A DNA stretch of 64,000 nt, taken from contig CANLEH010000001.1 of assembly GCA_947489665.1 (NCBI GenBank), positions 282,501 to 346,500 of the forward strand. Reading direction: 5' to 3'. The first letter of the stretch is position 1, and each line of letters opens with the position of its first letter. Positions 1 to 64,000 of the stretch are shown here, piece after piece. A model generated the notes under the pieces. The model had not been told where the DNA came from, searched no databases, and saw only the letters and a program-made list of their open reading frames with translations. Source of the stretch: an uncultured Roseicyclus sp. Lineage in GTDB: Bacteria; Pseudomonadota; Alphaproteobacteria; Rhodobacterales; Rhodobacteraceae. The position numbers and the translations under genes are program-made.

Positions 1-2702
<2,702 letters not shown>

Positions 2703-2786
2703 AGTGAAAGCCAGGATTGGCTTGATTGGACCACAAGCGTCACACACCAATCATCAGTGTGCGCGACTTGGATGATGTTGTTCTTT

Positions 2787-2906
2787 TGGTTTGGTGGTCA
2801 TAGCGAGAGCAAAACACCCGGCTCCATTCCGAACCCGGCCGTTAAGTGCCTTTGCGCCGATGGTACTGCATCTTAAGGTGTGGGAGAGTAGGTCACCGCC
2901 AAACCT
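2787..2906 (+). rRNA. rrf: 5S ribosomal RNA
   Basis: A 120-base segment closed by the terminal helix GGTTTGGTGG (2788-2797) pairing with CCGCCAAACC (2896-2905). It contains the conserved core CCCGGCTCCATTCCGAAC (2817-2834). It lies about 85 bases after 23S and 75 bases before tRNA-fMet, the usual alphaproteobacterial order. Ends are set by the helix and may be off by one or two bases. Confidence 0.95.
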
Positions 2907-2981
2907 AATGAACAACATCCGTATCTCTCTGACGATCCTCATCTCAGACGCCACTTCTGACGCCCGAGGTGAAAACACTGT

Positions 2982-3058
<77 letters not shown>

Positions 3059-3280
3059 AATCTCTTCAAAAGCACTAGAGTATGCGACGCACGCGCGCTG
3101 TTCTGCCTTTCGTTGGCCTAAGTGGGTCCTGTTGAATGGCGAGGCCGGAAACCTTCATGTCGCGCGGCCTGTCGAGTGGAGCCGAATGATCCGAACAATC
3201 GTGCGGCACCAGCCTACCTCCATCGCCCTCGTGCGCCCCAACTGGTTTCAATTGTAACTGCCGTCTGATAATCAAATCCC

Positions 3281-3727
3281 ATGTCGGCTCCGAATTTCCA
3301 TCTTCCCCATTTCCTGCCCTACCTCTTGAACCAAGCGGCCGAAGCGGCCAGCCACGAGTTTCAGGCCTATTACCGGACGCGATACGGAATGCTCCGCGCG
3401 GAATGGCGCGTTCTGTTTCACCTTGGCTGTTACGGAGAGATGTCGGCCAAGCGTGTTTGCGAATTGGCCTCTTTGCACAAAACCAAGGTAAGCAGGGCTG
3501 TTGCCGCATTGGAACGCAAACGCTTTCTGGCGCGTGAAGAAACGGAAGCAGACCGCCGGATCGAAACGCTCTCATTGACGCCGCATGGCCAGCAGACGTT
3601 CGAAGATCTCTCCGCCGCCGCGGCGCGGTTTGAGGCAGAATTGGTGCAAGGATTGCCACCGGAGGAAGTGAAACTCCTGCGTTCTGTTTTGCTGAAAATG
3701 TCGGGCTTGGACCAAAAACGCATATGA
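3281..3727 (+). CDS. MarR family transcriptional regulator
   Basis: A 148-residue protein of normal MarR length. The N-terminal helices (about 1-35) and C-terminal helix (about 115-148) would form the dimer interface. The middle carries a winged helix: residues about 52-75 match the HTH (MSAKRVCELASLHKTKVSRA) and the wing follows with REETEADRRIETLSLT. MarR proteins are dimeric repressors or activators that usually bind palindromes near their own promoter and respond to small ligands. It stands alone between the rRNA operon and the first sugar importer, 284 bases upstream of the binding-protein gene. It may regulate that importer, but no operator was identified, so the target is open. Confidence 0.9.
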   Translation: MSAPNFHLPHFLPYLLNQAAEAASHEFQAYYRTRYGMLRAEWRVLFHLGCYGEMSAKRVCELASLHKTKVSRAVAALERKRFLAREETEADRRIETLSLTPHGQQTFEDLSAAAARFEAELVQGLPPEEVKLLRSVLLKMSGLDQKRI

Positions 3728-4011
3728 TTCGCATAACTCAGGTGCCCGATTTCTCACGTGGCGCGTCGAGCCACCACATTCGCGCCTGAACACAGGAGCT
3801 CGCGCCGACTAAATTGATATACGATTGATCTACCCCGGGCGCGCGCAATGCAAACACATCATCGCAGCATTGATCGGATTGCTCTACCAACCCGCACTCC
3901 AAGAAACGGCTGACGTTGCGACGATTACAGTGCACCGCAATAAAGGTTGGACGCGCCCCCCACTTGTTTTTATCGTTTCGGTCAAAAGAAAAAATCCAAT
4001 GGGAGGATCTT

Positions 4012-5280
4012 ATGACCAAACTGCAGACTCTGCGGCTGACCTGTGCCGCCACCGCTCTCGTCGCCGCGGGCGCCGCCTCGGCCGACGAAGTGAGTTTCTT
4101 GTGCTACCAGAATGGCAATGAATGTGACGTTCTGGGTGAGTTGGCCGCCGCGTTCGAGGCCGAAAGCGGCCACACCATCGCGATGGAGGTCGTGGGCTAC
4201 GAAATCGTGCGCGACCAGCTGGAAAACCAGCTTCAAACAGATGCCGCCCCTGACGTGGCCCGCGTCACCAACCTTGGTGGTCTCAATCAATACTATCTCG
4301 ACCTGACGCCTTACGTGGACGCAGACTACATGGAGGCGTCCTATGGCGCAGTTCTGCCATGGTACCGCGCCCCGGGTGGTGAAGATCAGGGCATCTATGG
4401 CTGGCCGACCGAGCTGACTGTCACCGGCCCCTACGTCAACGTCACCATGTTTGACGATGCGGGCGTCGAGATGCCTGGCGCAGGCGCAACCTGGGATGAT
4501 TGGGCAGCGGCCCTTTCCGAGGTTCAGGAAACCCTTGGCATGGACGCCGCACTGGCGATGGACCGCACCGCCCACCGTTGGGCTGGCCCTGCCTTCTCTT
4601 ACGGTGCCGCATTCTTCGATGATGCGGGTGAGCCGATCCTCGTCGATGAGGGCTTCCGCAACTACGCCGAGACCTTCGTGGGTTGGCACGAGTCGGGCCT
4701 GATGCCCGCCGATGGTTGGCCTGCCGGCACCGGCACGAACTACCGCAACGCGGCGCCCCTTTTCCTCGATGGCTCGGTTGCCATGCACATGTCGGGGTCA
4801 TGGATGATCGGCAACTACGCCGAGAACATCACGAACTTTGAATGGCGTGCGGTTCCGGCGCCTTGCGGAACGGGCGGCTGCGGCGCAATGCCTGGCGGCG
4901 CGGGTATCGTAGCGTTTGAATCCACCGACGTTCCGGAAGCGGCAGCAGCGTGGATCGAATTCCTTGCACGTGAAGAAAACGCGGCCACATTCGCAGCGGC
5001 GACCCGGTCTATCACCGCGCACCAGGGCCTTCAGGCATCCGGCGTAGACTATGGCGATACGGATCCGGCAGTCGCAGCGGCCCTGTCGACATTTGCCGCG
5101 TCCATCGGTGAAGCGGCCAACACCACGCCGCAAGCCTTCACTTTCCAAGGCTATTCGAAGAACTTCGTGATCTACGGCGTGGTTCCGGACTACATCACGC
5201 AGGTGATCACCGGCGAAATGAGCATGGATGACGCACTGGCCGCCATCGACGCGGACGTCGCCGCACAGATCGCCGAGTAA
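4012..5280 (+). CDS. CUT1 sugar ABC transporter, periplasmic substrate-binding protein
   Basis: A 422-residue family-1 extracellular solute-binding protein. Residues 1-24 form a Sec signal peptide (cleavage after AASA). The mature protein has the usual binding-protein pattern, including GGLNQYYLDLTPYV near residue 90 and MHMSGSWMIGNYAENI near 260. ATG 4012 is chosen over an upstream in-frame start because it follows a strong ribosome site (GGGAGG, 4001-4006) and begins the signal peptide. It is the first gene of a complete importer (permeases at 5301 and 6359, ATPase at 7805). The subunit set resembles alpha-glucoside (AglEFGK-type) systems, but the substrate cannot be read from sequence. Confidence 0.9.
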   Translation: MTKLQTLRLTCAATALVAAGAASADEVSFLCYQNGNECDVLGELAAAFEAESGHTIAMEVVGYEIVRDQLENQLQTDAAPDVARVTNLGGLNQYYLDLTPYVDADYMEASYGAVLPWYRAPGGEDQGIYGWPTELTVTGPYVNVTMFDDAGVEMPGAGATWDDWAAALSEVQETLGMDAALAMDRTAHRWAGPAFSYGAAFFDDAGEPILVDEGFRNYAETFVGWHESGLMPADGWPAGTGTNYRNAAPLFLDGSVAMHMSGSWMIGNYAENITNFEWRAVPAPCGTGGCGAMPGGAGIVAFESTDVPEAAAAWIEFLAREENAATFAAATRSITAHQGLQASGVDYGDTDPAVAAALSTFAASIGEAANTTPQAFTFQGYSKNFVIYGVVPDYITQVITGEMSMDDALAAIDADVAAQIAE

Positions 5281-5300
5281 GGTAAAGGGCAGGCGGGGCC

Positions 5301-6362
5301 ATGTGGGAAGCGATCCAAAACGCTTTCGCGGGCTCCGCCTGGCCGCTTGGCTTTCTTATATATCTTATCGTTGGGGCGGTCGTTGCCCGCCCCACCGGAT
5401 CTCTCAGCTCCCGCGCAATGGCCGTTCTCGGCTGGCCGGTCGAACTGGCGCAGAAGATGCGTGGCCACGGGCCGCTCCCTTACGTTTTCCTTTTGCCGAA
5501 CCTGCTGGTGTTCGGCATTTTCACCTTTGCGCCTTTGTTCATCAATGTGGGCTTCAGCTTCACTGAAGGGCAAAGCATCAACTTCGCTGACCGCCCCTAC
5601 GCGGGCACCGACAACTGGTCGCGTCTGCTGGCGGAGACCCAGATCGATACGGGGCAAGCGAACCTTGAGGATGACCAGTTCCGTCAAGCCGTGCTGGACA
5701 CGTCCGTCTTTGTGATCTTCCAAGTCCCGATCATGGTGCTGTTCGCTTTGATCACTGCGCTTGTCCTGAACCGCCCCATCATCGCGCGCGGTTTCTGGCG
5801 GTCGATCTTCTTCTACCCAGTGATGCTCAGCCCCGTTGTCGTGGGTTTCCTTTGGACGCTGATCCTGAAACGGCAGGGCCTTTTGTCGATCACGCTGATG
5901 AACTGGGGTTGGATCGATGAACCGATCCAGTGGCTGGTCGATCCTGCCTGGACAATGTTCTGGTCCATCTTCGTCTACACTTGGGCGCATCTGGGCTTTT
6001 ACATGCTGATCCTTCTGGCCGGCCTGCAAGCGATCCCGGGCGACCTCTATGAGGCGGCGGAAATGGACGGCGCGTCACCCTGGCGCGTGCTCACCAAGAT
6101 CACCCTTCCGCTTCTGATGCCCACGCTTTTGGTGGTGACCGTCCTATCGCTGATCAAAGCCTTTCAGGCTTTTGAGGAGCTCTACGCGATGCAGGTCGGT
6201 TGGATCTCAATCGTCGCATATATCTTTGAGACCGCCGGTCTGCGTGGCAACCCAACGCCAAACGGCCTCGGCATCGCGGCAACGGCCTCCCTCATCATCG
6301 CAGGCGCACTGGCCATCTTGTCGATCGTCCAGATTCTCCTGAGCGGAAGGAATGCGAGATGA
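5301..6362 (+). CDS. CUT1 sugar ABC transporter permease, MalF-type
   Basis: A 353-residue inner-membrane permease. One hydrophobic segment lies at the N-terminus (about 14-30). After a short cytoplasmic stretch come about six more, starting with PYVFLLPNLLVFGIFTFAPL. The EAA loop that docks onto the ATPase is present near 248-275 (EAAEMDGASPWRVLTKITLP). It starts 20 bases after the binding-protein gene and overlaps the next permease by ATGA (6359-6362), so the two are translationally coupled. It forms the membrane channel with the 6359 product. Confidence 0.92.
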   Translation: MWEAIQNAFAGSAWPLGFLIYLIVGAVVARPTGSLSSRAMAVLGWPVELAQKMRGHGPLPYVFLLPNLLVFGIFTFAPLFINVGFSFTEGQSINFADRPYAGTDNWSRLLAETQIDTGQANLEDDQFRQAVLDTSVFVIFQVPIMVLFALITALVLNRPIIARGFWRSIFFYPVMLSPVVVGFLWTLILKRQGLLSITLMNWGWIDEPIQWLVDPAWTMFWSIFVYTWAHLGFYMLILLAGLQAIPGDLYEAAEMDGASPWRVLTKITLPLLMPTLLVVTVLSLIKAFQAFEELYAMQVGWISIVAYIFETAGLRGNPTPNGLGIAATASLIIAGALAILSIVQILLSGRNAR

Positions 6363-7798
6363 GCGCCGTTTGGGACTTCATGACTCGAACCCAAGGACGC
6401 GGCGGGCGGCTGACCTGGACCGATTGGCTCAGCTACGGCTATCTGTTTCTGGGCTTCCTGATCATCCTGCTGCCGGTCCTGTGGCTTGGCCTCAACTCGA
6501 TCAAGACCCAATTCCAGATTGAGTCGCAGGACCTTTCTCTTTTGCCCGGCGACTTCGACCGCGTGGCACGCGCCACTGTCAACGGACCCGATGGGCGTGA
6601 GATCTTTGTGATCGGCGAACTGCCCGATTGGGTCCTCAATTGGTCTGACCTGTCCGAAGAAGAGCGTGCCGATCAGGATGTCGCCGAATTTCTGGCGGGA
6701 TATGACGGCAATCGGCTTTACGCTCTTCGCTCCCATCTTGGCCAAGTAAGCGTCGCTGCGAGGCGATTGATAGCAGAGGAGGGGCTGCCAGACTGGCTCA
6801 ACCGCTACGGCGCGTTGACGCCGACTGCGCGGGAGGCCTTTGATCTTGATGCAGTGGTTGCTCCGCTAAACGAAGATCAGCAACGCCTCCTTCTGGAATA
6901 TTTGGGCCAGCCGCCCTATGAGCCCAACCGCATCGTTACCCAGGCCCTTGTGACTGCGCCTAACCCGGAAACGGGTGAGGTCATGCAATGGGCGATCCCA
7001 AATCCCAATGCGACGTCCGAATTTTTCCCCGGCCGCGCCGTGGACGGCTCCATCGAGGGTGTCGTCCGTCTGCCGGCTGACACCGTCACAGCCACTCGCA
7101 ACGTTTCGCCGGCGTGGGAGAATTACGCAGAACCTCTTGCTGGGGACGCCTTTGGTCTGACCATCGACTTCACGACGTGCATCACGAACTCTGTCCTCGT
7201 GACGGTGATCGCGACCCTCATCACGCTGCTGATCAATTCCATGGCAGCCTTTGCCTTGTCCAAATATACGTTCAAGGGCCAGAATTTCTTCCTCGTTCTG
7301 ATCCTCGCCACGCTGATGGTGCCCGCGACGATCACGTTGGTTGGGGTGTTCAAGGCCATCGACGCGACCGGGCTGTCCGGGTCGATCTGGGGCGTGATCG
7401 TGCCGGGTGCGGCCACGCCAGCGGGCGTGTTCCTGCTGCGCCAATACATGCTGACAATCCCGGATGAACTGCTCGAAGCGGCCCGGATGGACAGCGCTTC
7501 GGAATGGAAGGTCTTTTGGCGCATCGTCCTGCCGCTGGCCCTTCCGGCGATCGCTGCGCTCGGCATTCTGTCGATCATCTGGCGATGGAACGATCTGATC
7601 ATTCCAATGATCGCAATCTCAACGAACACCGAGGCCTATACGATCCAATTGTGCCTGTTGGCCTTCCGGGGTGAGCAGGTCAGCCAGGAGCATTACCGCC
7701 TTGCGATGACCGTGATCTCTCTGATCCCGACGACCCTCGTGTTCATCTTCTTGCAGAAGTACATCACCACCGGCATTGCCAATACAGGGATGAAATAA
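6359..7798 (+). CDS. CUT1 sugar ABC transporter permease, MalG-type, with large periplasmic insertion
   Basis: A 479-residue permease, far longer than the roughly 280-300 residues usual for MalG-type subunits. TM1 is at about 25-46. Residues about 50-270 form a hydrophilic, Asp/Glu/Pro-rich segment before TM2 (about 273-298). The remaining helices and the EAA loop (EAARMDSASEWKVFWRIVLP) are normal, so the excess is one insertion between TM1 and TM2, predicted to be periplasmic. AglG-type alpha-glucoside permeases also have an extended loop here, which supports that family assignment. The gene overlaps the preceding permease and lies 6 bases before the ATPase gene. Confidence 0.9.
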   Translation: MSAVWDFMTRTQGRGGRLTWTDWLSYGYLFLGFLIILLPVLWLGLNSIKTQFQIESQDLSLLPGDFDRVARATVNGPDGREIFVIGELPDWVLNWSDLSEEERADQDVAEFLAGYDGNRLYALRSHLGQVSVAARRLIAEEGLPDWLNRYGALTPTAREAFDLDAVVAPLNEDQQRLLLEYLGQPPYEPNRIVTQALVTAPNPETGEVMQWAIPNPNATSEFFPGRAVDGSIEGVVRLPADTVTATRNVSPAWENYAEPLAGDAFGLTIDFTTCITNSVLVTVIATLITLLINSMAAFALSKYTFKGQNFFLVLILATLMVPATITLVGVFKAIDATGLSGSIWGVIVPGAATPAGVFLLRQYMLTIPDELLEAARMDSASEWKVFWRIVLPLALPAIAALGILSIIWRWNDLIIPMIAISTNTEAYTIQLCLLAFRGEQVSQEHYRLAMTVISLIPTTLVFIFLQKYITTGIANTGMK

Positions 7799-7804
7799 CC
7801 CGCT

Positions 7805-8872
7805 ATGGCCCTTCTCGAACTGCGCAACGTCAAGAAATCCTACGGCCCCGTCGATGTGATCCACGGCATCGACATCACCGTTGCGTCCGGCGAATTCTGT
7901 GTGTTTGTTGGCCCTTCGGGCTGCGGCAAGTCCACGCTTCTGCGCATGATTGCGGGGTTGGAGAAGATCACCGACGGTGAGATCGCCATCGACGACGAGG
8001 TCCTGAACAACGTCACCGCGTCCGAGCGGGGCCTTGCCATGGTGTTCCAAAGCTATGCGCTCTACCCGCATATGTCGGTTCGAAACAATCTCAGCTTCGG
8101 GCTGGAGAATATCTCCACCCCACGTGACGAGATCGACCAGCGCGTTAATGAAGCCGCCCGCATGTTGCAGATCGAGGATTACCTCGACCGAAAGCCCGGT
8201 CAGCTGTCTGGTGGCCAGCGCCAGCGCGTCGCCATTGGCCGCGCCGTGGTGCGCGAGCCGCGCGTGTTCCTGTTTGATGAGCCACTCTCAAACCTCGATG
8301 CAGAACTCCGCGTCGCGACGCGCGGTGAGATCAGCGCGCTTCACAAACGCCTGGGCAACACCATGGTCTACGTCACCCACGATCAGGTTGAGGCCATGAC
8401 CATGGCCGACAAGATCGCCGTCCTGCGTGCCGGGAAGCTGGAACAATTCGGGCCGCCGCTGGAGTTGTTCAACGCCCCCGCCAACCGGTTCGTCGCGGGC
8501 TTTATTGGCTCGCCCAAGATGAATTTCGTCAAAGGTACAATCGGCGAAGGCGGCGCGTTCGTCAGTGAAGGTGGGGCCGAAGTGCAGATGGATACGAGCC
8601 GATTCAATTTGCGCCCCAATCAGGCCGTCGAACTGGGGGTGCGACCTAGCCACACGTCACCCGCCGATGGCGGTATCCCATTGAAGGTGCGTGCCGTCGA
8701 GCAATTGGGCACGGAAACCTTTGTCTATGGCTCAGTCGACGGGGCCGAGGAATTCGCCATGCAACTTTCGGGGCAGGTGAACATCCAGCCCGACACGGTG
8801 CAGCATGTCGCCATTGATGCAGGATCTGCGCATCTGTTCGACCTCGACACTGGCCTGTCCTGCTCAAAGTAG
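7805..8872 (+). CDS. CUT1 sugar ABC transporter ATP-binding protein (UgpC/MsmK/MalK family)
   Basis: A 355-residue ATPase. Walker A is GPSGCGKST (36-44), the signature LSGGQ is at 134-138, Walker B with catalytic Glu is FLFDEP (155-160), and the D-loop SNLDAELR follows. The switch His lies in [10 protein letters not shown]. The C-terminal third (about 235-355) is the OB-fold regulatory domain of MalK-type proteins. It energises the permease pair upstream and closes the importer operon. The next gene is 98 bases away behind its own operator-bearing promoter. Confidence 0.95.
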
Positions 8873-8902
8873 CAGGGCTTACACTTCCCTGATGATCTGC
8901 GC

Positions 8903-8932
8903 TTGACTCTTCATGTGGAACGTTCCAATAAA
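8903..8932 (+). promoter_or_regulatory. Candidate sigma-70 promoter of the Gfo/Idh operon
   Basis: A -35-like TTGACT (8903-8908) is followed after 18 bases by the -10-like AATAAA (8927-8932). The first palindromic operator lies inside the spacer, a typical repressor position. Read by eye; no transcription start is known. Confidence 0.45.
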
Positions 8933-8952
8933 CTGAGAATAGGAACGTTCCA
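8916..8952. promoter_or_regulatory. Tandem LacI-type operators (GGAACGTTCC twice)
   Basis: Two copies of the perfect palindrome GGAACGTTCC lie at 8917-8926 (extended to TGGAACGTTCCA, 8916-8927) and 8942-8951, with centres 25 bases apart. Even palindromes with a central CpG are typical of LacI-family repressors. One copy sits between the candidate -35 and -10 elements and the other just downstream of the -10. The same core occurs at 19415-19424 before the GMC operon. Confidence 0.8.
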
Positions 8953-8970
8953 AATCAACCGGAGAAAAGC

Positions 8971-9963
8971 ATGCGTTGGGGATTGATCGGTGCAAGCACT
9001 ATTGCTGCCGAGCATATGATCGGCGCGATCCGCGCCTCCGGCGGACATATTGCAACCGTCCTATCATCTAGCCCCGACCGTGCGGCCAGTTATGCCGCCA
9101 CCCACGGGATTGCTGCTGGCGTCACCGACCTGGATGCTGCGATGGAAGGCGTGGAAGCCGTCTACATCTCAACCACCAATGAAAAGCACCTGCCCCAAGC
9201 GATGGCTGCCATTGCGGCGGGCAAGCATGTGCTGTGCGAAAAGCCTTTGGCCATGAGCGTCGCGGATGCGGTCGCAATGGTGCAGGCCGCGGACGCTGCT
9301 GGCGTCACTTTTGGTACTAACCACCATTTGCGAAACGCGGGCTCACATCTTGCCATCCGCGATCTGATCACGTCGGGTCGGATCGGTGATGTCCTTTCAG
9401 TCCGCGTCTTTCATGCCGTTCATTTGCCGCCGCATCTTCAGGGCTGGCGTATCGACAACCCTGATGCCGGCGGCGGTGTGATCCCCGATATCACGGTCCA
9501 CGACGCAGATACCGTCCGCTTTCATCTAGGTGAGGACCCGGTCGACGTGGTAGCCACGAAGACGTCGCGCGGCATGGGGCAGGGGGTCGAAGACAGTGCG
9601 ATGTCGCTCTGGTCGATGCCGTCTGGTGCAATGGTCCAGACTCATGAAAGTTTCACCCACGCCTATGCGGGAACAGGGATCGAGGTGCATGGCACCGAAG
9701 GATCAATCATCGCCCGCAACGTGATGACACAGCAACCCATTGGTGAAGTCACGCTGCGTTTTGATGGTGGTGAGCAAGCCGTCGAGTACTCCGAGCATTC
9801 TCTCTACGAGCGCGCCGTCGATCTGTTTGCCAAAGCATGTGCGGGCGAGGGCCGCCCGGCTGCGGATGGCGTGGATGGCGTCAAATCTCTGGCTGTCGCC
9901 GCTGCCGTATCGCGGGCCGCCGAAACTGGCCAACGCACGCCCGTTGACTACGGTTGGATCTGA
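8971..9963 (+). CDS. Gfo/Idh/MocA family NAD(P)-dependent oxidoreductase
   Basis: A 330-residue dehydrogenase of the glucose-fructose oxidoreductase / inositol dehydrogenase family. The N-terminal Rossmann fold begins GLIGAST. The family EKP motif is at 90-92, and the catalytic pattern D173-x3-H177-x2-D180 is intact. Members oxidise or reduce sugars, polyols or glycosides at a ring carbon, typically C2 or C3. It opens a four-gene operon with a CoA-transferase starting one base after its stop. Two operators upstream indicate control by a LacI-type repressor. The substrate is unknown; the position beside a sugar importer suggests it acts early on an imported sugar or glycoside. Confidence 0.9.
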   Translation: MRWGLIGASTIAAEHMIGAIRASGGHIATVLSSSPDRAASYAATHGIAAGVTDLDAAMEGVEAVYISTTNEKHLPQAMAAIAAGKHVLCEKPLAMSVADAVAMVQAADAAGVTFGTNHHLRNAGSHLAIRDLITSGRIGDVLSVRVFHAVHLPPHLQGWRIDNPDAGGGVIPDITVHDADTVRFHLGEDPVDVVATKTSRGMGQGVEDSAMSLWSMPSGAMVQTHESFTHAYAGTGIEVHGTEGSIIARNVMTQQPIGEVTLRFDGGEQAVEYSEHSLYERAVDLFAKACAGEGRPAADGVDGVKSLAVAAAVSRAAETGQRTPVDYGWI

Positions 9964-9964
9964 C

Positions 9965-11536
9965 ATGTCGAAACTTGTCACAGCCGCCGAGGCCGTGGAA
10001 CGGATCCAGGACAACGCGGTTGTCACCGTCTCAAGCTCCTCGGCGCTTGGCTGCCCTGATGCGGTTCTACAAGCCTTGGGTGAACGGTTTGATGCTGAAG
10101 GCGCGCCGCGCAATCTGACCACGATCCACCCGATTGCGGCGGGTGACATGTATGGCGTGAAGGGCGTGGACCATATCGCCAAGGATGGGCTGCTTGCGCG
10201 GATCATCGGCGGATCTTACCCCTCCGGCCCCTCATCGCTGCCGATGCCGTCCATCTGGCAGATGATCGTTGAAGATCGCGTCGCTGCCTATAACGTGCCA
10301 TCGGGCATCCTTTATGACATGCACCGTGACGTCGCCGCCCGCCGCCCCGGCGTTCTAACGCAGGTGGGGTTGGAGACGTTTGTGGACCCGATCCGCGAAG
10401 GGTGCGCAATGAACGGGGTCGCTGCAAAAGCCCCCATTGTTCACCGCACTGAGTTTGCAGGGGATACGTGGTTGCACTTCCCCAACATTGTGCCGGACGT
10501 CGCCATCATCCGCGCCACCACCGCCGATGAAAATGGCAATCTGACCTACGAACATGAAGGCGCCTATCTGGGCGGTCTCGACCAGGCGATTGCCACACGC
10601 AATCACGGTGGCGTGGTGATCGCGCAGGTCAAGCGTATGACCGCAGCAGGATCCCTCCGGCCCCACGACGTTCATGTCCCCGGGCATCTCGTGGATCTTA
10701 TCGTCCTCGCCCCGGACCAGAAACAGACCACCGAAACACCCTACGACCCCGCCATCTCGGGGGAAGTCATGCGGCCCTGGTCGTCGTTTAGCCATGCGGA
10801 GTACGGCGTTGAGAAAATCATCGCGCGCCGCGCTGCGATGGAACTGCAGGCGGGCATGACCGCAAACCTCGGCTTCGGTATCTCCGCCATGGTGCCACGC
10901 ATTCTGCTGGAAGAAGGCGCCCATGACGCTGTCACCTGGGCCATCGAGCAGGGGGCCGTAGGCGGTATGCCCCTGACTGGCTTTGCCTTCGGCTGTGCCT
11001 CCAACGCGGACGCCTTCGTGCCGTCGCCCAACCAGTTCAGTTACTTTCAGGGCGGCGGGTTCGACGTGTCTTTCCTGTCGTTCATGGAGGTCGACGTGGA
11101 CGGCAACGTCAACGTCTCGAAGCTCGGGAAGAAACCCTACCTGACCGCCGGGTGCGGAGGATTTGTCGACATCACGGCGCACGCAAAGAAAGTCGTCTTC
11201 AGCGGCTATTTCGAAGCCGGTGCGCAGCTTGAGCTTAAGGATGACGGCCTGCGGGTCGCCAAGCCCGGGAAGTTCACCAAGATGGTCGAAGCTGTCGAAC
11301 ACGTCACTTTCGCTGGTCGCCGTGCGCGGGCCCGTAAGGCTGATGTCCTTTACATCACTGAACGTTGCGTGATGCGTCTGGGCGATAAAGGCCTCGTTGC
11401 GCATGAGATCATGCCAGGGATCGACCCCGATCGCGACATCGTCGCTGTGTCCGACGGCCGAGTCACAGTGGCAGAGGATGCCGCGACCATGCCGTTAAAC
11501 CTTCTGCGCAATGCACCGATGGGGCTCAACCTATGA
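9965..11536 (+). CDS. Family I CoA-transferase, fused alpha and beta subunits
   Basis: A 523-residue protein of the propionate/acetoacetate CoA-transferase type. The N-terminal half is the alpha-like domain, with DENG at 189-192. The C-terminal half is the beta-like domain, with the presumed catalytic Glu328 in EQGAVGG. These enzymes move CoA from an acyl-CoA donor to a carboxylate through a glutamyl-CoA thioester. ATG 9965 follows the previous stop by one base; an in-frame extension upstream lies inside the preceding gene and is rejected. The stop overlaps the enoyl-CoA hydratase start (ATGA, 11533). A CoA-transferase in a sugar-catabolic operon suggests CoA activation of a sugar-derived acid. 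Confidence 0.9.
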   Translation: MSKLVTAAEAVERIQDNAVVTVSSSSALGCPDAVLQALGERFDAEGAPRNLTTIHPIAAGDMYGVKGVDHIAKDGLLARIIGGSYPSGPSSLPMPSIWQMIVEDRVAAYNVPSGILYDMHRDVAARRPGVLTQVGLETFVDPIREGCAMNGVAAKAPIVHRTEFAGDTWLHFPNIVPDVAIIRATTADENGNLTYEHEGAYLGGLDQAIATRNHGGVVIAQVKRMTAAGSLRPHDVHVPGHLVDLIVLAPDQKQTTETPYDPAISGEVMRPWSSFSHAEYGVEKIIARRAAMELQAGMTANLGFGISAMVPRILLEEGAHDAVTWAIEQGAVGGMPLTGFAFGCASNADAFVPSPNQFSYFQGGGFDVSFLSFMEVDVDGNVNVSKLGKKPYLTAGCGGFVDITAHAKKVVFSGYFEAGAQLELKDDGLRVAKPGKFTKMVEAVEHVTFAGRRARARKADVLYITERCVMRLGDKGLVAHEIMPGIDPDRDIVAVSDGRVTVAEDAATMPLNLLRNAPMGLNL

Positions 11537-12300
11537 GCGCCGCCCACCTTGATATGGAGGGCAAAATCGCCCGCATCCGCCTTGACAACCCGTCGAAGCT
11601 GAACGCGCTCACGACCGAGATGCTTGAGCAGCTTGAGGCGGCATGCGCCACGCTGGAACGCTCGCCCCAGATAGGGGCCGTGATCCTGTCCGGTGAAGGC
11701 GACCGGGCGTTCTGCGCCGGGGCTGACATCAAGGCCTGGGGGGCGCTCAGCCCGACCGAGTTTGCCCGAAACTGGGTACGTGACGGACACCGCATTTTCG
11801 ACCGCTTTGCGCGGCTTTCGATCCCCACCATCGCCGCAATCCATGCGCCAGCGATGGGCGGCGGTCTGGAGCTGGCCGCCTGCGCGGACATCCGCGTCAT
11901 GGCACCCATGGCCACGCTTTCCCTCCCGGAGGCGCAAGTGGGTATCGTGCCCGGCTGGGGCGGGACGAACCGGTTGCTGCGCCTGTTACCTGAGCCTGTG
12001 GTGAAGGAAATGGCCTTATTCGGCCGCAAGCTGACCGCCGACAAGGCCTGGTCCTTGGGGTTCGTGGCGGAAGTTGCAGAGAACCCGCTTGCCACAGCCG
12101 TGGCTATTGCTGAGCAGGCGGCCCAAGCCAGTCCGCGCGCCCATGAAGTGGCCAAATACCAGATCCACGCCGCCGTCGGCGAAGATCGGGCCGCGCTGAT
12201 TGAGGCATTGGGCGGCGGGATGATTGGCGCCACGGATGATCGCGCCGAAGGGGTGGCCAGCTTCAAAGACAAACGCAAACCTGATTTTCCGGGGACCTGA
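11533..12300 (+). CDS. Enoyl-CoA hydratase/isomerase family protein
   Basis: A 255-residue crotonase-fold protein. The oxyanion-hole segments are AFCAGADIKAW (59-69) and HAPAMGGG (104-111). Glu113 and Glu133 stand 20 residues apart, as do the two catalytic glutamates of true enoyl-CoA hydratases, so hydration/dehydration of an acyl-CoA is chemically plausible. It overlaps the CoA-transferase gene by four bases and is followed three bases later by an aldehyde dehydrogenase gene. In context it probably acts on the CoA ester made by its neighbour, though crotonase-fold proteins also catalyse isomerisation, hydrolysis and retro-aldol reactions. Confidence 0.9.
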   Translation: MSAAHLDMEGKIARIRLDNPSKLNALTTEMLEQLEAACATLERSPQIGAVILSGEGDRAFCAGADIKAWGALSPTEFARNWVRDGHRIFDRFARLSIPTIAAIHAPAMGGGLELAACADIRVMAPMATLSLPEAQVGIVPGWGGTNRLLRLLPEPVVKEMALFGRKLTADKAWSLGFVAEVAENPLATAVAIAEQAAQASPRAHEVAKYQIHAAVGEDRAALIEALGGGMIGATDDRAEGVASFKDKRKPDFPGT

Positions 12301-12303
12301 GAT

Positions 12304-13827
12304 ATGACCGAATTGCGTGTGATCCCCTCTGCCGGTGCGACGCTCCCGGAACCCTTCAAAGCCCGTCACCTGATTGGAGGCATTTGGCAGGACAGCGCCG
12401 ATGGCGCGGTGTCTGAGCGTCACTCCCCCGCCCATGGCGCACTCGTCAGTACAGCGGCCAAGGGCGGCCAGGCCGATGCTGACGCCTCCATCGCAGCCGC
12501 CCGAACCGCCTTTGATCATGGAGACTGGGCGTTCTCAAGCGGCGCGTCCCGCGCAGCGATCTTGTTGAAAGTGGCCGACCTGATTGAGCGTGACCTAGAT
12601 CGCATCGCGTTGATCGAGACTTTGGAGTCCGGCAAGCCGATCAGCCAGGCGAAGGCTGAAATTGCGGGTGCGGCTGACCTTTGGCGCTATGCCGCAAGCC
12701 TCGCCCGGATGATCCACGGCGACAGCCACAACAGCCTTGGCGCGGATATGTTGGGTGTTGTGCTGAAAGAGCCCATTGGCGTCGTCTCCCTCATCACACC
12801 GTGGAACTTCCCGTTCCTTATCATCTCTCAGAAACTGCCCTTTGCACTCGCCGCAGGGTGCACAGCGGTCATCAAACCGTCCGAGTTGACGCCGTCCACC
12901 ACCTGTATCCTGGGCGAATTGCTGATGGAGGCAGGCCTGCCAGCGGGTGCAGCCAACATCGTCCTGGGCTTTGGCGATCCGGTGGGTGAGATCCTCTCCA
13001 CCGATCCGCGCGTTGATATGGTCAGCTTCACAGGCTCTACCGGTGTCGGCAAACGCATCAGTGCGGCGGCGTCTGGCACCCTCAAGAAGGTCTCGCTTGA
13101 GCTTGGCGGCAAAAACCCGCAAGTCATCTTCCCCGACGCCGATCTCGACCAAGCGGCAGACGCGATCACCTTTGGCGTCTACTTCAATGCGGGCGAGTGC
13201 TGCAATTCCGGGTCCCGCATCATTGTGCACGAGGACGTGGCGGAGGCTCTGACCGAAAAGGTTGTGGCACTCAGCCGCAAAGTGCCGTTCGGCGATCCGC
13301 TCGACACCGCCACACAGGTCGGCGCGATCATCAGCCCCGAGCATATGGCGAAGATCGACGGCTATGTGCAGGAGGCTGTCGCTGACGGTGCCAAGGTCGC
13401 CATCGGTGGTGCCGCCCTAAACGTCGACGGCGTTGGCCCACAATTCTACCAGCCTACCGTTGTGACGAACCTGCGCCCAGAGATGCCTATCGCGCGGGAA
13501 GAGGTGTTCGGTCCTGTCTTGTCCGTCCTAACGTTCAAGACCCTCGATGAGGCGCTAAGCCTCTGCAACGATGCAGCTTATGGTCTTTCAGCCGGTGTCT
13601 GGTCCCGCGACATGTCCACCTGTCTGGAGTTCGCGCGACGCGTGCAGGCAGGCACTGTCTGGACCAATACCTGGATGGATGGCTATCCGGAAATGCCGTT
13701 TGGCGGCGTCAAGGAAAGCGGGCAGGGACGTGAGCTCGGGCGCTACGGCCTCGATGAATTCCTGGAAGTCAAAACCGTCCAGATGCGCATCGGCAATACC
13801 CGTCAGCCCTGGGTGTCTTCCGAATGA
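12304..13827 (+). CDS. NAD(P)-dependent aldehyde dehydrogenase
   Basis: A 507-residue ALDH-superfamily enzyme of normal length. It shows the substrate-pocket motif PWNFPF (166-171), cofactor motif FTGSTGVGK (242-250), general base Glu266 in LELGGKNP and nucleophile Cys300 in GECCNSGSR. It oxidises an aldehyde to an acid, probably a pathway intermediate. It is the last gene of the 8971-13827 operon. Its 3' end overlaps by 25 bases the 3' end of the convergent LacI-type regulator. The substrate cannot be assigned; betaine-aldehyde-like and semialdehyde dehydrogenases share this architecture. Confidence 0.92.
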   Translation: MTELRVIPSAGATLPEPFKARHLIGGIWQDSADGAVSERHSPAHGALVSTAAKGGQADADASIAAARTAFDHGDWAFSSGASRAAILLKVADLIERDLDRIALIETLESGKPISQAKAEIAGAADLWRYAASLARMIHGDSHNSLGADMLGVVLKEPIGVVSLITPWNFPFLIISQKLPFALAAGCTAVIKPSELTPSTTCILGELLMEAGLPAGAANIVLGFGDPVGEILSTDPRVDMVSFTGSTGVGKRISAAASGTLKKVSLELGGKNPQVIFPDADLDQAADAITFGVYFNAGECCNSGSRIIVHEDVAEALTEKVVALSRKVPFGDPLDTATQVGAIISPEHMAKIDGYVQEAVADGAKVAIGGAALNVDGVGPQFYQPTVVTNLRPEMPIAREEVFGPVLSVLTFKTLDEALSLCNDAAYGLSAGVWSRDMSTCLEFARRVQAGTVWTNTWMDGYPEMPFGGVKESGQGRELGRYGLDEFLEVKTVQMRIGNTRQPWVSSE

Positions 13828-14858
13828 TGCAAGCGCTCGAAATCCGGCACCAGCATGTGCGTCAGCGTGGAGGGATCATCCCCCTGCATGCGTCGGATCA
13901 GCATTTCGGCCATTTTGCGCCCGGTCTCGCGCAAGTCCTCGAACACGGTGTCGATGCGCGGGCGAATATTGTCAAAGATCGGCGAGGCGCGTTTGGCAAA
14001 TACATCGGCGTCTCGGCCCAGAACAGCGCCACTATCGGCCATCGCGGACAAGGTCACCAGCGCGGTGACCTCCCCCACACAGACATAGCCGTCGGGCGGC
14101 GTGTCGCTCGCGCGGCTAGCGCGCAAGGCTTCCGCAATGCGCGCGGCGGGGCTGTCGAGGGTGACACCATCGACGATTTCATGCTCCACGCCCGCATTCC
14201 GCGCCTCGCTCAAAAAGCCGTAGCGCAGATGCTGGGTAAAGGTGAACCGGTCCTCTGGCAGGATAAGCGACAGCCGCGTGCGCCCCTTGGCGACCAGCCG
14301 TTGGACGGCCTGACGGGCGAATGCTTCATTGTCGAAATCGACGTACGGATGGGGTGCGGTGAATTCGGTCCGGCCATGGCTGACAAAGGGAAAATCGTTC
14401 TCCATCAGCAGCCGGACGCGAGGGTCAAATGCCTCAGTCCGCGTGAACAGGATACCGTCCGCCAAATGGTTGCGCAGGATGTTGCGGACCGGTGCGAGGC
14501 GGTCGTCGCCCACATCATCAGGCACGACATTGACGGAATATCCGGTGCCCTGCAGCGCCTCGGTGATCCCCGAAAGAAATTCGTGCGTGAAGCCCAGAAA
14601 TTCATGTTCGGTATTCAGCAGCAGTGTGACAACTTGCGTCCGGCCAGTCCGCAAGCGCCGCGCGGCTCGGTCCGGTACATATCCTGCGACAGCCGCCGCC
14701 TCGGCCACCAGCGCCCGTGTCTTCGCAGCGATTCGCGGATCGTCCGCCAGCGCACGGCTGACCGTCGCGACAGAGAAACCTGTCGTCTCCGCAAGGCTGC
14801 GCAGGGTGGGTTTTTCACCGCTTGCAGCGGTCGGCAGATCGGTCGTTTCGCGGCTCAT
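13803..14858 (-). CDS. LacI family transcriptional regulator of the second sugar importer (AglR-like)
   Basis: A 351-residue LacI-type repressor. The helix-turn-helix lies at about 18-40 (TLRSLAETTGFSVATVSRAL), the hinge helix near 58-70 (DRAARRLRTGRT), followed by a periplasmic-binding-protein-like effector domain. It is divergent from the binding-protein gene at 15096, with a 237-base shared control region holding candidate CG-centred palindromes, so it most likely represses that importer and itself. It converges with the aldehyde dehydrogenase gene and overlaps it by 25 bases. The effector is probably a sugar. Confidence 0.9.
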   Translation of the reverse strand: MSRETTDLPTAASGEKPTLRSLAETTGFSVATVSRALADDPRIAAKTRALVAEAAAVAGYVPDRAARRLRTGRTQVVTLLLNTEHEFLGFTHEFLSGITEALQGTGYSVNVVPDDVGDDRLAPVRNILRNHLADGILFTRTEAFDPRVRLLMENDFPFVSHGRTEFTAPHPYVDFDNEAFARQAVQRLVAKGRTRLSLILPEDRFTFTQHLRYGFLSEARNAGVEHEIVDGVTLDSPAARIAEALRASRASDTPPDGYVCVGEVTALVTLSAMADSGAVLGRDADVFAKRASPIFDNIRPRIDTVFEDLRETGRKMAEMLIRRMQGDDPSTLTHMLVPDFERLHHSEDTQG

Positions 14859-15095
14859 GGCGAGAGATCGCCTTTCAGTTGCATCGCGCTCTATATTGCG
14901 CGGGATTTCAAACGTTTCAATAGCCGTCTTGCAACGCGTGATCTTTCCGCACTGCAGAAAAACTCAAGCATTTATGCTGTTGTGCAGCGATATTTGCAGA
15001 TGAAAGTCTCAATTTCTGGTTGACTTCAACCGGATTTATAACGTTTTAATTCTGTCAGCCCCGGTAAGGGGATTGGTCAATAGGGAGGAAACGAC
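14859..15095. promoter_or_regulatory. Divergent control region between the LacI regulator and second importer
   Basis: The region contains two imperfect CG-centred palindromes resembling LacI-family sites: TTTCAAACGTTTCAA (14906-14920, perfect core AAACGTTT at 14910-14917) and TTATAACGTTTTAA (15036-15049, core AACGTT at 15040-15045). Both differ from the GGAACGTTCC sites elsewhere in the window, suggesting a separate repressor. A strong ribosome site (AGGGAGG, about 15082-15088) precedes the binding-protein start. Confidence 0.5.
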
Positions 15096-16343
15096 ATGAC
15101 CATGATGAAAAAACTGCACCTCGGTGTGGCAGCGTTGGCCATTTCGGCCACCGGCGCTGTTGCGCAGGAAGTTGAGGTTCTGCACTGGTGGACCTCGGGT
15201 GGCGAAGCGGCCGCTCTGAACGTTCTGCGCGAAGACCTCGCCGGTGGCGGCATCGGCTGGACCGACATGCCGGTCGCGGGTGGCGGCGGCTCTGACGCCA
15301 TGACCGTTCTGCGCGCGCGGGTCACCGCAGGCGATCCGCCCACCGCCGTGCAAATGCTCGGATTCGCGATCCAGGACTGGGCCGCCGAAGGCGCGCTGGC
15401 GGACCTGAACGCCCTGGCGGAAGAGCAGAACTGGAACGAAGTTGTTCCCGAAGCCCTTCAGGCCTTCTCGACCTATGACGGCAACTGGGTTGCCGCGCCG
15501 GTCAATGTGCACTCGACTAACTGGGTCTGGGCCAACACTGCCCTGATGGAAGAACTCGGCATCGAACAGCCCGGTTCTTGGGAAGAGTTCGTCGCGGCCA
15601 TGCAGACCGCACAGGATGCGGGCTACACCGCGCTGGCCCATGGTGGTCAGGCTTGGCAGGACGCCACGATCTTCGACTCGATCGCAATGGGCGCCGGCGG
15701 CCCCGAATTCTATCAGGCAGCCTTCGTTGACCTCGACCCCGAAGCTCTTGGCGGCGCCGAGATGGTCGAAGCCTTCAACCGCATGGCAACCCTGCGCGGT
15801 TTCGTGGATGACAACTTCTCGGGCCGCGACTGGAACCTAGCCACGGCCATGGTCATCAACGGCGAAGCGCTGTTCCAGATCATGGGTGACTGGGCAAAGG
15901 GTGAATTCGTTAACGCGGGCATGACCGCTGGCGAAGAATTCCAGTGCTTCCGCGTTCCCGGGTCAGAAGGCACCGTGACCTTCAACTCCGACCAGTTCGC
16001 AATGTTCAATGTCGAAGGCGATGCGGCGGACAGCCAAGTCGCAATGGCGTCTGCCGTGATGAGCCCGGAATTCCAGATCGCGTTCAACGTGGTCAAAGGC
16101 TCTGCGCCCGCACGGACTGACATCGACCCGTCCTCGTTCGACGCTTGTGGTCAGGCCGCTATGGCCGATCTGGCCGCTGCCGGTGATGCAGGCACGCTGT
16201 TTGGCTCCATGGCCCATGGCCACGCCAACCCGCCGTCGATCCAGAACGCGATGTATGACGTGATCACCGCGCACTTCAACGGTGAGTTCGACGCCGAAAC
16301 GGCGGCCGAAGAAATGGTCACCGCAGTTGAGTTGGCTCAGTAA
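15096..16343 (+). CDS. CUT1 sugar ABC transporter, substrate-binding protein
   Basis: A 415-residue periplasmic binding protein. Residues 1-23 form a signal peptide with a hydrophobic core LGVAALAISATG. The mature N-terminus (EVEVLHWWTSGGEAAAL) is typical of glucose/mannose-type CUT1 binding proteins. WVAAPVNVHSTNWVW near residues 130-144 and QIMGDWAKGEF near 261-271 are further family landmarks. It heads an importer operon (permeases at 16421 and 17329, ATPase at 18216). A stem-loop after its stop codon is expected to give more binding protein than membrane components. Glucose or a related hexose is plausible but not proven. Confidence 0.92.
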   Translation: MTMMKKLHLGVAALAISATGAVAQEVEVLHWWTSGGEAAALNVLREDLAGGGIGWTDMPVAGGGGSDAMTVLRARVTAGDPPTAVQMLGFAIQDWAAEGALADLNALAEEQNWNEVVPEALQAFSTYDGNWVAAPVNVHSTNWVWANTALMEELGIEQPGSWEEFVAAMQTAQDAGYTALAHGGQAWQDATIFDSIAMGAGGPEFYQAAFVDLDPEALGGAEMVEAFNRMATLRGFVDDNFSGRDWNLATAMVINGEALFQIMGDWAKGEFVNAGMTAGEEFQCFRVPGSEGTVTFNSDQFAMFNVEGDAADSQVAMASAVMSPEFQIAFNVVKGSAPARTDIDPSSFDACGQAAMADLAAAGDAGTLFGSMAHGHANPPSIQNAMYDVITAHFNGEFDAETAAEEMVTAVELAQ

Positions 16344-16354
16344 TCACTGACTTC

Positions 16355-16382
16355 GGACCGGCCCTGACATCGGGGCCGGTCC
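16355..16382 (+). terminator. Intercistronic stem-loop after the binding-protein gene
   Basis: A perfect 10-bp stem, GGACCGGCCC (16355-16364) with GGGCCGGTCC (16373-16382), closes an 8-base loop. No U-run follows and the permease gene starts 39 bases later. It is therefore probably a 3'-end-stabilising or partial-termination structure, the usual device for keeping binding-protein mRNA in excess. Confidence 0.75.
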
Positions 16383-16420
16383 ACCCCAAGACAACCACCC
16401 GATTTCGAAGGAGAGGCCCC

Positions 16421-17329
16421 ATGGCCGCCACCGATCCCATGCTGGACAGCGGTGCGGATTTCCGCACGCGTTTGCAGACCTGGCTGCCCAAGATCGTGCT
16501 CGCCCCGTCCTTCGCGGTGATGGTCATCTTCGTCTACGGCTTCATCGCCTTCACCATCTATCTCAGCTTCACAGACAGCCGCATGTTGCCGAGCTACGAT
16601 CTGGTGGGTTGGCAGAACTACGAGCGCCTGTTCCGCGTCCGCCAGTGGGACACGGCGATCATCAACCTCGGAATTTTCGCAGGCCTCTATATCGTGATTT
16701 CCACGATCATCGGACTGCTGCTGGCGATCTTCCTTGATCAGAAAATCCGCGGCGAAGGCTTTCTGCGCCCGATCTTCCTTTACCCCATGGCACTCAGCTT
16801 CATCGTGACCGGCACCGCGTGGAAATGGATCCTCGATCCGGCCATCGGGCTCGAGACAACCATGCACCGCTGGGGGTGGGAAAGCTTCCAGTTCGACTGG
16901 ATCAAAGACAGCGACATGGCGATCTACACCATCGTCATCGCCGCCGTCTGGCAAAGCTCCGGCTTCGTCATGGCCATGTTCCTCGCGGGCCTGCGCGGGA
17001 TCGACAACGAAATCCTGAAGGCCGCGCAGATGGACGGCGCGTCGAATTTCCAGATGTACCGTCGGATCATCCTGCCACAGCTGCGTCCGGCCTTTCTGAG
17101 CGCCTTCGTGATCCTGTCGCACCTCGCGATCAAATCCTATGACCTCGTCGTTGCGATGACGGACGGCGGGCCGGGCACCTCCACATGGCTGCCTGCGCTC
17201 TTCATGTACGAATACACCTTCACGCGGAACCAGATGGGGATCGGTGCCTCTTCGGCCGTGATCATGTTGATGACCATCGCCGCGATCATGGTCCCCTACC
17301 TCTACGCTGAACTGAAGGAGCAGAAGTGA
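16421..17329 (+). CDS. CUT1 sugar ABC transporter permease, MalF-type
   Basis: A 302-residue inner-membrane permease with six predicted helices, starting at about 28-50 (VLAPSFAVMVIFVYGFIAF). It has the EAA-type loop near 200-222 (LKAAQMDGASNFQMYRRIIL), here with Leu-Lys in place of the usual Glu-Ala at its start. GGPGTSTWLPALFMYEYTF near the C-terminus is characteristic of this subunit type. It overlaps the next permease by one base (TGATG at 17327-17331), implying coupled translation. Confidence 0.93.
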   Translation: MAATDPMLDSGADFRTRLQTWLPKIVLAPSFAVMVIFVYGFIAFTIYLSFTDSRMLPSYDLVGWQNYERLFRVRQWDTAIINLGIFAGLYIVISTIIGLLLAIFLDQKIRGEGFLRPIFLYPMALSFIVTGTAWKWILDPAIGLETTMHRWGWESFQFDWIKDSDMAIYTIVIAAVWQSSGFVMAMFLAGLRGIDNEILKAAQMDGASNFQMYRRIILPQLRPAFLSAFVILSHLAIKSYDLVVAMTDGGPGTSTWLPALFMYEYTFTRNQMGIGASSAVIMLMTIAAIMVPYLYAELKEQK

Positions 17330-18210
17330 TGGCCGTTGCATCGTCAGACACTGCGATCCGCTCTTCCAACGTGACGCGGACCTTCATCTACCTGTTCCTG
17401 TTGCTCTTCGCGTTGTTCTACCTGATGCCGCTTGGCATCATGCTGGTGAACTCGCTGAAGCCCCTCAGTGAGATCACCTCCGGTGGCATGATCGCCATGC
17501 CGAACGAATGGACGATTGAGCCTTGGCTGTCAGCATGGTCCACGGCCCAGATCGGGGTCGAACCCACGGGCCTGCGCCCCTACTTCATCAACTCCATCGC
17601 AATGGCGGTGCCCGCCGTCGCCATCTCGACTGTCGCGGGCGCGCTCAACGGTTACGTGCTGACGAAATGGCACTTCCAGGGCGCGACGTGGATCTTCGGC
17701 CTCCTGCTCTTCTCCTGCTTCATCCCGTTTCAGATCGTCCTGATCCCAATGGCGCGTATCCTTGGGCTGTTGGAGATTGCAGGCACCACCTACGGCCTGA
17801 TCCTGGTCCACGTGGTCTACGGCATCGGCTTCTCGACGCTCTATTTCCGCAACTATTACGCGGCCTTCCCGACCGAGCTTGTGCGCGCTGCCCAAATCGA
17901 CGGGGCCGGGTTCTTCCAGATCTTCTGGCGAATCATGCTGCCGTCCTCCGGCCCTATCATCGCGGTCTGCTGCATCTGGCAGTTCACCAACATCTGGAAC
18001 GACTTCCTGTTCGGCGCGTCCTTCGCTTCGGGTGACGCGGCACCGATGACCGTCGCGCTCAACAATCTGGTGAACTCGTCCACGGGCGAGCGCCCCTACA
18101 ACGTCCACTTCGCTGGCGCCATCATGGCCGCTGGTCCCACACTTCTCGTCTACATCGTGGCCGGTCGATACTTCGTCCGCGGCCTGATGGCTGGCAGCGT
18201 CAAAGGATAA
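17329..18210 (+). CDS. CUT1 sugar ABC transporter permease, MalG-type
   Basis: A 293-residue permease of ordinary length, with TM1 at about 17-39, the EAA-type segment VRAAQIDGAGFFQIFWRIML and a C-terminal helix ending ARYFVRGLMAGSVKG-like (here GRYFVRGLMAGSVKG). ATG 17329 is preferred to the GTG three bases upstream because it overlaps the upstream stop as TGATG. It lacks the large periplasmic insertion of the first importer's MalG-type subunit, so the two importers belong to different branches. Confidence 0.93.
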   Translation: MAVASSDTAIRSSNVTRTFIYLFLLLFALFYLMPLGIMLVNSLKPLSEITSGGMIAMPNEWTIEPWLSAWSTAQIGVEPTGLRPYFINSIAMAVPAVAISTVAGALNGYVLTKWHFQGATWIFGLLLFSCFIPFQIVLIPMARILGLLEIAGTTYGLILVHVVYGIGFSTLYFRNYYAAFPTELVRAAQIDGAGFFQIFWRIMLPSSGPIIAVCCIWQFTNIWNDFLFGASFASGDAAPMTVALNNLVNSSTGERPYNVHFAGAIMAAGPTLLVYIVAGRYFVRGLMAGSVKG

Positions 18211-18215
18211 GTCCG

Positions 18216-19328
18216 ATGGGTTTTCTCGACATCAACAACGTCACCAAATCCTATGGCGCGGTGGAGGTCCTGCATAAGGTCGACATCCAGGTGGATGAGG
18301 GTGAATTCCTTGTCCTCGTCGGCCCGTCCGGCTGCGGCAAGTCCACGCTTCTAAACATGATTGCGGGGCTTGAGGGGATTTCCTCCGGCGAGATTGCCAT
18401 CAAGGATCGCGTGGTCAATAACATCACGCCGTCCAAGCGCAACATCGCGATGGTGTTCCAATCCTATGCACTCTACCCGAACATGACGGTGGGTCAGAAC
18501 ATCACGTTTGGCCTTGAAATGCAGGGGACTCCGAAGCCCGAACGGGACAAGGCGATGGCTGAGGTTGCGAGCCTTTTGCAGATTGAGAATTTGCTGGACC
18601 GCAAGCCGGGGCAGTTGTCGGGGGGGCAGCGGCAGCGGGTGGCGATGGGGCGCGCGCTGGTGCGGGACCCAGATGTGTTCCTGTTTGATGAGCCGCTCTC
18701 GAACCTTGACGCCAAACTCCGCGTCGACATGCGGACAGAGATCAAGAAGCTGCACCAGAAGCTGGGCACGACCATCGTTTACGTGACGCACGACCAGATC
18801 GAGGCGATGACGCTGAGCACCCGGATCGCGGTCATGTACGATGGCTACGTCCAGCAGCTTGGCACGCCAAAGGAGATCTACGACACGCCCGCAAACATCT
18901 TCGTTGCGACGTTTATGGGATCGCCGGCCATGAATGTCCTTCCGGCGCAACTGATTGAAATGAATGGCGCAATTCATGCGGAAGTTGCGGGCGCAGACGG
19001 ACCGAAACATCTTCGGATCGAAGATGCACCGGACGCTTACGGCAATTATGTCGGCAAATCCGTGATGCTCGGCATCCGGCCCGAAGCCATCACCGATCCC
19101 GAGGGCGCAGACCGAAATGCGAAGAATATCCAGAGCCTGGCCAACCAGGTTACGGTCACAGAACCGGCGGGCGCCGACACGTTTGTGACGATGTCGCTGG
19201 GTGGAAAGGATTGCGTTGCGCGGATGCGTGCGGATGCGGAAGCGAACCCGGGTCAGCCGTTCGAATTTGCCGTGAACATGGACAAGGCCGTCCTGTTCGA
19301 CCCGCAAACCGAGGCGCGGCTTGCCTGA
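18216..19328 (+). CDS. CUT1 sugar ABC transporter ATP-binding protein (UgpC/MsmK/MalK family)
   Basis: A 370-residue ATPase. Walker A is GPSGCGKST (36-44), the signature is LSGGQRQR, Walker B is VFLFDEP with D-loop SNLDAKLR, and the switch His is in YVTHDQIEAM. The C-terminal OB-fold domain (about 240-370) completes the MalK architecture. It is close to the ATPase at 7805 throughout the nucleotide-binding domain, so the two may be interchangeable with either permease pair. It ends the second importer operon, ten bases before the 11-bp-phased repeat. Confidence 0.95.
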   Translation: MGFLDINNVTKSYGAVEVLHKVDIQVDEGEFLVLVGPSGCGKSTLLNMIAGLEGISSGEIAIKDRVVNNITPSKRNIAMVFQSYALYPNMTVGQNITFGLEMQGTPKPERDKAMAEVASLLQIENLLDRKPGQLSGGQRQRVAMGRALVRDPDVFLFDEPLSNLDAKLRVDMRTEIKKLHQKLGTTIVYVTHDQIEAMTLSTRIAVMYDGYVQQLGTPKEIYDTPANIFVATFMGSPAMNVLPAQLIEMNGAIHAEVAGADGPKHLRIEDAPDAYGNYVGKSVMLGIRPEAITDPEGADRNAKNIQSLANQVTVTEPAGADTFVTMSLGGKDCVARMRADAEANPGQPFEFAVNMDKAVLFDPQTEARLA

Positions 19329-19337
19329 AAACCGCGT

Positions 19338-19377
19338 GTAATTATCGCGTAATTATTCTGTAGTTTTTCTGTAATTA
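19338..19377. repeat. Four direct heptamers phased at 11 bp
   Basis: GTAATTA occurs at 19338-19344, 19349-19355 and 19371-19377. A variant, GTAGTTT, fills the expected slot at 19360-19366. All steps are exactly 11 bases, about one helical turn, so the copies face the same side of DNA. The block lies just after the ATPase stop codon and about 36 bases before the GGAACGTTCC operator of the GMC operon. This suggests an activator-binding array or an A/T-phased upstream promoter element. Confidence 0.7.
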
Positions 19378-19412
19378 CAATTGTAGTGCACCCGTCTTTT
19401 TTGGACTTGGAA

Positions 19413-19426
19413 TTGGAACGTTCCAA
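19413..19426. promoter_or_regulatory. LacI-type operator of the GMC-oxidoreductase operon
   Basis: TTGGAACGTTCCAA is a perfect 14-bp palindrome whose core (19415-19424) is identical to both operator copies at 8917 and 8942. It lies 19 bases upstream of the first start codon, with a possible -10 element (TATATG, 19428-19433) immediately downstream. Repression by the LacI protein encoded within this operon is the simplest explanation. Confidence 0.8.
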
Positions 19427-19444
19427 ATATATGCAGAGAGGGCA

Positions 19445-20872
19445 ATGAGCGACGCAGATATCATCATCGTCGGCTCCGGCATGGGGGGCGCGACACTTGC
19501 GGCGGGGCTGAAGGGCTCCGGCCTCAAAGTGCTGATCGTTGAGCGCGGCCAGTTGCTTCGGGACAGCCCAGAGGCACGCGACGCGGACGCGATTTTCCGG
19601 GACGGCCATTACCGCCCGGATGAGACCTGGCTCACCCCGGATGGGACCCGCTTCAACCCCGGCAACTACGCCTATGTCGGCGGCAACTCGAAATTCTACG
19701 GTGCTGTGATGTTGCGGTATCGCGAAGCGGATTTCGCGCAGCACTGGCCCATCGACCATGCGACACTCGCACCGTTCTACGCGCGCGCCGAGGCGCTTTT
19801 CAAAGTGCGCGGCGATACCAGCGCCGACCCGACTGAGCCGCCGCACGACGCGCCCTATTCCTTTCCGCCCGTCCCCCACGAATCCGATATTGTCGATCTC
19901 GCCATTCGCCTGAAGCGTATCGGGCTGACCCCATCGCCACTTCCGCTTGCCGTGGACCTCGATCGCTGGCTCGCCCGAGGGGCCACGCCGTGGGATGCGC
20001 ATCCCGACACCAATGGCGGCAAGCTCGATGCGGAAAGCGCCGCTTTGGCCGATGCGATGGAAGACCGCAACATCACCCTGCGCACCGGCGTAACCGTGCG
20101 CAGGATCGAAACCGACGGAGACCGCGTCACAGGTTTGATCACATCTGGCGGGCGCCTGACCGCCCCGCGTATCGTGATTGCCGCAGGCGCGGTGCATACT
20201 GCCGCACTGCTGCTGCGCTCGGACAATGAGGGCCATCCCAACGGGCTTGCAAACAGCTCCGATCAGGTTGGCCGCAACTTCATGAACCACAACGCCAGCG
20301 CCGTTCTCGCGTTGAGCCATAGGCGCAATCGCTCGGTCTACCAGAAGACCCTTCAGATCAACGATTGGTATGCCGAAGGGCTGGGCAATGTGCAGCTTTT
20401 GGGCCGTGTCTCGACCCCGATCCTTGCGGCGCAGACGGGTCTGCCCAAACCAATGGCGGCTTTGATCGCGAACCGCGCGATTGATTTTTACGCCATGTCC
20501 GAGGACCTGCCGAACCCCGATAGCCGGGTGACGGTGCAGGGAGATGACATCGTGCTCGATTGGAAACGCTCAAACTGGGAGGCGCATCTTGCGCTGGTCT
20601 CGCGGCTCAAGACATCGCTGAAGAAGGCGGGTTTCCCGGTTGTCCTGTCGAAGGCCTTTGACCGCCGCACGCCGTCTCATCAATGCGGCACGGCGCGGTT
20701 GGGCGACGATCCGGCGGTTTCGGTCTGTGACCCGTTCGGCAAGGCCCATGACCTTGATAACCTGTACATCTGTGACGCGTCCCTTTTGCCGACCTCGGCC
20801 GCGGTGAACCCGTCGCTGACCATCGCCGCACTTGCGTTGCGGCAAGCTGACTATCTGAAGGACACCACATGA
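19445..20872 (+). CDS. GMC-family FAD-dependent oxidoreductase
   Basis: A 475-residue flavoprotein. The FAD-binding dinucleotide motif GSGMGG is at 10-15, and VGGNSKFYGA near residues 78-87 is the FAD-contact region. The C-terminal catalytic pair is His412 (SHQCGTARLG) and Asn455 (AAVNPSLTI), the His/Asn arrangement of sugar-oxidising GMC enzymes such as pyranose and glycoside 3-oxidases. No signal peptide is seen, so it acts in the cytoplasm. It opens the operon behind the 19413 operator and overlaps the next gene by ATGA. Sugar or glycoside oxidation is the best guess; the substrate and electron acceptor are unknown. Confidence 0.85.
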   Translation: MSDADIIIVGSGMGGATLAAGLKGSGLKVLIVERGQLLRDSPEARDADAIFRDGHYRPDETWLTPDGTRFNPGNYAYVGGNSKFYGAVMLRYREADFAQHWPIDHATLAPFYARAEALFKVRGDTSADPTEPPHDAPYSFPPVPHESDIVDLAIRLKRIGLTPSPLPLAVDLDRWLARGATPWDAHPDTNGGKLDAESAALADAMEDRNITLRTGVTVRRIETDGDRVTGLITSGGRLTAPRIVIAAGAVHTAALLLRSDNEGHPNGLANSSDQVGRNFMNHNASAVLALSHRRNRSVYQKTLQINDWYAEGLGNVQLLGRVSTPILAAQTGLPKPMAALIANRAIDFYAMSEDLPNPDSRVTVQGDDIVLDWKRSNWEAHLALVSRLKTSLKKAGFPVVLSKAFDRRTPSHQCGTARLGDDPAVSVCDPFGKAHDLDNLYICDASLLPTSAAVNPSLTIAALALRQADYLKDTT

Positions 20873-21579
20873 AGGCGCTTATCACAGGCGGGCAGCAGGG
20901 CATCGGCCTTGGGATTGCGCGGGCGCTCAATGACGCGGGCTGGCAGATTGCCATCGCGTCCGAGCAGCCCAATGCAGACCTGCCGTTTGAGGCCAGCTAC
21001 TATCAGCATGATGTTCGCGACGTTGATGCAATTCCCGCGCTTCTCGATGGGATCGGCCCGATCAACACTTTTGTCTCCAACGCCGGTGTTGGCGCGATGC
21101 GGCGCGGTGATCTGTTGGACATGACGCCGGAGAGTTTCGACCGCTGCCACGCCATCAACACGCGCGGTGCGTTCTTTCTTGCACAAGAAGTTGCGCGGCG
21201 GATGCTGTCCCAACCCGCCGACCCGTTTCGGTCCATCACCTTCATCACTTCCGTCAGCGCGTCCATGACCAACCCGGACCGTGCCGAATACAATGCGTCG
21301 AAGGCTGCCACGGCCTCGCTTGCGCAAGCCTTCGCGCTGCGTTTGGCGACCGAGGGGATTGGCGTTTACGACATCCGTCCGGGCATCATTGAAACGCCAA
21401 TGACCGCCCCTGTGGCCGACCGCTACAATCCCCGCATCCCCGAGTTGATCCCGCAAGCCCGTTGGGGCCAACCCGCCGATATCGGCGCAGTCATGGTCCC
21501 GCTCGCGCGTGGTGACTTCGCCTATTCGACCGGTGCGGTGATCCCCGTCGATGGCGGCATGACAATCCAGAGCTTCTGA
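20869..21579 (+). CDS. Short-chain dehydrogenase/reductase (SDR)
   Basis: A 236-residue classical SDR. The cofactor motif TGGQQGIG is at 6-13, NAG at 71-73, and the catalytic set is Ser128 or Ser130, Tyr141 and Lys145 (YNASK). The C-terminus VIPVDGGMTI is typical. It probably interconverts a hydroxyl and keto group in the same pathway as its neighbours, since it overlaps the first GMC gene by four bases and lies six bases before the second. Whether it is oxidising or reducing cannot be told. Confidence 0.9.
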   Translation: MKALITGGQQGIGLGIARALNDAGWQIAIASEQPNADLPFEASYYQHDVRDVDAIPALLDGIGPINTFVSNAGVGAMRRGDLLDMTPESFDRCHAINTRGAFFLAQEVARRMLSQPADPFRSITFITSVSASMTNPDRAEYNASKAATASLAQAFALRLATEGIGVYDIRPGIIETPMTAPVADRYNPRIPELIPQARWGQPADIGAVMVPLARGDFAYSTGAVIPVDGGMTIQSF

Positions 21580-21585
21580 GGACCC

Positions 21586-23172
21586 ATGACTGAATCCTAC
21601 GATTTCCTGATCATCGGTGGCGGCTCGGCCGGGTCGGTTATTGCCAGTCGGTTGAGTGAGAACCCGGATGTCTCCGTCTGCCTGTTGGAGGCTGGAGGAT
21701 CGGACCGTCACCCGTTCTTCCACCTGCCTGCCGGGTTCGCGAAGATGACCAAGGGCATCGGGTCGTGGGGTTGGTCGACGACGCCGCAAAAGCACATGCA
21801 AGACAAGGTGTTCACCTACACGCAGGCCAAGGTGATTGGTGGTGGTTCTGCCATCAATGCGCAGATCTACACGCGGGGCCATCCGCATGATTACGATGAA
21901 TGGCGCCAGATGGGGTGTGAGGGGTGGAGCTATGAGGATGTCCTTCCCTATTTCCGCAAGTCGGAGGGCAATGACACCTATTCGGGCCGCTATCACGGGC
22001 AGGACGGGCCGCTTGGCGTGTCGAAACCCGCCGCGCCCTTGCCGATTTGCGAGGCCTATTTCGAGGCGGCGAAGGCAGTTGGCATTCCGTTCAATGAGGA
22101 TGTGACGGGTGAGGTGCAGGAGGGCGCGGCGTACTACCAGCTGACGCAGAAGAATGCCCGCCGGTCGTCCGCGGCGATGGCGTTTCTGCATCCTAACAAG
22201 CGGCGTGCGAACCTGACGGTGAAGCTCGGCGCGCAGGTGCGGCGGATGCTGTTTGACAAGGGCAGGGCGGTGGGCGTCGAGATGCTCGACCGGTCGCTGA
22301 TCCATGCGGGGACAGAGGTGATCCTGTGTTCGGGCGCCATTGGATCGCCGCGTCTGCTGCAGCTGAGCGGAGTGGGGCCTGCCGATGAATTGCGGGCGCT
22401 TGGGATTGATGTGCTGTTGGACCAGTCGAAGGTGGGCGCGAACCTGCAGGATCATCTTGACCTTTATTGCATTTGCGAGGTGTCGGGTCCGCACACCTAT
22501 GATCGGTTTGCCAAGCCGCATCTGAGTGCCTTGGCGGGTTTGCAGTATCTGTTCACGAAGACCGGACCTGTTGCCTCAAGCCTCTTCGAGACGGGCGGGT
22601 TCTGGTATGCCGACCCGGATGCGCGATCGCCTGATTTGCAGTTTCATCTGGGTCTTGGGACAGGGATTGAGGCGGGGGTTGCCGCGATGCCGGAGGGTGG
22701 GGTGACGCTGAATTCCTGCTACCTGCGCCCACGGTCGCGGGGTTCGGTCCGGTTGCAATCGGCGGATCCGACCAAGGCGCCGCTGATCGACCCGAATTAC
22801 TGTGCCGACCCGCAGGATCGCGCCATGTCGATCCGTGGCCTCAAGCTGACGCAGGAGATCTTGAGCCAGGCCCCGCTGAAACCCTTCATCAAGGCCGAAC
22901 GTCTGCCCGGTCCGGATATCCAAACCGACGACGACTATTTCAACTTCATCTGCCAGCACTCGAAGACATCGCACCATTGTGCGGGCACCTGTGCGATGGG
23001 GCCGGGGGACAGTGCTGTGGTGACGCCACGGCTGCGGTTCAACGGGATCGAGAAGCTGCGCGTCGCGGATGCGTCGATCATGCCCAATGTCGTCTCCTCC
23101 AACACCAACGCGCCCACGATCATGATTGGCGAGAAGGCCGCCGATATGATCCGCGAAGATCACGGGATTTAG
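21586..23172 (+). CDS. GMC-family oxidoreductase, choline-dehydrogenase-like
   Basis: A 528-residue FAD enzyme of the choline/alcohol dehydrogenase branch. The dinucleotide motif GGGSAG is at 11-16, and the segment VIGGGSAINAQIYTRGHPHD carries the flavin-contact GGGSAIN. Catalytic His463/His464 are in SHHCAGT, and Asn506 or Asn508 in SSNTNAPT. It is only distantly like the GMC protein at 19445, so the operon has two different flavin dehydrogenases, probably for two oxidation steps. It is not accompanied by betaine-aldehyde genes, so a choline role is unlikely. Confidence 0.9.
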   Translation: MTESYDFLIIGGGSAGSVIASRLSENPDVSVCLLEAGGSDRHPFFHLPAGFAKMTKGIGSWGWSTTPQKHMQDKVFTYTQAKVIGGGSAINAQIYTRGHPHDYDEWRQMGCEGWSYEDVLPYFRKSEGNDTYSGRYHGQDGPLGVSKPAAPLPICEAYFEAAKAVGIPFNEDVTGEVQEGAAYYQLTQKNARRSSAAMAFLHPNKRRANLTVKLGAQVRRMLFDKGRAVGVEMLDRSLIHAGTEVILCSGAIGSPRLLQLSGVGPADELRALGIDVLLDQSKVGANLQDHLDLYCICEVSGPHTYDRFAKPHLSALAGLQYLFTKTGPVASSLFETGGFWYADPDARSPDLQFHLGLGTGIEAGVAAMPEGGVTLNSCYLRPRSRGSVRLQSADPTKAPLIDPNYCADPQDRAMSIRGLKLTQEILSQAPLKPFIKAERLPGPDIQTDDDYFNFICQHSKTSHHCAGTCAMGPGDSAVVTPRLRFNGIEKLRVADASIMPNVVSSNTNAPTIMIGEKAADMIREDHGI

Positions 23173-23175
23173 GCT

Positions 23176-24339
23176 ATGAAACTGCCAACTTACGCAGGAA
23201 CGCTGGAAGACTACGCCCTCATGGGGGACCCGCTGGTTCCGCGCGCGCCAATGGTCCCGCTGACCCGCACAGCCTTTGCCGCCGCGCATGTTGTCAGCGA
23301 CCCGCTGAACGAGCGTGATCCGTGGCAAGGCCGCCCTGCCGTCGATTGGGACGCCACATTGCGGTTCCGCGAAAAACTGTGGGATCAGGGTCTTGGCCTG
23401 GCCGAGGCGATGGACACCGCACAGCGTGGGATGGGTGTGGATTGGGATACGGCGAAAGAGCTGATCCAGCGCACGATGCGCGCGGCCAAGGCCCATCCGA
23501 TGAAACCCCGTGTCGCCTGCGGGGCTGGGACGGATCATGTGCCGCTGAAAGACCTGACCGATCCCGTCCGCATCAAGGCCGCCTACACGGAACAGATGGA
23601 TGCGATCGAGGCTGAAGACGGCCAATTGATCCTTATGGCCAGCCGCGCCCTTCCGGCCATTGGCGCAGGCCCTGAGACCTACGCTCGTGTCTATGACGAT
23701 TTGATCGCGCAGGCGACGCAGCCGGTAATCCTGCATTGGCTTGGCGATATGTTTGACCCGGCGCTGAAGGGCTATTGGGGTGGAACCTCCATCGACGAGG
23801 CAAACGCCATCGTCCTGGACCTCATCACTCGCAACGCTGCGAAGATCGACGGCATTAAAATTTCCCTGCTCGACCAAAGCCACGAAGAAGCTTTCCGCGC
23901 GCAACTGCCCGAAGGTGTGCGCCTTTATACCGGCGATGATTTCAACTACGCGCCCTTGATCGAGGGGGACGGCACGCACCATTCACACGCGCTTCTGGGC
24001 ATCTTCGCGGCCATCGCCCCGGCAGCGAGCCAAGCCCTTGAAGCGCTCGCTCAAAACGATCGCGCGACCTACCACGCCCTTCTCGCGCCCACCGTCCCGC
24101 TTAGCCGCGAAATCTTCAAAGCCCCAACTCAATTCTACAAGGCAGGCATCGCGTTCCTGTCATGGCTGAACGGCTATCAGACCCACTTCATTATGCCCGC
24201 AGGCTTCCAATCCTCGCGCGAGATCACCCATTATGCCGAGGTCTTCCGCCTGGCGGATCAGGCCCGCCTGTTGACCGACCCGGACCTTGCCACGCACCGG
24301 ATGCAACAGCTGCTTTCCATACACGGTTTCGGCGGATAA
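23176..24339 (+). CDS. DUF993 family protein, dihydrodipicolinate-synthase-like TIM barrel
   Basis: A 387-residue protein matching the DUF993 family, related to class I Schiff-base aldolases of the DHDPS/NAL type. Segments consistent with a TIM barrel include QLILMASRALPAIG, PVILHWLGDMFDPALKGYWG, and KIDGIKISLLD, whose Lys is a candidate Schiff-base residue. No member with a firmly established reaction comes to mind, so aldol cleavage is only an inference from fold. The gene starts three bases after the GMC stop and nine bases before the LacI regulator gene. Followed in the operon by glycerate kinase, it could release a three-carbon acid. Confidence 0.75.
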   Translation: MKLPTYAGTLEDYALMGDPLVPRAPMVPLTRTAFAAAHVVSDPLNERDPWQGRPAVDWDATLRFREKLWDQGLGLAEAMDTAQRGMGVDWDTAKELIQRTMRAAKAHPMKPRVACGAGTDHVPLKDLTDPVRIKAAYTEQMDAIEAEDGQLILMASRALPAIGAGPETYARVYDDLIAQATQPVILHWLGDMFDPALKGYWGGTSIDEANAIVLDLITRNAAKIDGIKISLLDQSHEEAFRAQLPEGVRLYTGDDFNYAPLIEGDGTHHSHALLGIFAAIAPAASQALEALAQNDRATYHALLAPTVPLSREIFKAPTQFYKAGIAFLSWLNGYQTHFIMPAGFQSSREITHYAEVFRLADQARLLTDPDLATHRMQQLLSIHGFGG

Positions 24340-24348
24340 CAACGCGCC

Positions 24349-25356
24349 ATGAGCCGCCGCCCCACCATTCTTGACGTTGCTGCCAAAGCGGGCGTGTCCA
24401 AATCGACGGTGTCGCTTGTTCTGCAAAACTCCAAGCAGGTGAAAGACGAAACCCGCGAGGCGGTACGGGGCGCGATGGCGGAGATCGGTTATGTCTACAA
24501 CCGCGCTGCGGCGCAGATGCGCTCTCAATCGGCTGGGCTTGTGGGGCTTGTTATCAACGATCTGCGCAACCCGTTCTTCACGGAATTCGCTACTGTTCTG
24601 CAGATGACGCTGGCCGCGAAAGGCTACGCGACCGTGATCGCGAATTCTGATGAGGACGCGGACCTGCAAGCCAAACTCGTAGGGTCCATGATCGAACACG
24701 GCGTCTCGGCCCTTGTCGTTTCTCCCGCTTATGGCGATGGCGGCGCGGCGTTTGACCAGATTGAGCGTGCGGGCCTTCCGGCCATTCAGGTCCTGCGCAA
24801 GACCGACGCGCGCACGGGCCTGTTCCCGTTCGCCAGCTTCGACTACGCCGCAGGGTCTGCGCGCGCCACGCGCCATCTGATGAACCAGGGCGCGCAAAAC
24901 ATCGCCTTTGTTGGCGGCGTTGAGGGGCGCGAGATCACTGAAGAGCGCAAATCCGGCTATCTGGCTGAGATGAAGCGCGTGGGCGCCAATCCGATCACGT
25001 TTCACGGGCGCAGCACGCGCGCATTCGGGGTTGAGACGGCCCCTGCGTTGATCGAGGCCGGCGCGGATGCTGCCGTCTGCTTCAACGATCTTGTGGCCCT
25101 TGGCCTGCACGCCGGTTTCGCCCGGGCGGGCAAGGTTCTGGGGACGGATTTCCGCATCGTCGGGTTTGACGACATCGAGGATTGCGCCTTGGTCTGGCCG
25201 CAACTGTCTTCTGTGGCCTGCGATATTGACGGCTTTGCCCGCGCCACGGCGGATCGCCTGCTGGCCTGGATGCAGAATAGCGAAACACCACCGCCTGATC
25301 ATCGTGCACCGGTCGATCTGGTGGCCCGCACCTCTAGCACGGGACGAATTACATGA
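24349..25356 (+). CDS. LacI family regulator, probable repressor of the GGAACGTTCC regulon
   Basis: A 335-residue LacI-type repressor. The HTH is at about 6-25 (TILDVAAKAGVSKSTVSLVL). The hinge helix is NRAAAQMRSQ, with Met where most family members carry Leu, followed by a sugar-binding-type effector domain. It is embedded in the 19445-26912 operon and overlaps the glycerate kinase start by ATGA. That operon and the one at 8971 share the palindrome GGAACGTTCC, and the other LacI protein in the window sits next to different sites. This protein is therefore the best candidate to bind GGAACGTTCC and to autoregulate. Confidence 0.88.
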   Translation: MSRRPTILDVAAKAGVSKSTVSLVLQNSKQVKDETREAVRGAMAEIGYVYNRAAAQMRSQSAGLVGLVINDLRNPFFTEFATVLQMTLAAKGYATVIANSDEDADLQAKLVGSMIEHGVSALVVSPAYGDGGAAFDQIERAGLPAIQVLRKTDARTGLFPFASFDYAAGSARATRHLMNQGAQNIAFVGGVEGREITEERKSGYLAEMKRVGANPITFHGRSTRAFGVETAPALIEAGADAAVCFNDLVALGLHAGFARAGKVLGTDFRIVGFDDIEDCALVWPQLSSVACDIDGFARATADRLLAWMQNSETPPPDHRAPVDLVARTSSTGRIT

Positions 25357-26591
25357 ACGCTGACGCTTTCCTCCGCTCTCTCTTTGCCCGCGCGGTCGAA
25401 GTGGCTGACCCGATGCAATCGCTTGCTGCCGCGTTGCCGCCAAAACCCGAAGGCCGCGTCCTTGTGATTGGGGCGGGTAAGGCCAGTGCCCGTATGGCCG
25501 AAGCGGTGGAGGCCGAGTGGGGGCCTTGTGAAGGCTTCGTCATCACCCGTTACGGCTATGCGCGCCCCTGTCAGGGCATCGAAATCGTCGAGGCTTCGCA
25601 TCCCGTGCCCGACGCGGCGGGAGAGCAAGCCACCAAGCGCCTTCTCGAAATTCTTGCGACAGCGGGCGAAGATGACTTTGTGCTCGCGTTGATTTCGGGG
25701 GGTGGGTCCGCGTTGCTGACCGCGCCAGCCGGTGACATCACGCTTACGGAGAAGCAGGCGCTGACACAGGCGCTTTTGGCCTCAGGCGCGCCGATCAGTG
25801 AGATCAATGGCGTCCGCAAGGAGCTGTCCGCTGTGAAAGGTGGGCGACTTGCGGTGGCGGCCTATCCTGCGCGGATGCTGGCCCTGATGATCTCGGACGT
25901 GCCGGGCGACAGGCCTGGCGACATCGCCAGTGGCCCGACCGTGGGCAATACAGGCTCTGCCGCGCAAGCGCTGGATACGCTGGATGAATGGGGGGTGATC
26001 GCGCCGCCCGCGATCCGGGCGTATCTTGAGGCAGGCGGCGATCCGGTTCTGCCTGACGATCCGCGCCTCGCCCGGGTTGAGAATGTGATCTATGCCGCCC
26101 CGTCGCAATCGCTTGCCGCTGCCGCCGATCTGGCGGAGGAGCAGGGCTATCATGTCGAGATCCTTGGGGATTCGATTGAAGGTGAAGCGCGCAATGTCGC
26201 GGTCACCCATGCCGAAATCGCCAATGCCGCCAAACCGGGCACGCTGGTCCTGTCGGGGGGCGAGTTAACCGTCACGCGCCGCGGTGACGGTGTCGGCGGC
26301 CCAAATGCGGAATACGCCTTGGCCTTGGCAATCGAGTTGCAGGGCGCTGCCAATATCCACGCCATCGCCTGCGATACGGATGGGGTCGATGGGGCTGCCG
26401 AGGTTGCGGGGGCGGTCATCGGGCCAGATACTTTGGCCAAGGCCCGTGCTGCCGGGATCGACCCGGATGCGGCTTTGGCCAACAACGACGCCCATTCCTT
26501 TTTTGCCGCCATTGACGATCAGGTCGTGCCTGGCCCGACCCTGACCAACGTGAACGATTTCCGCGCCATCCTTGTCGGCCCGGCTTCCTGA
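25353..26591 (+). CDS. Glycerate 2-kinase (DUF4147/MOFRL family)
   Basis: A 412-residue kinase of the GckA/TtuD type, normal for the family. The N-terminal DUF4147 domain includes VLVIGAGKASARMAEAVE and the nucleotide-loop-like ISGGGSALLTAP, followed by LMISDVPGD. The C-terminal MOFRL domain includes LSGGELTVTRRGDGVGGPNA and NNDAHSFF. It phosphorylates D-glycerate to 2-phosphoglycerate and so feeds lower glycolysis. Its place in this operon implies that the pathway produces glycerate or hydroxypyruvate/tartronate semialdehyde. It overlaps the LacI gene by four bases and is followed by the Dabb gene after 12 bases. Confidence 0.9.
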   Translation: MNADAFLRSLFARAVEVADPMQSLAAALPPKPEGRVLVIGAGKASARMAEAVEAEWGPCEGFVITRYGYARPCQGIEIVEASHPVPDAAGEQATKRLLEILATAGEDDFVLALISGGGSALLTAPAGDITLTEKQALTQALLASGAPISEINGVRKELSAVKGGRLAVAAYPARMLALMISDVPGDRPGDIASGPTVGNTGSAAQALDTLDEWGVIAPPAIRAYLEAGGDPVLPDDPRLARVENVIYAAPSQSLAAAADLAEEQGYHVEILGDSIEGEARNVAVTHAEIANAAKPGTLVLSGGELTVTRRGDGVGGPNAEYALALAIELQGAANIHAIACDTDGVDGAAEVAGAVIGPDTLAKARAAGIDPDAALANNDAHSFFAAIDDQVVPGPTLTNVNDFRAILVGPAS

Positions 26592-26603
26592 AGGACTTTT
26601 GAC

Positions 26604-26912
26604 ATGCTGATCCACACTGTTTTGCTTGAACCGGCGTCCGACACGGCGCAGGCCGCCTTTGATGAGGCGATGGCGATCCTTGAACAAGTGGCGTCGAACC
26701 TGCCGGGAATGATTGCCTTTCACCACGGGCCCAACCGCGATTTCGAGAAGAAGAGCCAAGCCTATCCCTATGGCTTCACCTGCATGTTCGAAGATCAGGC
26801 GGCGCTTGAGGCCTATGCCGCTGACCCTGAGCATCAACGCGCGGGCGGGATGTTGGTGGCAAATTGCCGGAACGGGGCGGATGGGATTTTCGTCTCGGAC
26901 CTGGAGGTCTGA
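26604..26912 (+). CDS. Dabb (stress-response A/B barrel) domain protein
   Basis: A 102-residue single-domain dimeric alpha/beta-barrel protein. It begins MLIHTVLLEP and contains NLPGMIAFHHGPNRDFE and YGFTCMFEDQAALEAYAADP, the normal Dabb pattern with a conserved His near the second strand. Dabb proteins are small dimers found in many sugar-catabolic operons. Some have enzymatic (cyclase or lyase-like) roles but most are uncharacterised. It is the last gene in the operon, 12 bases after glycerate kinase, so it probably acts on a pathway intermediate or protects an enzyme. Confidence 0.85.
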   Translation: MLIHTVLLEPASDTAQAAFDEAMAILEQVASNLPGMIAFHHGPNRDFEKKSQAYPYGFTCMFEDQAALEAYAADPEHQRAGGMLVANCRNGADGIFVSDLEV

Positions 26913-26975
26913 CTGGCGCGCAGGGGCAATCCGGGGCAAGGTGTCGGCAGAGCAGACAATCGCGGACCAACCGCC

Positions 26976-27896
26976 ATGGCCGACCAAACATCTCTGGGTC
27001 TTTTCTACGTCGCTGATGGTCTGCGGCTTGAAAAGCAGTCATGGCTATTGGCGGCCAGTCTGAAGGCGGCCCATGATGGGGACGACCGGGTCAAGCAATT
27101 TGCCTATGTGTCCGAGGCGTATCGGCCAGAGCTGAGCGATCTGACCCATGCCATGTTCGAGGTCTGCGGGGTTGAGCTGCGCACGCTGGCCAAGCCACCC
27201 AAGTGGAAAGGGCCGTACCCGCACGGCAACAAGATCGTTGCGGCGTGCGACACGCGCGGGACGACGCATTCCATCTTTCTGGACACCGACATGGCCTGCA
27301 CGCGGAGCCTGGCGGAGTTCATGGAGCTTGCGCCCGATACCGTAAGCGCCGCGCCGGAGGGGCGCCCGACATGGGGCGGCAAGAATGCCCGCTGGACCCG
27401 AGCTTACGCGCATTTCGACATGACCGTGCCGACGGAGCGCGTGCGCCTGCTGCGCGGCACAAAGATGGAATATGTCCCCTATTACAACGCGGGCTTCATC
27501 GCGTTTCCCGAAGCGGCCCATCCCAAGGATCGCCTGCGGTTCCCGGAGCATTGGCTGGACACGGCGCTGGATTTTGACAAGCGCTGCAAGATTGCCAACA
27601 AGCGCCCCTGGTTGGATCAGATCAGCCTGCCGCTGACGATCAAACGTTTTGGCTACAAAACCCGCGTACTGGATGAGTTGCACAACTACTCGCTCTCGCA
27701 CCGCGGGGATTATTCCAAGACGCCCGATGCGGTGATCCTGCACTACCACCGGATGCGGTTCCTCTACCAATCGCCGCAATGGCCGGGCCTGCGCGATACC
27801 CTTCTGGACACGGTGCCGAGCGGCCATCGTGACAGGATCGCGGCCTGGGTGGCGGACGTGGAAAGCTCGCTCGATCCAGCGCCGGACGAGACCTAG
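26976..27896 (+). CDS. Glycosyltransferase-like protein of unknown role
   Basis: A 306-residue protein resembling the GT-A fold of family-8-type glycosyltransferases. It opens with a Rossmann-like strand (LGLFYVADG), and D103-T-D105 in FLDTDMAC is a candidate metal-binding DxD motif. YVPYYNAGFIAFP near 173-185 and the DQISLPLTIKRFG segment also fit nucleotide-sugar transferases. No membrane segment or signal peptide is seen. It follows the Dabb gene by 63 bases and may be read from the same transcript, but has no obvious catabolic link. The acceptor is unknown. Confidence 0.6.
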   Translation: MADQTSLGLFYVADGLRLEKQSWLLAASLKAAHDGDDRVKQFAYVSEAYRPELSDLTHAMFEVCGVELRTLAKPPKWKGPYPHGNKIVAACDTRGTTHSIFLDTDMACTRSLAEFMELAPDTVSAAPEGRPTWGGKNARWTRAYAHFDMTVPTERVRLLRGTKMEYVPYYNAGFIAFPEAAHPKDRLRFPEHWLDTALDFDKRCKIANKRPWLDQISLPLTIKRFGYKTRVLDELHNYSLSHRGDYSKTPDAVILHYHRMRFLYQSPQWPGLRDTLLDTVPSGHRDRIAAWVADVESSLDPAPDET

Positions 27897-27918
27897 GAAA
27901 ATTGCGGTTTTCCGGGCA

Positions 27919-27934
27919 GAAACCTCGAGGTTTC
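27919..27934. terminator. 16-bp palindrome between convergent genes
   Basis: GAAACCTCGAGGTTTC is a perfect palindrome lying between the stop codons of the glycosyltransferase-like gene (27896) and the leftward ribokinase gene (27942). As RNA it forms a hairpin in either direction, so a bidirectional terminator is likely; no long U-run is present. Confidence 0.55.
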
Positions 27935-27941
27935 CGGCCTC

Positions 27942-28856
27942 CTAAAGCAGCGCCTCGATCTCGGGCCGCGATGGCATCGAAGCTGCCGTTCCGTGTTTGG
28001 TCACCGACAGCGCAGCCACTGCTGTGGCGAAGCACAGGGCTGCCTCAACTATCTGCCCTTCGGCCATCGCCGTCGCGAAACCGCCGTTGAAGGCATCGCC
28101 TGCGCCGGTTGTATCTACGACTGGGCCTGCGTTCATGGGCTTTGCGTGCACGGCATCCTTGCCGTCCCAGAACAGCGCACCGTTCTCTCCCAAGGTAATC
28201 AGCGCGCCCCTTCGCACGCCTTGCGCCAGCAAGGCTTTCGCAGCGGCCAACGCATCCTCCGGCCCTGTCACTCGGCAGCCGGTCAATTCCTCTGCCTCGG
28301 TCTCGTTAGGGGTGACGTAATCGCACAGCGCCAGCATCCCCTCTGGCAGGTCAGCGGCGGGGGCGGGGTTGAGGATGGTGGTGACACCCGCCTCTGCCGC
28401 GATCTGCAAGAACCGCTCCGCCGCGTCCATGGGCTGTTCCAACTGGGTCATCGCCACTTTGGCGCCTGCAATCGCGCGGGCCTGAGCTTCCACATCCGCC
28501 ACGCCAATCGCACCGGCGGCCCCCGGCACAATCACGATGGCGTTCTTGCCTGTCGCCTCTTCGATGAAGATGCCTGCTGAGCCCGTCGGCCGCTCAGGGT
28601 CTTCTATCACCAGCGGCCTCACGCCGGCCTCGGCCCACACGTCGCGCCCCATCTGCCCGAACGTGTCCGCGCCGATCCGGCTGAGAAAGCCCACATCGCC
28701 GCCTGCTTTCGCCGCGGCGACGGCCTGGTTGGAGCCTTTGCCGCCCGGTCCAAGCTGGAACCCTGTTCCCAGGAGTGTTTGGCCGGTCACCGGCATCTTC
28801 TCGGTCCGGTAGGCGGCGTCGGCGACGAAGACGCCGAGGATGATGATATCGGGCAT
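27942..28856 (-). CDS. rbsK: Ribokinase, PfkB family
   Basis: A 304-residue PfkB-family sugar kinase. The N-terminal substrate motif is LGPGGKGSNQAVAAAKAG (about 35-52). The C-terminal ATP/anion-hole motif is DTTGAGDAFNGGFA, with Asp of GAGD the catalytic base. The start at 28856 is preferred to one 15 codons upstream because the protein then begins with the first beta strand (MPDIIILG) and has a purine-rich ribosome site (AAAGAGGGG). It phosphorylates D-ribose, or possibly a related sugar, at O5. It is divergent from the FAH-family gene at 28925 and not adjacent to a ribose transporter. Confidence 0.88.
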   Translation of the reverse strand: MPDIIILGVFVADAAYRTEKMPVTGQTLLGTGFQLGPGGKGSNQAVAAAKAGGDVGFLSRIGADTFGQMGRDVWAEAGVRPLVIEDPERPTGSAGIFIEEATGKNAIVIVPGAAGAIGVADVEAQARAIAGAKVAMTQLEQPMDAAERFLQIAAEAGVTTILNPAPAADLPEGMLALCDYVTPNETEAEELTGCRVTGPEDALAAAKALLAQGVRRGALITLGENGALFWDGKDAVHAKPMNAGPVVDTTGAGDAFNGGFATAMAEGQIVEAALCFATAVAALSVTKHGTAASMPSRPEIEALL

Positions 28857-28924
28857 GCGACCCCTCTTTCCCTTGCTGAAACAGCGAAGCATGATGGCCA
28901 CAACTTATTCAAGGGAGAGACGCG

Positions 28925-29743
28925 ATGCGGTTCGTGAGATGGGGTGAGGCCGGTTCGGAAAAGCCGGGGGTTCTGGACGCCGGGGGCCAAGTGCGCGACC
29001 TGAGCGGGGTCACGGGCGATATCGATGGCGCGTTCCTTGCGGCACTCCCCGAGATCGATGTCGAAAGCCTGCCCCCGGTCGGGGACACGCGCCTTGGTGC
29101 ATGCGTCGCGCGGCCCGGCAAGTTGGTCTGCGTTGGCCTCAATTATGCGGACCACGCGGCTGAGGGCGGCTGGGACGTGCCGACCGAGCCTGTGCTTTTC
29201 ATGAAAGCCACCACCGCGATTTCCGGCCCCCATGACCCCGTGATCCTCCCGCCCGGCAGCCAAAAGACCGATTGGGAGGTCGAACTGGGCATCATCATCG
29301 GCCAAACCGCCAAACACGCCTCGGATGGCGCGGCCCAAATTGCTGGCTATTGTGTGGTCAACGATGTGTCCGAGCGGGCGTACCAGCAAGAGATGGGCGG
29401 CCAATGGACCAAGGGCAAAAGCTACGACACGTTTGCGCCGATTGGTCCGTGGTTGGTGACGGCGGATGAGTTGGGCGAGCCCACGGGGCGGTCGATCTGG
29501 CTGGAGGTTGATGGCCAGCGCATGCAGGACGGCACAACCGATACGATGATCTTCAAGCCCGCTTTCCTTGTCGAATACATCTCGCGCTTCATGACGTTGG
29601 AGCCGGGCGACGTGATCATCACCGGCACGCCCCCGGGTGTTGGTATGGGCAAGCGCCCGCAGGTCTTTCTGCGTGATGGGCAGGAGATGCGGTTGGGCAT
29701 CGACGGACTTGGAGAACAGCGCCTTCCGGTGCGCGCCGCGTGA
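28925..29743 (+). CDS. Fumarylacetoacetate hydrolase (FAH) family protein
   Basis: A 272-residue enzyme with an N-terminal lobe (about 1-65) and the FAH core. KLVCVGLNYADHAAE marks the start of the core. Metal-ligand acidic residues appear in DWEVELGIIIG and VVNDVSERAYQ, and the end carries PGDVIITGTPPGVGMG. The family cleaves or hydrates beta-diketo and 2-oxo acids, for example 2,4-diketo-3-deoxy sugar acids and acylpyruvates. It overlaps the acyl-CoA ligase gene by GTGA (29740-29743), so the two are co-translated. The substrate is not assignable from sequence. Confidence 0.88.
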   Translation: MRFVRWGEAGSEKPGVLDAGGQVRDLSGVTGDIDGAFLAALPEIDVESLPPVGDTRLGACVARPGKLVCVGLNYADHAAEGGWDVPTEPVLFMKATTAISGPHDPVILPPGSQKTDWEVELGIIIGQTAKHASDGAAQIAGYCVVNDVSERAYQQEMGGQWTKGKSYDTFAPIGPWLVTADELGEPTGRSIWLEVDGQRMQDGTTDTMIFKPAFLVEYISRFMTLEPGDVIITGTPPGVGMGKRPQVFLRDGQEMRLGIDGLGEQRLPVRAA

Positions 29744-31176
29744 ACATCGCGGGCTGGCTTGCCCGAACCGCCGCCACACGCGGCGAAACCCCGGCGCTTC
29801 TGCTGGGCGCGGACCTTGTGGCCAGTTATGGGAAATTCGCCGAGCGCGCCGCCCGCATTGCAGGCGGCCTGCGCGTTCATGGCATTGCGCCGGGGGACCG
29901 GGTTGGCATCTATGCCAAGAACTGCCCGGACTATCTGATCGCTATGTTTGGCATCTGGTGGGCGGGGGCCGTTGCCGTTCCGGTGAATGCCAAGCTGCAT
30001 CCGAAAGAGGCGGCGTTCATCCTTGACGATGCGGGCGCGACGCTTTGCTTTGTGAGTGATGGCCTTGATGCGCCGAACGCGGTCCCCTTCGGCACCATCA
30101 CCGCCGATCCCATTCCCCTCGCCTCATGTGACGCATCGGACCTCGCCTGGCTGTTCTACACCTCTGGCACCACGGGCAAACCCAAGGGCGTTCAGATCAC
30201 CCATGGCATGATTGCCGCGACCTCAACCTGTTACCCTATCGACGTGGACCCGGTCAGCCCGGACGACGCGGCGCTTTATGCGGCCCCGATGAGCCATGGG
30301 GCAGGCATCTACGCGCCCATTCACGTTCGCATGGGCGCGCGCCATATTGCGCCTGCCTCGGGCGGCTTTGACCCAGCTGAAGTCTTGGCTTTGTCCAAAG
30401 CCCATGGCCCGACCTCCATGTTCATGGCGCCCACCATGGTCCGCCGTCTGCTGGATGAGGCCAAGGCGTGCGGCGAGGTGGGCCACGGGATCAAGACCAT
30501 CGTCTATGGTGGCGGTCCGATGTACCGCGCCGATATTGAGGATGCGGTCGCGTGGATGGGTCCGAAATTCGTGCAGATCTACGGGCAAGGTGAGTGTCCC
30601 ATGGCGATCACGGCGCTGTCTCGCGCTGATGTCGCGGACCGAACGCACCCGCGCTGGGGTGCACGCTTGCTTTCTGTTGGACGCGCGCAGTCCTTGGTGG
30701 AGGTCAAGGTGGATGCCGCGCCGGGTGAAATCGGCGAGATCATGGTGAAGGGTGCGCCTGTTATGCCGGGTTACTGGCAAAACTCAGATGCGACACAGAA
30801 GACGCTAAAGGAAGGTTGGCTGATGACCGGGGATGTCGGCATGCTGGACGAAGATGGCTATCTGACCCTGCAGGACCGCTCAAAGGATGTGATCATCTCG
30901 GGCGGGTCAAACATCTATCCACGTGAGGTGGAAGAGGCTCTGCTGACCCACCCGTCTGTCGTCGAGGTCTCGGTCGTTGGCCGCCCAAGCGCGGAGTGGG
31001 GCGAGGATGTTGTCGCCTTTGTAGTGGGGTCCGACCTGGATGAGGCGGCGCTCGATGCCCATTGCCTGTCTCAGATCGCACGCTTCAAACGGCCCAAGGC
31101 CTATATCGCCGTGGCGGAGCTTCCGAAGAACAATTACGGCAAGGTTTTGAAGACCGAGCTCCGCAAAAGGTTGTGA
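29740..31176 (+). CDS. AMP-dependent acyl-CoA synthetase/ligase
   Basis: A 478-residue ANL-superfamily ligase, somewhat shorter than typical (about 500-550) at the N-terminal lobe. The P-loop is YTSGTTGKPKG, the A5 motif is YGQGECPMAIT, A7 is GWLMTGDVG, A8 is RSKDVIISGGSNIYPREVEE, and the C-terminal catalytic Lys lies in PKNNYGKVLKTELR. It makes acyl-CoA from a carboxylate, ATP and CoA. The start codon is GTG at 29740, overlapping the FAH stop. Pairing with an FAH-family enzyme suggests that it activates an acid released by that enzyme; the acyl chain is unknown. Confidence 0.88.
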   Translation: MNIAGWLARTAATRGETPALLLGADLVASYGKFAERAARIAGGLRVHGIAPGDRVGIYAKNCPDYLIAMFGIWWAGAVAVPVNAKLHPKEAAFILDDAGATLCFVSDGLDAPNAVPFGTITADPIPLASCDASDLAWLFYTSGTTGKPKGVQITHGMIAATSTCYPIDVDPVSPDDAALYAAPMSHGAGIYAPIHVRMGARHIAPASGGFDPAEVLALSKAHGPTSMFMAPTMVRRLLDEAKACGEVGHGIKTIVYGGGPMYRADIEDAVAWMGPKFVQIYGQGECPMAITALSRADVADRTHPRWGARLLSVGRAQSLVEVKVDAAPGEIGEIMVKGAPVMPGYWQNSDATQKTLKEGWLMTGDVGMLDEDGYLTLQDRSKDVIISGGSNIYPREVEEALLTHPSVVEVSVVGRPSAEWGEDVVAFVVGSDLDEAALDAHCLSQIARFKRPKAYIAVAELPKNNYGKVLKTELRKRL

Positions 31177-31251
31177 GAACCGCAACAGGGGGGAGAAATC
31201 GCGCGCCCTCTCCTTGTTGCCAATGCTCGCGCGGCCTACATCGCCAAGGCA

Positions 31252-32049
31252 ATGAAACGTTTTATTCCGTTCCTGAAATCCGAGCCTCTGGTGTCGGTCA
31301 TCCGCCTGCAGGGCGCGATTGCGGCTGGCGCGCGGGGCGGGATCAGTGATGCGGGCTATGCCAGCGTGATCGAAAAGGCGTTTGCCAAGGGCAAGCCCGC
31401 GACGGTGGCGCTGTCGATCAATTCGCCCGGCGGCTCGCCTGTTCAATCGGCTCTGGTCGCGGCGCGCATCCGGCGGCTGGCCGAAGAGAAAGAGATCAAG
31501 GTCCATTCCTTTGTCGAGGATGTGGCGGCCTCGGGTGGTTACTGGCTGGCCTGTGCGGGCGATGAAATCTGGGTCGACCCGTCGTCCATCGTCGGCTCCA
31601 TCGGCGTGATTTCGGCGAGCTTCGGCTTTGTGGAGGCGATGCAGAAGATCGGTGTGGAACGGCGCGTGCATACGGCGGGCGAGGATAAATCCATCCTCGA
31701 TCCGTTCCGGCCCGAACGCGCAGAAGACATCGAACGCCTCAAGGACATACAGCGCGATATCCATGCCGCGTTCATCGACCATGTGAAAGCGCGGCGTGGC
31801 GACAAGCTGGCCGATCAGGACCTGTTCACAGGTGCGTTCTGGACCGGAGCGAAGGGCGTAGAGCTTGGGCTTGCCGATGGCATCGGGCACCTCGTGCCCA
31901 AGATGAAAGAGCTTTACGGCGACAAGGTGCGCTTTGCTGTGCACGGGCCGAAAAAAGGCCTGCTGTCGCGGTTTGGCGCGCAGATCATGGAAGATGTGGA
32001 CCTTGGCCTGCAGGAGCGTGCGCTTTACGCACGGTATGGCCTGTCGTGA
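31252..32049 (+). CDS. S49 family peptidase (SppA-like) without a signal anchor
   Basis: A 265-residue serine protease of the SppA/ClpP-like fold. Catalytic Ser94 is in VAASGGYW and the general-base Lys146 in AGEDKSILDPF. The 52-residue spacing equals that of Bacillus SppA (Ser147/Lys199). Residues 53-61 (LSINSPGGS) form the usual oxyanion strand. Unlike SppA the protein begins almost directly with the catalytic domain, without an evident transmembrane segment, so it may be cytoplasmic or peripheral. The next gene encodes a membrane-anchored zinc-ribbon protein and overlaps its stop. Confidence 0.9.
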   Translation: MKRFIPFLKSEPLVSVIRLQGAIAAGARGGISDAGYASVIEKAFAKGKPATVALSINSPGGSPVQSALVAARIRRLAEEKEIKVHSFVEDVAASGGYWLACAGDEIWVDPSSIVGSIGVISASFGFVEAMQKIGVERRVHTAGEDKSILDPFRPERAEDIERLKDIQRDIHAAFIDHVKARRGDKLADQDLFTGAFWTGAKGVELGLADGIGHLVPKMKELYGDKVRFAVHGPKKGLLSRFGAQIMEDVDLGLQERALYARYGLS

Positions 32050-32249
32050 TGATCAAGATCATTTCCCTTTTCCTCATTGGCATGGCGGTGCTGGCAATGT
32101 TTGGCCGGTTGCGATGGCCCGGCGGCGCCAAAGGCGTGGGCCGTGAAAAGCGGGGCGCGCTTCCCAAACCCAAGACCTGCCCGAAATGCGGTCGCATGAA
32201 CCTGCGTGGCGGTCCGTGCCGCGCCTGCCGCGAGGGCGGGAATGGCTGA
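32049..32249 (+). CDS. Small membrane protein with C-terminal zinc ribbon
   Basis: A 66-residue protein. Residues 2-20 form one transmembrane helix (IKIISLFLIGMAVLAMFG). The rest is basic and ends in a CPKCGR...CRAC-type zinc ribbon: two CxxC pairs separated by nine residues. ATG 32049 overlaps the peptidase stop (TGATG); a GTG three bases upstream is an alternative start. The 3' end overlaps the antiporter start by eight bases. Function unknown; coupling to an anchorless S49 peptidase suggests it could be an adaptor or membrane tether. Confidence 0.7.
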   Translation: MIKIISLFLIGMAVLAMFGRLRWPGGAKGVGREKRGALPKPKTCPKCGRMNLRGGPCRACREGGNG

Positions 32250-33186
32250 CGAGTTCGGTTTTGCGATCCTCGGACTGGTGATCCTGCTTCTGGCGGGCGA
32301 CGTGTTGGTCAAAGGGGCGGTCAACCTGGCCCTGCGTCTTGGCATTCCTGCGTTGATCGTATCTTTGACCATCGTGGCGTTTGGAACTTCGGCACCCGAA
32401 CTCCTGATTTCGATCCAGTCGATTCTGGAAGACGTGCCGGGCCTTGCGCTGGGCAATGTCGTAGGTTCCAACACCGCCAATGTCCTGCTTGTGCTGGGCG
32501 TGCCTGCCCTGTTGGCGGGCCTTGGCGCGACCTCGGACACGCGGCGTGAATTCGTGTTCATGCTGGGGGCCAGCGTCCTTTTCATTGCACTCTGTTTCCT
32601 GGGGCCGCTTACCTGGTGGCACGGTCTGATCCTGCTGGCGGGCCTTGCCATCATGCTCGGCGACGCCGTGCGGTCCGCCAAAGCCCACCGCGATGCCTGC
32701 GCCGATGACACCGATGACCTCGAAGAGGCCGATCCGAACATGGAGTGGTGGAAGATCGGGGCCTACCTTGTGCTGGGCCTGATCGGCCTGCCGCTGGGCG
32801 CGAACCTTTTGATCGACAGCGCCACGGAAATCGCCACGGCCTACGGAATCTCGGACACAGTCATCGGCCTGACCCTCGTGGCGGTGGGGACATCCCTGCC
32901 AGAGCTCGCAACCACCGTGATGGCCGCGTTCCGTAAGCAAGCCGACGTGGCCATCGGCAATGTCATCGGCTCCAACGTGTTCAACCTGCTCGCCATCATC
33001 GGCATTGCCACACTGGTTGGCCCGATCCCCGTGGATCCCGGTATCCTGCGCTTCGACCTTTGGGTCATGCTTGCCGCATCGCTGGTGCTGATCCCGTTTG
33101 TCTTCAAACAGCTTCCGATGGGGCGCGGCGTCGGTCTGGCCTTTTCTGCGCTTTATGCGGGCTATATCGTGATCCTCCTGATCTGA
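32242..33186 (+). CDS. Calcium/sodium antiporter (CaCA, YrbG-like)
   Basis: A 314-residue inner-membrane exchanger with about ten hydrophobic segments arranged as an inverted repeat. The two alpha repeats are FGTSAPELLISI (N-terminal half) and GTSLPELATTVMA (C-terminal half), each followed by GNVVGSN/GNVIGSN, the hallmarks of K+-independent Na+/Ca2+ exchangers. A central acidic loop (CADDTDDLEEADPN) is cytoplasmic. ATG 32242 is chosen because it starts just before the first helix and overlaps the zinc-ribbon gene by eight bases; an in-frame start 12 codons upstream is less likely. Confidence 0.92.
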   Translation: MADEFGFAILGLVILLLAGDVLVKGAVNLALRLGIPALIVSLTIVAFGTSAPELLISIQSILEDVPGLALGNVVGSNTANVLLVLGVPALLAGLGATSDTRREFVFMLGASVLFIALCFLGPLTWWHGLILLAGLAIMLGDAVRSAKAHRDACADDTDDLEEADPNMEWWKIGAYLVLGLIGLPLGANLLIDSATEIATAYGISDTVIGLTLVAVGTSLPELATTVMAAFRKQADVAIGNVIGSNVFNLLAIIGIATLVGPIPVDPGILRFDLWVMLAASLVLIPFVFKQLPMGRGVGLAFSALYAGYIVILLI

Positions 33187-33201
33187 GGGGAGCACCAAAG
33201 A

Positions 33202-33975
33202 ATGACAGCACTTGTAACAGGCGCCGCCAAACGGCTGGGCCGGGCAATGGCCCTGGAACTGGCCAGCCAAGGCCATGACATCGCCGTCCACTACAATGGC
33301 AGCGCCGAGGCGGCTGAAGAAACCTGCGAGGATATTCGCGCCCTTGGCGTGAAGGCCGTTGCCCTGCAGGCCGACCTGCTGGACGAGGACGCGGTCCAAA
33401 CACTGATGCCGCGCGTGGTCGAGGCGCTTGGGCCGGTTGAGGTCCTGATCAACAACGCGTCTGTTTTTGACTATGACAACATCGAAAGCGCCACCCGCGA
33501 AAACTGGGACCGCCATATGGAATCCAACCTGCGCGCGCCCTTTGTCCTGACGCAGGCGCTGGCCGCCGGGCTGCCCGACCCGGCCATCGATGCAAACAAC
33601 GAACCCGTTGCCCGCGGTCTTGTCATCAATATGTGCGACCAGCGTGTTCACAAGCTGACGCCTGAGTTCATGACCTATACCATTGCCAAGATGGGTCTTT
33701 GGGCGTTCACCCGCACCGCCGCCCAAGCGCTGGCCCCCAAATGCCGCGTCAACGCCATCGGCCCGGGCCCGACCATGCAAGGCGGGCGCCAGTCGGCGGA
33801 GCACTTCGCCAAGCAACGCGCGGCCACCATTTTGCAGCGAGGCGCAGACCCGCAAGCGATCTGCGAAGCGCTACGCTATTTCCTGGCTGCAAAATCAGTC
33901 ACTGGACAGTTGATTTGCGTGGATGGCGGCCAGCATCTGGGGTGGGAGACACCGGATGTCGTCGGTGTAGAGTGA
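33202..33975 (+). CDS. SDR family protein, pteridine-reductase (PTR1/FolM)-like
   Basis: A 257-residue SDR with two departures from the classical pattern that match pteridine reductases. The cofactor loop is TGAAKRLG (6-13), with Arg where classical SDRs have Gly. The Ser of the catalytic triad is replaced by Asp146 (NMCDQRVH), 13 residues before Tyr159, with Lys163 following. PTR1 has the same Asp-Tyr-Lys spacing. Such enzymes reduce dihydrobiopterin, dihydromonapterin or dihydrofolate with NADPH. The gene starts 15 bases after the antiporter stop. A role in pterin or molybdopterin-related metabolism is attractive because moaD/moaE lie downstream, but it is not shown. Confidence 0.8.
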   Translation: MTALVTGAAKRLGRAMALELASQGHDIAVHYNGSAEAAEETCEDIRALGVKAVALQADLLDEDAVQTLMPRVVEALGPVEVLINNASVFDYDNIESATRENWDRHMESNLRAPFVLTQALAAGLPDPAIDANNEPVARGLVINMCDQRVHKLTPEFMTYTIAKMGLWAFTRTAAQALAPKCRVNAIGPGPTMQGGRQSAEHFAKQRAATILQRGADPQAICEALRYFLAAKSVTGQLICVDGGQHLGWETPDVVGVE

Positions 33976-34177
33976 CGCTGCGGAACGCGATTCTCCACCG
34001 GGCGATGCGACGTAACGGTTTTGTAAAGGTTTCGTTAGGAATTTTTTGTAGCCGGTATACAGGTGGAAAATAATCAATGAAAACAACGCAGTATTTAATC
34101 GCCTAAAAATTGTGCAAAGCGTAGAAAGGTGCCAAAAACAAAGAAAAAATCCATGTGCCAAATAGTTTTCCGCAAGG

Positions 34178-34186
34178 TTATCCACA
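34178..34186 (+). promoter_or_regulatory. DnaA-box consensus in the uvrC upstream region
   Basis: TTATCCACA, a perfect DnaA box, lies 81 bases before the uvrC start. It sits in a 290-base intergenic stretch (33976-34266) that is markedly A/T-rich between about 34020 and 34190. Only one perfect box was seen, so this is not a convincing replication origin. It may serve as a DnaA-responsive regulatory site or be chance. Confidence 0.5.
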
Positions 34187-34266
34187 GAAACGGTGGAAAG
34201 CTTATGGGTTGATGGAGCCTCCGATCCGTTGCAGCGCAGCAAAGAATCACGAAGCCGTGAAATTCG

Positions 34267-36135
34267 ATGAAAAATGAGACCGAAAATCAGCCGAAAACCG
34301 GCCATGAGGTGATCCAGGGATACCTCAAGACGCTCGACAATTCGCCGGGCGTTTACCGGATGCTGGATGAGCAATCGCGTGTCCTCTACGTCGGTAAAGC
34401 CCGCGCGCTGAAGCGGCGCGTGTCGAATTATGCCAAACCGTCGGGGCACAGCCCCCGCATTGCGCGCATGATCCGCGAAACCGCGTCGATGATGTTCCTC
34501 ACGACCCGGACGGAGACCGAGGCGCTGCTGCTGGAACAGAACCTCATCAAGCAGCTCAAGCCGAAGTTCAACGTCCTGTTGCGCGACGACAAGAGCTTCC
34601 CGAATATCCTTGTCAGCCGCACCCATGCCTTTCCGCAGATCAAGAAGCATCGGGGCGCGAAGAAGGAGAAGGGCGAGTATTTCGGCCCCTTCGCGTCGGC
34701 CGGCGCGGTGAACCGCACGCTAAACCAGCTGCAAAAGGTTTTCCTTTTGCGCAACTGCACCGATGCCACGTTCGAGGCGCGCACGCGGCCTTGCCTGCTC
34801 TATCAGATCAAGCGCTGCTCGGGCCCTTGTGTCGGCTATATCAGTGAAAAGGAGTACGAGGCGTCGGTCGCCGATGCCATGCGGTTCCTGAAAGGCGACA
34901 GCACGGAGTTGCAGGCCAATCTGGCCGACCAGATGGCCGAGGCGAGCGCACAGATGGAGTTTGAACGCGCCGCAGCGCTGCGTGACCGCATCCGCGCGCT
35001 CACCAACGTGCAATCGGCGCAAGGCATCAACCCGCGCGGCGTGCGGGAGGCCGATGTGATCGCGCTCCATATGGAAGGGGGGCAGGCCTGCGTGCAGGTC
35101 TTCTTCATCCGCGCCAATCAGAATTGGGGCAACAAGGATTACTATCCGCGCATAGGTCCAGATATCGAAGAACCCGAGGTGTTGGAGGCCTTTGTTGGCC
35201 AATTCTACGACACCAAGGATGTGCCGCGTCAGGTGATCCTCTCCCACCCTGTCGAAAACATGGACCTGATGGCCGACGCGCTGTCCCAGAAGCGCGGCAC
35301 CAAGGTTGAGATCCTCGTCCCCCAACGTGGCGAGAAGCTGGAGCTTGTCGAAGGCGCGCGGCGCAATGCCCGTGAAAGCCTCGGCCGCTCGATGGCCGAA
35401 AGCCAGGCGCAAGGGAAGTTGCTGCGTGGCCTCGCCGAAGCCTTCGATCTCGACGGCCCGCCAAAGCGGATCGAGGTGTACGACAACTCCCATATTCAGG
35501 GCACGAATGCCGTCGGCGGCATGATCGTTGCGGGCCCGGACGGCTTCATGAAAAGCCAGTATCGCAAGTTCAACATCCGGGGCGAAGAGCTGACCCCGGG
35601 CGACGATTTCGGCATGATGAAAGAGGTCCTGAACCGCCGCTTCAAACGCCTTCTGAAAGAGGACCCGGATCGAGAGACCGAGGCCTGGCCCGATCTGCTG
35701 CTGATCGACGGCGGCGCGGGGCAGATCAGCGCCGTGAAGGAAATCATGGACGACCTCGGCGTCGAAGACGTGCCGTTCATCGGTGTCGCCAAAGGCATCG
35801 ACCGCGATCAGGGCAAGGAAGAATTCTACCGCCCGGGGCAGTCAGTGTTTGCACTGAAACGCAACGATCCGGTCCTCTATTTCGTGCAACGCCTCCGGGA
35901 CGAAGCCCACCGGTTTGCGATTGGCGCACACCGCTCGAGGCGGTCGAAGGCCGTGTCAGCGACCCCGTTGGACGATGTGCCGGGCGTGGGGGCGGCGCGC
36001 AAACGCGCGCTGCTGGCGCATTTCGGGTCGGCCAAGGCAGTGACGCGCGCGAATTTGGCGGACCTCAAGGCCGTCGACGGCGTGTCAGAGGGCTTGGCAC
36101 AAAAGATCTATGACCATTTCCACGAGGGTGGATAA
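34267..36135 (+). CDS. uvrC: UvrABC excinuclease subunit C
   Basis: A 622-residue protein of standard UvrC length. The N-terminal GIY-YIG nuclease domain is represented by PGVYRML (27-33) and [12 protein letters not shown] (40-51). A UVR domain for UvrB contact lies near 225-240 ([16 protein letters not shown]). The RNase-H-like C-terminal nuclease domain includes [12 protein letters not shown] and [10 protein letters not shown]. Two helix-hairpin-helix motifs close the protein ([14 protein letters not shown] and [15 protein letters not shown]). It cuts on both sides of DNA lesions. In many proteobacteria the next gene is pgsA; here a leftward B12-uptake operon intervenes. Confidence 0.98.
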
Positions 36136-36148
36136 CGGCGGGCCGTCT

Positions 36149-37195
36149 TCACCTTTTCTGCCGCAGCAAGGCCACGAAGAACACACCACCGATGAGCCCG
36201 GTGACAATCCCGATCGGCATATCCTCAGGCGCCATGACGGTGCGGGCCACGATGTCGGCCCATAGAAGAAAGATTGCCCCCGCCAGGGCGGACCATGGCA
36301 ATACGCGCGTATAGTCGCCGCCAACCATGGCGCGGACAATGTGCGGGATCATCAACCCGACAAACCCGATCATGCCTGAGAAGGCCACCATGACGCCGGT
36401 GATCAGAGCGCATGCGATAAAGACCAGGCGGCGGAACCCGACCACAGAGATCCCCAGCGATGTGGCGGTCTCATCCCCAATGGTCATCGCGTTGAGGTCT
36501 GCCGCCCGGCGCCACAGCCAGATGACGCACGGCACCAGCACGACAAGCGGGTAGATCAGGTGGCTCCATTGCGCGAGGCCAAGCCCGCCCAACATCCAGA
36601 AGACAACCGTATGGGCGGCCCGGGGATCGCCCAAAAAAATCAGCAGATTGGCCAGCGCCATAATGACGAATGAGACGGCTACGCCTGTCAGAACCAAGCG
36701 ATCCGCGCTGCTGGCCCCGGTAAAGCGTGATACGGCCAGCACGGCCCCTGTCGCCGCCAAGGCCCCCAGGAATGCCAGAACCGGGACGGTCAGCAATCCA
36801 AGAAACAGGCCGGTATGGAGAAGCGCGAGGATCGCCCCAAAGGCCCCGCCCGATGAGATCCCTAGCAAATGCGGATCAGCCAATGGGTTGCGTGTGACGG
36901 CCTGAAGGCTTGCACCAACAACGGCGAGGCCCGCGCCCACAATCGCGGCCAGCAGGGCACGCGGGAAGCGGATTTCCCACACCACGGCTGCTTGGCCTTG
37001 GGTCCAATCCGGCGTGACCAGGCCAAGACCGATCTGTTCGGACATGACCCCCCAGACCGTGCGGAACGGAACTGAGACAGCCCCGACAGAGATCGCGGCG
37101 CTGATCGACAAGACCAGCGCCGTCAAACCCAAAAGGATCAGGAGGGGCAAATTGCCCCTCCGCCCAAGGGCACGATCTCTGGACGTCACACTCAT
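36149..37195 (-). CDS. btuC: FecCD-family permease of the cobalamin ABC transporter
   Basis: A 348-residue inner-membrane permease of the BtuC/FecCD family with about ten helices. Characteristic segments include FPRALLAAIVGAGLAVVGAS, HLLGISSGGAFGAIL and FVGLMIPHIVRAMVGGDYTR. Its start overlaps the binding-protein stop by ATGA (37192-37195). As the last gene of a cobalamin-riboswitch operon it most likely imports vitamin B12 or a corrinoid precursor; by sequence alone iron-siderophore uptake could not be excluded. Its stop is 13 bases from the uvrC stop. Confidence 0.92.
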   Translation of the reverse strand: MSVTSRDRALGRRGNLPLLILLGLTALVLSISAAISVGAVSVPFRTVWGVMSEQIGLGLVTPDWTQGQAAVVWEIRFPRALLAAIVGAGLAVVGASLQAVTRNPLADPHLLGISSGGAFGAILALLHTGLFLGLLTVPVLAFLGALAATGAVLAVSRFTGASSADRLVLTGVAVSFVIMALANLLIFLGDPRAAHTVVFWMLGGLGLAQWSHLIYPLVVLVPCVIWLWRRAADLNAMTIGDETATSLGISVVGFRRLVFIACALITGVMVAFSGMIGFVGLMIPHIVRAMVGGDYTRVLPWSALAGAIFLLWADIVARTVMAPEDMPIGIVTGLIGGVFFVALLRQKR

Positions 37196-38127
37196 TCCGG
37201 CCAGAGGGCCTCGGCCAGGCGGGCCACTGCGTCGATGTTGCGTGGGCCCGGCGTGGCCTCGACATATTCCAGAACGACGAAGCGGTTGTTCTGAACGGCG
37301 CTGATGCCTGACAGGGCCGGGTTGTTGCGCAGGAAGTCCATCTTCTGGTCTGCGGTCACTTCGCCATAGTTCACGATGATGATGACCTCCGGGTCCCGCT
37401 CTACCACGGCTTCCCAGCTGACCGTGCCCCAGCTTTCGCGGAAATCATCCATGATGTTCACGCCGCCAGCCGCTTCAATCATCGCGGTCGGGATAGCAAA
37501 ATGGCCCGCGGTGAAGGGCGCGTCTTCGCCACTGTCGTAGACAAACACCCGGGGTGCGTCGCCGTCGGTATCGAGGCCTGCGATGATCGCGGCCAGTTCC
37601 GCCTCATACCCCGCGATCAATTCCTCCGCACGGTCTTCGACGCCGAAGATGGCGCCCAGGTTGCGCAGATCGTTGTACATCAGATCGAGTGTGACCGCCT
37701 GCTCCACGCCGACATGAATGCAGCTTTCGCTGAGCTCGTAGACGTTGATGCCGAACCTTTCGAGTGTCTCGGGCGTCACTTCACCGCCAACCCGCATGCC
37801 GTAGTTCCAGCCGGCAAAAAAGAAATCCGCATCGGCCCCGGCCAGCACCTCAAGCGAGGGGTAACGCTCGGACAGTTCTGGCAGCTCTTCCACGCCTTCA
37901 CGGATTTCAGGCTCCAGCTTGTTCCAGCCGGAAACGCCGGTGTAGCCGATCATGTGGTCGGTCAGCCCCAGGACCAGCATCATCTCGGTCAGGTTCACAT
38001 CGTTGGAAATCGCGGCCTGAGGCACGCTGTCGAATGTGACCTCCCTTTCGCAGGATTGAACGGTTGTCTGCGCCAGGGCGACCGTCCCTATAAGGCTGAA
38101 GGCTGCCGATAGGGTGAGCGTTTTCAT
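37192..38127 (-). CDS. btuF: Periplasmic cobalamin-binding protein
   Basis: A 311-residue class III binding protein with a signal peptide at 1-19 (cleavage after VALA). The mature part has the two-lobe helical-backbone layout, with EMMLVLGLTDHMIGYTG near 50-66 and VVERDPEVIIIVNYGE near 241-256. The start at 38127 is chosen because it begins the signal peptide and overlaps the ATPase stop by ATGA; a longer in-frame extension has no such features. B12 specificity is inferred from the riboswitch at the head of the operon. Confidence 0.88.
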   Translation of the reverse strand: MKTLTLSAAFSLIGTVALAQTTVQSCEREVTFDSVPQAAISNDVNLTEMMLVLGLTDHMIGYTGVSGWNKLEPEIREGVEELPELSERYPSLEVLAGADADFFFAGWNYGMRVGGEVTPETLERFGINVYELSESCIHVGVEQAVTLDLMYNDLRNLGAIFGVEDRAEELIAGYEAELAAIIAGLDTDGDAPRVFVYDSGEDAPFTAGHFAIPTAMIEAAGGVNIMDDFRESWGTVSWEAVVERDPEVIIIVNYGEVTADQKMDFLRNNPALSGISAVQNNRFVVLEYVEATPGPRNIDAVARLAEALWPE

Positions 38128-38924
38128 TGCAGGGGGGTCCTTTCGTTTTGCAAATGGAAGGTGAAGTGCCGCGTGTCCGAACGGTTGAGCCAATCGGCCC
38201 GCGCGTCGACCCGGAACGCGTTCGTCACAAGGTCTTCGGTCAGCACCTCGGCCGGGGTGCCGCAGGCCAGTGTCTTGCCCTGTTTGAGGATCAGAAGATC
38301 GTCGCACAGGCCGGCGGCAAGGTTCAGATCGTGCAGGCTGGTCACGACCGTCAGGTCGAGGTTTCGGATCAGATCGAGCACTTCAAGCTGATGGCGGATG
38401 TCGAGGTGATTAGTCGGCTCATCCAGGATCAGCACCTGTGGTTCCTGTGCCAGCGCACGGGCAACCATGACCCGCTGCCGTTCACCCCCGGAAAGTGTCC
38501 CCATTTGGCGAAACGCCAAGTGCGCAAGATCGAGTTTCAGAAGCGCCGCTTCGACAATCTCGTTCTCTGCCGCACCGCCTGCACTGAAGCCAGCGCGATG
38601 GGGCACGCGCCCCAAGGCAACGATTTCGCCAACCGTCAGCGCAAAGTCGGTGGGGTGTTCCTGCAGAACGGCGGCAATCTTCTGTGCGGCTTTGCGAGGC
38701 GGCATCGCCCAGATGTCGTCGCCCCCAACCATGATCCGGCCCGTGGCGGGCATGTTGTAGCGATAAAGCAGCCGCAACAGGCTCGACTTACCTGCCCCGT
38801 TTGGCCCGACGATGCCCAACAGCCGACCGGCCGCAACGGTGAAGCTGGTGGCGTGCAGCGAAAATCCTTCCGTCCCGCGCGACGCCCATGAGGCGTTTTC
38901 GACAACCAGTTCCGCCGCGCTCAT
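38124..38924 (-). CDS. btuD: ATP-binding protein of the cobalamin ABC transporter
   Basis: A 266-residue ABC ATPase of the FecE/BtuD type. Walker A is GPNGAGKSS (40-48), the Q-loop is VLQEHPTDFALTV, the signature is LSGGERQRVMVARALAQ, and Walker B is VLILDEPTNHLDIRHQ with switch His in SLHDLNLA. It overlaps the DUF1636 gene upstream and the binding-protein gene downstream, each by ATGA, so the operon is tightly coupled. It energises the btuC-type permease. Confidence 0.93.
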   Translation of the reverse strand: MSAAELVVENASWASRGTEGFSLHATSFTVAAGRLLGIVGPNGAGKSSLLRLLYRYNMPATGRIMVGGDDIWAMPPRKAAQKIAAVLQEHPTDFALTVGEIVALGRVPHRAGFSAGGAAENEIVEAALLKLDLAHLAFRQMGTLSGGERQRVMVARALAQEPQVLILDEPTNHLDIRHQLEVLDLIRNLDLTVVTSLHDLNLAAGLCDDLLILKQGKTLACGTPAEVLTEDLVTNAFRVDARADWLNRSDTRHFTFHLQNERTPLQ

Positions 38925-39331
38925 TGGACCGGCTCCGGGCTGTGCTCAACGATCGTCATGGCTGCAGGAACACGGGCGAGTGCGGTGCGGCGCAATTTGC
39001 CGGGCCTGTCGACTGAACTGCACCATCCGTCATGCAACACGGCATACTGGCGCGCAAAGGCGACAAGGTCGTCGATGTCCGCGTCGGCATCAATGTCGCC
39101 GAACAGATAGGTCGCCTTGCGCGTGCCATGATAGGCGACGGTACAGGGTCGGTCGCAGCCCGCCATGCAGGCGACACCCGAAATCTCGAATGCCTCAGGG
39201 ATGGCGTCACCGGCCGCATCAATCGCCGCGCGGAGGCGTTTGATCAGATCATATCCCGGCTGGCACGCGCTGCCCGTGTGGGTGCAGGATGTGCAGACCG
39301 AGATGCGATGATTGGGTGTGGTCCGGCGCAT
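38921..39331 (-). CDS. DUF1636 family cysteine-rich protein
   Basis: A 136-residue protein with six cysteines in two clusters: C13, C16, C23 and C55, C59, C63 (CMAGCDRPC). This fits a thioredoxin-like ferredoxin or metal-binding fold. The ribosome site GGAGGG lies five bases before ATG 39331. It is the first gene behind the cobalamin riboswitch and overlaps the btuD-type gene. The family is often found with B12 or cobalt genes, so a role in cobalamin handling, for example redox or cofactor delivery, is likely but unproven. Confidence 0.85.
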   Translation of the reverse strand: MRRTTPNHRISVCTSCTHTGSACQPGYDLIKRLRAAIDAAGDAIPEAFEISGVACMAGCDRPCTVAYHGTRKATYLFGDIDADADIDDLVAFARQYAVLHDGWCSSVDRPGKLRRTALARVPAAMTIVEHSPEPVQ

Positions 39332-39451
39332 GTCGCCCTCCGCGCATATGCGGGGGCATCGGGGAACCGGATCGGTCAGCGGCGAATGCCGTATGTGCCA
39401 TACCTGTCTCCTCCACCGGGCGCCCCGCCCGGGTTACGGTTGGATCGAGCA

Positions 39452-39606
39452 ACAGGCAGGTCTCCTGACTTTGCGGGTCTGGGCGCATTTGCGGCCTTCC
39501 CGGGGCGGACCCAGTGACCTGATGCAACGCGCTCACCGCTTACAGTTGCGGGGGCAGTCACGGACTTGGCACCTATGACAGCGCCGCACCATGTTCCCTA
39601 TTAACC
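39452..39606 (-). promoter_or_regulatory. Cobalamin (AdoCbl) riboswitch
   Basis: Read leftward, the RNA shows the conserved order: AGGGAAC, ATAGGTGCCAAGTCC, the B12 box GACTGCCCCCGCAACTGT (39542-39559), GTGAGC, TCACTGGG, CGGGAAGGC, and finally AGTCAGGAGACCTGCC (39455-39470). This is a complete cobalamin aptamer. The first gene downstream starts at 39331, leaving about 120 bases of leader for an expression platform. B12 binding is expected to turn off the DUF1636-btuDFC operon. Confidence 0.95.
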
Positions 39607-39864
39607 CACAAGGCGTGGGACCAATTGCTGGGTAACGCGTAGGTTGATTCCATGAGGCTTGCAATAGAATTGGCGAGATCGGGGAAATGCCAACAAGTGA
39701 TGGTTGCGCGCCCGGGCCCGGTTAGCACCTGGCGCGGGAGCATAGCGGGCGGTGGCATTGAAGAGGTTCACCGGCGTCAACGTGAGGCTGGCACAGTGGA
39801 TCAACGCCAATTCCTCGGACGGCTCGCTAGGTGGCGCTGCTCGCACGCAACGGTTTGATGAGGG

Positions 39865-40299
39865 TTGCAAAACCACTTGGCACCCGGGGTTATCCTCGAC
39901 AACACAATCGAAGCGCCGGACCGTATCGCCAGGGTCTGGCGAAGCTGTATGACGCAAAACGGCATCGTCAAGGATGGGCTCTCTGAAGGTTTCGAAGATG
40001 TTTTGAGCATTGGTCGAACGGTCGGCGACGCGCCCATAAGGTCGGGCCTCCTGCTGATGTCGCGGGCCGTGTTCGACCGCGCGGGTAGGGTTGATGGGGA
40101 ACGGGCGTATCACCAAGAGACGGATGGCACGCAGTTTCTTGCGGCCCCTTGGGATAAAGCCTGTGCCGCTTTGAGGGATGCGGCGCTCTCTTTCGGGGCA
40201 AGCGACCACTGCGATGCGAGCGATCGTGTCGCCCTTTGCGCACCATTACGGCAAACGGCCCCAGATTTGGTCGCGCTGATCGAGGGCACGAAAGCTTGA
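39865..40299 (+). CDS. Possible hypothetical protein (TTG start), no recognised family
   Basis: An open frame of 144 codons beginning at TTG 39865, without a convincing ribosome site. The product reads as a plausible soluble protein (NGIVKDGLSEGFEDVLSIG, SGLLLMSRAVFDRAGRV) but I do not recognise it. Shorter open frames just upstream, at 39652-39858 in the same frame and 39752-39952 in another, could be pieces of the same decayed gene. It lies between the riboswitch and pgsA. Treat as tentative. Confidence 0.3.
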   Translation: MQNHLAPGVILDNTIEAPDRIARVWRSCMTQNGIVKDGLSEGFEDVLSIGRTVGDAPIRSGLLLMSRAVFDRAGRVDGERAYHQETDGTQFLAAPWDKACAALRDAALSFGASDHCDASDRVALCAPLRQTAPDLVALIEGTKA

Positions 40300-40378
40300 G
40301 GCTGGTACAATCCGCGACCCCTTAACAAAACGTAAACAAAATCCATAATTCCGTTCCCTTTCAAAGCCTTAACCCCCT

Positions 40379-40394
40379 TGCTCACGCGTGAGCA
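40379..40394. promoter_or_regulatory. 16-bp perfect palindrome upstream of pgsA
   Basis: TGCTCACGCGTGAGCA is a perfect 16-bp inverted repeat without spacer, 58 bases before the pgsA start codon. It could be an operator for a dimeric regulator of the pgsA-moaD-moaE operon. No U-run follows, so it is not a standard terminator. Confidence 0.45.
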
Positions 40395-40452
40395 CGCCGC
40401 CGTGCGCCCGCCCCCTCTGGCCCCGGCCTCGTATCCCGGCTAACAAGGGCCC

Positions 40453-41145
40453 ATGCGCTGGACCCTGCCCAATATTTTGACCCTCGTGCGCCTCATCGCG
40501 GCGCCGATGGTGGGTCTTGTCTTCCTTTTGCTGCCGCGTCCCTTTTCCGATTGGGTGGCCCTGATCCTCTTCATGTCGGCGTCACTTACGGACTATCTCG
40601 ACGGCCTTCTGGCGCGCAGATGGGGCCAGGAAACCCGGTTCGGCGCGATGCTCGATCCGATTGCCGACAAGGCCATGGTGGTGATCGCGCTCGCTGTCCT
40701 TCTGGCCCTTTATGGCGTCGATTTCGCGGCGGGCAGTCTGGCCCTGAAACCCATCTTCCTGATCCCGATCCTCGTGATCCTGTTCCGTGAGATTTTTGTC
40801 TCGGGCCTCCGCGAATTCCTTGGCGCTTCAGCGAAGGAGTTGAAGGTGACAAAGCTCGCGAAATGGAAAACCACGGTCCAAATGTTCGCCATAGGCTTCG
40901 TGTTCTGCTTCGGCCTCTTCGCCCACTACCTTTGGGCGCTGTCGGTCGGCATGGATGCGGGCCTGATTGAAGGCATCCTCGCGGGAACGGTGGAGGATGA
41001 ATTCAACCTGCGTTGGATCTTCCTCGGCTACCAGTGGAGCGAACTTCTGGGGGTCGCTTTGCTGTGGCTGTCCGCACTGCTGACAGCGCTCACCGGATGG
41101 GATTATTTCCAGAAGGCTCGCCCCTTCCTGAAGGAGCCCCAGTAA
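40453..41145 (+). CDS. pgsA: CDP-diacylglycerol-glycerol-3-phosphate 3-phosphatidyltransferase
   Basis: A 230-residue inner-membrane enzyme with four to six helices. The CDP-alcohol phosphatidyltransferase signature is complete: D50-G51-x2-A54-R55-x8-G64-x3-D68-x3-D72, with an extra Asp47. It makes phosphatidylglycerol phosphate from CDP-diacylglycerol and glycerol-3-phosphate. Its length is above the usual 180-190 because of an insertion before the last helix (about 175-205, MDAGLIEGILAGTVEDEF). The stop overlaps the moaD start as TAATG, so it is translationally coupled to the molybdopterin synthase genes. Confidence 0.96.
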   Translation: MRWTLPNILTLVRLIAAPMVGLVFLLLPRPFSDWVALILFMSASLTDYLDGLLARRWGQETRFGAMLDPIADKAMVVIALAVLLALYGVDFAAGSLALKPIFLIPILVILFREIFVSGLREFLGASAKELKVTKLAKWKTTVQMFAIGFVFCFGLFAHYLWALSVGMDAGLIEGILAGTVEDEFNLRWIFLGYQWSELLGVALLWLSALLTALTGWDYFQKARPFLKEPQ

Positions 41146-41390
41146 TGGATATTCGCTACTTCGCCTGGCTCCGCGAGCGCATTGGTACCGGTCATGAGAC
41201 GGTTGAGACGCGCGCCGAAACGGTGGCCGACCTGATCGAAGACCTCAAAGCGCTGTCCGATGCGCACGCCTTCGCATTCTCCGACACCAACGCTATTCGT
41301 GCGGCCGTGGATCAGGAGCTTGTTCCATTTGATGCGTCGATTGCAGGCGCCAAGGAAGTTGCCTTTTTCCCGCCCATGACCGGGGGATGA
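41145..41390 (+). CDS. moaD: Molybdopterin synthase small subunit MoaD
   Basis: An 81-residue ubiquitin-fold protein. It ends in the required Gly-Gly (FFPPMTGG), which is thiocarboxylated and delivers sulfur to precursor Z. It begins MDIRYFAWLRERIGTG, a typical MoaD N-terminus. ATG 41145 overlaps the pgsA stop; a longer in-frame extension lies inside pgsA and is rejected. It works with MoaE, encoded three bases downstream. Confidence 0.96.
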   Translation: MDIRYFAWLRERIGTGHETVETRAETVADLIEDLKALSDAHAFAFSDTNAIRAAVDQELVPFDASIAGAKEVAFFPPMTGG

Positions 41391-41393
41391 AGG

Positions 41394-41837
41394 ATGAGCG
41401 TCGACGTCAGTGACCGCGCTTTTGATCCGGGAGCCGTCCTTTCCGCCTTCTCGCAGCGCGTCGATGGTTCCGGCGCCATTGTCACGTTCACAGGCATCAC
41501 GCGTGACGTGAGTGAGGGTGATCTTCAGGCGATGGAGATCGAGCACTATCCTGGGATGACGGAAAAGGCCCTGGGCGACATCCGGGCGCAGGCAATGGAC
41601 CGGTTCAGGCTGATCGACGCGGTGATCATCCACCGCTACGGGCGCCTCAGCCCCGGTGAGACCATCATGATGGTTGCAACCGCCGCGCCACATCGACGCG
41701 ATGCATTTGAGGCCGCGGATTTCCTGATGGATTACCTCAAGTCCCGCGCGCCATTCTGGAAACGCGAGATCACGGCGCGCGGTGCGGATTGGGTCGCCGC
41801 CAAGGATGAAGACGAAGACGCCCTTAATCGGTGGTAG
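41394..41837 (+). CDS. moaE: Molybdopterin synthase catalytic subunit MoaE
   Basis: A 147-residue protein of normal length. GAIVTFTGITRD near 27-38 and EHYPGMTEKAL near 50-60 are family landmarks. The active-site region is IIHRYGRLSPGE with the later APFWKREITARGADWV carrying the conserved Lys residues. With MoaD it converts cyclic pyranopterin monophosphate to molybdopterin. It is the last gene before a cluster of hairpins at 41850-42000. Confidence 0.96.
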   Translation: MSVDVSDRAFDPGAVLSAFSQRVDGSGAIVTFTGITRDVSEGDLQAMEIEHYPGMTEKALGDIRAQAMDRFRLIDAVIIHRYGRLSPGETIMMVATAAPHRRDAFEAADFLMDYLKSRAPFWKREITARGADWVAAKDEDEDALNRW

Positions 41838-41849
41838 CCCTCGCCCGCC

Positions 41850-42000
41850 CTTCTTTGTTCTGAAAATATGCCGGGGGAGTCGCCGTGGCGACGGGGGCAG
41901 CGCCCCCAATCAACCTTACCAAGTCGAGCAATAGTATCGAGGATGTACTCCGCCGCGCGCGCCGAAGGCGCGCGCGCCCCCCGGCGACGACGAAGTCGGC
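41850..42000. terminator. Cluster of GC-rich hairpins between convergent genes
   Basis: Four stem-loops lie in 150 bases between the moaE stop and the leftward gene at 42019. They are GTCGCCGTGGCGAC (about 41880-41893), GGGGGC-agc-GCCCCC, a 10-bp stem with GAA loop (41954-41963 with 41967-41976), and GGCGAC...GTCGGC. The left part (TTCTTTGTTCTGAAAATATG, then CCGGGGG and GGGGGCAGCGCCCCC) resembles an intergenic repeat common in Rhodobacteraceae genomes. Bidirectional termination is the likely role. Confidence 0.6.
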
Positions 42001-42018
42001 GCAATCCCTTTCAGGCGT

Positions 42019-42348
42019 TCAATTGCCCTGGTTGACGCTTTCCACATATGTGCGAAGCTCTTCTGCTTCTGTCCGGGCTTCGCGAAGCCCTTCCATGGCG
42101 GCGCGCAGTTCAGCCTCGGTTTGGCTCAGCTGATTGGTCAACTCGCCTTCCCGTTGCTGGAGATAGGCAATTGCCTGATCCCGGGTTTCTTCCGCGTCAT
42201 GCAATGCGCGCGCCAGGTTCTCCATCTCACCCAGATCGGCGGAGGACACCTGGTTGAACCGCGTCACCAGCCAATGCGCCAGCCATCCCAGCGCGAAGGC
42301 GACGAAGAGGATAATGGCGATTGCGATGATGAATTCGAGGCGGTTCAT
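42019..42348 (-). CDS. Membrane-anchored coiled-coil protein of unknown function
   Basis: A 109-residue protein with one N-terminal transmembrane helix (about 6-29, FIIAIAIILFVAFALGWLAH). Residues about 42-100 are an acidic, heptad-rich coiled coil (ENLARALHDAEETRDQAIAY and onward). It is encoded 18 bases downstream of the OmpA-family gene stop on the same strand, so they probably share a transcript. A structural role at the envelope is plausible; no enzyme motif is present. Confidence 0.75.
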   Translation of the reverse strand: MNRLEFIIAIAIILFVAFALGWLAHWLVTRFNQVSSADLGEMENLARALHDAEETRDQAIAYLQQREGELTNQLSQTEAELRAAMEGLREARTEAEELRTYVESVNQGN

Positions 42349-42366
42349 GGGGCTGCTGCTTTCGTC

Positions 42367-44325
42367 TTAATTCTCGCCGCCCACGTCGGGGCGGGGCAGG
42401 GGGCGGGCCTCGAATGGCCAGTCGGCGATCGCGCCTTGTGCCAGAATGCCCGCACGTGTGCGCGGTTGGTCGTCTTCACCGGCCGCAAGCCCGGCCACTT
42501 CGGCGGAGGCCAGAAGCCGGAATTCGATCCGGCGGTTTTGCTCGCGACCCTCCTCCGTCTCGTTGTCGGCAATGGGTTGGCTTTCGCCATAGCCTTGGGC
42601 CGTCAGGTTCGAGATCAGGATACCGCGCGCAAGAAGGCCGTTCAAAACGGCATCGGCGCGTGCCTGGCTGAGGTTGAGGTTCATCGTCTCGCCGCCCTGC
42701 GCGTCTGTGTGCCCGCCAATTTCCATGCGTACGTGCAGACAATCCGGGAGGACTTCGGCAATCTGGTCCAGCACGCGCCCGGCCGTTTCATTGATCTCGG
42801 TCGATCCGGGATCAAAGGTGATCTTTGTCTCATCCTGAATAGCGCGGATACGTGCAACGCATTCCTCATCGGTCGGTTGCGAGGCAATCGGATCCAGGGC
42901 TTCGACATAACTCACGTCGAGCTGGAAATTCGCGCCTTGCCCCAAATCTTCCGACAACATGCGTGTGAGTTGCGAGACCATCTCTTGATCACCGGTTTCG
43001 CCGGTCAGACGCAAGGTGTCAGGCTCGACCGTCAATTGCCCTGAGTTCAATTCTGACAAGGCGTTCAGGCCTGCCATGACGCGCACGGACCAGCCCTGCG
43101 GCAGGTCCGTGACCGAGCGTGTCGCTACATCAGTCCGGTCGGCCCCGAACAGAGCGGTGGCAAAGGTCTGGACCGAAGCGCCGATGGCCCCGTCTGGCAA
43201 GCGGCCGCGCAGACGTGCGCCCGTATCCGGATCCAGCGTTGCGGTGAACCGTGCGGGTCCGGTGCTTGCAAGGGTTTCGGGCTCTGGCAGCACGGCTTGA
43301 AGGGAGAAGAGGTCAGGCAGGGCTGCGCCCAACTCCCCGACGACGGTATCGAAATGGTCCTGTTCGGTCCGCTCCGCCGCGATCAGCGTGACGTCCGCGT
43401 CTGAGAAGGTCACGCTGCCTGTGCCAAGCTCTGCCAGGGCCTCCAGCGCCGTTTCGACAGCATCGCCCCAGGACGGGGATGGCACGCCAAGCCCGATCGT
43501 GCAGGGGACTGTCCCAGTTGCCCCGGCCGCCCGTCCTGCGGCGACGATCTGATCGCGCGTTTGAGTTGTGTCAGCGGTGCAGGTCTCAAACCGTCCGCCG
43601 TCTTCGTCGCGCACAAACCGAAGCGCAAAGGGTGTGATAACTGGGCGCGGGGCCGAGATATCCAACACGACCTGCACCCCTTCCGGTTGGTTTTGCTGGA
43701 GGCGCGCGATGAACTCCGCCCGTTCTTCGCGCGTCTCGCCGACCGCTTCAATTTCCACACGATCCGCAAGAACCGTCACTTTCGATCGCGGCAATGTTTG
43801 CAGTGCGCGTAGACCAAAGGCCAACGCGTCGGCCCAGGTATCGGGCGCTGCCATTTCTGCGGTTTCGATCATGTTCACAACGTCCGCTTCGCCCGCGATA
43901 TCCGCGATGGCTTCGGCGACTGCGAAGGCTTCATCGCCTTCGGGTGCGGGGATCAGGCCAATCAACTGGATCCCATCGCCGTTGCGCAACATGTCGAGCG
44001 AAAAGCGCGGGGGCGCGGAAAAGTCCTGTGCCGCAACGTCGAGGCGGTTGACGACGCGGTCCGCGTCGATAATCGCCGACGCCCGCGTTTGGGCACGGAA
44101 ACGGGCGGCCTCATCGGGGGCCTCGCCATCGAGGAACACCTGCAGACCATTGGCGGACACTTCGACCCAAGTGATCCCATCGGCTTCCAGCGCGGTACCG
44201 ATGTCTTCTACGGTACGCCGCTCAATCACCAGAGCCGCAAAGATGGCGACGCCAACAGAGAGCCCGCCCGCCACCACGAAGGAGGCTGGCCCGACCAGTG
44301 CGGATATGCGTTCGGATATCGACAT
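42367..44325 (-). CDS. OmpA-family protein with long periplasmic repeat region
   Basis: A 652-residue protein. Residues about 13-33 form an uncleaved signal anchor or signal peptide. The central 500 residues contain several BON-like units (for example WVEVSANGLQVFLDGEAPD and KVTVLADRVEIEAVGE). The C-terminal OmpA/MotB peptidoglycan-binding domain spans about 505-620, with IGGHTDAQGGETMNLNLSQA and LTAQGYGESQPIADNETEEG. OmpA domains bind diaminopimelate in peptidoglycan, so the protein probably tethers inner membrane to cell wall. A short Pro/Arg tail follows the domain. Confidence 0.88.
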   Translation of the reverse strand: MSISERISALVGPASFVVAGGLSVGVAIFAALVIERRTVEDIGTALEADGITWVEVSANGLQVFLDGEAPDEAARFRAQTRASAIIDADRVVNRLDVAAQDFSAPPRFSLDMLRNGDGIQLIGLIPAPEGDEAFAVAEAIADIAGEADVVNMIETAEMAAPDTWADALAFGLRALQTLPRSKVTVLADRVEIEAVGETREERAEFIARLQQNQPEGVQVVLDISAPRPVITPFALRFVRDEDGGRFETCTADTTQTRDQIVAAGRAAGATGTVPCTIGLGVPSPSWGDAVETALEALAELGTGSVTFSDADVTLIAAERTEQDHFDTVVGELGAALPDLFSLQAVLPEPETLASTGPARFTATLDPDTGARLRGRLPDGAIGASVQTFATALFGADRTDVATRSVTDLPQGWSVRVMAGLNALSELNSGQLTVEPDTLRLTGETGDQEMVSQLTRMLSEDLGQGANFQLDVSYVEALDPIASQPTDEECVARIRAIQDETKITFDPGSTEINETAGRVLDQIAEVLPDCLHVRMEIGGHTDAQGGETMNLNLSQARADAVLNGLLARGILISNLTAQGYGESQPIADNETEEGREQNRRIEFRLLASAEVAGLAAGEDDQPRTRAGILAQGAIADWPFEARPLPRPDVGGEN

Positions 44326-44397
44326 GGGCGTTGTACCCGGTTTCCCTGCTCGGGGCCTTTATCCCTTAGCCCTAGCCTGTCCAGCGCGGGCTTTCAA

Positions 44398-45354
44398 TCA
44401 GACGAAGAGCGCAACGGCGAAAAACAGCGCGGGGATCAGGCCCGCATCACGGTTGGAGCGGAAGAGTTTCAGACACAATTCCGCATCATCGATCTTCAAG
44501 CGGACCAACTGCCATGACAGGTGCCAGCCCATTGCCCAGACTCCGGCCAGCGCGATGATGAGCGCCAGGAAATTTCCGCCGGGGACAAGCGCCACAAGGA
44601 TGGCAGCGCCGATCAGGCCGACGGTTGCAGCCAGAAAACCGCGGAGCCAGGTTTTCGTGTTCTCGCCAAAGAGCCGCGCGGTGGATTTGATGCCGATCAG
44701 CGCGTCGTCCTCGCGATCCTGGTGCGCGTAGATCGTGTCATAGAAAAGCGTCCAGGCGATGCCGCCCAGATACAGCAGGACAGGGGCGAGCGAGAGGCTG
44801 CCGGTATGAGCCGTCCACGCCAGCAGCGCGCCCCAGTTGAAGGCGATGCCCAGGAACACCTGCGGCCACCAGGTAATGCGTTTCGCGAAGGGATAGATGG
44901 CGACGGGGATCAGGGCGATGACGCCCAGTAGGATCGCGGCCCAATTGAAGGTGATGAGGATCAAGAAGGCGAACAAGGATTGCGCCACGGCCCATGCCAG
45001 CGCCTGTTTCACGCTGACCTGGCCCGACGGGATGGGGCGCGAGGCCGTGCGCGCGACCGACCCGTCAAAGTCGCGGTCGGTGATGTCGTTCCAAGTGCAG
45101 CCCGCCCCCCGCATCAGGAAAGCGCCGATGGCGCAGCCGAAGAAGATCCAGGCATCATAGAGCGTGGGTGTGCGCCCGGAATGGGAGAGGGCCAGTAAAA
45201 GGCCCCACCAGCAGGGCAGCAGCAAAAGCCAAGTGCCAATGGGGCGGTCTGCACGGCTGAGCCGGAGGTAGGGGCGTGTGAGAGCGGGCGCAAATCTGTC
45301 CACCCAGTTCCCGCTCACGGCGTCAGCGACTTGTCCCTGCTCGGTCTCGCTCAT
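44398..45354 (-). CDS. ubiA: 4-hydroxybenzoate polyprenyltransferase
   Basis: A 318-residue integral-membrane prenyltransferase. The first Asp-rich motif is NDITDRDFD and the second is YDTIYAHQDREDD; both bind Mg-diphosphate. About nine helices are predicted. It attaches the polyprenyl chain to 4-hydroxybenzoate in ubiquinone synthesis. ATG 45354 is chosen because the conserved region begins shortly after (FAPALTRPYLRLSRADRPIG) and longer starts run into the divergent rsmE gene. The rsmE start is only 12 bases away in the opposite direction. Confidence 0.95.
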   Translation of the reverse strand: MSETEQGQVADAVSGNWVDRFAPALTRPYLRLSRADRPIGTWLLLLPCWWGLLLALSHSGRTPTLYDAWIFFGCAIGAFLMRGAGCTWNDITDRDFDGSVARTASRPIPSGQVSVKQALAWAVAQSLFAFLILITFNWAAILLGVIALIPVAIYPFAKRITWWPQVFLGIAFNWGALLAWTAHTGSLSLAPVLLYLGGIAWTLFYDTIYAHQDREDDALIGIKSTARLFGENTKTWLRGFLAATVGLIGAAILVALVPGGNFLALIIALAGVWAMGWHLSWQLVRLKIDDAELCLKLFRSNRDAGLIPALFFAVALFV

Positions 45355-45366
45355 AGGGTTCGCTCC

Positions 45367-46101
45367 ATGCCTGTGCGCCCGAAAATACGCCTCTTTGTAG
45401 ACCAGCCTTTGGGGGAGGGCGAGCGTGTCGCCCTGTCGCGGGACCATGCAAATTACCTGTTCAACGTCATGCGCCTGCGCGAAGGCGCGATGCTGGCGCT
45501 TTTCAACGGACGGGACGGCGAATGGCGTGGAGAGGTTGTTGCGGCAGGCAAACGAGCCGGTGAAGCGGTTTGTGTGGAGCGTGTGAGCGAACAGAATGAT
45601 CCGCCCGACCTTTGGCTTCTGTTTGCGCCGATCAAGAAGACGCGGACGGACTTCATTGTTGAAAAGGCGGTGGAGCTGGGGGTGCGACGGATCTTGCCGG
45701 TGCAGACGGAGTTCACGAACGCCGAGCGGATCCGGCAGGATCGACTGCAGGCCCATGCGGTGGAAGCCGCCGAACAATGCGGCGCGGTCTTTGTGCCTGA
45801 GGTGGTGGAGCTTCAACCCCTGACAAAGGTATTGGACGCTTGGGATGCCCGCGCGCTGGTTTTTGCGGATGAGGGCTTGGCTGGTCCTTCCTCCGCCTCG
45901 GCGGCTGTTCTTGCAGAAGCCGCGCCGCCCGCGGCGATCTTGGTGGGCCCGGAGGGTGGGTTCTCGGAAACTGAACGGGCGCGGTTGCGCGGAATGGAGC
46001 AGGTTGTGCCGGTCGCTTTGGGACCTCGGATATTGCGGGCTGATACGGCAGCGGTTTCAGTGCTGACACTATGGCAGGCCGCAGCGGGAGATTGGCGGTG
46101 A
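45367..46101 (+). CDS. rsmE: 16S rRNA (uracil1498-N3)-methyltransferase
   Basis: A 244-residue SPOUT methyltransferase. The N-terminal PUA-like domain (about 1-70) includes RDHANYLFNVMRLREG. The C-terminal knot carries ILVGPEGGFSETERARL and LGPRILRADTAAVSVL, the SAM-binding loops. ATG 45367 is used because it begins the conserved PKIRLFV segment; a start 12 codons earlier would overlap ubiA. The next gene starts inside its stop (GTGA, 46098). Confidence 0.94.
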   Translation: MPVRPKIRLFVDQPLGEGERVALSRDHANYLFNVMRLREGAMLALFNGRDGEWRGEVVAAGKRAGEAVCVERVSEQNDPPDLWLLFAPIKKTRTDFIVEKAVELGVRRILPVQTEFTNAERIRQDRLQAHAVEAAEQCGAVFVPEVVELQPLTKVLDAWDARALVFADEGLAGPSSASAAVLAEAAPPAAILVGPEGGFSETERARLRGMEQVVPVALGPRILRADTAAVSVLTLWQAAAGDWR

Positions 46102-46808
46102 GCGTCCGTCCGCCCTGTCGTCTGGACATATATTTCGCGTCTGAGAAACCGCGCGCTGTCATTTTGCGGCGGGGTCCAACGCAACATGTCCGGATGATTG
46201 CCTGGAACACCAAGGCAGACACTTTCCAAGACGGGCAATGGGTCAAGCACCGCGTCTATGAGGCGAAATGCGATCTGTCGCCTGATGGAAAACACTTCGC
46301 TTATTTCGGCTTTAGCAACCGCCAAAGCCAGGGGCAGATGACCGGCGGCTTTGCGGCGGTCAGTGAGGTGCCGTATTTCACGGCTTTGGCTATTCTGATC
46401 GAGGGAAGTACCTGGGGGCATGGTGGACGCTTCATCGACCGCCATCATGTGCTTTGCCCGTACCTTCACAGCGATCAATTGCCCCCTTTGCCTGCACCCT
46501 TGCGTTGGGTGTGGCATCCGAACAGCTTTGGCATCCCGCGCAACAAAGCCCCACTGTCGCGCGATGTGCGTCCGTCGCATTTCCTGCTTTCGTCGGGCAA
46601 GGTTGCGAAGATTGAACCGGCCGCCATGGAGAGGTTTCTGGCCGCCTGGCCCCCGGTGCCGAAAGCACCGGATTTGCCGAAATGGTGCGCGGTCGAGGAA
46701 GGGTGCCTATATCGGATTGGACCAAAGGGAAGGCGCGTCTTGTTGCGGGATTTCAATTCCATGGAGTTTGAGGCCATCGAGGCACCCTATAGCGGAGTTG
46801 TCGTATGA
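46098..46808 (+). CDS. Conserved hypothetical protein
   Basis: A 236-residue protein from a GTG start overlapping the rsmE stop. It has no signal peptide or membrane helix. WNTKADTFQDGQWVKHRVYEAK-like text near 35-55 and CDLSPDGKHFAYFGF suggest a beta-propeller-blade-like or beta-rich fold (the SPDGKHFAYF pattern is common in such repeats). I do not recognise a family. It overlaps the next gene by ATGA and appears to be part of a rsmE-gshA transcript. Confidence 0.7.
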   Translation: MSVRPPCRLDIYFASEKPRAVILRRGPTQHVRMIAWNTKADTFQDGQWVKHRVYEAKCDLSPDGKHFAYFGFSNRQSQGQMTGGFAAVSEVPYFTALAILIEGSTWGHGGRFIDRHHVLCPYLHSDQLPPLPAPLRWVWHPNSFGIPRNKAPLSRDVRPSHFLLSSGKVAKIEPAAMERFLAAWPPVPKAPDLPKWCAVEEGCLYRIGPKGRRVLLRDFNSMEFEAIEAPYSGVVV

Positions 46809-47329
46809 GCGGCTTTTTCAGACCGGAAGCTGTCGCAGCGCTGACCCGTTGGCGGGAGGTGCTGATGGCACTTGCCATTATGGGCATTGGTCTTTGGATC
46901 GCGCTTCGTCCGGGCGGGGTGATTGTGACGGGCTTTGGATATGTTCTGATTGCCCTGGGCGCGGCCTTTATGGTGCCTGCTGTGCGGCGCGCGCGGTTCA
47001 ACACAACCGGTGACGGGCCGGGCGCGGTGCAGGTGGATGAGGGTCGCATCCTTTACATGGGGCCGATCACCGGTGGATCGATGGCGTTGGATGACCTAAC
47101 GGTCCTGTCCGTGCGACGCGACAGAAACGATCAAGTCTCATGGGTTCTGGCGGATGCGACGCAACTTCTTGTGATCCCGGTCGATGCGGCGGGCGCGGAT
47201 ACCTTGTTTGATGCATTTGCGGCGCTTCCGGGCCTCAATGTCGAAAGGCTGATCCGGGCTGTGCAATCGCGCACAAAGGGGTCGCAGCGGCTATGGTCGC
47301 GAGAGCGTCAACTGGCCTTGACACCCTGA
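46805..47329 (+). CDS. Small membrane protein of unknown function
   Basis: A 174-residue protein with two adjacent transmembrane helices (about 16-35 and 38-56). A soluble C-terminal half follows (GAVQVDEGRILYMGPITGG, VSWVLADATQLLVIPVDAAG) that looks like a PH-like beta fold. It overlaps the preceding gene by four bases and ends 53 bases before gshA. No catalytic motif was seen. Confidence 0.7.
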   Translation: MSGFFRPEAVAALTRWREVLMALAIMGIGLWIALRPGGVIVTGFGYVLIALGAAFMVPAVRRARFNTTGDGPGAVQVDEGRILYMGPITGGSMALDDLTVLSVRRDRNDQVSWVLADATQLLVIPVDAAGADTLFDAFAALPGLNVERLIRAVQSRTKGSQRLWSRERQLALTP

Positions 47330-47382
47330 GCGCCTCGGGCCACGCCTGATCTCCGAGCGACACGCAAAGGAGGCCTTGCGCC

Positions 47383-48753
47383 ATGTCCATTCCCCAGCAA
47401 GGCGGCGGGCCGATTGAACGGCACGAACAACTGGCAGAATACTTGGCGGAGGGCTGCAAGCCCAAGGCCGAGTGGAGGATCGGCACCGAGCACGAAAAAT
47501 TCGGGTTCTGCCGCGATACCCACAAGCCAATCCCCTACGAGGGCGAGCGTTCGGTGAAGGCCGTTCTGGAAGGGCTACGCGATCGGTTCGGCTGGGCCCC
47601 GGTTGAAGAGGGCGGTAACATCATCGGGCTGGAAAAAGACGGCGCCAATGTATCGCTGGAGCCGGGCGGACAGTTGGAACTTTCTGGTGCGCCGCTGGAG
47701 AACATCCACCAGACCTGTGACGAGGTGAACGAGCACTTGCGCCAAGTGCGTGAGGTGGCCGACATCATTGGCGTCGATTTCATCGGTCTCGGCGCGGCAC
47801 CGGTCTGGACGCATGAGGACATGCCCTTGATGCCCAAGGGCCGCTACAAGCTGATGGATGCTTATATGCAGAAGGTCGGCACGATGGGCCGGACCATGAT
47901 GCGGCGGACCTGCACGGTGCAGGTGAATCTCGATTTCGGATCCGAGGCTGACATGGTGCAGAAGATGCGGGTGGCAATTGCCTTGCAGCCGGTGGCCACG
48001 GCCTTGTTTGCGAATTCCCCGTTTCTCGACGGAAAGCCGAATGGTCATAAGAGTTGGCGCAGCCGGGTCTGGCGCGATCTGGATGCGGACCGGACGGGCA
48101 TGGTGCCATTTGTCTTTGACGAAGGCTTCGGGTTTGAGGCCTGGGTCGACTATGCCCTCGATGTGCCAATGTATTTTGTCTACCGCGACGGCGAATATGT
48201 GGATGCCTTGGGCATGAGCTTCCGGGACTTCCTGAAGGGCGAACTGCCCGCATTGCCCGGCGAAATCCCAACGCTCAGTGATTGGGCGGACCATCTGACC
48301 ACGATCTTCCCCGAAGCCCGTGTGAAGAAGTTTATTGAGATGCGTGGCGCCGATGGGGGGCCTTGGCGCAGGCTCTGCGCGCTACCTGCTTTCTGGGTAG
48401 GGCTGATGTATGATCAAGGTGCGCTGGACGCGGCCTGGGATCTTGCCAAGGGCTTTGACGCGGAAACCCGCGAAGATATGCGGGTGCAGGCGTCTGTTCA
48501 TGGGTTGGATGCCACGGCGGGCGGTCACAAGATGATCGATCTGGCGCGTGAAGTGATCGCAATTTCGGAACATGGGCTCAAATCTCGGGCGATGCCTGGA
48601 GCCGGCGGTCTTGTGCCGGACGAGACCCACTTTCTGAATGCGCTGAAAGACTCCGTTGAAACCGGGCAGGTGCCCGCCGATGAGCTGTTGGAGTGCTACA
48701 ACGGCGAGTGGGCAGGCGACCTAAGTCGGATCTACGCGGAATTCTCTTACTGA
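47383..48753 (+). CDS. gshA: Glutamate-cysteine ligase, alphaproteobacterial/plant type
   Basis: A 456-residue enzyme close to the plant and alphaproteobacterial class of glutamate-cysteine ligase. Landmarks are WRIGTEHEKFGF near 27-38, GGNIIGLEKDGANVSLEPGG near 76-95, MRRTCTVQVNLDFGSEADM near 168-186 and FIEMRGADGGPWRRLCALPA. It catalyses the first, ATP-dependent step of glutathione synthesis. A strong ribosome site (AAAGGAGG) precedes the start. Its stop overlaps by seven bases the stop of the leftward DUF805 gene. Confidence 0.93.
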   Translation: MSIPQQGGGPIERHEQLAEYLAEGCKPKAEWRIGTEHEKFGFCRDTHKPIPYEGERSVKAVLEGLRDRFGWAPVEEGGNIIGLEKDGANVSLEPGGQLELSGAPLENIHQTCDEVNEHLRQVREVADIIGVDFIGLGAAPVWTHEDMPLMPKGRYKLMDAYMQKVGTMGRTMMRRTCTVQVNLDFGSEADMVQKMRVAIALQPVATALFANSPFLDGKPNGHKSWRSRVWRDLDADRTGMVPFVFDEGFGFEAWVDYALDVPMYFVYRDGEYVDALGMSFRDFLKGELPALPGEIPTLSDWADHLTTIFPEARVKKFIEMRGADGGPWRRLCALPAFWVGLMYDQGALDAAWDLAKGFDAETREDMRVQASVHGLDATAGGHKMIDLAREVIAISEHGLKSRAMPGAGGLVPDETHFLNALKDSVETGQVPADELLECYNGEWAGDLSRIYAEFSY

Positions 48754-49445
48754 GTTTGCGGTCTTTGGACGCTCGGGAGCACGTGACGCTTGTAGTAGTC
48801 CCGTGCGGCTGCCTTGCGCGCCACTTCTGAGCGGTCGGCGGCCTCGCCTTCGAGCGCGGGTGCGAAGGCGGGGTGCGCGGGAACAGGTGGAATTCGGTCT
48901 GGCACGCTGTCCGGGCCGAAGCGATTGCTGCCATTCGTTCCAGCCTGACACAGCCAGACGAGGAACCAGACGCAAGCCACCAGGGTCGGGATAGTCATCA
49001 CAAGCGACGCCAGGAATACCCCACCGGCACTGCCACCGGCAGCTGCGGCGCCGGTCAGGACGACGCCGGCGATGCCCGAGACAATGGCCACCAAGGTCGG
49101 CATGAAAATGCGCCAGCCGCTGCGGTCGGTGTCGTGTAGGCGACGTATCGTGACAGACAGGTTCGGAACATAGAACAGGAAGATAGAGCCGATCAGCATT
49201 GGTAGCTCATATCCAGCGAAAAGAGAGTTGAAGTAAGCCTCTGCCTGGATGGGATCGCGCATCATCGCGGCAAAGGCTGGATCGGTCGCGGCACGACTTG
49301 CCAAGTGGTAGCCGAAATAGCCACCGGCGGCACCACCAAGAAGCGTCTGCCACAGGAAAAACCACCAGTATTCCGCCCGACGTGCGCGCCCGAAGAAATC
49401 GAACATGCGGATGTAGCAACGCCCAACTGCTCTGAAAAAGCCCAT
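48747..49445 (-). CDS. DUF805 family membrane protein
   Basis: A 232-residue inner-membrane protein. It opens with the DUF805 start FFGRARRAEYWWFFLW (about 17-32). About four helices follow, with the family signature SVTIRRLHDTDRSGW in between. A C-terminal soluble extension of about 60 residues after GTNGSNRFGPD is longer than in the other two copies. DUF805 proteins are widespread and of unknown function. It is the third and last of three consecutive paralogues on this strand. Confidence 0.88.
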   Translation of the reverse strand: MGFFRAVGRCYIRMFDFFGRARRAEYWWFFLWQTLLGGAAGGYFGYHLASRAATDPAFAAMMRDPIQAEAYFNSLFAGYELPMLIGSIFLFYVPNLSVTIRRLHDTDRSGWRIFMPTLVAIVSGIAGVVLTGAAAAGGSAGGVFLASLVMTIPTLVACVWFLVWLCQAGTNGSNRFGPDSVPDRIPPVPAHPAFAPALEGEAADRSEVARKAAARDYYKRHVLPSVQRPQTQ

Positions 49446-49570
49446 TCCATCTACCCCAAATCAATCGCGCCGGGACTCCGGCCGTTGGAGTGAAGATCGG
49501 ATGGAAATGTGCCTTAGATTTGGCATCGCGGCGGCATTCTTTTGGGATTTCGAGGTCACCAAACGACAAA

Positions 49571-49592
49571 CGGCCCACCGATTGGTGGGCCG
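49571..49592 (-). terminator. Stem-loop terminator after the middle DUF805 gene
   Basis: A perfect 9-bp stem, CGGCCCACC (49571-49579) with GGTGGGCCG (49584-49592), and a 4-base loop, 26 bases beyond the stop of the leftward gene at 49618. A short T-rich stretch follows on that strand (TTTGTCGTTTGG), so intrinsic termination is plausible. This makes the first and second DUF805 genes separate transcription units. Confidence 0.65.
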
Positions 49593-49617
49593 CTGAAACG
49601 CGCAAATGCGGTTTGGA

Positions 49618-50052
49618 TTACGAAGCGGCAGGCGCGTCGTAGGGGTCTTCGCCAAACTGGTTCGGGCCAACAGTACCGCGCTGAACGAACCAAACGATGA
49701 TCAGGATGATCGCGGCGAGGTAGGCCAGGCCAAGAATGATGCCCAGAATGCCAGGTGCAGCGCCGTTCGCCAGCGATGCGCCCGTGGTTACGCCGAGCAA
49801 GACGCCTGGGACCGCGGGAAGAAGGATCCACCAGCCGGACCGGCCTGTGTCATGCATTCGGCGCACGGCAACTGCGATGGACGGCACCAGAAGGCCAAGC
49901 ATGATGATAAAGCCGATGATCGGAATCCAGCCAGTTGCGATCGATACGGCAAAGTTAAACAGAACCCACCACCAGTATTCAGACCGGCGGGCGCGGCCGG
50001 AAAACGTGGCGTAGTTCGAGAAGACGTGCTTCACAGCAGTCATGAAATCCAT
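49618..50052 (-). CDS. DUF805 family membrane protein
   Basis: A 144-residue protein of the usual DUF805 size. FSGRARRSEYWWWVLF (18-33), four helices and VAVRRMHDTGRSGWWILLP are present, and the end GTVGPNQFGEDP is the typical C-terminal motif. It is the middle of three tandem copies. Each copy has its own 170-200-base upstream region, and a terminator lies behind this one. Confidence 0.9.
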   Translation of the reverse strand: MDFMTAVKHVFSNYATFSGRARRSEYWWWVLFNFAVSIATGWIPIIGFIIMLGLLVPSIAVAVRRMHDTGRSGWWILLPAVPGVLLGVTTGASLANGAAPGILGIILGLAYLAAIILIIVWFVQRGTVGPNQFGEDPYDAPAAS

Positions 50053-50252
50053 TGGAAAGTCCTTTCAGGGTCCGGTCTAATTTTCGTGACGGGGCTTGTT
50101 TTGGGTGTTCCAAAAAGCACCCTAGCCGCCGTTCGACGACACATTTGCGTGAGGTCATTGCAAAATCAACGAAATTAACCATCGGGTAAGGAAACCCACC
50201 GGTGTGTGTGTTGATCCGATGTCATTCGGCCCAAACTCGAGATCAAACCTGC

Positions 50253-50735
50253 CTATTTCTGCAACATTTCCTGATAGTAGCGCTGCACTTCTGCGATGCG
50301 GTGCTCCTCCGCATCAGCAAGCGTGTCGAGTGCGGGATGATCCCCGCGGGGGACCTTGCGCCAAGGGGCCGGATCCGGACCGTGTTGGTTGGGTCCGTGG
50401 GTGCCACGCATCAGCAAGAGCGCCGCAAGCCCAAGCCAGCCAATAACTGGAAGCAAAATTAACAAGATCCACCCGGTATGGTGGCCACTGTCATGCAAAC
50501 GGCGGCACGCGGCCGTCAATAACAGGATGCTCAAAAGGCCAACGCAGCTCAGAACGATCAAAAGAAAATCAAACGGCAGTTTGTCGTCCATATCCGTCCA
50601 GCGGGGCAACTGTGCGATTACGGCAAAGCCCAGGGCGCAAAGTGCGGCTGTCCACCAAAACTCGGCCCGACCGGTGCGACCCCGGACGGTAAAGATGAAC
50701 GAAAAGCTGCGGACAAGCGAACGCCCGGGCGACAT
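50253..50735 (-). CDS. DUF805 family membrane protein
   Basis: A 160-residue protein. FTVRGRTGRAEFWWTAAL, four helices, AACRRLHDSGHHTGW and GTHGPNQHGPDPAPW place it in DUF805. ATG 50735 is preferred to a TTG two codons upstream because a GAGG ribosome site is correctly spaced for the ATG. It is the first of the three tandem copies and follows plsY (stop 50801) on the same strand. Confidence 0.85.
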   Translation of the reverse strand: MSPGRSLVRSFSFIFTVRGRTGRAEFWWTAALCALGFAVIAQLPRWTDMDDKLPFDFLLIVLSCVGLLSILLLTAACRRLHDSGHHTGWILLILLPVIGWLGLAALLLMRGTHGPNQHGPDPAPWRKVPRGDHPALDTLADAEEHRIAEVQRYYQEMLQK

Positions 50736-50800
50736 GGCCAAACCTCAAAAAATGGAAATTGTGGTGTGCAACGCCAAGACGGCGAAAATTTGGCGAGACC

Positions 50801-51412
50801 TCAGCCCTTTTGGCCAATCCTTGGTTCTTCGCCGTGCACGAGACGACGAATGTTCGAAGCGTGGCGAATAAAGATCAGAGTTGCGAGCGCGATGGAGACG
50901 AGCAATGCGTCGGGCCGCCCAAGCAAAACCGCCGCCAGCGGGCTTGAGGCCGCTGCGACGAGTGCTGCGAGTGAGGAGATGCGGAAAAGACCGGCTGTCG
51001 CAGCCCAAACCGCGCAAGCCGCCGCGCCCAGTGGCAAGGCCAGCGCCAACAGTGTTCCCAAGGCTGTCGCAACACCCTTGCCGCCGCGAAAGCCCAGAAA
51101 GATCGGGTAGCAATGGCCGAGAAAGGCCGCAAACCCTGCCAGCTGCGCGGTATCCTCGCCCAAAGTGACCCTCGCGATCACCACTGCGATGGCGCCTTTC
51201 CCGGCATCCAGAACAAGGGTCAGAAAGGCGGCAACCTTGTTGCCGGTTCGCAGGACGTTTGTGGCCCCGATATTTCCAGAACCCACCTGCCGAAGATCCC
51301 CAAGGCCAAACAAGCGCGCCATCACGATCCCGAACGGAATTGAGCCCAAAAGGTAAGCAAGCAGGGCGGTCAGCCCAAGCAGTCCAAATGCGGTCTCGAT
51401 CGTTGGGATCAT
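50801..51412 (-). CDS. plsY: Acyl-phosphate glycerol-3-phosphate acyltransferase PlsY
   Basis: A 203-residue inner-membrane acyltransferase with five or more helices. The three conserved cytoplasmic motifs are visible: GSIPFGIVMAR, DLRQVGSGNIGATNVLRTG, and HCYPIFLGFRGGKGVATALG. It transfers the acyl group from acyl-phosphate to glycerol-3-phosphate, the first step of phospholipid synthesis. Its start overlaps the dihydroorotase-like stop by ATGA (51409-51412). Confidence 0.96.
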   Translation of the reverse strand: MIPTIETAFGLLGLTALLAYLLGSIPFGIVMARLFGLGDLRQVGSGNIGATNVLRTGNKVAAFLTLVLDAGKGAIAVVIARVTLGEDTAQLAGFAAFLGHCYPIFLGFRGGKGVATALGTLLALALPLGAAACAVWAATAGLFRISSLAALVAAASSPLAAVLLGRPDALLVSIALATLIFIRHASNIRRLVHGEEPRIGQKG

Positions 51413-52680
51413 GCGTCGGCCTCAAACACCGAAGCGCCGCCAACCCATGTCCGCAGGACACGCCCCTGCATTCGGGACAGATCGAATGGAGTGTTCTTGG
51501 ACTTGGAACGCAGCACGGCCCTGTCGAGGACAAAAGGGGCGTTCGGATCGAACAAGACCAGGTCGGCCGGAGCCCCCGGGGAGAGGCGACCACCTGGCAG
51601 GCCAAATCGCTGTGCAGGTTTGAGCGCCATTGCACCAAACAATTCGGCCAGGGTCAGCTGGCCGGCGTGATAGAGCCGGAGCGCGGCCGGAAGAAGCGTC
51701 TCAAGACCCACGGCACCGCTGGCGGCCGCTTCGAACGGCAAGCGCTTGCTTTCTTCGTCCTGCGGCGTGTGCATCGAGCAAATGATGTCGATTGTGCCAT
51801 CCCGGACCGCCTCGACCATGGCCACGCGGTCATCCTCCGCGCGCAGCGGCGGCTTCAGTTTGAAGAAAGTCCGATAGTCCCCAACGTCGAACTCGTTCAG
51901 CGTTAGATGATGGATGGACACGCCTGCCGTCACATCTTGCCCGGCCGCTTTGGCCCGTGCGAGGCCCCGAAGGGCGGCGGAAGTCGAGATCTGATCCGCA
52001 TGGTAGGCAACGCCGGTCATCTCAGCGAGTGCGAGATCGCGTTCCAGCCCCATCTTTTCAGCCACAGGCGACACGGCGGGGAGCCCCTTGAGGGACGCAA
52101 ACTTGCCAGAGGTGACGGCGGCGCCTTCGCTCAAAGTGGGATCCTGCGGATGTCCGACGACCATCGCGCCAAGCGATCGCGCATAGGTCATGCAGCGGGC
52201 GAGCACCTTTGCATTCGTGACCACATGATCACCGTCCGAGAAGGCAACTGCCCCGGCGTCGCGCATGAACCCCACTTCGACCATTTCCCGCCCTTCGCGG
52301 GCCTTGGTAAGGGCTGCCATCGGGGCGACACGGACGATTGCTTCGTCGCGAGCGCGCCGGATGACGAATTCAAGCACCTCTGGTGTATCGATCGGGGTCG
52401 CTGTGTCCGGCCGCGTGACCATGGTTGTCACACCGCCCGCTGCAGCAGCCAGTCCGGCGGTGCGGAAGCTTTCTTTGTGCCGCTCACCGGGTTCGCCAAC
52501 CTTCACGCCGACATCCACGATTCCGGGCGCGAGGCACGCGCCACCGCAATCCGTGCCACCGGCCCGTTGACCTTCGCCGATTTCGGCAATCAACCCGTCT
52601 TCAATGCGGATCCAGCCGAGGGTCTCGGTTCCGGCTTCAGGGTCGATCAATCGGGCGTTGTGGAGCAGAGCGTTTGTCAT
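51409..52680 (-). CDS. Dihydroorotase homologue lacking metal ligands (PyrX-like)
   Basis: A 423-residue amidohydrolase-fold protein with the length and overall sequence of type I dihydroorotase. However, the first metal motif, normally DxHxHxREPG, reads DVGVKVGEPG (56-65), replacing both histidines by Gly and Lys. The later segment normally TDHAPH reads SMHTPQ, and the His before the conserved ST pair (HVSTA in active enzymes) reads QISTS. It is therefore predicted to be catalytically dead. Non-catalytic pyrC-like proteins are known to assemble with aspartate transcarbamoylase in some proteobacteria (PyrX in Pseudomonas). Here pyrB lies about 1.7 kb upstream on the same strand, so a structural role in that complex is likely. 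An active dihydroorotase should exist elsewhere. Confidence 0.85.
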   Translation of the reverse strand: MTNALLHNARLIDPEAGTETLGWIRIEDGLIAEIGEGQRAGGTDCGGACLAPGIVDVGVKVGEPGERHKESFRTAGLAAAAGGVTTMVTRPDTATPIDTPEVLEFVIRRARDEAIVRVAPMAALTKAREGREMVEVGFMRDAGAVAFSDGDHVVTNAKVLARCMTYARSLGAMVVGHPQDPTLSEGAAVTSGKFASLKGLPAVSPVAEKMGLERDLALAEMTGVAYHADQISTSAALRGLARAKAAGQDVTAGVSIHHLTLNEFDVGDYRTFFKLKPPLRAEDDRVAMVEAVRDGTIDIICSMHTPQDEESKRLPFEAAASGAVGLETLLPAALRLYHAGQLTLAELFGAMALKPAQRFGLPGGRLSPGAPADLVLFDPNAPFVLDRAVLRSKSKNTPFDLSRMQGRVLRTWVGGASVFEADA

Positions 52681-52684
52681 GACA

Positions 52685-53230
52685 TCAGTCCCTCGCTCGG
52701 GCGTCCGCGAAATTCAAGGCCCCGCGTGCTTCGCGCAACATGCCATAGACCTGGCGTGCAGGGGCGATGCGCCGGAAACCCGCAAGCCTGTCGTCTGACG
52801 CGCCGAAGAGGATGGAGCCGAAAGGACCGTCCTCAAGGTCTAGTCGTGGCATGTCACGGATTGGGTAGCTTTGCAGCTTGCGCGCGCCCATGACATCGGT
52901 TGCCACAAAGGCTGTGCGGTCGGTCAGGGTGTACCAGGTGTGCCGTCGCATATAGGCGTCAAACACTGGCACACCGAGCGCCATGTAAAGCCCTAGTGCA
53001 ACAAAAGGCAGGCCGAAAACAGGAAAGAAGAGACGGAAAAAGAGGGGGCCGCCCGATGTGATGGACACTGCCATCAGCATCCAGACGAGCCCCACGGATG
53101 CGATTGCAAATCCAACGCCGCTGGCCGCGTTAAGGCACAGCCGCCAGTCAACGGACCGGTCGGGCTGACCCTGCCAAAGGATGGTCTCGCCATCTTGGAG
53201 TATACCGTCCCAGCCAGTTCCTTGGCTCAT
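52685..53230 (-). CDS. Membrane protein with bacterial PH-like domain
   Basis: A 181-residue protein. The N-terminus has LQDGETILWQGQPDRSVDW (about 11-29), a motif shared with the product of 53801-54430. Two transmembrane helices follow (about 36-56 and 67-86). The C-terminal half (YTLTDRTAFVATDVMGARKL and SYPIRDMPRLDLEDGPFGSI) looks like a YdbS/bPH2-type beta domain. Function unknown. It begins 50 or more bases after the 53292 gene and ends five bases before the dihydroorotase-like gene, so it is inserted in the pyr operon. Confidence 0.7.
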   Translation of the reverse strand: MSQGTGWDGILQDGETILWQGQPDRSVDWRLCLNAASGVGFAIASVGLVWMLMAVSITSGGPLFFRLFFPVFGLPFVALGLYMALGVPVFDAYMRRHTWYTLTDRTAFVATDVMGARKLQSYPIRDMPRLDLEDGPFGSILFGASDDRLAGFRRIAPARQVYGMLREARGALNFADARARD

Positions 53231-53291
53231 GCTGCCCCCGGTCCGATGGAGGGCGCTGACTTGGCGCCGCTTGAAGTGAGGCCTCGCTTCA

Positions 53292-53804
53292 TCAATTCCA
53301 CCCGATCAGAATGGCCAGCAATGCAAAAGCAGCGATGCCGAGGAGCATATAGAGCGCGATGGGCGGCGTTGCTTCGCGCTCGGGTGTGGTGTGAGGGGTG
53401 TTGGCTTTGGGCGCAGCAACATCTGCCTTGGGCAAAGACGCTGAATGGTCCGGTTGCGCCAGCGGAATCGCTGCGATCAGCGTGGCCTTCGGGCCTAGGG
53501 CGAGCGGGCCGGTCATGGCGTCGTCGGGCACGAGCAGAACGGATCCTTCCAGCGCGTTGATCCGGCGCTGTTCATCGGCGGGGATGCCAGCCTCTGGCGT
53601 GAAGGCCAGTTGGATGTAGTCGGACAGAGCCATGCTGCCCAGGTCGCTGATCGGGAAAAGCTCGATCTGGTCGGCGTCGATTGCATCGAGGCCGAGCCAT
53701 TCGGAGAGCGGAGGGAGGGCAGGGGTCTCGCCCTTCTGGCGGGTAAGGTTGGTGTGGGAGGTGGTGATGGGTTCGTTGAGGGCGAAGATGTGGAGGTGGG
53801 TCAT
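53292..53804 (-). CDS. Hypothetical tail-anchored membrane protein
   Basis: A 170-residue protein with a soluble N-terminal domain (about 1-115), a Pro/Thr/Glu-rich linker and a single C-terminal transmembrane helix (about 147-168, PIALYMLLGIAAFALLAILI). No family recognised. Its start overlaps the stop of the preceding PH-like gene by ATGA, so the two are coupled and may act together at the membrane. Confidence 0.65.
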   Translation of the reverse strand: MTHLHIFALNEPITTSHTNLTRQKGETPALPPLSEWLGLDAIDADQIELFPISDLGSMALSDYIQLAFTPEAGIPADEQRRINALEGSVLLVPDDAMTGPLALGPKATLIAAIPLAQPDHSASLPKADVAAPKANTPHTTPEREATPPIALYMLLGIAAFALLAILIGWN

Positions 53805-54430
53805 GGGGCAGCCATTGCCATGCGGCTCAAAAGCAAATTTCTCACTTGTTCGGGGTCACGAAGCATTCGAAACTCAAAGCCGTACTCGTCGTATCCATTT
53901 ATAGCCATTTGCATGCCAGAATATGAGCCAACAATGCCTTTGCGTGAGGTGCCTGTTCGAATGATGCGCCAGTCCATTGGAACCGCAGCAAACCCTGTTT
54001 GCTCTGGGTCGATCCTGAGCGTGTTGTGGCGGGCGATTTCTACCACCCTCGCATTTGAGAGGCCTTTTTCGCTGAGCGTTCTGCCCGTTTTGGAGTCAAC
54101 TCGGATAGCGCGGCCATCAGTAATTGCATACCTGAGCCGCAACCTTCGCATTTTGTCGAACCATGGGCGAACAACTGAGTAAAGTAGTGCTCCAACAATT
54201 TGAATCGTCCATACAGAGGCCGGACTCGAAAATGGCCATGGTTGATCGTTTGATGGGCCAGTCAGTGGTAGAAATACAAAATTGTATAACGGGATCAAGC
54301 AGACGGCAAAACCGAACATCCAATAGTCGAGGCGCATAGGGAACAGTTCAAACCGCCCATCTGGCCGTCCCTGCCAAAGCACCTCTTCACCCTCTTGCAA
54401 ATGCCGCGTCCAGTCGTAATCGTCGCTCAC
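53801..54430 (-). CDS. Membrane protein with bacterial PH-like domain (paralogue of 52685-53230)
   Basis: A 209-residue protein that starts with [19 protein letters not shown], matching the N-terminus of the 52685-53230 product. It has two transmembrane segments (about 33-53 and 72-92) and a C-terminal PH-like half ([20 protein letters not shown] and onward). The start is GTG 54430, overlapping the pyrB stop as GTGA. Its base composition is visibly more A/T-rich than its neighbours, which hints at recent acquisition. Function unknown. Confidence 0.7.
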
Positions 54431-55371
54431 GCCGCCGCTCGCCTTTCCCGCAAATTCTCCGCCAGCAACTCCATCACCGCCATCCGCACGGCGACGCCCA
54501 TCTCCACCTGCTCCTGAATTACGGATCGGTTGATGTCGTCGGCCAATACACCGTCGATCTCCACGCCTCGGTTCATCGGCCCCGGGTGCATCACAATCGC
54601 ATCGTCCTTGGCGACCGACAGCTTGGCCGCATCCAGACCGTAGCGGTGGTAGTATTCGCGCTCGGAGGGGATGAACCCGCCGTCCATGCGCTCTTTCTGG
54701 AGGCGAAGCATCATGACCACGTCGCAGCCTTCCAACCCCGTCTCCATATCGTCGTAGACCTCAACCCCCCAATCGGCGACGCCGGAAGGCATCAGAGTCG
54801 GCGGGCCAATCAGGCGGATACGGTTTTCCATCTTGCCCAAAAGCAGGATGTTCGAGCGCGCCACGCGGGAATGGGCGATGTCACCGCAGATTGCGATATT
54901 GAGGCGGTGGAGGCGGCCCTTGGCGCGGCGGATCGTCAGCGCGTCCAGCAGCGCCTGCGTCGGGTGTTCGTGCCGTCCGTCGCCTGCGTTCAACACGGCG
55001 CAGTTCACCTTGTCGGCCAGCAGTTTCACGGCGCCGGAGTGCGGATGGCGCACGACGAGAAGGTCCGGATGCATCGCGTTGAGCGTCAGGGCTGTGTCGA
55101 TCAGCGTCTCTCCCTTCTTCACGCTCGAGGTCTGCATCGCCATGTTCATCACGTCGGCCCCAAGCCGCTTGCCCGCAATCTCGAAACTCGCCTGCGTCCG
55201 CGTCGAATTCTCGAAGAACATGTTGATCTGTGTCAGGCCCTTTAGCGGTTGACCATGATCGCGGCTGCCACGCTCAGCTTCGGCATGGATGTCGGCGCGG
55301 TCCAGAAGCGTGGTGATTTCCGGTGGTGACAATTCTTCGATGCCAAGAAGATGCGGCTTGTCGAAACTCAT
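54427..55371 (-). CDS. pyrB: Aspartate carbamoyltransferase catalytic subunit
   Basis: A 314-residue enzyme of normal length. The carbamoyl-phosphate motif is [19 protein letters not shown], and the mobile loop supplies [24 protein letters not shown] carries the conserved His/Gln, and [14 protein letters not shown] the second-domain PGP motif. It makes carbamoyl-aspartate in pyrimidine synthesis. It heads a leftward operon with three membrane-protein genes, the inactive dihydroorotase homologue and plsY. No regulatory-chain gene (pyrI) is present, consistent with a pyrC-like partner. Confidence 0.96.
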
Positions 55372-55426
55372 GGGCGTCCCTCCGGTTTCGCGGCTTATAG
55401 GCGGGAGGGGTGTGGCGCGGCAAGTC

Positions 55427-55879
55427 TTAGGCGCGGGTGATCGCGGCGGTGATGTCTTCGCCCTGGCGGTTCACGTGGCGGCGGCGATAGAGCTTGCTGC
55501 CGACCCAGGCCATGTAGCCCGTGGCCCAGGAGCAATCGATCTCAATCCGATCCGTCCAACGACAGCCGTCGCCCTCGGGCACAACTGTCAACGTGTGGTC
55601 CCAATTGCGGATCATGAAGCCGAATTCGCGACTTTGCACGACACGCTCCAACGGATCGAGCCGTTCGACGTGGACCTGGTAGTTCGGGTTCCGCATGACG
55701 CCCCAGACGGTGACGTTGAGTGTATAGGTCTCCCCCTCCACGAAATTGCCCTTGGGGAGGTCTTTGTAGGTTGCAACGCCGCGCGTGGCCTCGGCCATTT
55801 CCTGAAAGCTGAGGGCCTCGGCGAAGACCGTGTCGGCATCGCGGAGATAGAGGGCGGAAACGGTCAGGATGCGTGGCAT
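55427..55879 (-). CDS. SRPBCC-like protein
   Basis: A 150-residue protein with the strand pattern of the START/SRPBCC ligand-binding fold. It includes [40 protein letters not shown] and the terminal helix [16 protein letters not shown]. The start at 55879 begins the first strand ([12 protein letters not shown]); an ATG 12 codons upstream is less likely. No catalytic residue pattern is evident. It is 55 bases upstream of pyrB on the same strand and divergent from the uracil-DNA glycosylase gene. Confidence 0.65.
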
Positions 55880-55935
55880 GGGCAGCACGATGGCAGGCCT
55901 TTCCGCCCCCCGCAATAGGGCCTAGCTTGGCGGGT

Positions 55936-56718
55936 ATGGACGAGTCGCTGGAATATTGGGACGCGGTGGCCGCGTTGGACTGGCAAGTGGAGCTGGGGGC
56001 CGATGAGGCGATCCTGGATGTGCCTGTCGACCGGTTCGATTTGCCCGCCCCTGCGCCCAAACCAAAACCGGCAGCGGCCCCGGTGACGCAGGCCGCGCCT
56101 GTCCAACCTGCGGCGCCTGCGGTTGATACGGTCGCGATCTCAAAGCAACTGGCCGAAAGCGCCGGGTCGCTGGAGGTGTTGCGCGCGGCGATGGAAGGGT
56201 TCGAGCATTGCGAGCTGAAACGCGGTGCGCGGAATTTCGTGTTCAGTGACGGGCACCCTTCCGCCCGCGTGATGGTGGTGGGCGAGGCCCCGGGCCGGGA
56301 CGAGGATCAGCAGGGCAAGCCGTTCGTGGGGCGGGCGGGTCAGTTGCTCGACAAGATGTTTGCCGCGATCGGTTTGGACCGCGCGGTGGACGGGGCAGGC
56401 GGACTTTACATCACCAACATGCTGCCCTGGCGCCCGCCGCAGAACCGCGATCCGAAGCCGGAAGAATTGGCCATGATGCAGCCCTTCACGCGGCGGCATA
56501 TCGAATTGGCGGACCCGGATGTGGTCGTGCTGATGGGCAATCACGCCTGTTCCGGATTGCTTGGGCGGCGCGGGATTACACGGATGCGGGGGAATTGGGA
56601 GGATGTGTTGGGCAGACCGGCGATGCCGATGTTCCACCCGGCGTATTTGCTGAGAAATCCGGCGGTGAAGCGGGAGGCCTGGGCCGATCTGCTAGAGATC
56701 AAGGCACGGCTGGGGTGA
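55936..56718 (+). CDS. Family 4-like uracil-DNA glycosylase lacking the iron-sulfur cysteines
   Basis: A 260-residue protein. An Ala/Pro-rich linker (about 37-63) separates a short N-terminal segment from the glycosylase domain (about 75-260). The uracil-pocket motif is GEAPGRDED (117-125) followed by GKPFVGRAGQLLD, and the second motif is HPAYLLR (234-240). Family 4 enzymes normally bind a 4Fe-4S cluster through four cysteines. Here Cys92 (EHCEL) is the only one in place: the position three residues earlier is Phe, the Cys of the xCRPPxNR motif is Trp165, and the fourth position reads MMQP. It removes uracil from DNA if active. Confidence 0.88.
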   Translation: MDESLEYWDAVAALDWQVELGADEAILDVPVDRFDLPAPAPKPKPAAAPVTQAAPVQPAAPAVDTVAISKQLAESAGSLEVLRAAMEGFEHCELKRGARNFVFSDGHPSARVMVVGEAPGRDEDQQGKPFVGRAGQLLDKMFAAIGLDRAVDGAGGLYITNMLPWRPPQNRDPKPEELAMMQPFTRRHIELADPDVVVLMGNHACSGLLGRRGITRMRGNWEDVLGRPAMPMFHPAYLLRNPAVKREAWADLLEIKARLG

Positions 56719-56720
56719 GG

Positions 56721-57248
56721 ATGCCTCGCGCGCTCCTCGGACCTTTGGTCCTCCTCGTAGCTTTGCCTGCTTGGGCGGATCCGTTTGGTGTGGTGGATTT
56801 GGACGCGATGGCTGGGTCCGGGACCGTGCAAGGTCCAGTCAGCGTGGCGGACGGATTGGTGCTGTTCCGGGACGAGGCTGGGGAGGTCGCTTTGTGTGAC
56901 CCTGCAAGAGGTCGCAACTTCGCGGAACTGGTGATCGAGTTGCAGATGGCGCAGACCGTTCTGCTGGCGTGCCGCGGCCTGACAAACCCGCACCGCACGG
57001 GCCGCGTCGCCGCGATGCGCGCCCTAGCCTTGCCGCGCTATGCTGAGCGGGCCGGTGTTGGAGAGGGTGTTGTAGAGGCGGCCTTCGACGCGCGGGCAGA
57101 GGCAGAGGTGGAACTGGTCACGCGGTGCGGCGTGCGGGCGAATGAGATCGTCGCCGATGTAGCCGATGATTGGTTTGAGACACGGCTGCGAGAGGCGATG
57201 GAGCCGGAGCGGGTGCCTGCGATGAGTTGCCCGAGGGGGTTGGAGTGA
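56721..57248 (+). CDS. Exported hypothetical protein
   Basis: A 175-residue protein with a signal peptide at 1-19 (ALLGPLVLLVALPAWA). The mature part is acidic with three or four cysteines (VALCDPARG, LLACRGLT, TRCGVRAN, AMSCPRG) that could form disulfides in the periplasm. ATG 56721 follows the glycosylase stop by two bases. Its stop overlaps the next start (GTGA, 57245). No known domain. Confidence 0.65.
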   Translation: MPRALLGPLVLLVALPAWADPFGVVDLDAMAGSGTVQGPVSVADGLVLFRDEAGEVALCDPARGRNFAELVIELQMAQTVLLACRGLTNPHRTGRVAAMRALALPRYAERAGVGEGVVEAAFDARAEAEVELVTRCGVRANEIVADVADDWFETRLREAMEPERVPAMSCPRGLE

Positions 57249-57889
57249 GGCGGAGATTGCTGACGATCTTTGTGTTTGTTGTCTTTGCGTTCGGGGGTCT
57301 GATCGCACTCACTGAAGGCCAAGAATCTGCAACGACTTCAGAACAACCGCTTGATTTACTTGGGTTGGTCGACTCGGAGGCTTTGCTGACTTCGTTTCCA
57401 CACGAGTTAGAAACATTCGAATACGGCGCTCCAATTGCGCACTTCCTAAATGGCCCATCTATTAATCTGACCGAATCAGGTGAGATCGAACGAATTGAAG
57501 TTCCGCGCGATGGTTGGTCTTGCCGTATGGTCCGCTTTATTGAAACGCTGGCTTTTTCAGCGGCGTGTCCGGAACGCGTAACTGATGCTCAAGCTCACAC
57601 GCTTGAGCAGGCAGAAGCCTTTATGGCTTCCATCTATTCAGAATTCGTGGACGGCGCGGGCGCTTCTACAGAAGGGCAGAGTATTGAGCGGCGCATCGAG
57701 TTGTATGCCAATGGTCTCGCCACTGAGAGCAGGCTGGCAGGAGCGTGCCACGTGTTGGGCGTTGCTACATTCGACGAAGCAGGCACATTCACCACTTCAG
57801 CAGGCGTTGATGCACTTGTAGCGGATCCACTACGCCCGATCATACTGGTCGTTCCATCGCAAATTGATCAGTTCTTTCGAGATGGCTGA
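57245..57889 (+). CDS. Exported or membrane-anchored hypothetical protein
   Basis: A 214-residue protein. Residues about 4-22 form a signal anchor (LLTIFVFVVFAFGGLIALT), and the remainder is an acidic extracytoplasmic domain with Cys in WSCRMVRF, SAACPERV and GACHVLG. GTG 57245 overlapping the previous stop is chosen; an ATG six codons upstream is an alternative. The gene is noticeably less GC-rich than its neighbours, so it may be a recent arrival. No family recognised. Confidence 0.6.
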   Translation: MRRRLLTIFVFVVFAFGGLIALTEGQESATTSEQPLDLLGLVDSEALLTSFPHELETFEYGAPIAHFLNGPSINLTESGEIERIEVPRDGWSCRMVRFIETLAFSAACPERVTDAQAHTLEQAEAFMASIYSEFVDGAGASTEGQSIERRIELYANGLATESRLAGACHVLGVATFDEAGTFTTSAGVDALVADPLRPIILVVPSQIDQFFRDG

Positions 57890-57892
57890 CGC

Positions 57893-58435
57893 ATGACCAA
57901 AATCGACCAAACCCGCCCCTTCATCCCCTGCCGCATCGCGGTCCTCGCCGTCAGCGACACCCGAACGTTGGCCGAGGACAAATCTGGCGACGTTCTTGTG
58001 CAGCGCTTGACCGATGCGGGGCACACGCTCGCTGCACGCCACATCCTGCGCGATGACCGCGATGCCATCGCTGACCAACTCCGCGACTGGTGTGCCAATC
58101 CTGAGATCGACGTGATCCTCAGCACCGGCGGCACTGGCCTGACGGGGCGTGACGTGACTGTCGAAGCCCACCGCGATGTCTACGAGAAAGAGATCGACTC
58201 CTTTGGCACCGTCTTCACCCATGTCTCCATGGCCAAGATCGGCACCTCCGCCGTTCAATCGCGGGCGACTGGGGGCGTCGCCAACGGCACATACCTATTC
58301 GCTCTTCCCGGATCATCAGGCGCTTGTAAGGATGCATGGGACGAGATCCTTGCCTATCAGCTCGACTACCGGCACCGGCCCTGCAACTTCGTGGAAATAA
58401 TGCCGCGCCTCGATGAGCATAAGCGACGGAAATAA
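57893..58435 (+). CDS. moaB: Molybdenum cofactor biosynthesis protein MoaB
   Basis: A 180-residue MogA/MoaB-fold protein. CRIAVLAVSDTRTLAEDKSG (13-32), DVILSTGGTGLTGRDVT and SRATGGVANGTYLFALPGS cover the molybdopterin-binding loops. It adenylylates molybdopterin or has a related role before molybdate insertion. The length and N-terminus favour MoaB over MogA. It lies three bases after the preceding gene. moaD and moaE are in the same window but 16 kb away, so moco genes are dispersed. Confidence 0.92.
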   Translation: MTKIDQTRPFIPCRIAVLAVSDTRTLAEDKSGDVLVQRLTDAGHTLAARHILRDDRDAIADQLRDWCANPEIDVILSTGGTGLTGRDVTVEAHRDVYEKEIDSFGTVFTHVSMAKIGTSAVQSRATGGVANGTYLFALPGSSGACKDAWDEILAYQLDYRHRPCNFVEIMPRLDEHKRRK

Positions 58436-58517
58436 CGCGTCCGTGCGTGTTCTTGGACGGATGCCTTTGCACCGCTACATAGATATCAAAGCTTCACCCT
58501 GAGCACGGGACAAAATA

Positions 58518-59975
58518 ATGCGGTTTTTTGGTCGCGCCGTAATTGGATTATTCCTGACAGCACTGACAGTCGGGCTTCTGGCCCTTGCCGGATACACGAC
58601 CTATGGCGCTCTTCAGGCACGATGGGCAGATGAAGGCAGGCCGCCACAGGGGCGGGAACGCGTTTTCGCGGTTGAGGTGGCACCAATTGCCCTTGGTGAA
58701 GAAACGCCTGTACTCACCGCCTTTGGCGAAATCCTGTCGCGTCGCACTCTTGAATTGCGCGCACCTGCCGAGGGCACGGTCGTGGAGCTCGCCGAGGATT
58801 TTGAAGAAGGCGGGGCAGTCGAAGAAGGCCAGCTGCTTCTGCGGATCGATCCATTTGAGGCGCAATCTGCGCGCGATACGGCGGCCGCTGACCTGCAAGA
58901 CGCTGAGAACGAACTGGCCGAAGCAGAACGCGCGTTGGATCTTGCAGAGGAGGAGGTCGATGCCGCCCGTGCCCAAGCTACTCTGCGCGCAACGGCTTTG
59001 ACCCGCGCGCAGGATCTTGCGGAGCGTGGTGTGGGGTCTGCAGCAGCGGTTGAGACGGCGGAATTGGCACTTGCAACCGCCAACCAGGCCATCCTTTCGC
59101 AACGGCGCGCGTTGGCTCAGGCCGAGACGCGGCTCGATAATGCGGGAACCGCACTTGAACGACGCCGGATCGCGCTGGCAGAGGCCGAACGCCGCTTGGA
59201 ACAGACTGAGCTTTATGCGGCCTTCACAGGTGTCTTGACCGATGTTGATGTCGCCACCGGTCGGCTGGTCGGGCGGAATGAGCGGCTGGGCAGCCTTTTG
59301 GACAATGAAGCGCTTGAGGTCGCGTTCCGCGTGTCGACCGCACAGTACGTGCGTCTTCTTGAGGGCAGCGGGCAACTGACTGAGCGCCCAGTGCGTGTCA
59401 TCCTGGATGTCTTTGGCCTGGACGTTCAGGCCAACGCCACGTTGACACGTGAAAGCGGCGCGGTAGAGGAAGGCCAGACAGGGCGGCTTTTGTTTGCCCG
59501 TCTCGATGCGCCGCGCGGAATGCGGGTCGGTGATTTCGTGCGCGTTGAAGTGGATGAGCCACCCTTGCCGTCTGTCGCGCGCTTACCCGCGACGGCACTT
59601 GGATCGGACGGGCTGATCCTTGTTCTCGGCGAAGAGGATGTTTTGGAGGCCGTCCCAGTCGAATTGATGCGCCGCCAGGGAAACGATGTACTGGTCCGCG
59701 GAGAAGGGCTTCGCGACCGCGAAGTGGTTTTGGCCCGCACGCCTGTCTTGGGTGAGGGGATCCGCGTGAGCCCGATCCGACCAGATGCTGCCGATGCGGA
59801 AGAGGAGCCGGGTACAATCGCGCTGGACCCCGAGCGCCGCGCGCGGCTGATTTCATTTGTCGAAGGTAACAGTTTTATCCCTTCTGACGTGCGTGACCGC
59901 ATGCTGCGTCAGCTGAACGAAGAAGAAGTCCCGGCACGGATGGTGGCGCGTATCGAAGCACGGATGGGCAGCTAA
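58518..59975 (+). CDS. RND efflux pump, periplasmic adaptor (membrane fusion) subunit
   Basis: A 485-residue HlyD/AcrA-type adaptor, with an N-terminal membrane anchor (about 7-29, VIGLFLTALTVGLLALAGYT). A lipoyl half-motif follows (GEILSRRTLELRAPAEGTVVEL), then a long Glu/Ala-rich alpha-hairpin (about 115-225), the second lipoyl half (LYAAFTGVLTDVDVATGRLV), a beta-barrel and the membrane-proximal domain. A C-terminal tail of about 60 residues (RARLISFVEGNSFIPSDVRD and onward) is an extension. It bridges the pump at 59977 and an outer-membrane channel not encoded here. The pump gene starts one base after its stop. Confidence 0.92.
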   Translation: MRFFGRAVIGLFLTALTVGLLALAGYTTYGALQARWADEGRPPQGRERVFAVEVAPIALGEETPVLTAFGEILSRRTLELRAPAEGTVVELAEDFEEGGAVEEGQLLLRIDPFEAQSARDTAAADLQDAENELAEAERALDLAEEEVDAARAQATLRATALTRAQDLAERGVGSAAAVETAELALATANQAILSQRRALAQAETRLDNAGTALERRRIALAEAERRLEQTELYAAFTGVLTDVDVATGRLVGRNERLGSLLDNEALEVAFRVSTAQYVRLLEGSGQLTERPVRVILDVFGLDVQANATLTRESGAVEEGQTGRLLFARLDAPRGMRVGDFVRVEVDEPPLPSVARLPATALGSDGLILVLGEEDVLEAVPVELMRRQGNDVLVRGEGLRDREVVLARTPVLGEGIRVSPIRPDAADAEEEPGTIALDPERRARLISFVEGNSFIPSDVRDRMLRQLNEEEVPARMVARIEARMGS

Positions 59976-59976
59976 C

Positions 59977-62900
59977 ATGCGCGCATTGCCCAACAGCGCA
60001 GGCGGCTTGCTCAGTTACTTCACGCGCCACCGCACGGCCGCCAATCTCCTGCTGGTGGTTATGATCGTGACGGGATTGGCGGCATTCCCACAGATGCGCG
60101 CTCAGTTCTTTCCTGATGTTGTCAGCGATACGGTCGAGCTGCGGTTTGTGTGGGAAGGCGCTGGCGCCGAAGATGTCGATGAGGGCATTGTTGCTGTGGT
60201 CGAGCCGACGTTGCTGGCGGTGGCAGGAGTCGTTTCATCCGAGGCGCAATCAAACGAAGGCCGTGCCTATATCGGGCTGGAATTCGAACCCGGTTGGGAC
60301 ATGGATCGCGCGGCTGATGACGTGCAAGCCGCGCTTGATACAATCACCGATCTTCCGGACGACGCAGAAGAGGGGCAGGTCAGGCGCGGAAACTGGTTCG
60401 ACCGTGTCACCGATGTTGTGATCACCGGCCCGGTGGCCACAGAACAGATCGGACGCTTCGCAGATGAATTTGTAACGCGCCTGTTCGATGTGGGGGTCAC
60501 CAACACCACAATCCGCGGGGTTGCAGCACCTGAGACCGTGATCGAGATCCCCTCCGCCAATCTGATCCGTTACGACATTTCGATGGCCGAGATCGCGCGT
60601 GTTGTGGGCGAGGCGGCAGCAACTGCGCCTGCGGGGGACGTGGACGCCGCAAACGCGCGCATTCGCACCGGTGGCGAGGCGCGCAGCGCAGAGGCAATTG
60701 CGGCGCTGACCCTGCGGATCAATGACGATGGGTCGTCACTCACAATCGGCGATGTGGCCTTGATCGAGGTAAACGGCATTGATCGTGAACGCGCATTCTT
60801 TGTGGGTGAGAACCCCGCGATTACCATCCGCATCGACCGGACGGAGGACGGCGATGCGATTGCCATGCAGGTTGCTGTGGAGCAGGTCGCGGCGTCTCTT
60901 GAGGCGACTTTGCCCGCAGGAAGCTCCATCGATTTGATCAACACTCGTGCCGAGGCGATTTCTGGGCGTCTGAACATCTTGCTCGACAATGCGCTACTTG
61001 GGCTGGGACTGGTCGTCGCCTTGCTGTTCTTGTTCCTGAATGCCCGTACGGCGTTCTGGGTGGCCATGGGCATCCCGGTGGCGTTGACAGCGGCGATTGC
61101 TTTGATGTGGTTAGCGGGTCTGACGATCAACATGATCTCGCTGTTTGCCCTGATTATCACGCTGGGAATCGTTGTGGATGACGCGATTGTTGTCGGCGAA
61201 CATGCCGATTACCGCGCGCGCCAATTGGGCGAGGCGCCGGTGGTGGCAGCCGAAAACGCGGCTCAGCGCATGGCGGCCCCGGTTTTCAGCGCCACGATCA
61301 CGACCGTTCTGGCCTTCACCGGACTTGTTGCCATCGGCGGGACGTTCGGAAACCTGATCGCAGACATCCCGTTCACGGTAATCGTCGTTCTTGTGGCGTC
61401 GCTCGTGGAATGTTTCCTGATCCTTCCAAATCACATGGCACATGCGCTGGCGCATTCCGCGAAGAGCCACTGGTATGATCTGCCAAGCCGCGTTGTGAAC
61501 CGCGGTTTCGATTGGGTCCGCGAAACCCTTTTCCGGCCCTTGATGCGGTTCGTTGTCTGGGCGCGGTATCCAGTCATCGCTCTGGTGATCGTGATCCTGT
61601 CCACGCAAACCGCGTCGTTCATCCGTGGCGACGTAATCTTCCGCTTTTTCAATGCCCCTGAGACCGGCAGCGTTACCGGCAACTTCGCGATGGTCGATGG
61701 TGCGACGCGAGCAGACACCCTGGCCCAGATGGCGGAGTTACAACGCGCCGCTGAGGCCGTCGGCGCTGAGTTCGAGGCAGAGCACGGCGTAAACCCGTTG
61801 GCCTACGTGCTAGCGCAAGTGGGTGGCAGTACTGGGCGTGGTTTGGCCGGAGCTGACAATAAGGATGCCGATCTTCTTGGCTCGCTGGATATCGAGCTGA
61901 TCAGTGCCGATCTGCGCCCCTATTCCAGTTTTGCCTTCGCGAGTGCGTTACAAGATGAAGTGCGCCAGCTTCCGCTAACAGAAACGCTCAGCTTCCGGGG
62001 CTGGCGAGGCGGCCCGGGCGGGGATGCCATAGACGTACAGATTTTCGGGGCCGAGACGGAAACTCTGAAGGCGGCATCGGAGGCTTTGCAGACCGCCCTT
62101 GTGGTCTATCCTGAGGTCACTGGCCTGCAAGACAGCATGGCCTATGACAGGGAAGAGCTGAGCCTGGAACTGACCCCGCAAGGCGAAGCCCTTGGATTCG
62201 ATATCGGCACGCTTGGCAGCACCTTGCGCAACCGCCTGGGCGGGATTGAGGCGGCAACTTATCCCGACGGCCCCCGCACAGCTGCGATCCGCGTGGAATT
62301 GCCAGCTGACGAGCTGACCGCCGATTTTCTCGATCGTACCCTTCTGAGGGCAGATAGCGGCCAATACGTCCCATTGGCCGACATCGTGACCGTCACATCA
62401 CGGCAGGGCTTTTCCACCATCGCCCGTGAAAACGGCATCCGGCTTCTGACCGTTTCAGGCGATTTGGGTGAAGATGATCCCGCTCGCGCAGAGTTGGTGA
62501 TGACAGAACTACGCGAGGTGATCATTCCCCGTATCGAGGCGGAATTTGGTGTTGCAACGCGCCTTTCGGGACTCGCCGAACAGGAACAGGAATTCCTGAC
62601 CGACGCACTCGTTGGCTTCCTGCTGTGCCTGATCGGTATCTACCTTGTGCTGGCGTGGATCTTTGCAAGCTGGCTCAGGCCGATGGTCGTCATGGCGATC
62701 ATTCCGTTCGGGCTGGTTGGCACGATCTTCGGTCACGTGGCGTGGGATGTGCCGCTGAGCATGTTCACGGTGGTCGGGCTGATCGGCATGACCGGCATCA
62801 TCATCAACGACTCCATCGTTTTGGTCACTACTGTCGATGAATACGCTGAGAAACGCGGTCTCTTCCCAGCCATCGTGGACGGCACCTGCGACCGCTTGCG

Positions 62901-63360
62901 CCCGGTACTTTTGACAACGCTGACAACTGTTCTTGGTCTGATGCCGCTGCTCTATGAGACCAGCCAGGACGCGCAGTTCCTTAAGCCAACTGTGATCACT
63001 TTGGTCTACGGGTTGGGTTTTGGTATGTTCATCGTCTTGCTTGTGGTGCCGGCCCTTCTGGCGATCGGACAAGACTTGGGCCAACAGATGCGCGGGTTTC
63101 GCCGTGCGCTTGGCTCGGCGGCGCACAGCAAGGGAATGGCCCTCAGCATGGGGATACTTTGCAGCGTCGTGGCGGTCCTGTTTGCCATGACCTTTGGTTC
63201 ATTGATGATCAATGAGAGCCTTTGGGGGCCTTTTGCAGCATTGGGCGACACCGCTTCGGCCGCATTCGGAGCGTTTGCCTTGGGTGCTATGGCTGTGTGT
63301 ATCCTTGGATGGCTTGGCGCGGTTGTTGTGCGCGCCGCCACACGGCGTAGCACCGCATGA
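59977..63360 (+). CDS. RND efflux transporter (AcrB/MdtB/HAE1-like)
   Basis: A 1127-residue inner-membrane pump, slightly longer than the usual 1030-1060. TM1 is at about 18-35, followed by a large periplasmic loop. TM2-TM6 lie at about 335-480 with the proton-relay aspartates in LGIVVDDAIVVGEHADY. A second periplasmic loop (about 550-860) and TM8-TM12 follow, including GMTGIIINDSIVLVTTVDEY. Two extra hydrophobic segments after residue about 1045 (MALSMGILCSVVAVLFAMTF, ALGAMAVCILGWLGAVVV) form a C-terminal extension. It exports hydrophobic compounds by proton antiport; the substrate range is unknown. Confidence 0.92.
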   Translation: MRALPNSAGGLLSYFTRHRTAANLLLVVMIVTGLAAFPQMRAQFFPDVVSDTVELRFVWEGAGAEDVDEGIVAVVEPTLLAVAGVVSSEAQSNEGRAYIGLEFEPGWDMDRAADDVQAALDTITDLPDDAEEGQVRRGNWFDRVTDVVITGPVATEQIGRFADEFVTRLFDVGVTNTTIRGVAAPETVIEIPSANLIRYDISMAEIARVVGEAAATAPAGDVDAANARIRTGGEARSAEAIAALTLRINDDGSSLTIGDVALIEVNGIDRERAFFVGENPAITIRIDRTEDGDAIAMQVAVEQVAASLEATLPAGSSIDLINTRAEAISGRLNILLDNALLGLGLVVALLFLFLNARTAFWVAMGIPVALTAAIALMWLAGLTINMISLFALIITLGIVVDDAIVVGEHADYRARQLGEAPVVAAENAAQRMAAPVFSATITTVLAFTGLVAIGGTFGNLIADIPFTVIVVLVASLVECFLILPNHMAHALAHSAKSHWYDLPSRVVNRGFDWVRETLFRPLMRFVVWARYPVIALVIVILSTQTASFIRGDVIFRFFNAPETGSVTGNFAMVDGATRADTLAQMAELQRAAEAVGAEFEAEHGVNPLAYVLAQVGGSTGRGLAGADNKDADLLGSLDIELISADLRPYSSFAFASALQDEVRQLPLTETLSFRGWRGGPGGDAIDVQIFGAETETLKAASEALQTALVVYPEVTGLQDSMAYDREELSLELTPQGEALGFDIGTLGSTLRNRLGGIEAATYPDGPRTAAIRVELPADELTADFLDRTLLRADSGQYVPLADIVTVTSRQGFSTIARENGIRLLTVSGDLGEDDPARAELVMTELREVIIPRIEAEFGVATRLSGLAEQEQEFLTDALVGFLLCLIGIYLVLAWIFASWLRPMVVMAIIPFGLVGTIFGHVAWDVPLSMFTVVGLIGMTGIIINDSIVLVTTVDEYAEKRGLFPAIVDGTCDRLRPVLLTTLTTVLGLMPLLYETSQDAQFLKPTVITLVYGLGFGMFIVLLVVPALLAIGQDLGQQMRGFRRALGSAAHSKGMALSMGILCSVVAVLFAMTFGSLMINESLWGPFAALGDTASAAFGAFALGAMAVCILGWLGAVVVRAATRRSTA

Positions 63361-63366
63361 GCCAGA

Positions 63367-64000
63367 TTAGCCGGTGCAGCGATCCAGTTCGATAGCGCGC
63401 TGACTGCCGATAACGGTAATTCTCAGATCGCCGCGATCTAGTGCAAATGGTCCTTGATCGGCGGGAACGACCTCTGCAACGGCTGTAAGAGAGCTGCCGT
63501 GACGCTGCGTGACGGCCTCTGACACCCAGATCATCGGATCACGATGTTCGACAACGACTGTCTCATCATTGCCAGTATCCGGAACCTGCGCGCTTACAGT
63601 GACGCGCAGTCCATCGTTGATAGGCTCAATCGAGCAGTTGACTGCACCTGCCCCAGCCTCTGTCGCTGTGTAGGGGCGGTCAGACAGGGCAGCCGCAATT
63701 GTGCCGTCGCGCGCAGTGGACGCGGGCAGTGCACCCTCAAGATCGACCGAAATCGGCATGCAAACGTCGTAGCAAACGCCAAGCTCCAGCCTGCCTTCGA
63801 CCTCTGCCGCGCCGCTGGTGTCCACAATGAATTCGACAGGCAGGATTACGGATCCTTCGTACCCCACGGACCGCAGGCCGTTGGTGAAAAACACTTGTGG
63901 GCTTGGCCAGTGGATCGCCATGCCCGTGACGCCTTCCGCGTCGGTCAGGCGCAGCACTGTCGGCACTCCCCCTTCGCCGGGCGCGCGCCAATAAGTCTTC
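63367..64000 (-). CDS. DsbD N-terminal-domain protein (thiol-disulfide relay), 5' end outside window
   Basis: The frame stays open to the window edge and reads TYWRAPGEGGVPTVL at its start, a typical segment of the DsbD-alpha-like domain found in ScsB/DsbD-family proteins. The Cys pair in LGVCYDVCMPI is the likely redox-active or structural centre. The visible part is about 210 residues and ends shortly after the domain (RCTG), so no DsbD membrane domain follows: it is probably a single-domain exported protein with its signal peptide beyond 64000. It converges with the RND gene, six bases between stops. Confidence 0.8.
   Translation of the reverse strand, partial: KTYWRAPGEGGVPTVLRLTDAEGVTGMAIHWPSPQVFFTNGLRSVGYEGSVILPVEFIVDTSGAAEVEGRLELGVCYDVCMPISVDLEGALPASTARDGTIAAALSDRPYTATEAGAGAVNCSIEPINDGLRVTVSAQVPDTGNDETVVVEHRDPMIWVSEAVTQRHGSSLTAVAEVVPADQGPFALDRGDLRITVIGSQRAIELDRCTG

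Follow-up and report, generated by a model that had tools for sequence, protein, structure and literature searches.

The locus described here raises the question of which compound is broken down by a set of genes in which sugar-type importers and several oxidoreductases lie beside a CoA-transferase, an enoyl-CoA hydratase and a glycerate kinase. The answer that we favor, and consider probable from comparisons of the sequence, is that the locus encodes a LacI-controlled catabolic system for 1,5-anhydrohexitols (1,5-anhydroglucitol, 1,5-anhydrofructose and 1,5-anhydromannitol), which would be degraded via a CoA route to 2-keto-3-deoxy-D-gluconate (KDG). The 1,5-anhydro sugars have rings similar to that of glucose, but closed to the action of ordinary sugar enzymes.

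The window, i.e., the whole stretch of 64,000 nucleotides that was analyzed, was surveyed for open reading frames and searched against Pfam and NCBIfam. All of the genes named in the initial annotation (for a Gfo/Idh oxidoreductase, CoA-transferase, hydratase, aldehyde dehydrogenase, two GMC flavoproteins, an SDR, DUF993, glycerate 2-kinase and a Dabb protein) were found as open frames at the positions that it gave, and we have added two LacI-family regulators to that inventory. The features of the locus are as follows.

3916-8872: first importer, MalFGK-type, upstream of the Gfo/Idh operon
8917-8926: operator GGAACGTTCC, LacI-type palindrome, first of two copies ahead of the Gfo/Idh operon
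8942-8951: operator GGAACGTTCC, copy 2
8971-9963, plus strand: Gfo/Idh oxidoreductase, orthologue of 1,5-anhydro-D-fructose reductase (AFR; matches to PDB 4koa and 2glx)
9956-11536, plus strand: fused (alpha+beta) family I CoA-transferase of the FadX/YdiF type (Pfam CoA_trans, PDB 2ahu)
11533-12300, plus strand: enoyl-CoA hydratase / 3-hydroxyacyl-CoA dehydratase, both catalytic Glu present (family search, PDB 5zai, motifs by eye)
12304-13827, plus strand: aldehyde dehydrogenase (ALDH; Pfam Aldedh, E 5.7e-165)
13803-14858, minus strand: LacI-family regulator 1, divergent from the SBP2 importer
15096-19328: second importer (SBP2), MalFGK-type, between the two operons
15096-16343, plus strand: SBP2, solute-binding protein of the glucose-binding type
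16421-19328, plus strand: two permeases and a MalK-type ATPase of the SBP2 importer (family search)
19415-19424: operator GGAACGTTCC, ahead of the GMC1 operon
19445-20872, plus strand: GMC1, a short GMC flavoprotein (PDB matches)
20869-21579, plus strand: SDR of the PRK12745 family (NCBIfam NF009386)
21586-23172, plus strand: GMC2, choline-dehydrogenase-like (family search)
23176-24339, plus strand: DUF993 protein, DHDPS-type TIM barrel (Pfam, E 5.2e-173)
24349-25356, plus strand: LacI-family regulator 2 (family search)
25353-26591, plus strand: glycerate 2-kinase of the MOFRL type (Pfam DUF4147 and MOFRL)
26604-26912, plus strand: Dabb (A/B barrel) protein (Pfam Dabb)

A plus-strand open frame at 13824-15023 has no Pfam or NCBIfam family match and overlaps the gene for LacI regulator 1, and for these two reasons we take it to be spurious.

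The set comprising Gfo/Idh, CoA-transferase, hydratase, ALDH, the glucose-type importer, GMC1, SDR, GMC2, DUF993, glycerate 2-kinase and Dabb is found again in other Rhodobacterales and in the Rhizobiales, with 8 of the 24 query genes falling outside the conserved set. Among 248 Rhodobacteraceae genomes, all 20 that carry the Gfo/Idh gene (E <= 1e-70) also carry CoA-transferase subtype A, which at 74% identity or more is present in 32 of the 248, and this association, as judged from gene content, is not due to chance. GMC1 is found in 30 of these 32 genomes; 12 of the 32 are without an AFR-type Gfo/Idh at E 1e-70, and in one of them (G118) the gene is split in two pieces. The ribokinase, FAA hydrolase and acyl-CoA synthetase genes that lie downstream (27942-31176) were considered as members and set aside for their poor conservation beside the locus: the ribokinase and acyl-CoA synthetase genes adjoin it only in the nearest relatives, and the FAA hydrolase is represented only by matches of 32% in locus L091 and 56% in L220. 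The initial annotation had placed two importers with the system, and this stands for the second, SBP2, which belongs to the conserved set, and fails for the first, whose binding protein and permeases occur in none of 49 other Gfo/Idh loci (26 of the 49 show at least 5 kb upstream of Gfo/Idh, and some are duplicates). The binding protein of the first importer has weak PDB matches (best E 1.3e-7), and in genome G195 an ATPase-like match (51%) lies upstream of Gfo/Idh on a contig where no first-importer binding protein or permease was found. SBP2 falls in the glucose-binding group of binding proteins, which supports the prediction that a ring resembling glucose is the cargo of this importer.

The two operons of the window are each preceded by the palindrome GGAACGTTCC, which has three exact sites in the window as compared to 0.10 expected; none of 100 shuffled sequences had three or more. 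Across 151 loci there are 75 such sites where about 3 would be expected, and 73 of the 75 lie no more than 400 bases upstream of a gene of the locus. In the rhizobial loci, 18 of 19 sites fall between the gene for LacI regulator 2 and DUF993, and LacI regulator 2 is the probable regulator of the regulon. A type B relative is without an exact copy of the operator and encodes an acyl-CoA dehydrogenase and aldo-keto reductases instead, which speaks against our reading. The initial annotation had treated the two operons as parts of one system, and both their co-occurrence in other genomes and their common operator bear this out; the contrary possibility that they never occur together elsewhere was checked and found not to hold. 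At the level of sequence, conservation and operator distribution establish the locus as one conserved and co-regulated unit, probably under LacI control.

The strongest pointer to the substrate is the Gfo/Idh protein. Its best PDB matches are the two AFR structures 4koa (E 1.8e-113) and 2glx (E 1.6e-112), with the next chain at E 1.9e-24. When a Sinorhizobium AFR was used as a query, its best match in the genome that contains the locus was the window Gfo/Idh (58%), followed by a match of 37% over part of the length; 10 weaker Gfo/Idh matches were recorded in all. The residues that we take to be the NADPH and active-site residues of AFR (Ser10, Ala13, Ser33, Arg38, Lys94 and His180) have presumed equivalents in Ser9, Ala12, Ser32, Arg37, Lys91 and His177, which are invariant in all five aligned sequences. 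These comparisons establish the protein, as far as homology can, as an orthologue of the NADPH-dependent AFR and not simply a member of the Gfo/Idh family, and they therefore point to 1,5-anhydrohexitols as substrates. Glycosides, glucosylglycerol and branched sugars, which the initial annotation had put forward, were dropped on this match. In Sinorhizobium sp. 8-89 the locus copy is 94% identical to the S. meliloti AFR (312 of 333 positions, counted by hand on the alignment) and is accompanied by CoA-transferase, hydratase, ALDH and the SBP2 importer as well as GMC1, SDR, GMC2, Dabb, glycerate kinase and DUF993. Both in the window and in the rhizobia, the AFR gene comes immediately ahead of the one for CoA-transferase, and GMC1 is adjacent in all six rhizobial genomes tested. 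The other AFR comes from S. morelense, a bacterium that, according to a section of a 2025 review (PMC12441222), was obtained by isolation with 1,5-anhydrofructose as its sole carbon source. Together, these data give good support to 1,5-anhydro sugars as the substrate that marine and soil bacteria would use by means of this locus.

The remaining enzymes can be arranged around such a ring. The CoA-transferase has the CoA_trans domain, an active-site Glu331 in WAIEQGAVGG, a match of E 1.5e-95 to YdiF (PDB 2ahu) and an NCBIfam FadX score of 318 bits, which is below the cut-off of 750. The hydratase is closest in the PDB to 3-hydroxypropionyl-CoA dehydratase (5zai, E 1.2e-46), and the statement of the initial annotation that both catalytic Glu are present agrees with our reading of the sequence by eye, which places them in GGGLEL and LPEAQVGIVPG. 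GMC1 is most similar to FAD-dependent glucose and fructose dehydrogenases (E 2.4e-26) and to pyranose oxidases (from E 4.5e-10), and the SDR scores 283.8 bits against NF009386, above the cut-off of 250. Acting as an oxidase or dehydrogenase, GMC1 would oxidize C2 of 1,5-anhydroglucitol to give 1,5-anhydrofructose, which AFR would reduce to 1,5-anhydromannitol, so that the two enzymes together would epimerize C2. GMC2 and ALDH may then convert the primary alcohol at C6 to the acid, 2,6-anhydro-D-mannonate, whose thioester, formed by the CoA-transferase, would have an acidified C-H on the adjoining ring carbon. The hydratase, run as a dehydratase, would remove the beta-hydroxyl to leave an enol ether, and this would open to KDG, possibly with help from Dabb in the ring-opening or thioester step. 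When the manno ring is read from its C6 end, it gives exactly D-KDG, a relation worked out by hand in Fischer projections, and this would account for the formation by AFR of a manno rather than a gluco product. In the window version, SDR and DUF993 would turn KDG into pyruvate and D-glycerate, either directly or by way of D-glyceraldehyde and ALDH, and glycerate kinase would give 2-phosphoglycerate. The roles of SDR and Dabb are guesses; Dabb is present in the A1, A2, B and rhizobial loci and absent from some loci. Of these steps, the one catalyzed by AFR has been described before, and it is the CoA route, with the chemistry after C6 oxidation, that we infer. The data fit the outline given in the initial annotation, i.e., oxidation, CoA activation, dehydration, cleavage to a three-carbon acid and phosphorylation of glycerate. 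A search of the organism's own genome with PF01055 found no GH31 alpha-glucan lyase or glucosidase and therefore, as far as that family is concerned, the anhydro sugar would have to be supplied from outside.

That KDG is the point of convergence is suggested by a second version of the locus. Among the 32 genomes with CoA-transferase A, 18 have the DUF993-A subtype, 13 have a flavoprotein, one (G077) has both modules and two have neither (Fisher p 5e-6), such that 12 of the 13 flavoprotein genomes are without DUF993-A. A KDG-kinase-like gene is linked to the flavoprotein in 5 of 12 loci, several of which are cut by the fetched range. In the four kinases that were scanned, the best NCBIfam model is KdgK at 230-263 bits, which in all four is under the NF052444 cut-off of 400, yet is about twice the score of every other listed model (the next reach 104-113 bits). 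In this sister version the flavoprotein and kinase would replace the SDR/DUF993 tail, and the exchange fits KDG as a shared intermediate.

DUF993 itself is proposed to be a C-C cleavage enzyme. Structure comparison gives it the fold of a DHDPS-type TIM barrel, and Lys228, which is invariant in 143 of 143 rows (119 of them distinct), is part of strand 224-230. By count, and not by residue-level superposition, this is the sixth strand of the barrel, where the DHDPS/NAL class I lyase superfamily has its Schiff-base Lys. Classical pyruvate aldolases have a GxxGE carboxylate motif and a strand-5 Tyr. GxxGE is found anywhere in only one of the 143 DUF993 rows, and strand 5 reads LHWLG or similar and not as the Tyr motif, so that the fold and Lys228 would suit a KDG aldolase and these two motifs would not. 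Profile comparison of DUF993 with the DapA of the same genome gave no significant match, and the relation to DapA consequently rests on the fold. The one DUF993 structure that we cite, PDB 4dnh, is titled 'hypothetical protein', and a search of the open-licence literature found no paper on DUF993 (PF06187, IPR009334, COG5660); the cleavage proposed here, if true, would be its first role and would make it a new family of enzymes that cleave C-C bonds.

The tail of the 1,5-anhydrohexitol pathway could also run differently, with SDR forming a 2,4-diketo acid by oxidation of either KDG or the enoyl-CoA. DUF993 would then hydrolyze this acid, and the products would be pyruvate and D-glycerate, on the model of the diketo route for L-rhamnose. 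The pattern of co-occurrence speaks for this version, in that among 81 loci with GMC1 all but one of the 58 that have DUF993 (57) also have the SDR, as compared to none of 10 with the flavoprotein, and glycerate kinase accompanies DUF993, also in two Marinobacterium loci without CoA-transferase; but of 11 loci inspected for glycerate kinase only 2 had it, the fold and invariant Lys of DUF993 are more usual for aldol than for hydrolytic cleavage, and we consider a diketo tail unlikely, if by no means negligible. The identity of the sugar is a separate matter. AFR also reduces 2-keto-aldoses, so that a different 2-keto sugar might be the one degraded; AFR would then act on the 2-keto group of an osone (e.g., glucosone) or of a C-glycoside. 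Reduction of osones was reportedly described in the 2006 AFR paper, and the resemblance of GMC1 to glucose/fructose dehydrogenases and pyranose oxidases would agree with such a substrate. Osones, however, would yield ordinary aldoses with no need of a CoA step, and the family search of the locus genes in the window turned up neither a deglycosidase nor a glycoside hydrolase, which leaves this reading improbable. Oxidation of glycosides at C3 by the Gfo/Idh and GMC enzymes is more doubtful still, to the point of being very improbable: both families do occur in glycoside 3-oxidation pathways, but the matches to the BT_2158 and BT_2159 models, at 36 and 50 bits, are far below the cut-offs of 750 and 650, the orthology to AFR is far stronger, and the genes of the locus include neither a lyase nor a hydrolase as a partner.

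It might also be that only AFR serves the use of anhydro sugars, by a route to mannose whose oxygenase is encoded elsewhere, and that the CoA genes degrade some other compound under the same regulator. The published route for S. morelense, as given in a section of the review, leads from 1,5-anhydromannitol to mannose with oxygenation of C1 by a P450-like enzyme not yet identified (PMC12441222); it would need none of the CoA genes and thus counts against our reading of the locus. The 12 genomes with CoA-transferase A and no full AFR match, and the orphan AFR-like gene that genome G322 carries without the locus, tend in the same direction. Against this separation stand the position of AFR directly before the CoA-transferase gene, the presence of CoA-transferase A in every AFR genome of the Rhodobacteraceae, and the result of the Pfam and NCBIfam searches, which found no P450 or other oxygenase family among the window locus genes; we judge the separation to have little chance of being right.

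The CoA route to KDG, if correct, would be of some consequence. In humans, 1,5-anhydroglucitol ranks among the main polyols, and the neutropenia seen in GSD Ib and in G6PC3 deficiency has its basis in the 6-phosphate of this compound. Alpha-1,4-glucan lyases also liberate anhydro sugars from starch and glycogen, and the proposed pathway would explain how bacteria recycle them. A section of the 2025 review describes the oxidative 1,5-anhydroglucitol pathway as undescribed and notes that an enzyme for aerobic metabolism of this compound would be required in a probiotic (PMC12441222). The locus offers about ten candidate enzymes for its breakdown, all open to testing. The full claim, for which we see somewhat less than an even chance, is that this is a new form of sugar catabolism in which a ring without an anomeric carbon would be oxidized to an acid, joined to CoA, and dehydrated and opened by a fatty-acid-type hydratase to give KDG, that it is the missing aerobic 1,5-anhydroglucitol pathway, and that DUF993 is a new C-C cleaving family.

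Several known systems share parts of this scheme. The 1,5-anhydrofructose catabolism of S. morelense (AFR structure 2glx; that of S. meliloti is 4koa) has in common with it an AFR to which the window Gfo/Idh is orthologous, and the AFR gene of Sinorhizobium sp. 8-89 sits in this very locus; the section of the review that covers the S. morelense system differs in naming no CoA-transferase, hydratase, DUF993, GMC or glycerate kinase genes (PMC12441222). The anaerobic 1,5-anhydroglucitol pathway of the gut, with a PTS and the glycyl radical enzymes YbiW/PflD, presumably has the same substrate, which according to the review section is phosphorylated and opened by radical chemistry without oxygen (PMC12441222). 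The present locus instead combines ABC import, flavoprotein oxidation and CoA chemistry, with no PTS or glycyl radical enzyme among its genes. The non-phosphorylative Entner-Doudoroff pathway proceeds by KDG, a DHDPS-fold protein, an aldehyde dehydrogenase and glycerate 2-kinase, and the window has these three proteins and, as proposed, the same intermediate; here, however, KDG would arise from a CoA-activated anhydro acid and not through gluconate dehydratase, and DUF993 is without the motifs of the classical KDG aldolases. In the diketo-hydrolase pathway for L-rhamnose and L-fucose, an SDR oxidizes the 2-keto-3-deoxy acid before enzymes of the FAA-hydrolase family cleave it; oxidation by SDR ahead of cleavage is a possible likeness, whereas DUF993 here takes the place of the FAA-hydrolase family. 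For the central step, a possible analogy is DmdD of DMSP demethylation, a crotonase that acts on a CoA thioester with opening of a carbon-heteroatom bond, in that case a thioether, and the hydratase of this locus would do likewise, except that its proposed substrate is a sugar ring and its first step a dehydration.

The gene content reported in the initial annotation, two operons of oxidation, coenzyme A and glycerate kinase genes together with two importers, agrees with the gene calls for the window, which are laid out as follows:

2982-3058, tRNA-Met
3916-8872, first importer, MalFGK-type, 5' of operon 1
8971-13827, operon 1: Gfo/Idh, CoA-transferase, enoyl-CoA hydratase, aldehyde dehydrogenase (ALDH)
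13803-14858, minus strand, LacI gene, between operon 1 and the other importer
15096-19328, other importer, between the minus-strand LacI gene and operon 2
19445-26912, operon 2: GMC1, SDR, GMC2, DUF993, LacI, glycerate 2-kinase, Dabb

Within both operons the genes overlap or lie at most 12 bases apart. An open frame on the plus strand (13824-15023) was treated as spurious. The first importer, which includes an unusually long permease (479 aa), ends 98 bases 5' of the Gfo/Idh gene. The region just 3' of the locus encodes a 306-residue protein with no Pfam match (26976-27896), which a few close relatives also encode beside the locus, and an FAA-hydrolase family gene (28925-29743) that resembles 2,4-didehydro-3-deoxy-L-rhamnonate hydrolase (365.7 bits; cut-off 500) and has a 56% relative in the type B locus L220. 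At the other end, positions 1-3000 are lower in G+C than the rest (52% in the first 2 kb) and are possibly an island edge.

The two operons had been taken to form a single system, and a search for the gene set among relatives upholds this: with 24 proteins of the window, plus 10 taken from related loci, as tblastn queries against 120 loci, the same gene order recurred in many Rhodobacterales and in rhizobia. Of the 24 queries from the window, eight are not part of the conserved set: four belong to the first importer and the other four follow Dabb. The binding protein and permeases of that importer were found in none of the 49 other fetched Gfo/Idh loci, of which 26 include 5 kb or more of sequence before that gene. 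The locus collection includes duplicates, some contigs being represented twice (e.g., L086 and L148). Among 248 Rhodobacteraceae genomes, one per genus, DUF993 has a match in 55 and the CoA-transferase in 77 (E 1e-100 or better), and 32 carry CoA-transferase subtype A (at least 74% identity, the next value below being 63-64%). All 20 genomes with Gfo/Idh at E 1e-70 lie inside this set of 32, and GMC1 was found in 30 of the 32.

The palindrome GGAACGTTCC occurs at three sites in the window, two 5' of operon 1 and one 5' of operon 2, against 0.10 expected, and none of 100 shuffles reached three. A looser fourth site at 14907, 5' of the 15096-19328 importer, has three mismatches and is not significant alone (19/100 shuffles equalled the loose-match count). 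Across 151 loci (2.77 Mb) there are 75 occurrences, where base composition would predict ~3, and 73 of these sites fall in the 400 bases preceding a locus gene; four other palindromes gave 1 to 5 occurrences each, and the same pattern gave 5 in reversed loci. By locus type, it is present in 11/14 A2 and 18/23 rhizobial loci and in 21/72 A1 loci, many of whose fetched ranges stop short of the site; the exact form was found in none of 22 type B, 13 type D and 7 other loci, and a relaxed form in 33/72 A1 and 5/22 type B loci. Eight of the 26 A2 sites precede Gfo/Idh and FAD genes. We regard it as practically certain that the locus is one conserved, co-regulated unit.

Its substrate is probably a 1,5-anhydrohexitol, a compound that ordinary sugar isomerases cannot open because it has no anomeric carbon. 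GMC2 and ALDH would convert C6 to an acid, whose CoA thioester would acidify the ring C-H beside the carboxyl; a hydratase-type enzyme could then eliminate the beta-hydroxyl, giving an enol ether that would open to a 2-keto-3-deoxy acid. The closest PDB relative of the hydratase is 3-hydroxypropionyl-CoA dehydratase; the rest of this rationale for coenzyme A is what we infer. Fischer projections drawn by hand indicate that the manno compound, which is the product of 1,5-anhydro-D-fructose reductase (AFR, the orthologue of the window Gfo/Idh), would yield exactly D-2-keto-3-deoxygluconate (D-KDG) and the gluco compound its C5 epimer, so that the pairing of a C2 oxidase (proposed for GMC1) with AFR could be explained as epimerisation. 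We give CoA-dependent dehydration to KDG roughly even chances.

Several observations count against the proposal. A published Rhizobiaceae route, as summarised in a review, converts 1,5-anhydromannitol to mannose via an unidentified P450-like enzyme (PMC12441222). AFR matches at E 1e-70 are absent from 12 of the 32 CoA-transferase-A genomes, in one of which (G118) the gene is split in two pieces. At class level, 3/337 genomes have AFR-type genes: that of the window, G415, where the locus is also present, and G322, where the gene is an orphan. Seven of the 337 have the CoA-transferase at E 1e-170, and five of these seven lack AFR. The orphan AFR-like Gfo/Idh (57%) lies in L217, whose fetched 20 kb lacks the other locus genes.

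The tail of the locus takes two forms. DUF993-A (at least 65% identity) is present in 18 of the 32 CoA-transferase-A genomes, with a partial gene in one (G118), and an FAD protein of ~700 residues in 13; one genome (G077) has both and two (G152, G195) neither, an alternation with Fisher p 5e-6 when kinship is ignored, as in all our Fisher tests. The FAD protein occurs in 14/248 genomes, 13 of which have CoA-transferase A. Of 81 GMC1 loci, 58 have DUF993, 10 have the FAD protein and none has both, and SDR accompanies 57/58, 0/10 and 3/13 of the DUF993, FAD-protein and other loci, respectively; outside this set, L098 (G077) has SDR alongside the FAD protein. The latter, of the fumarate reductase/aspartate oxidase type, stands in for DUF993 and SDR (e.g., L206:4952-7021, L213:6751-8847). 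A PfkB kinase accompanies it in 5/12 loci, the fetched range stopping at the FAD gene in several others; in L213 the CoA-transferase is directly 3' of the FAD gene with no such kinase between. The top model in 4/4 scanned kinases is 2-dehydro-3-deoxygluconokinase, at 230-263 bits, below the cut-off of 400 (next model 104-113). Most simply, KDG would be the intermediate common to both forms, processed either by DUF993, SDR and glycerate kinase or by KDG kinase.

The related type B loci (most of L062-L081, L099, L220, L222) also count against the proposal: they share CoA-transferase, hydratase, GMC2, SDR and DUF993 with the window locus, and in some cases the importer, but have no exact operator, and they encode acyl-CoA dehydrogenase, two aldo-keto reductases, a xylose-isomerase-like protein and Dabb; the L062 copy adjoins ETF genes. 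Speculatively, they may act on a 4-deoxy anhydro sugar, for example an ascopyrone. Nine further loci (L151, L156, L157, L166, L171, L173, L174, L178, L180) combine DUF993, Gfo/Idh and a xylose-isomerase-like protein with no CoA-transferase within range; some have genes resembling tripartite carboxylate transporters by eye, and the two Marinobacterium loci among them have a glycerate kinase of the other family nearby.

If the CoA route holds, it would have no counterpart among the sugar pathways found in our literature searches, nor, to our knowledge, among any others; the part already known is the AFR-based use of anhydrofructose.
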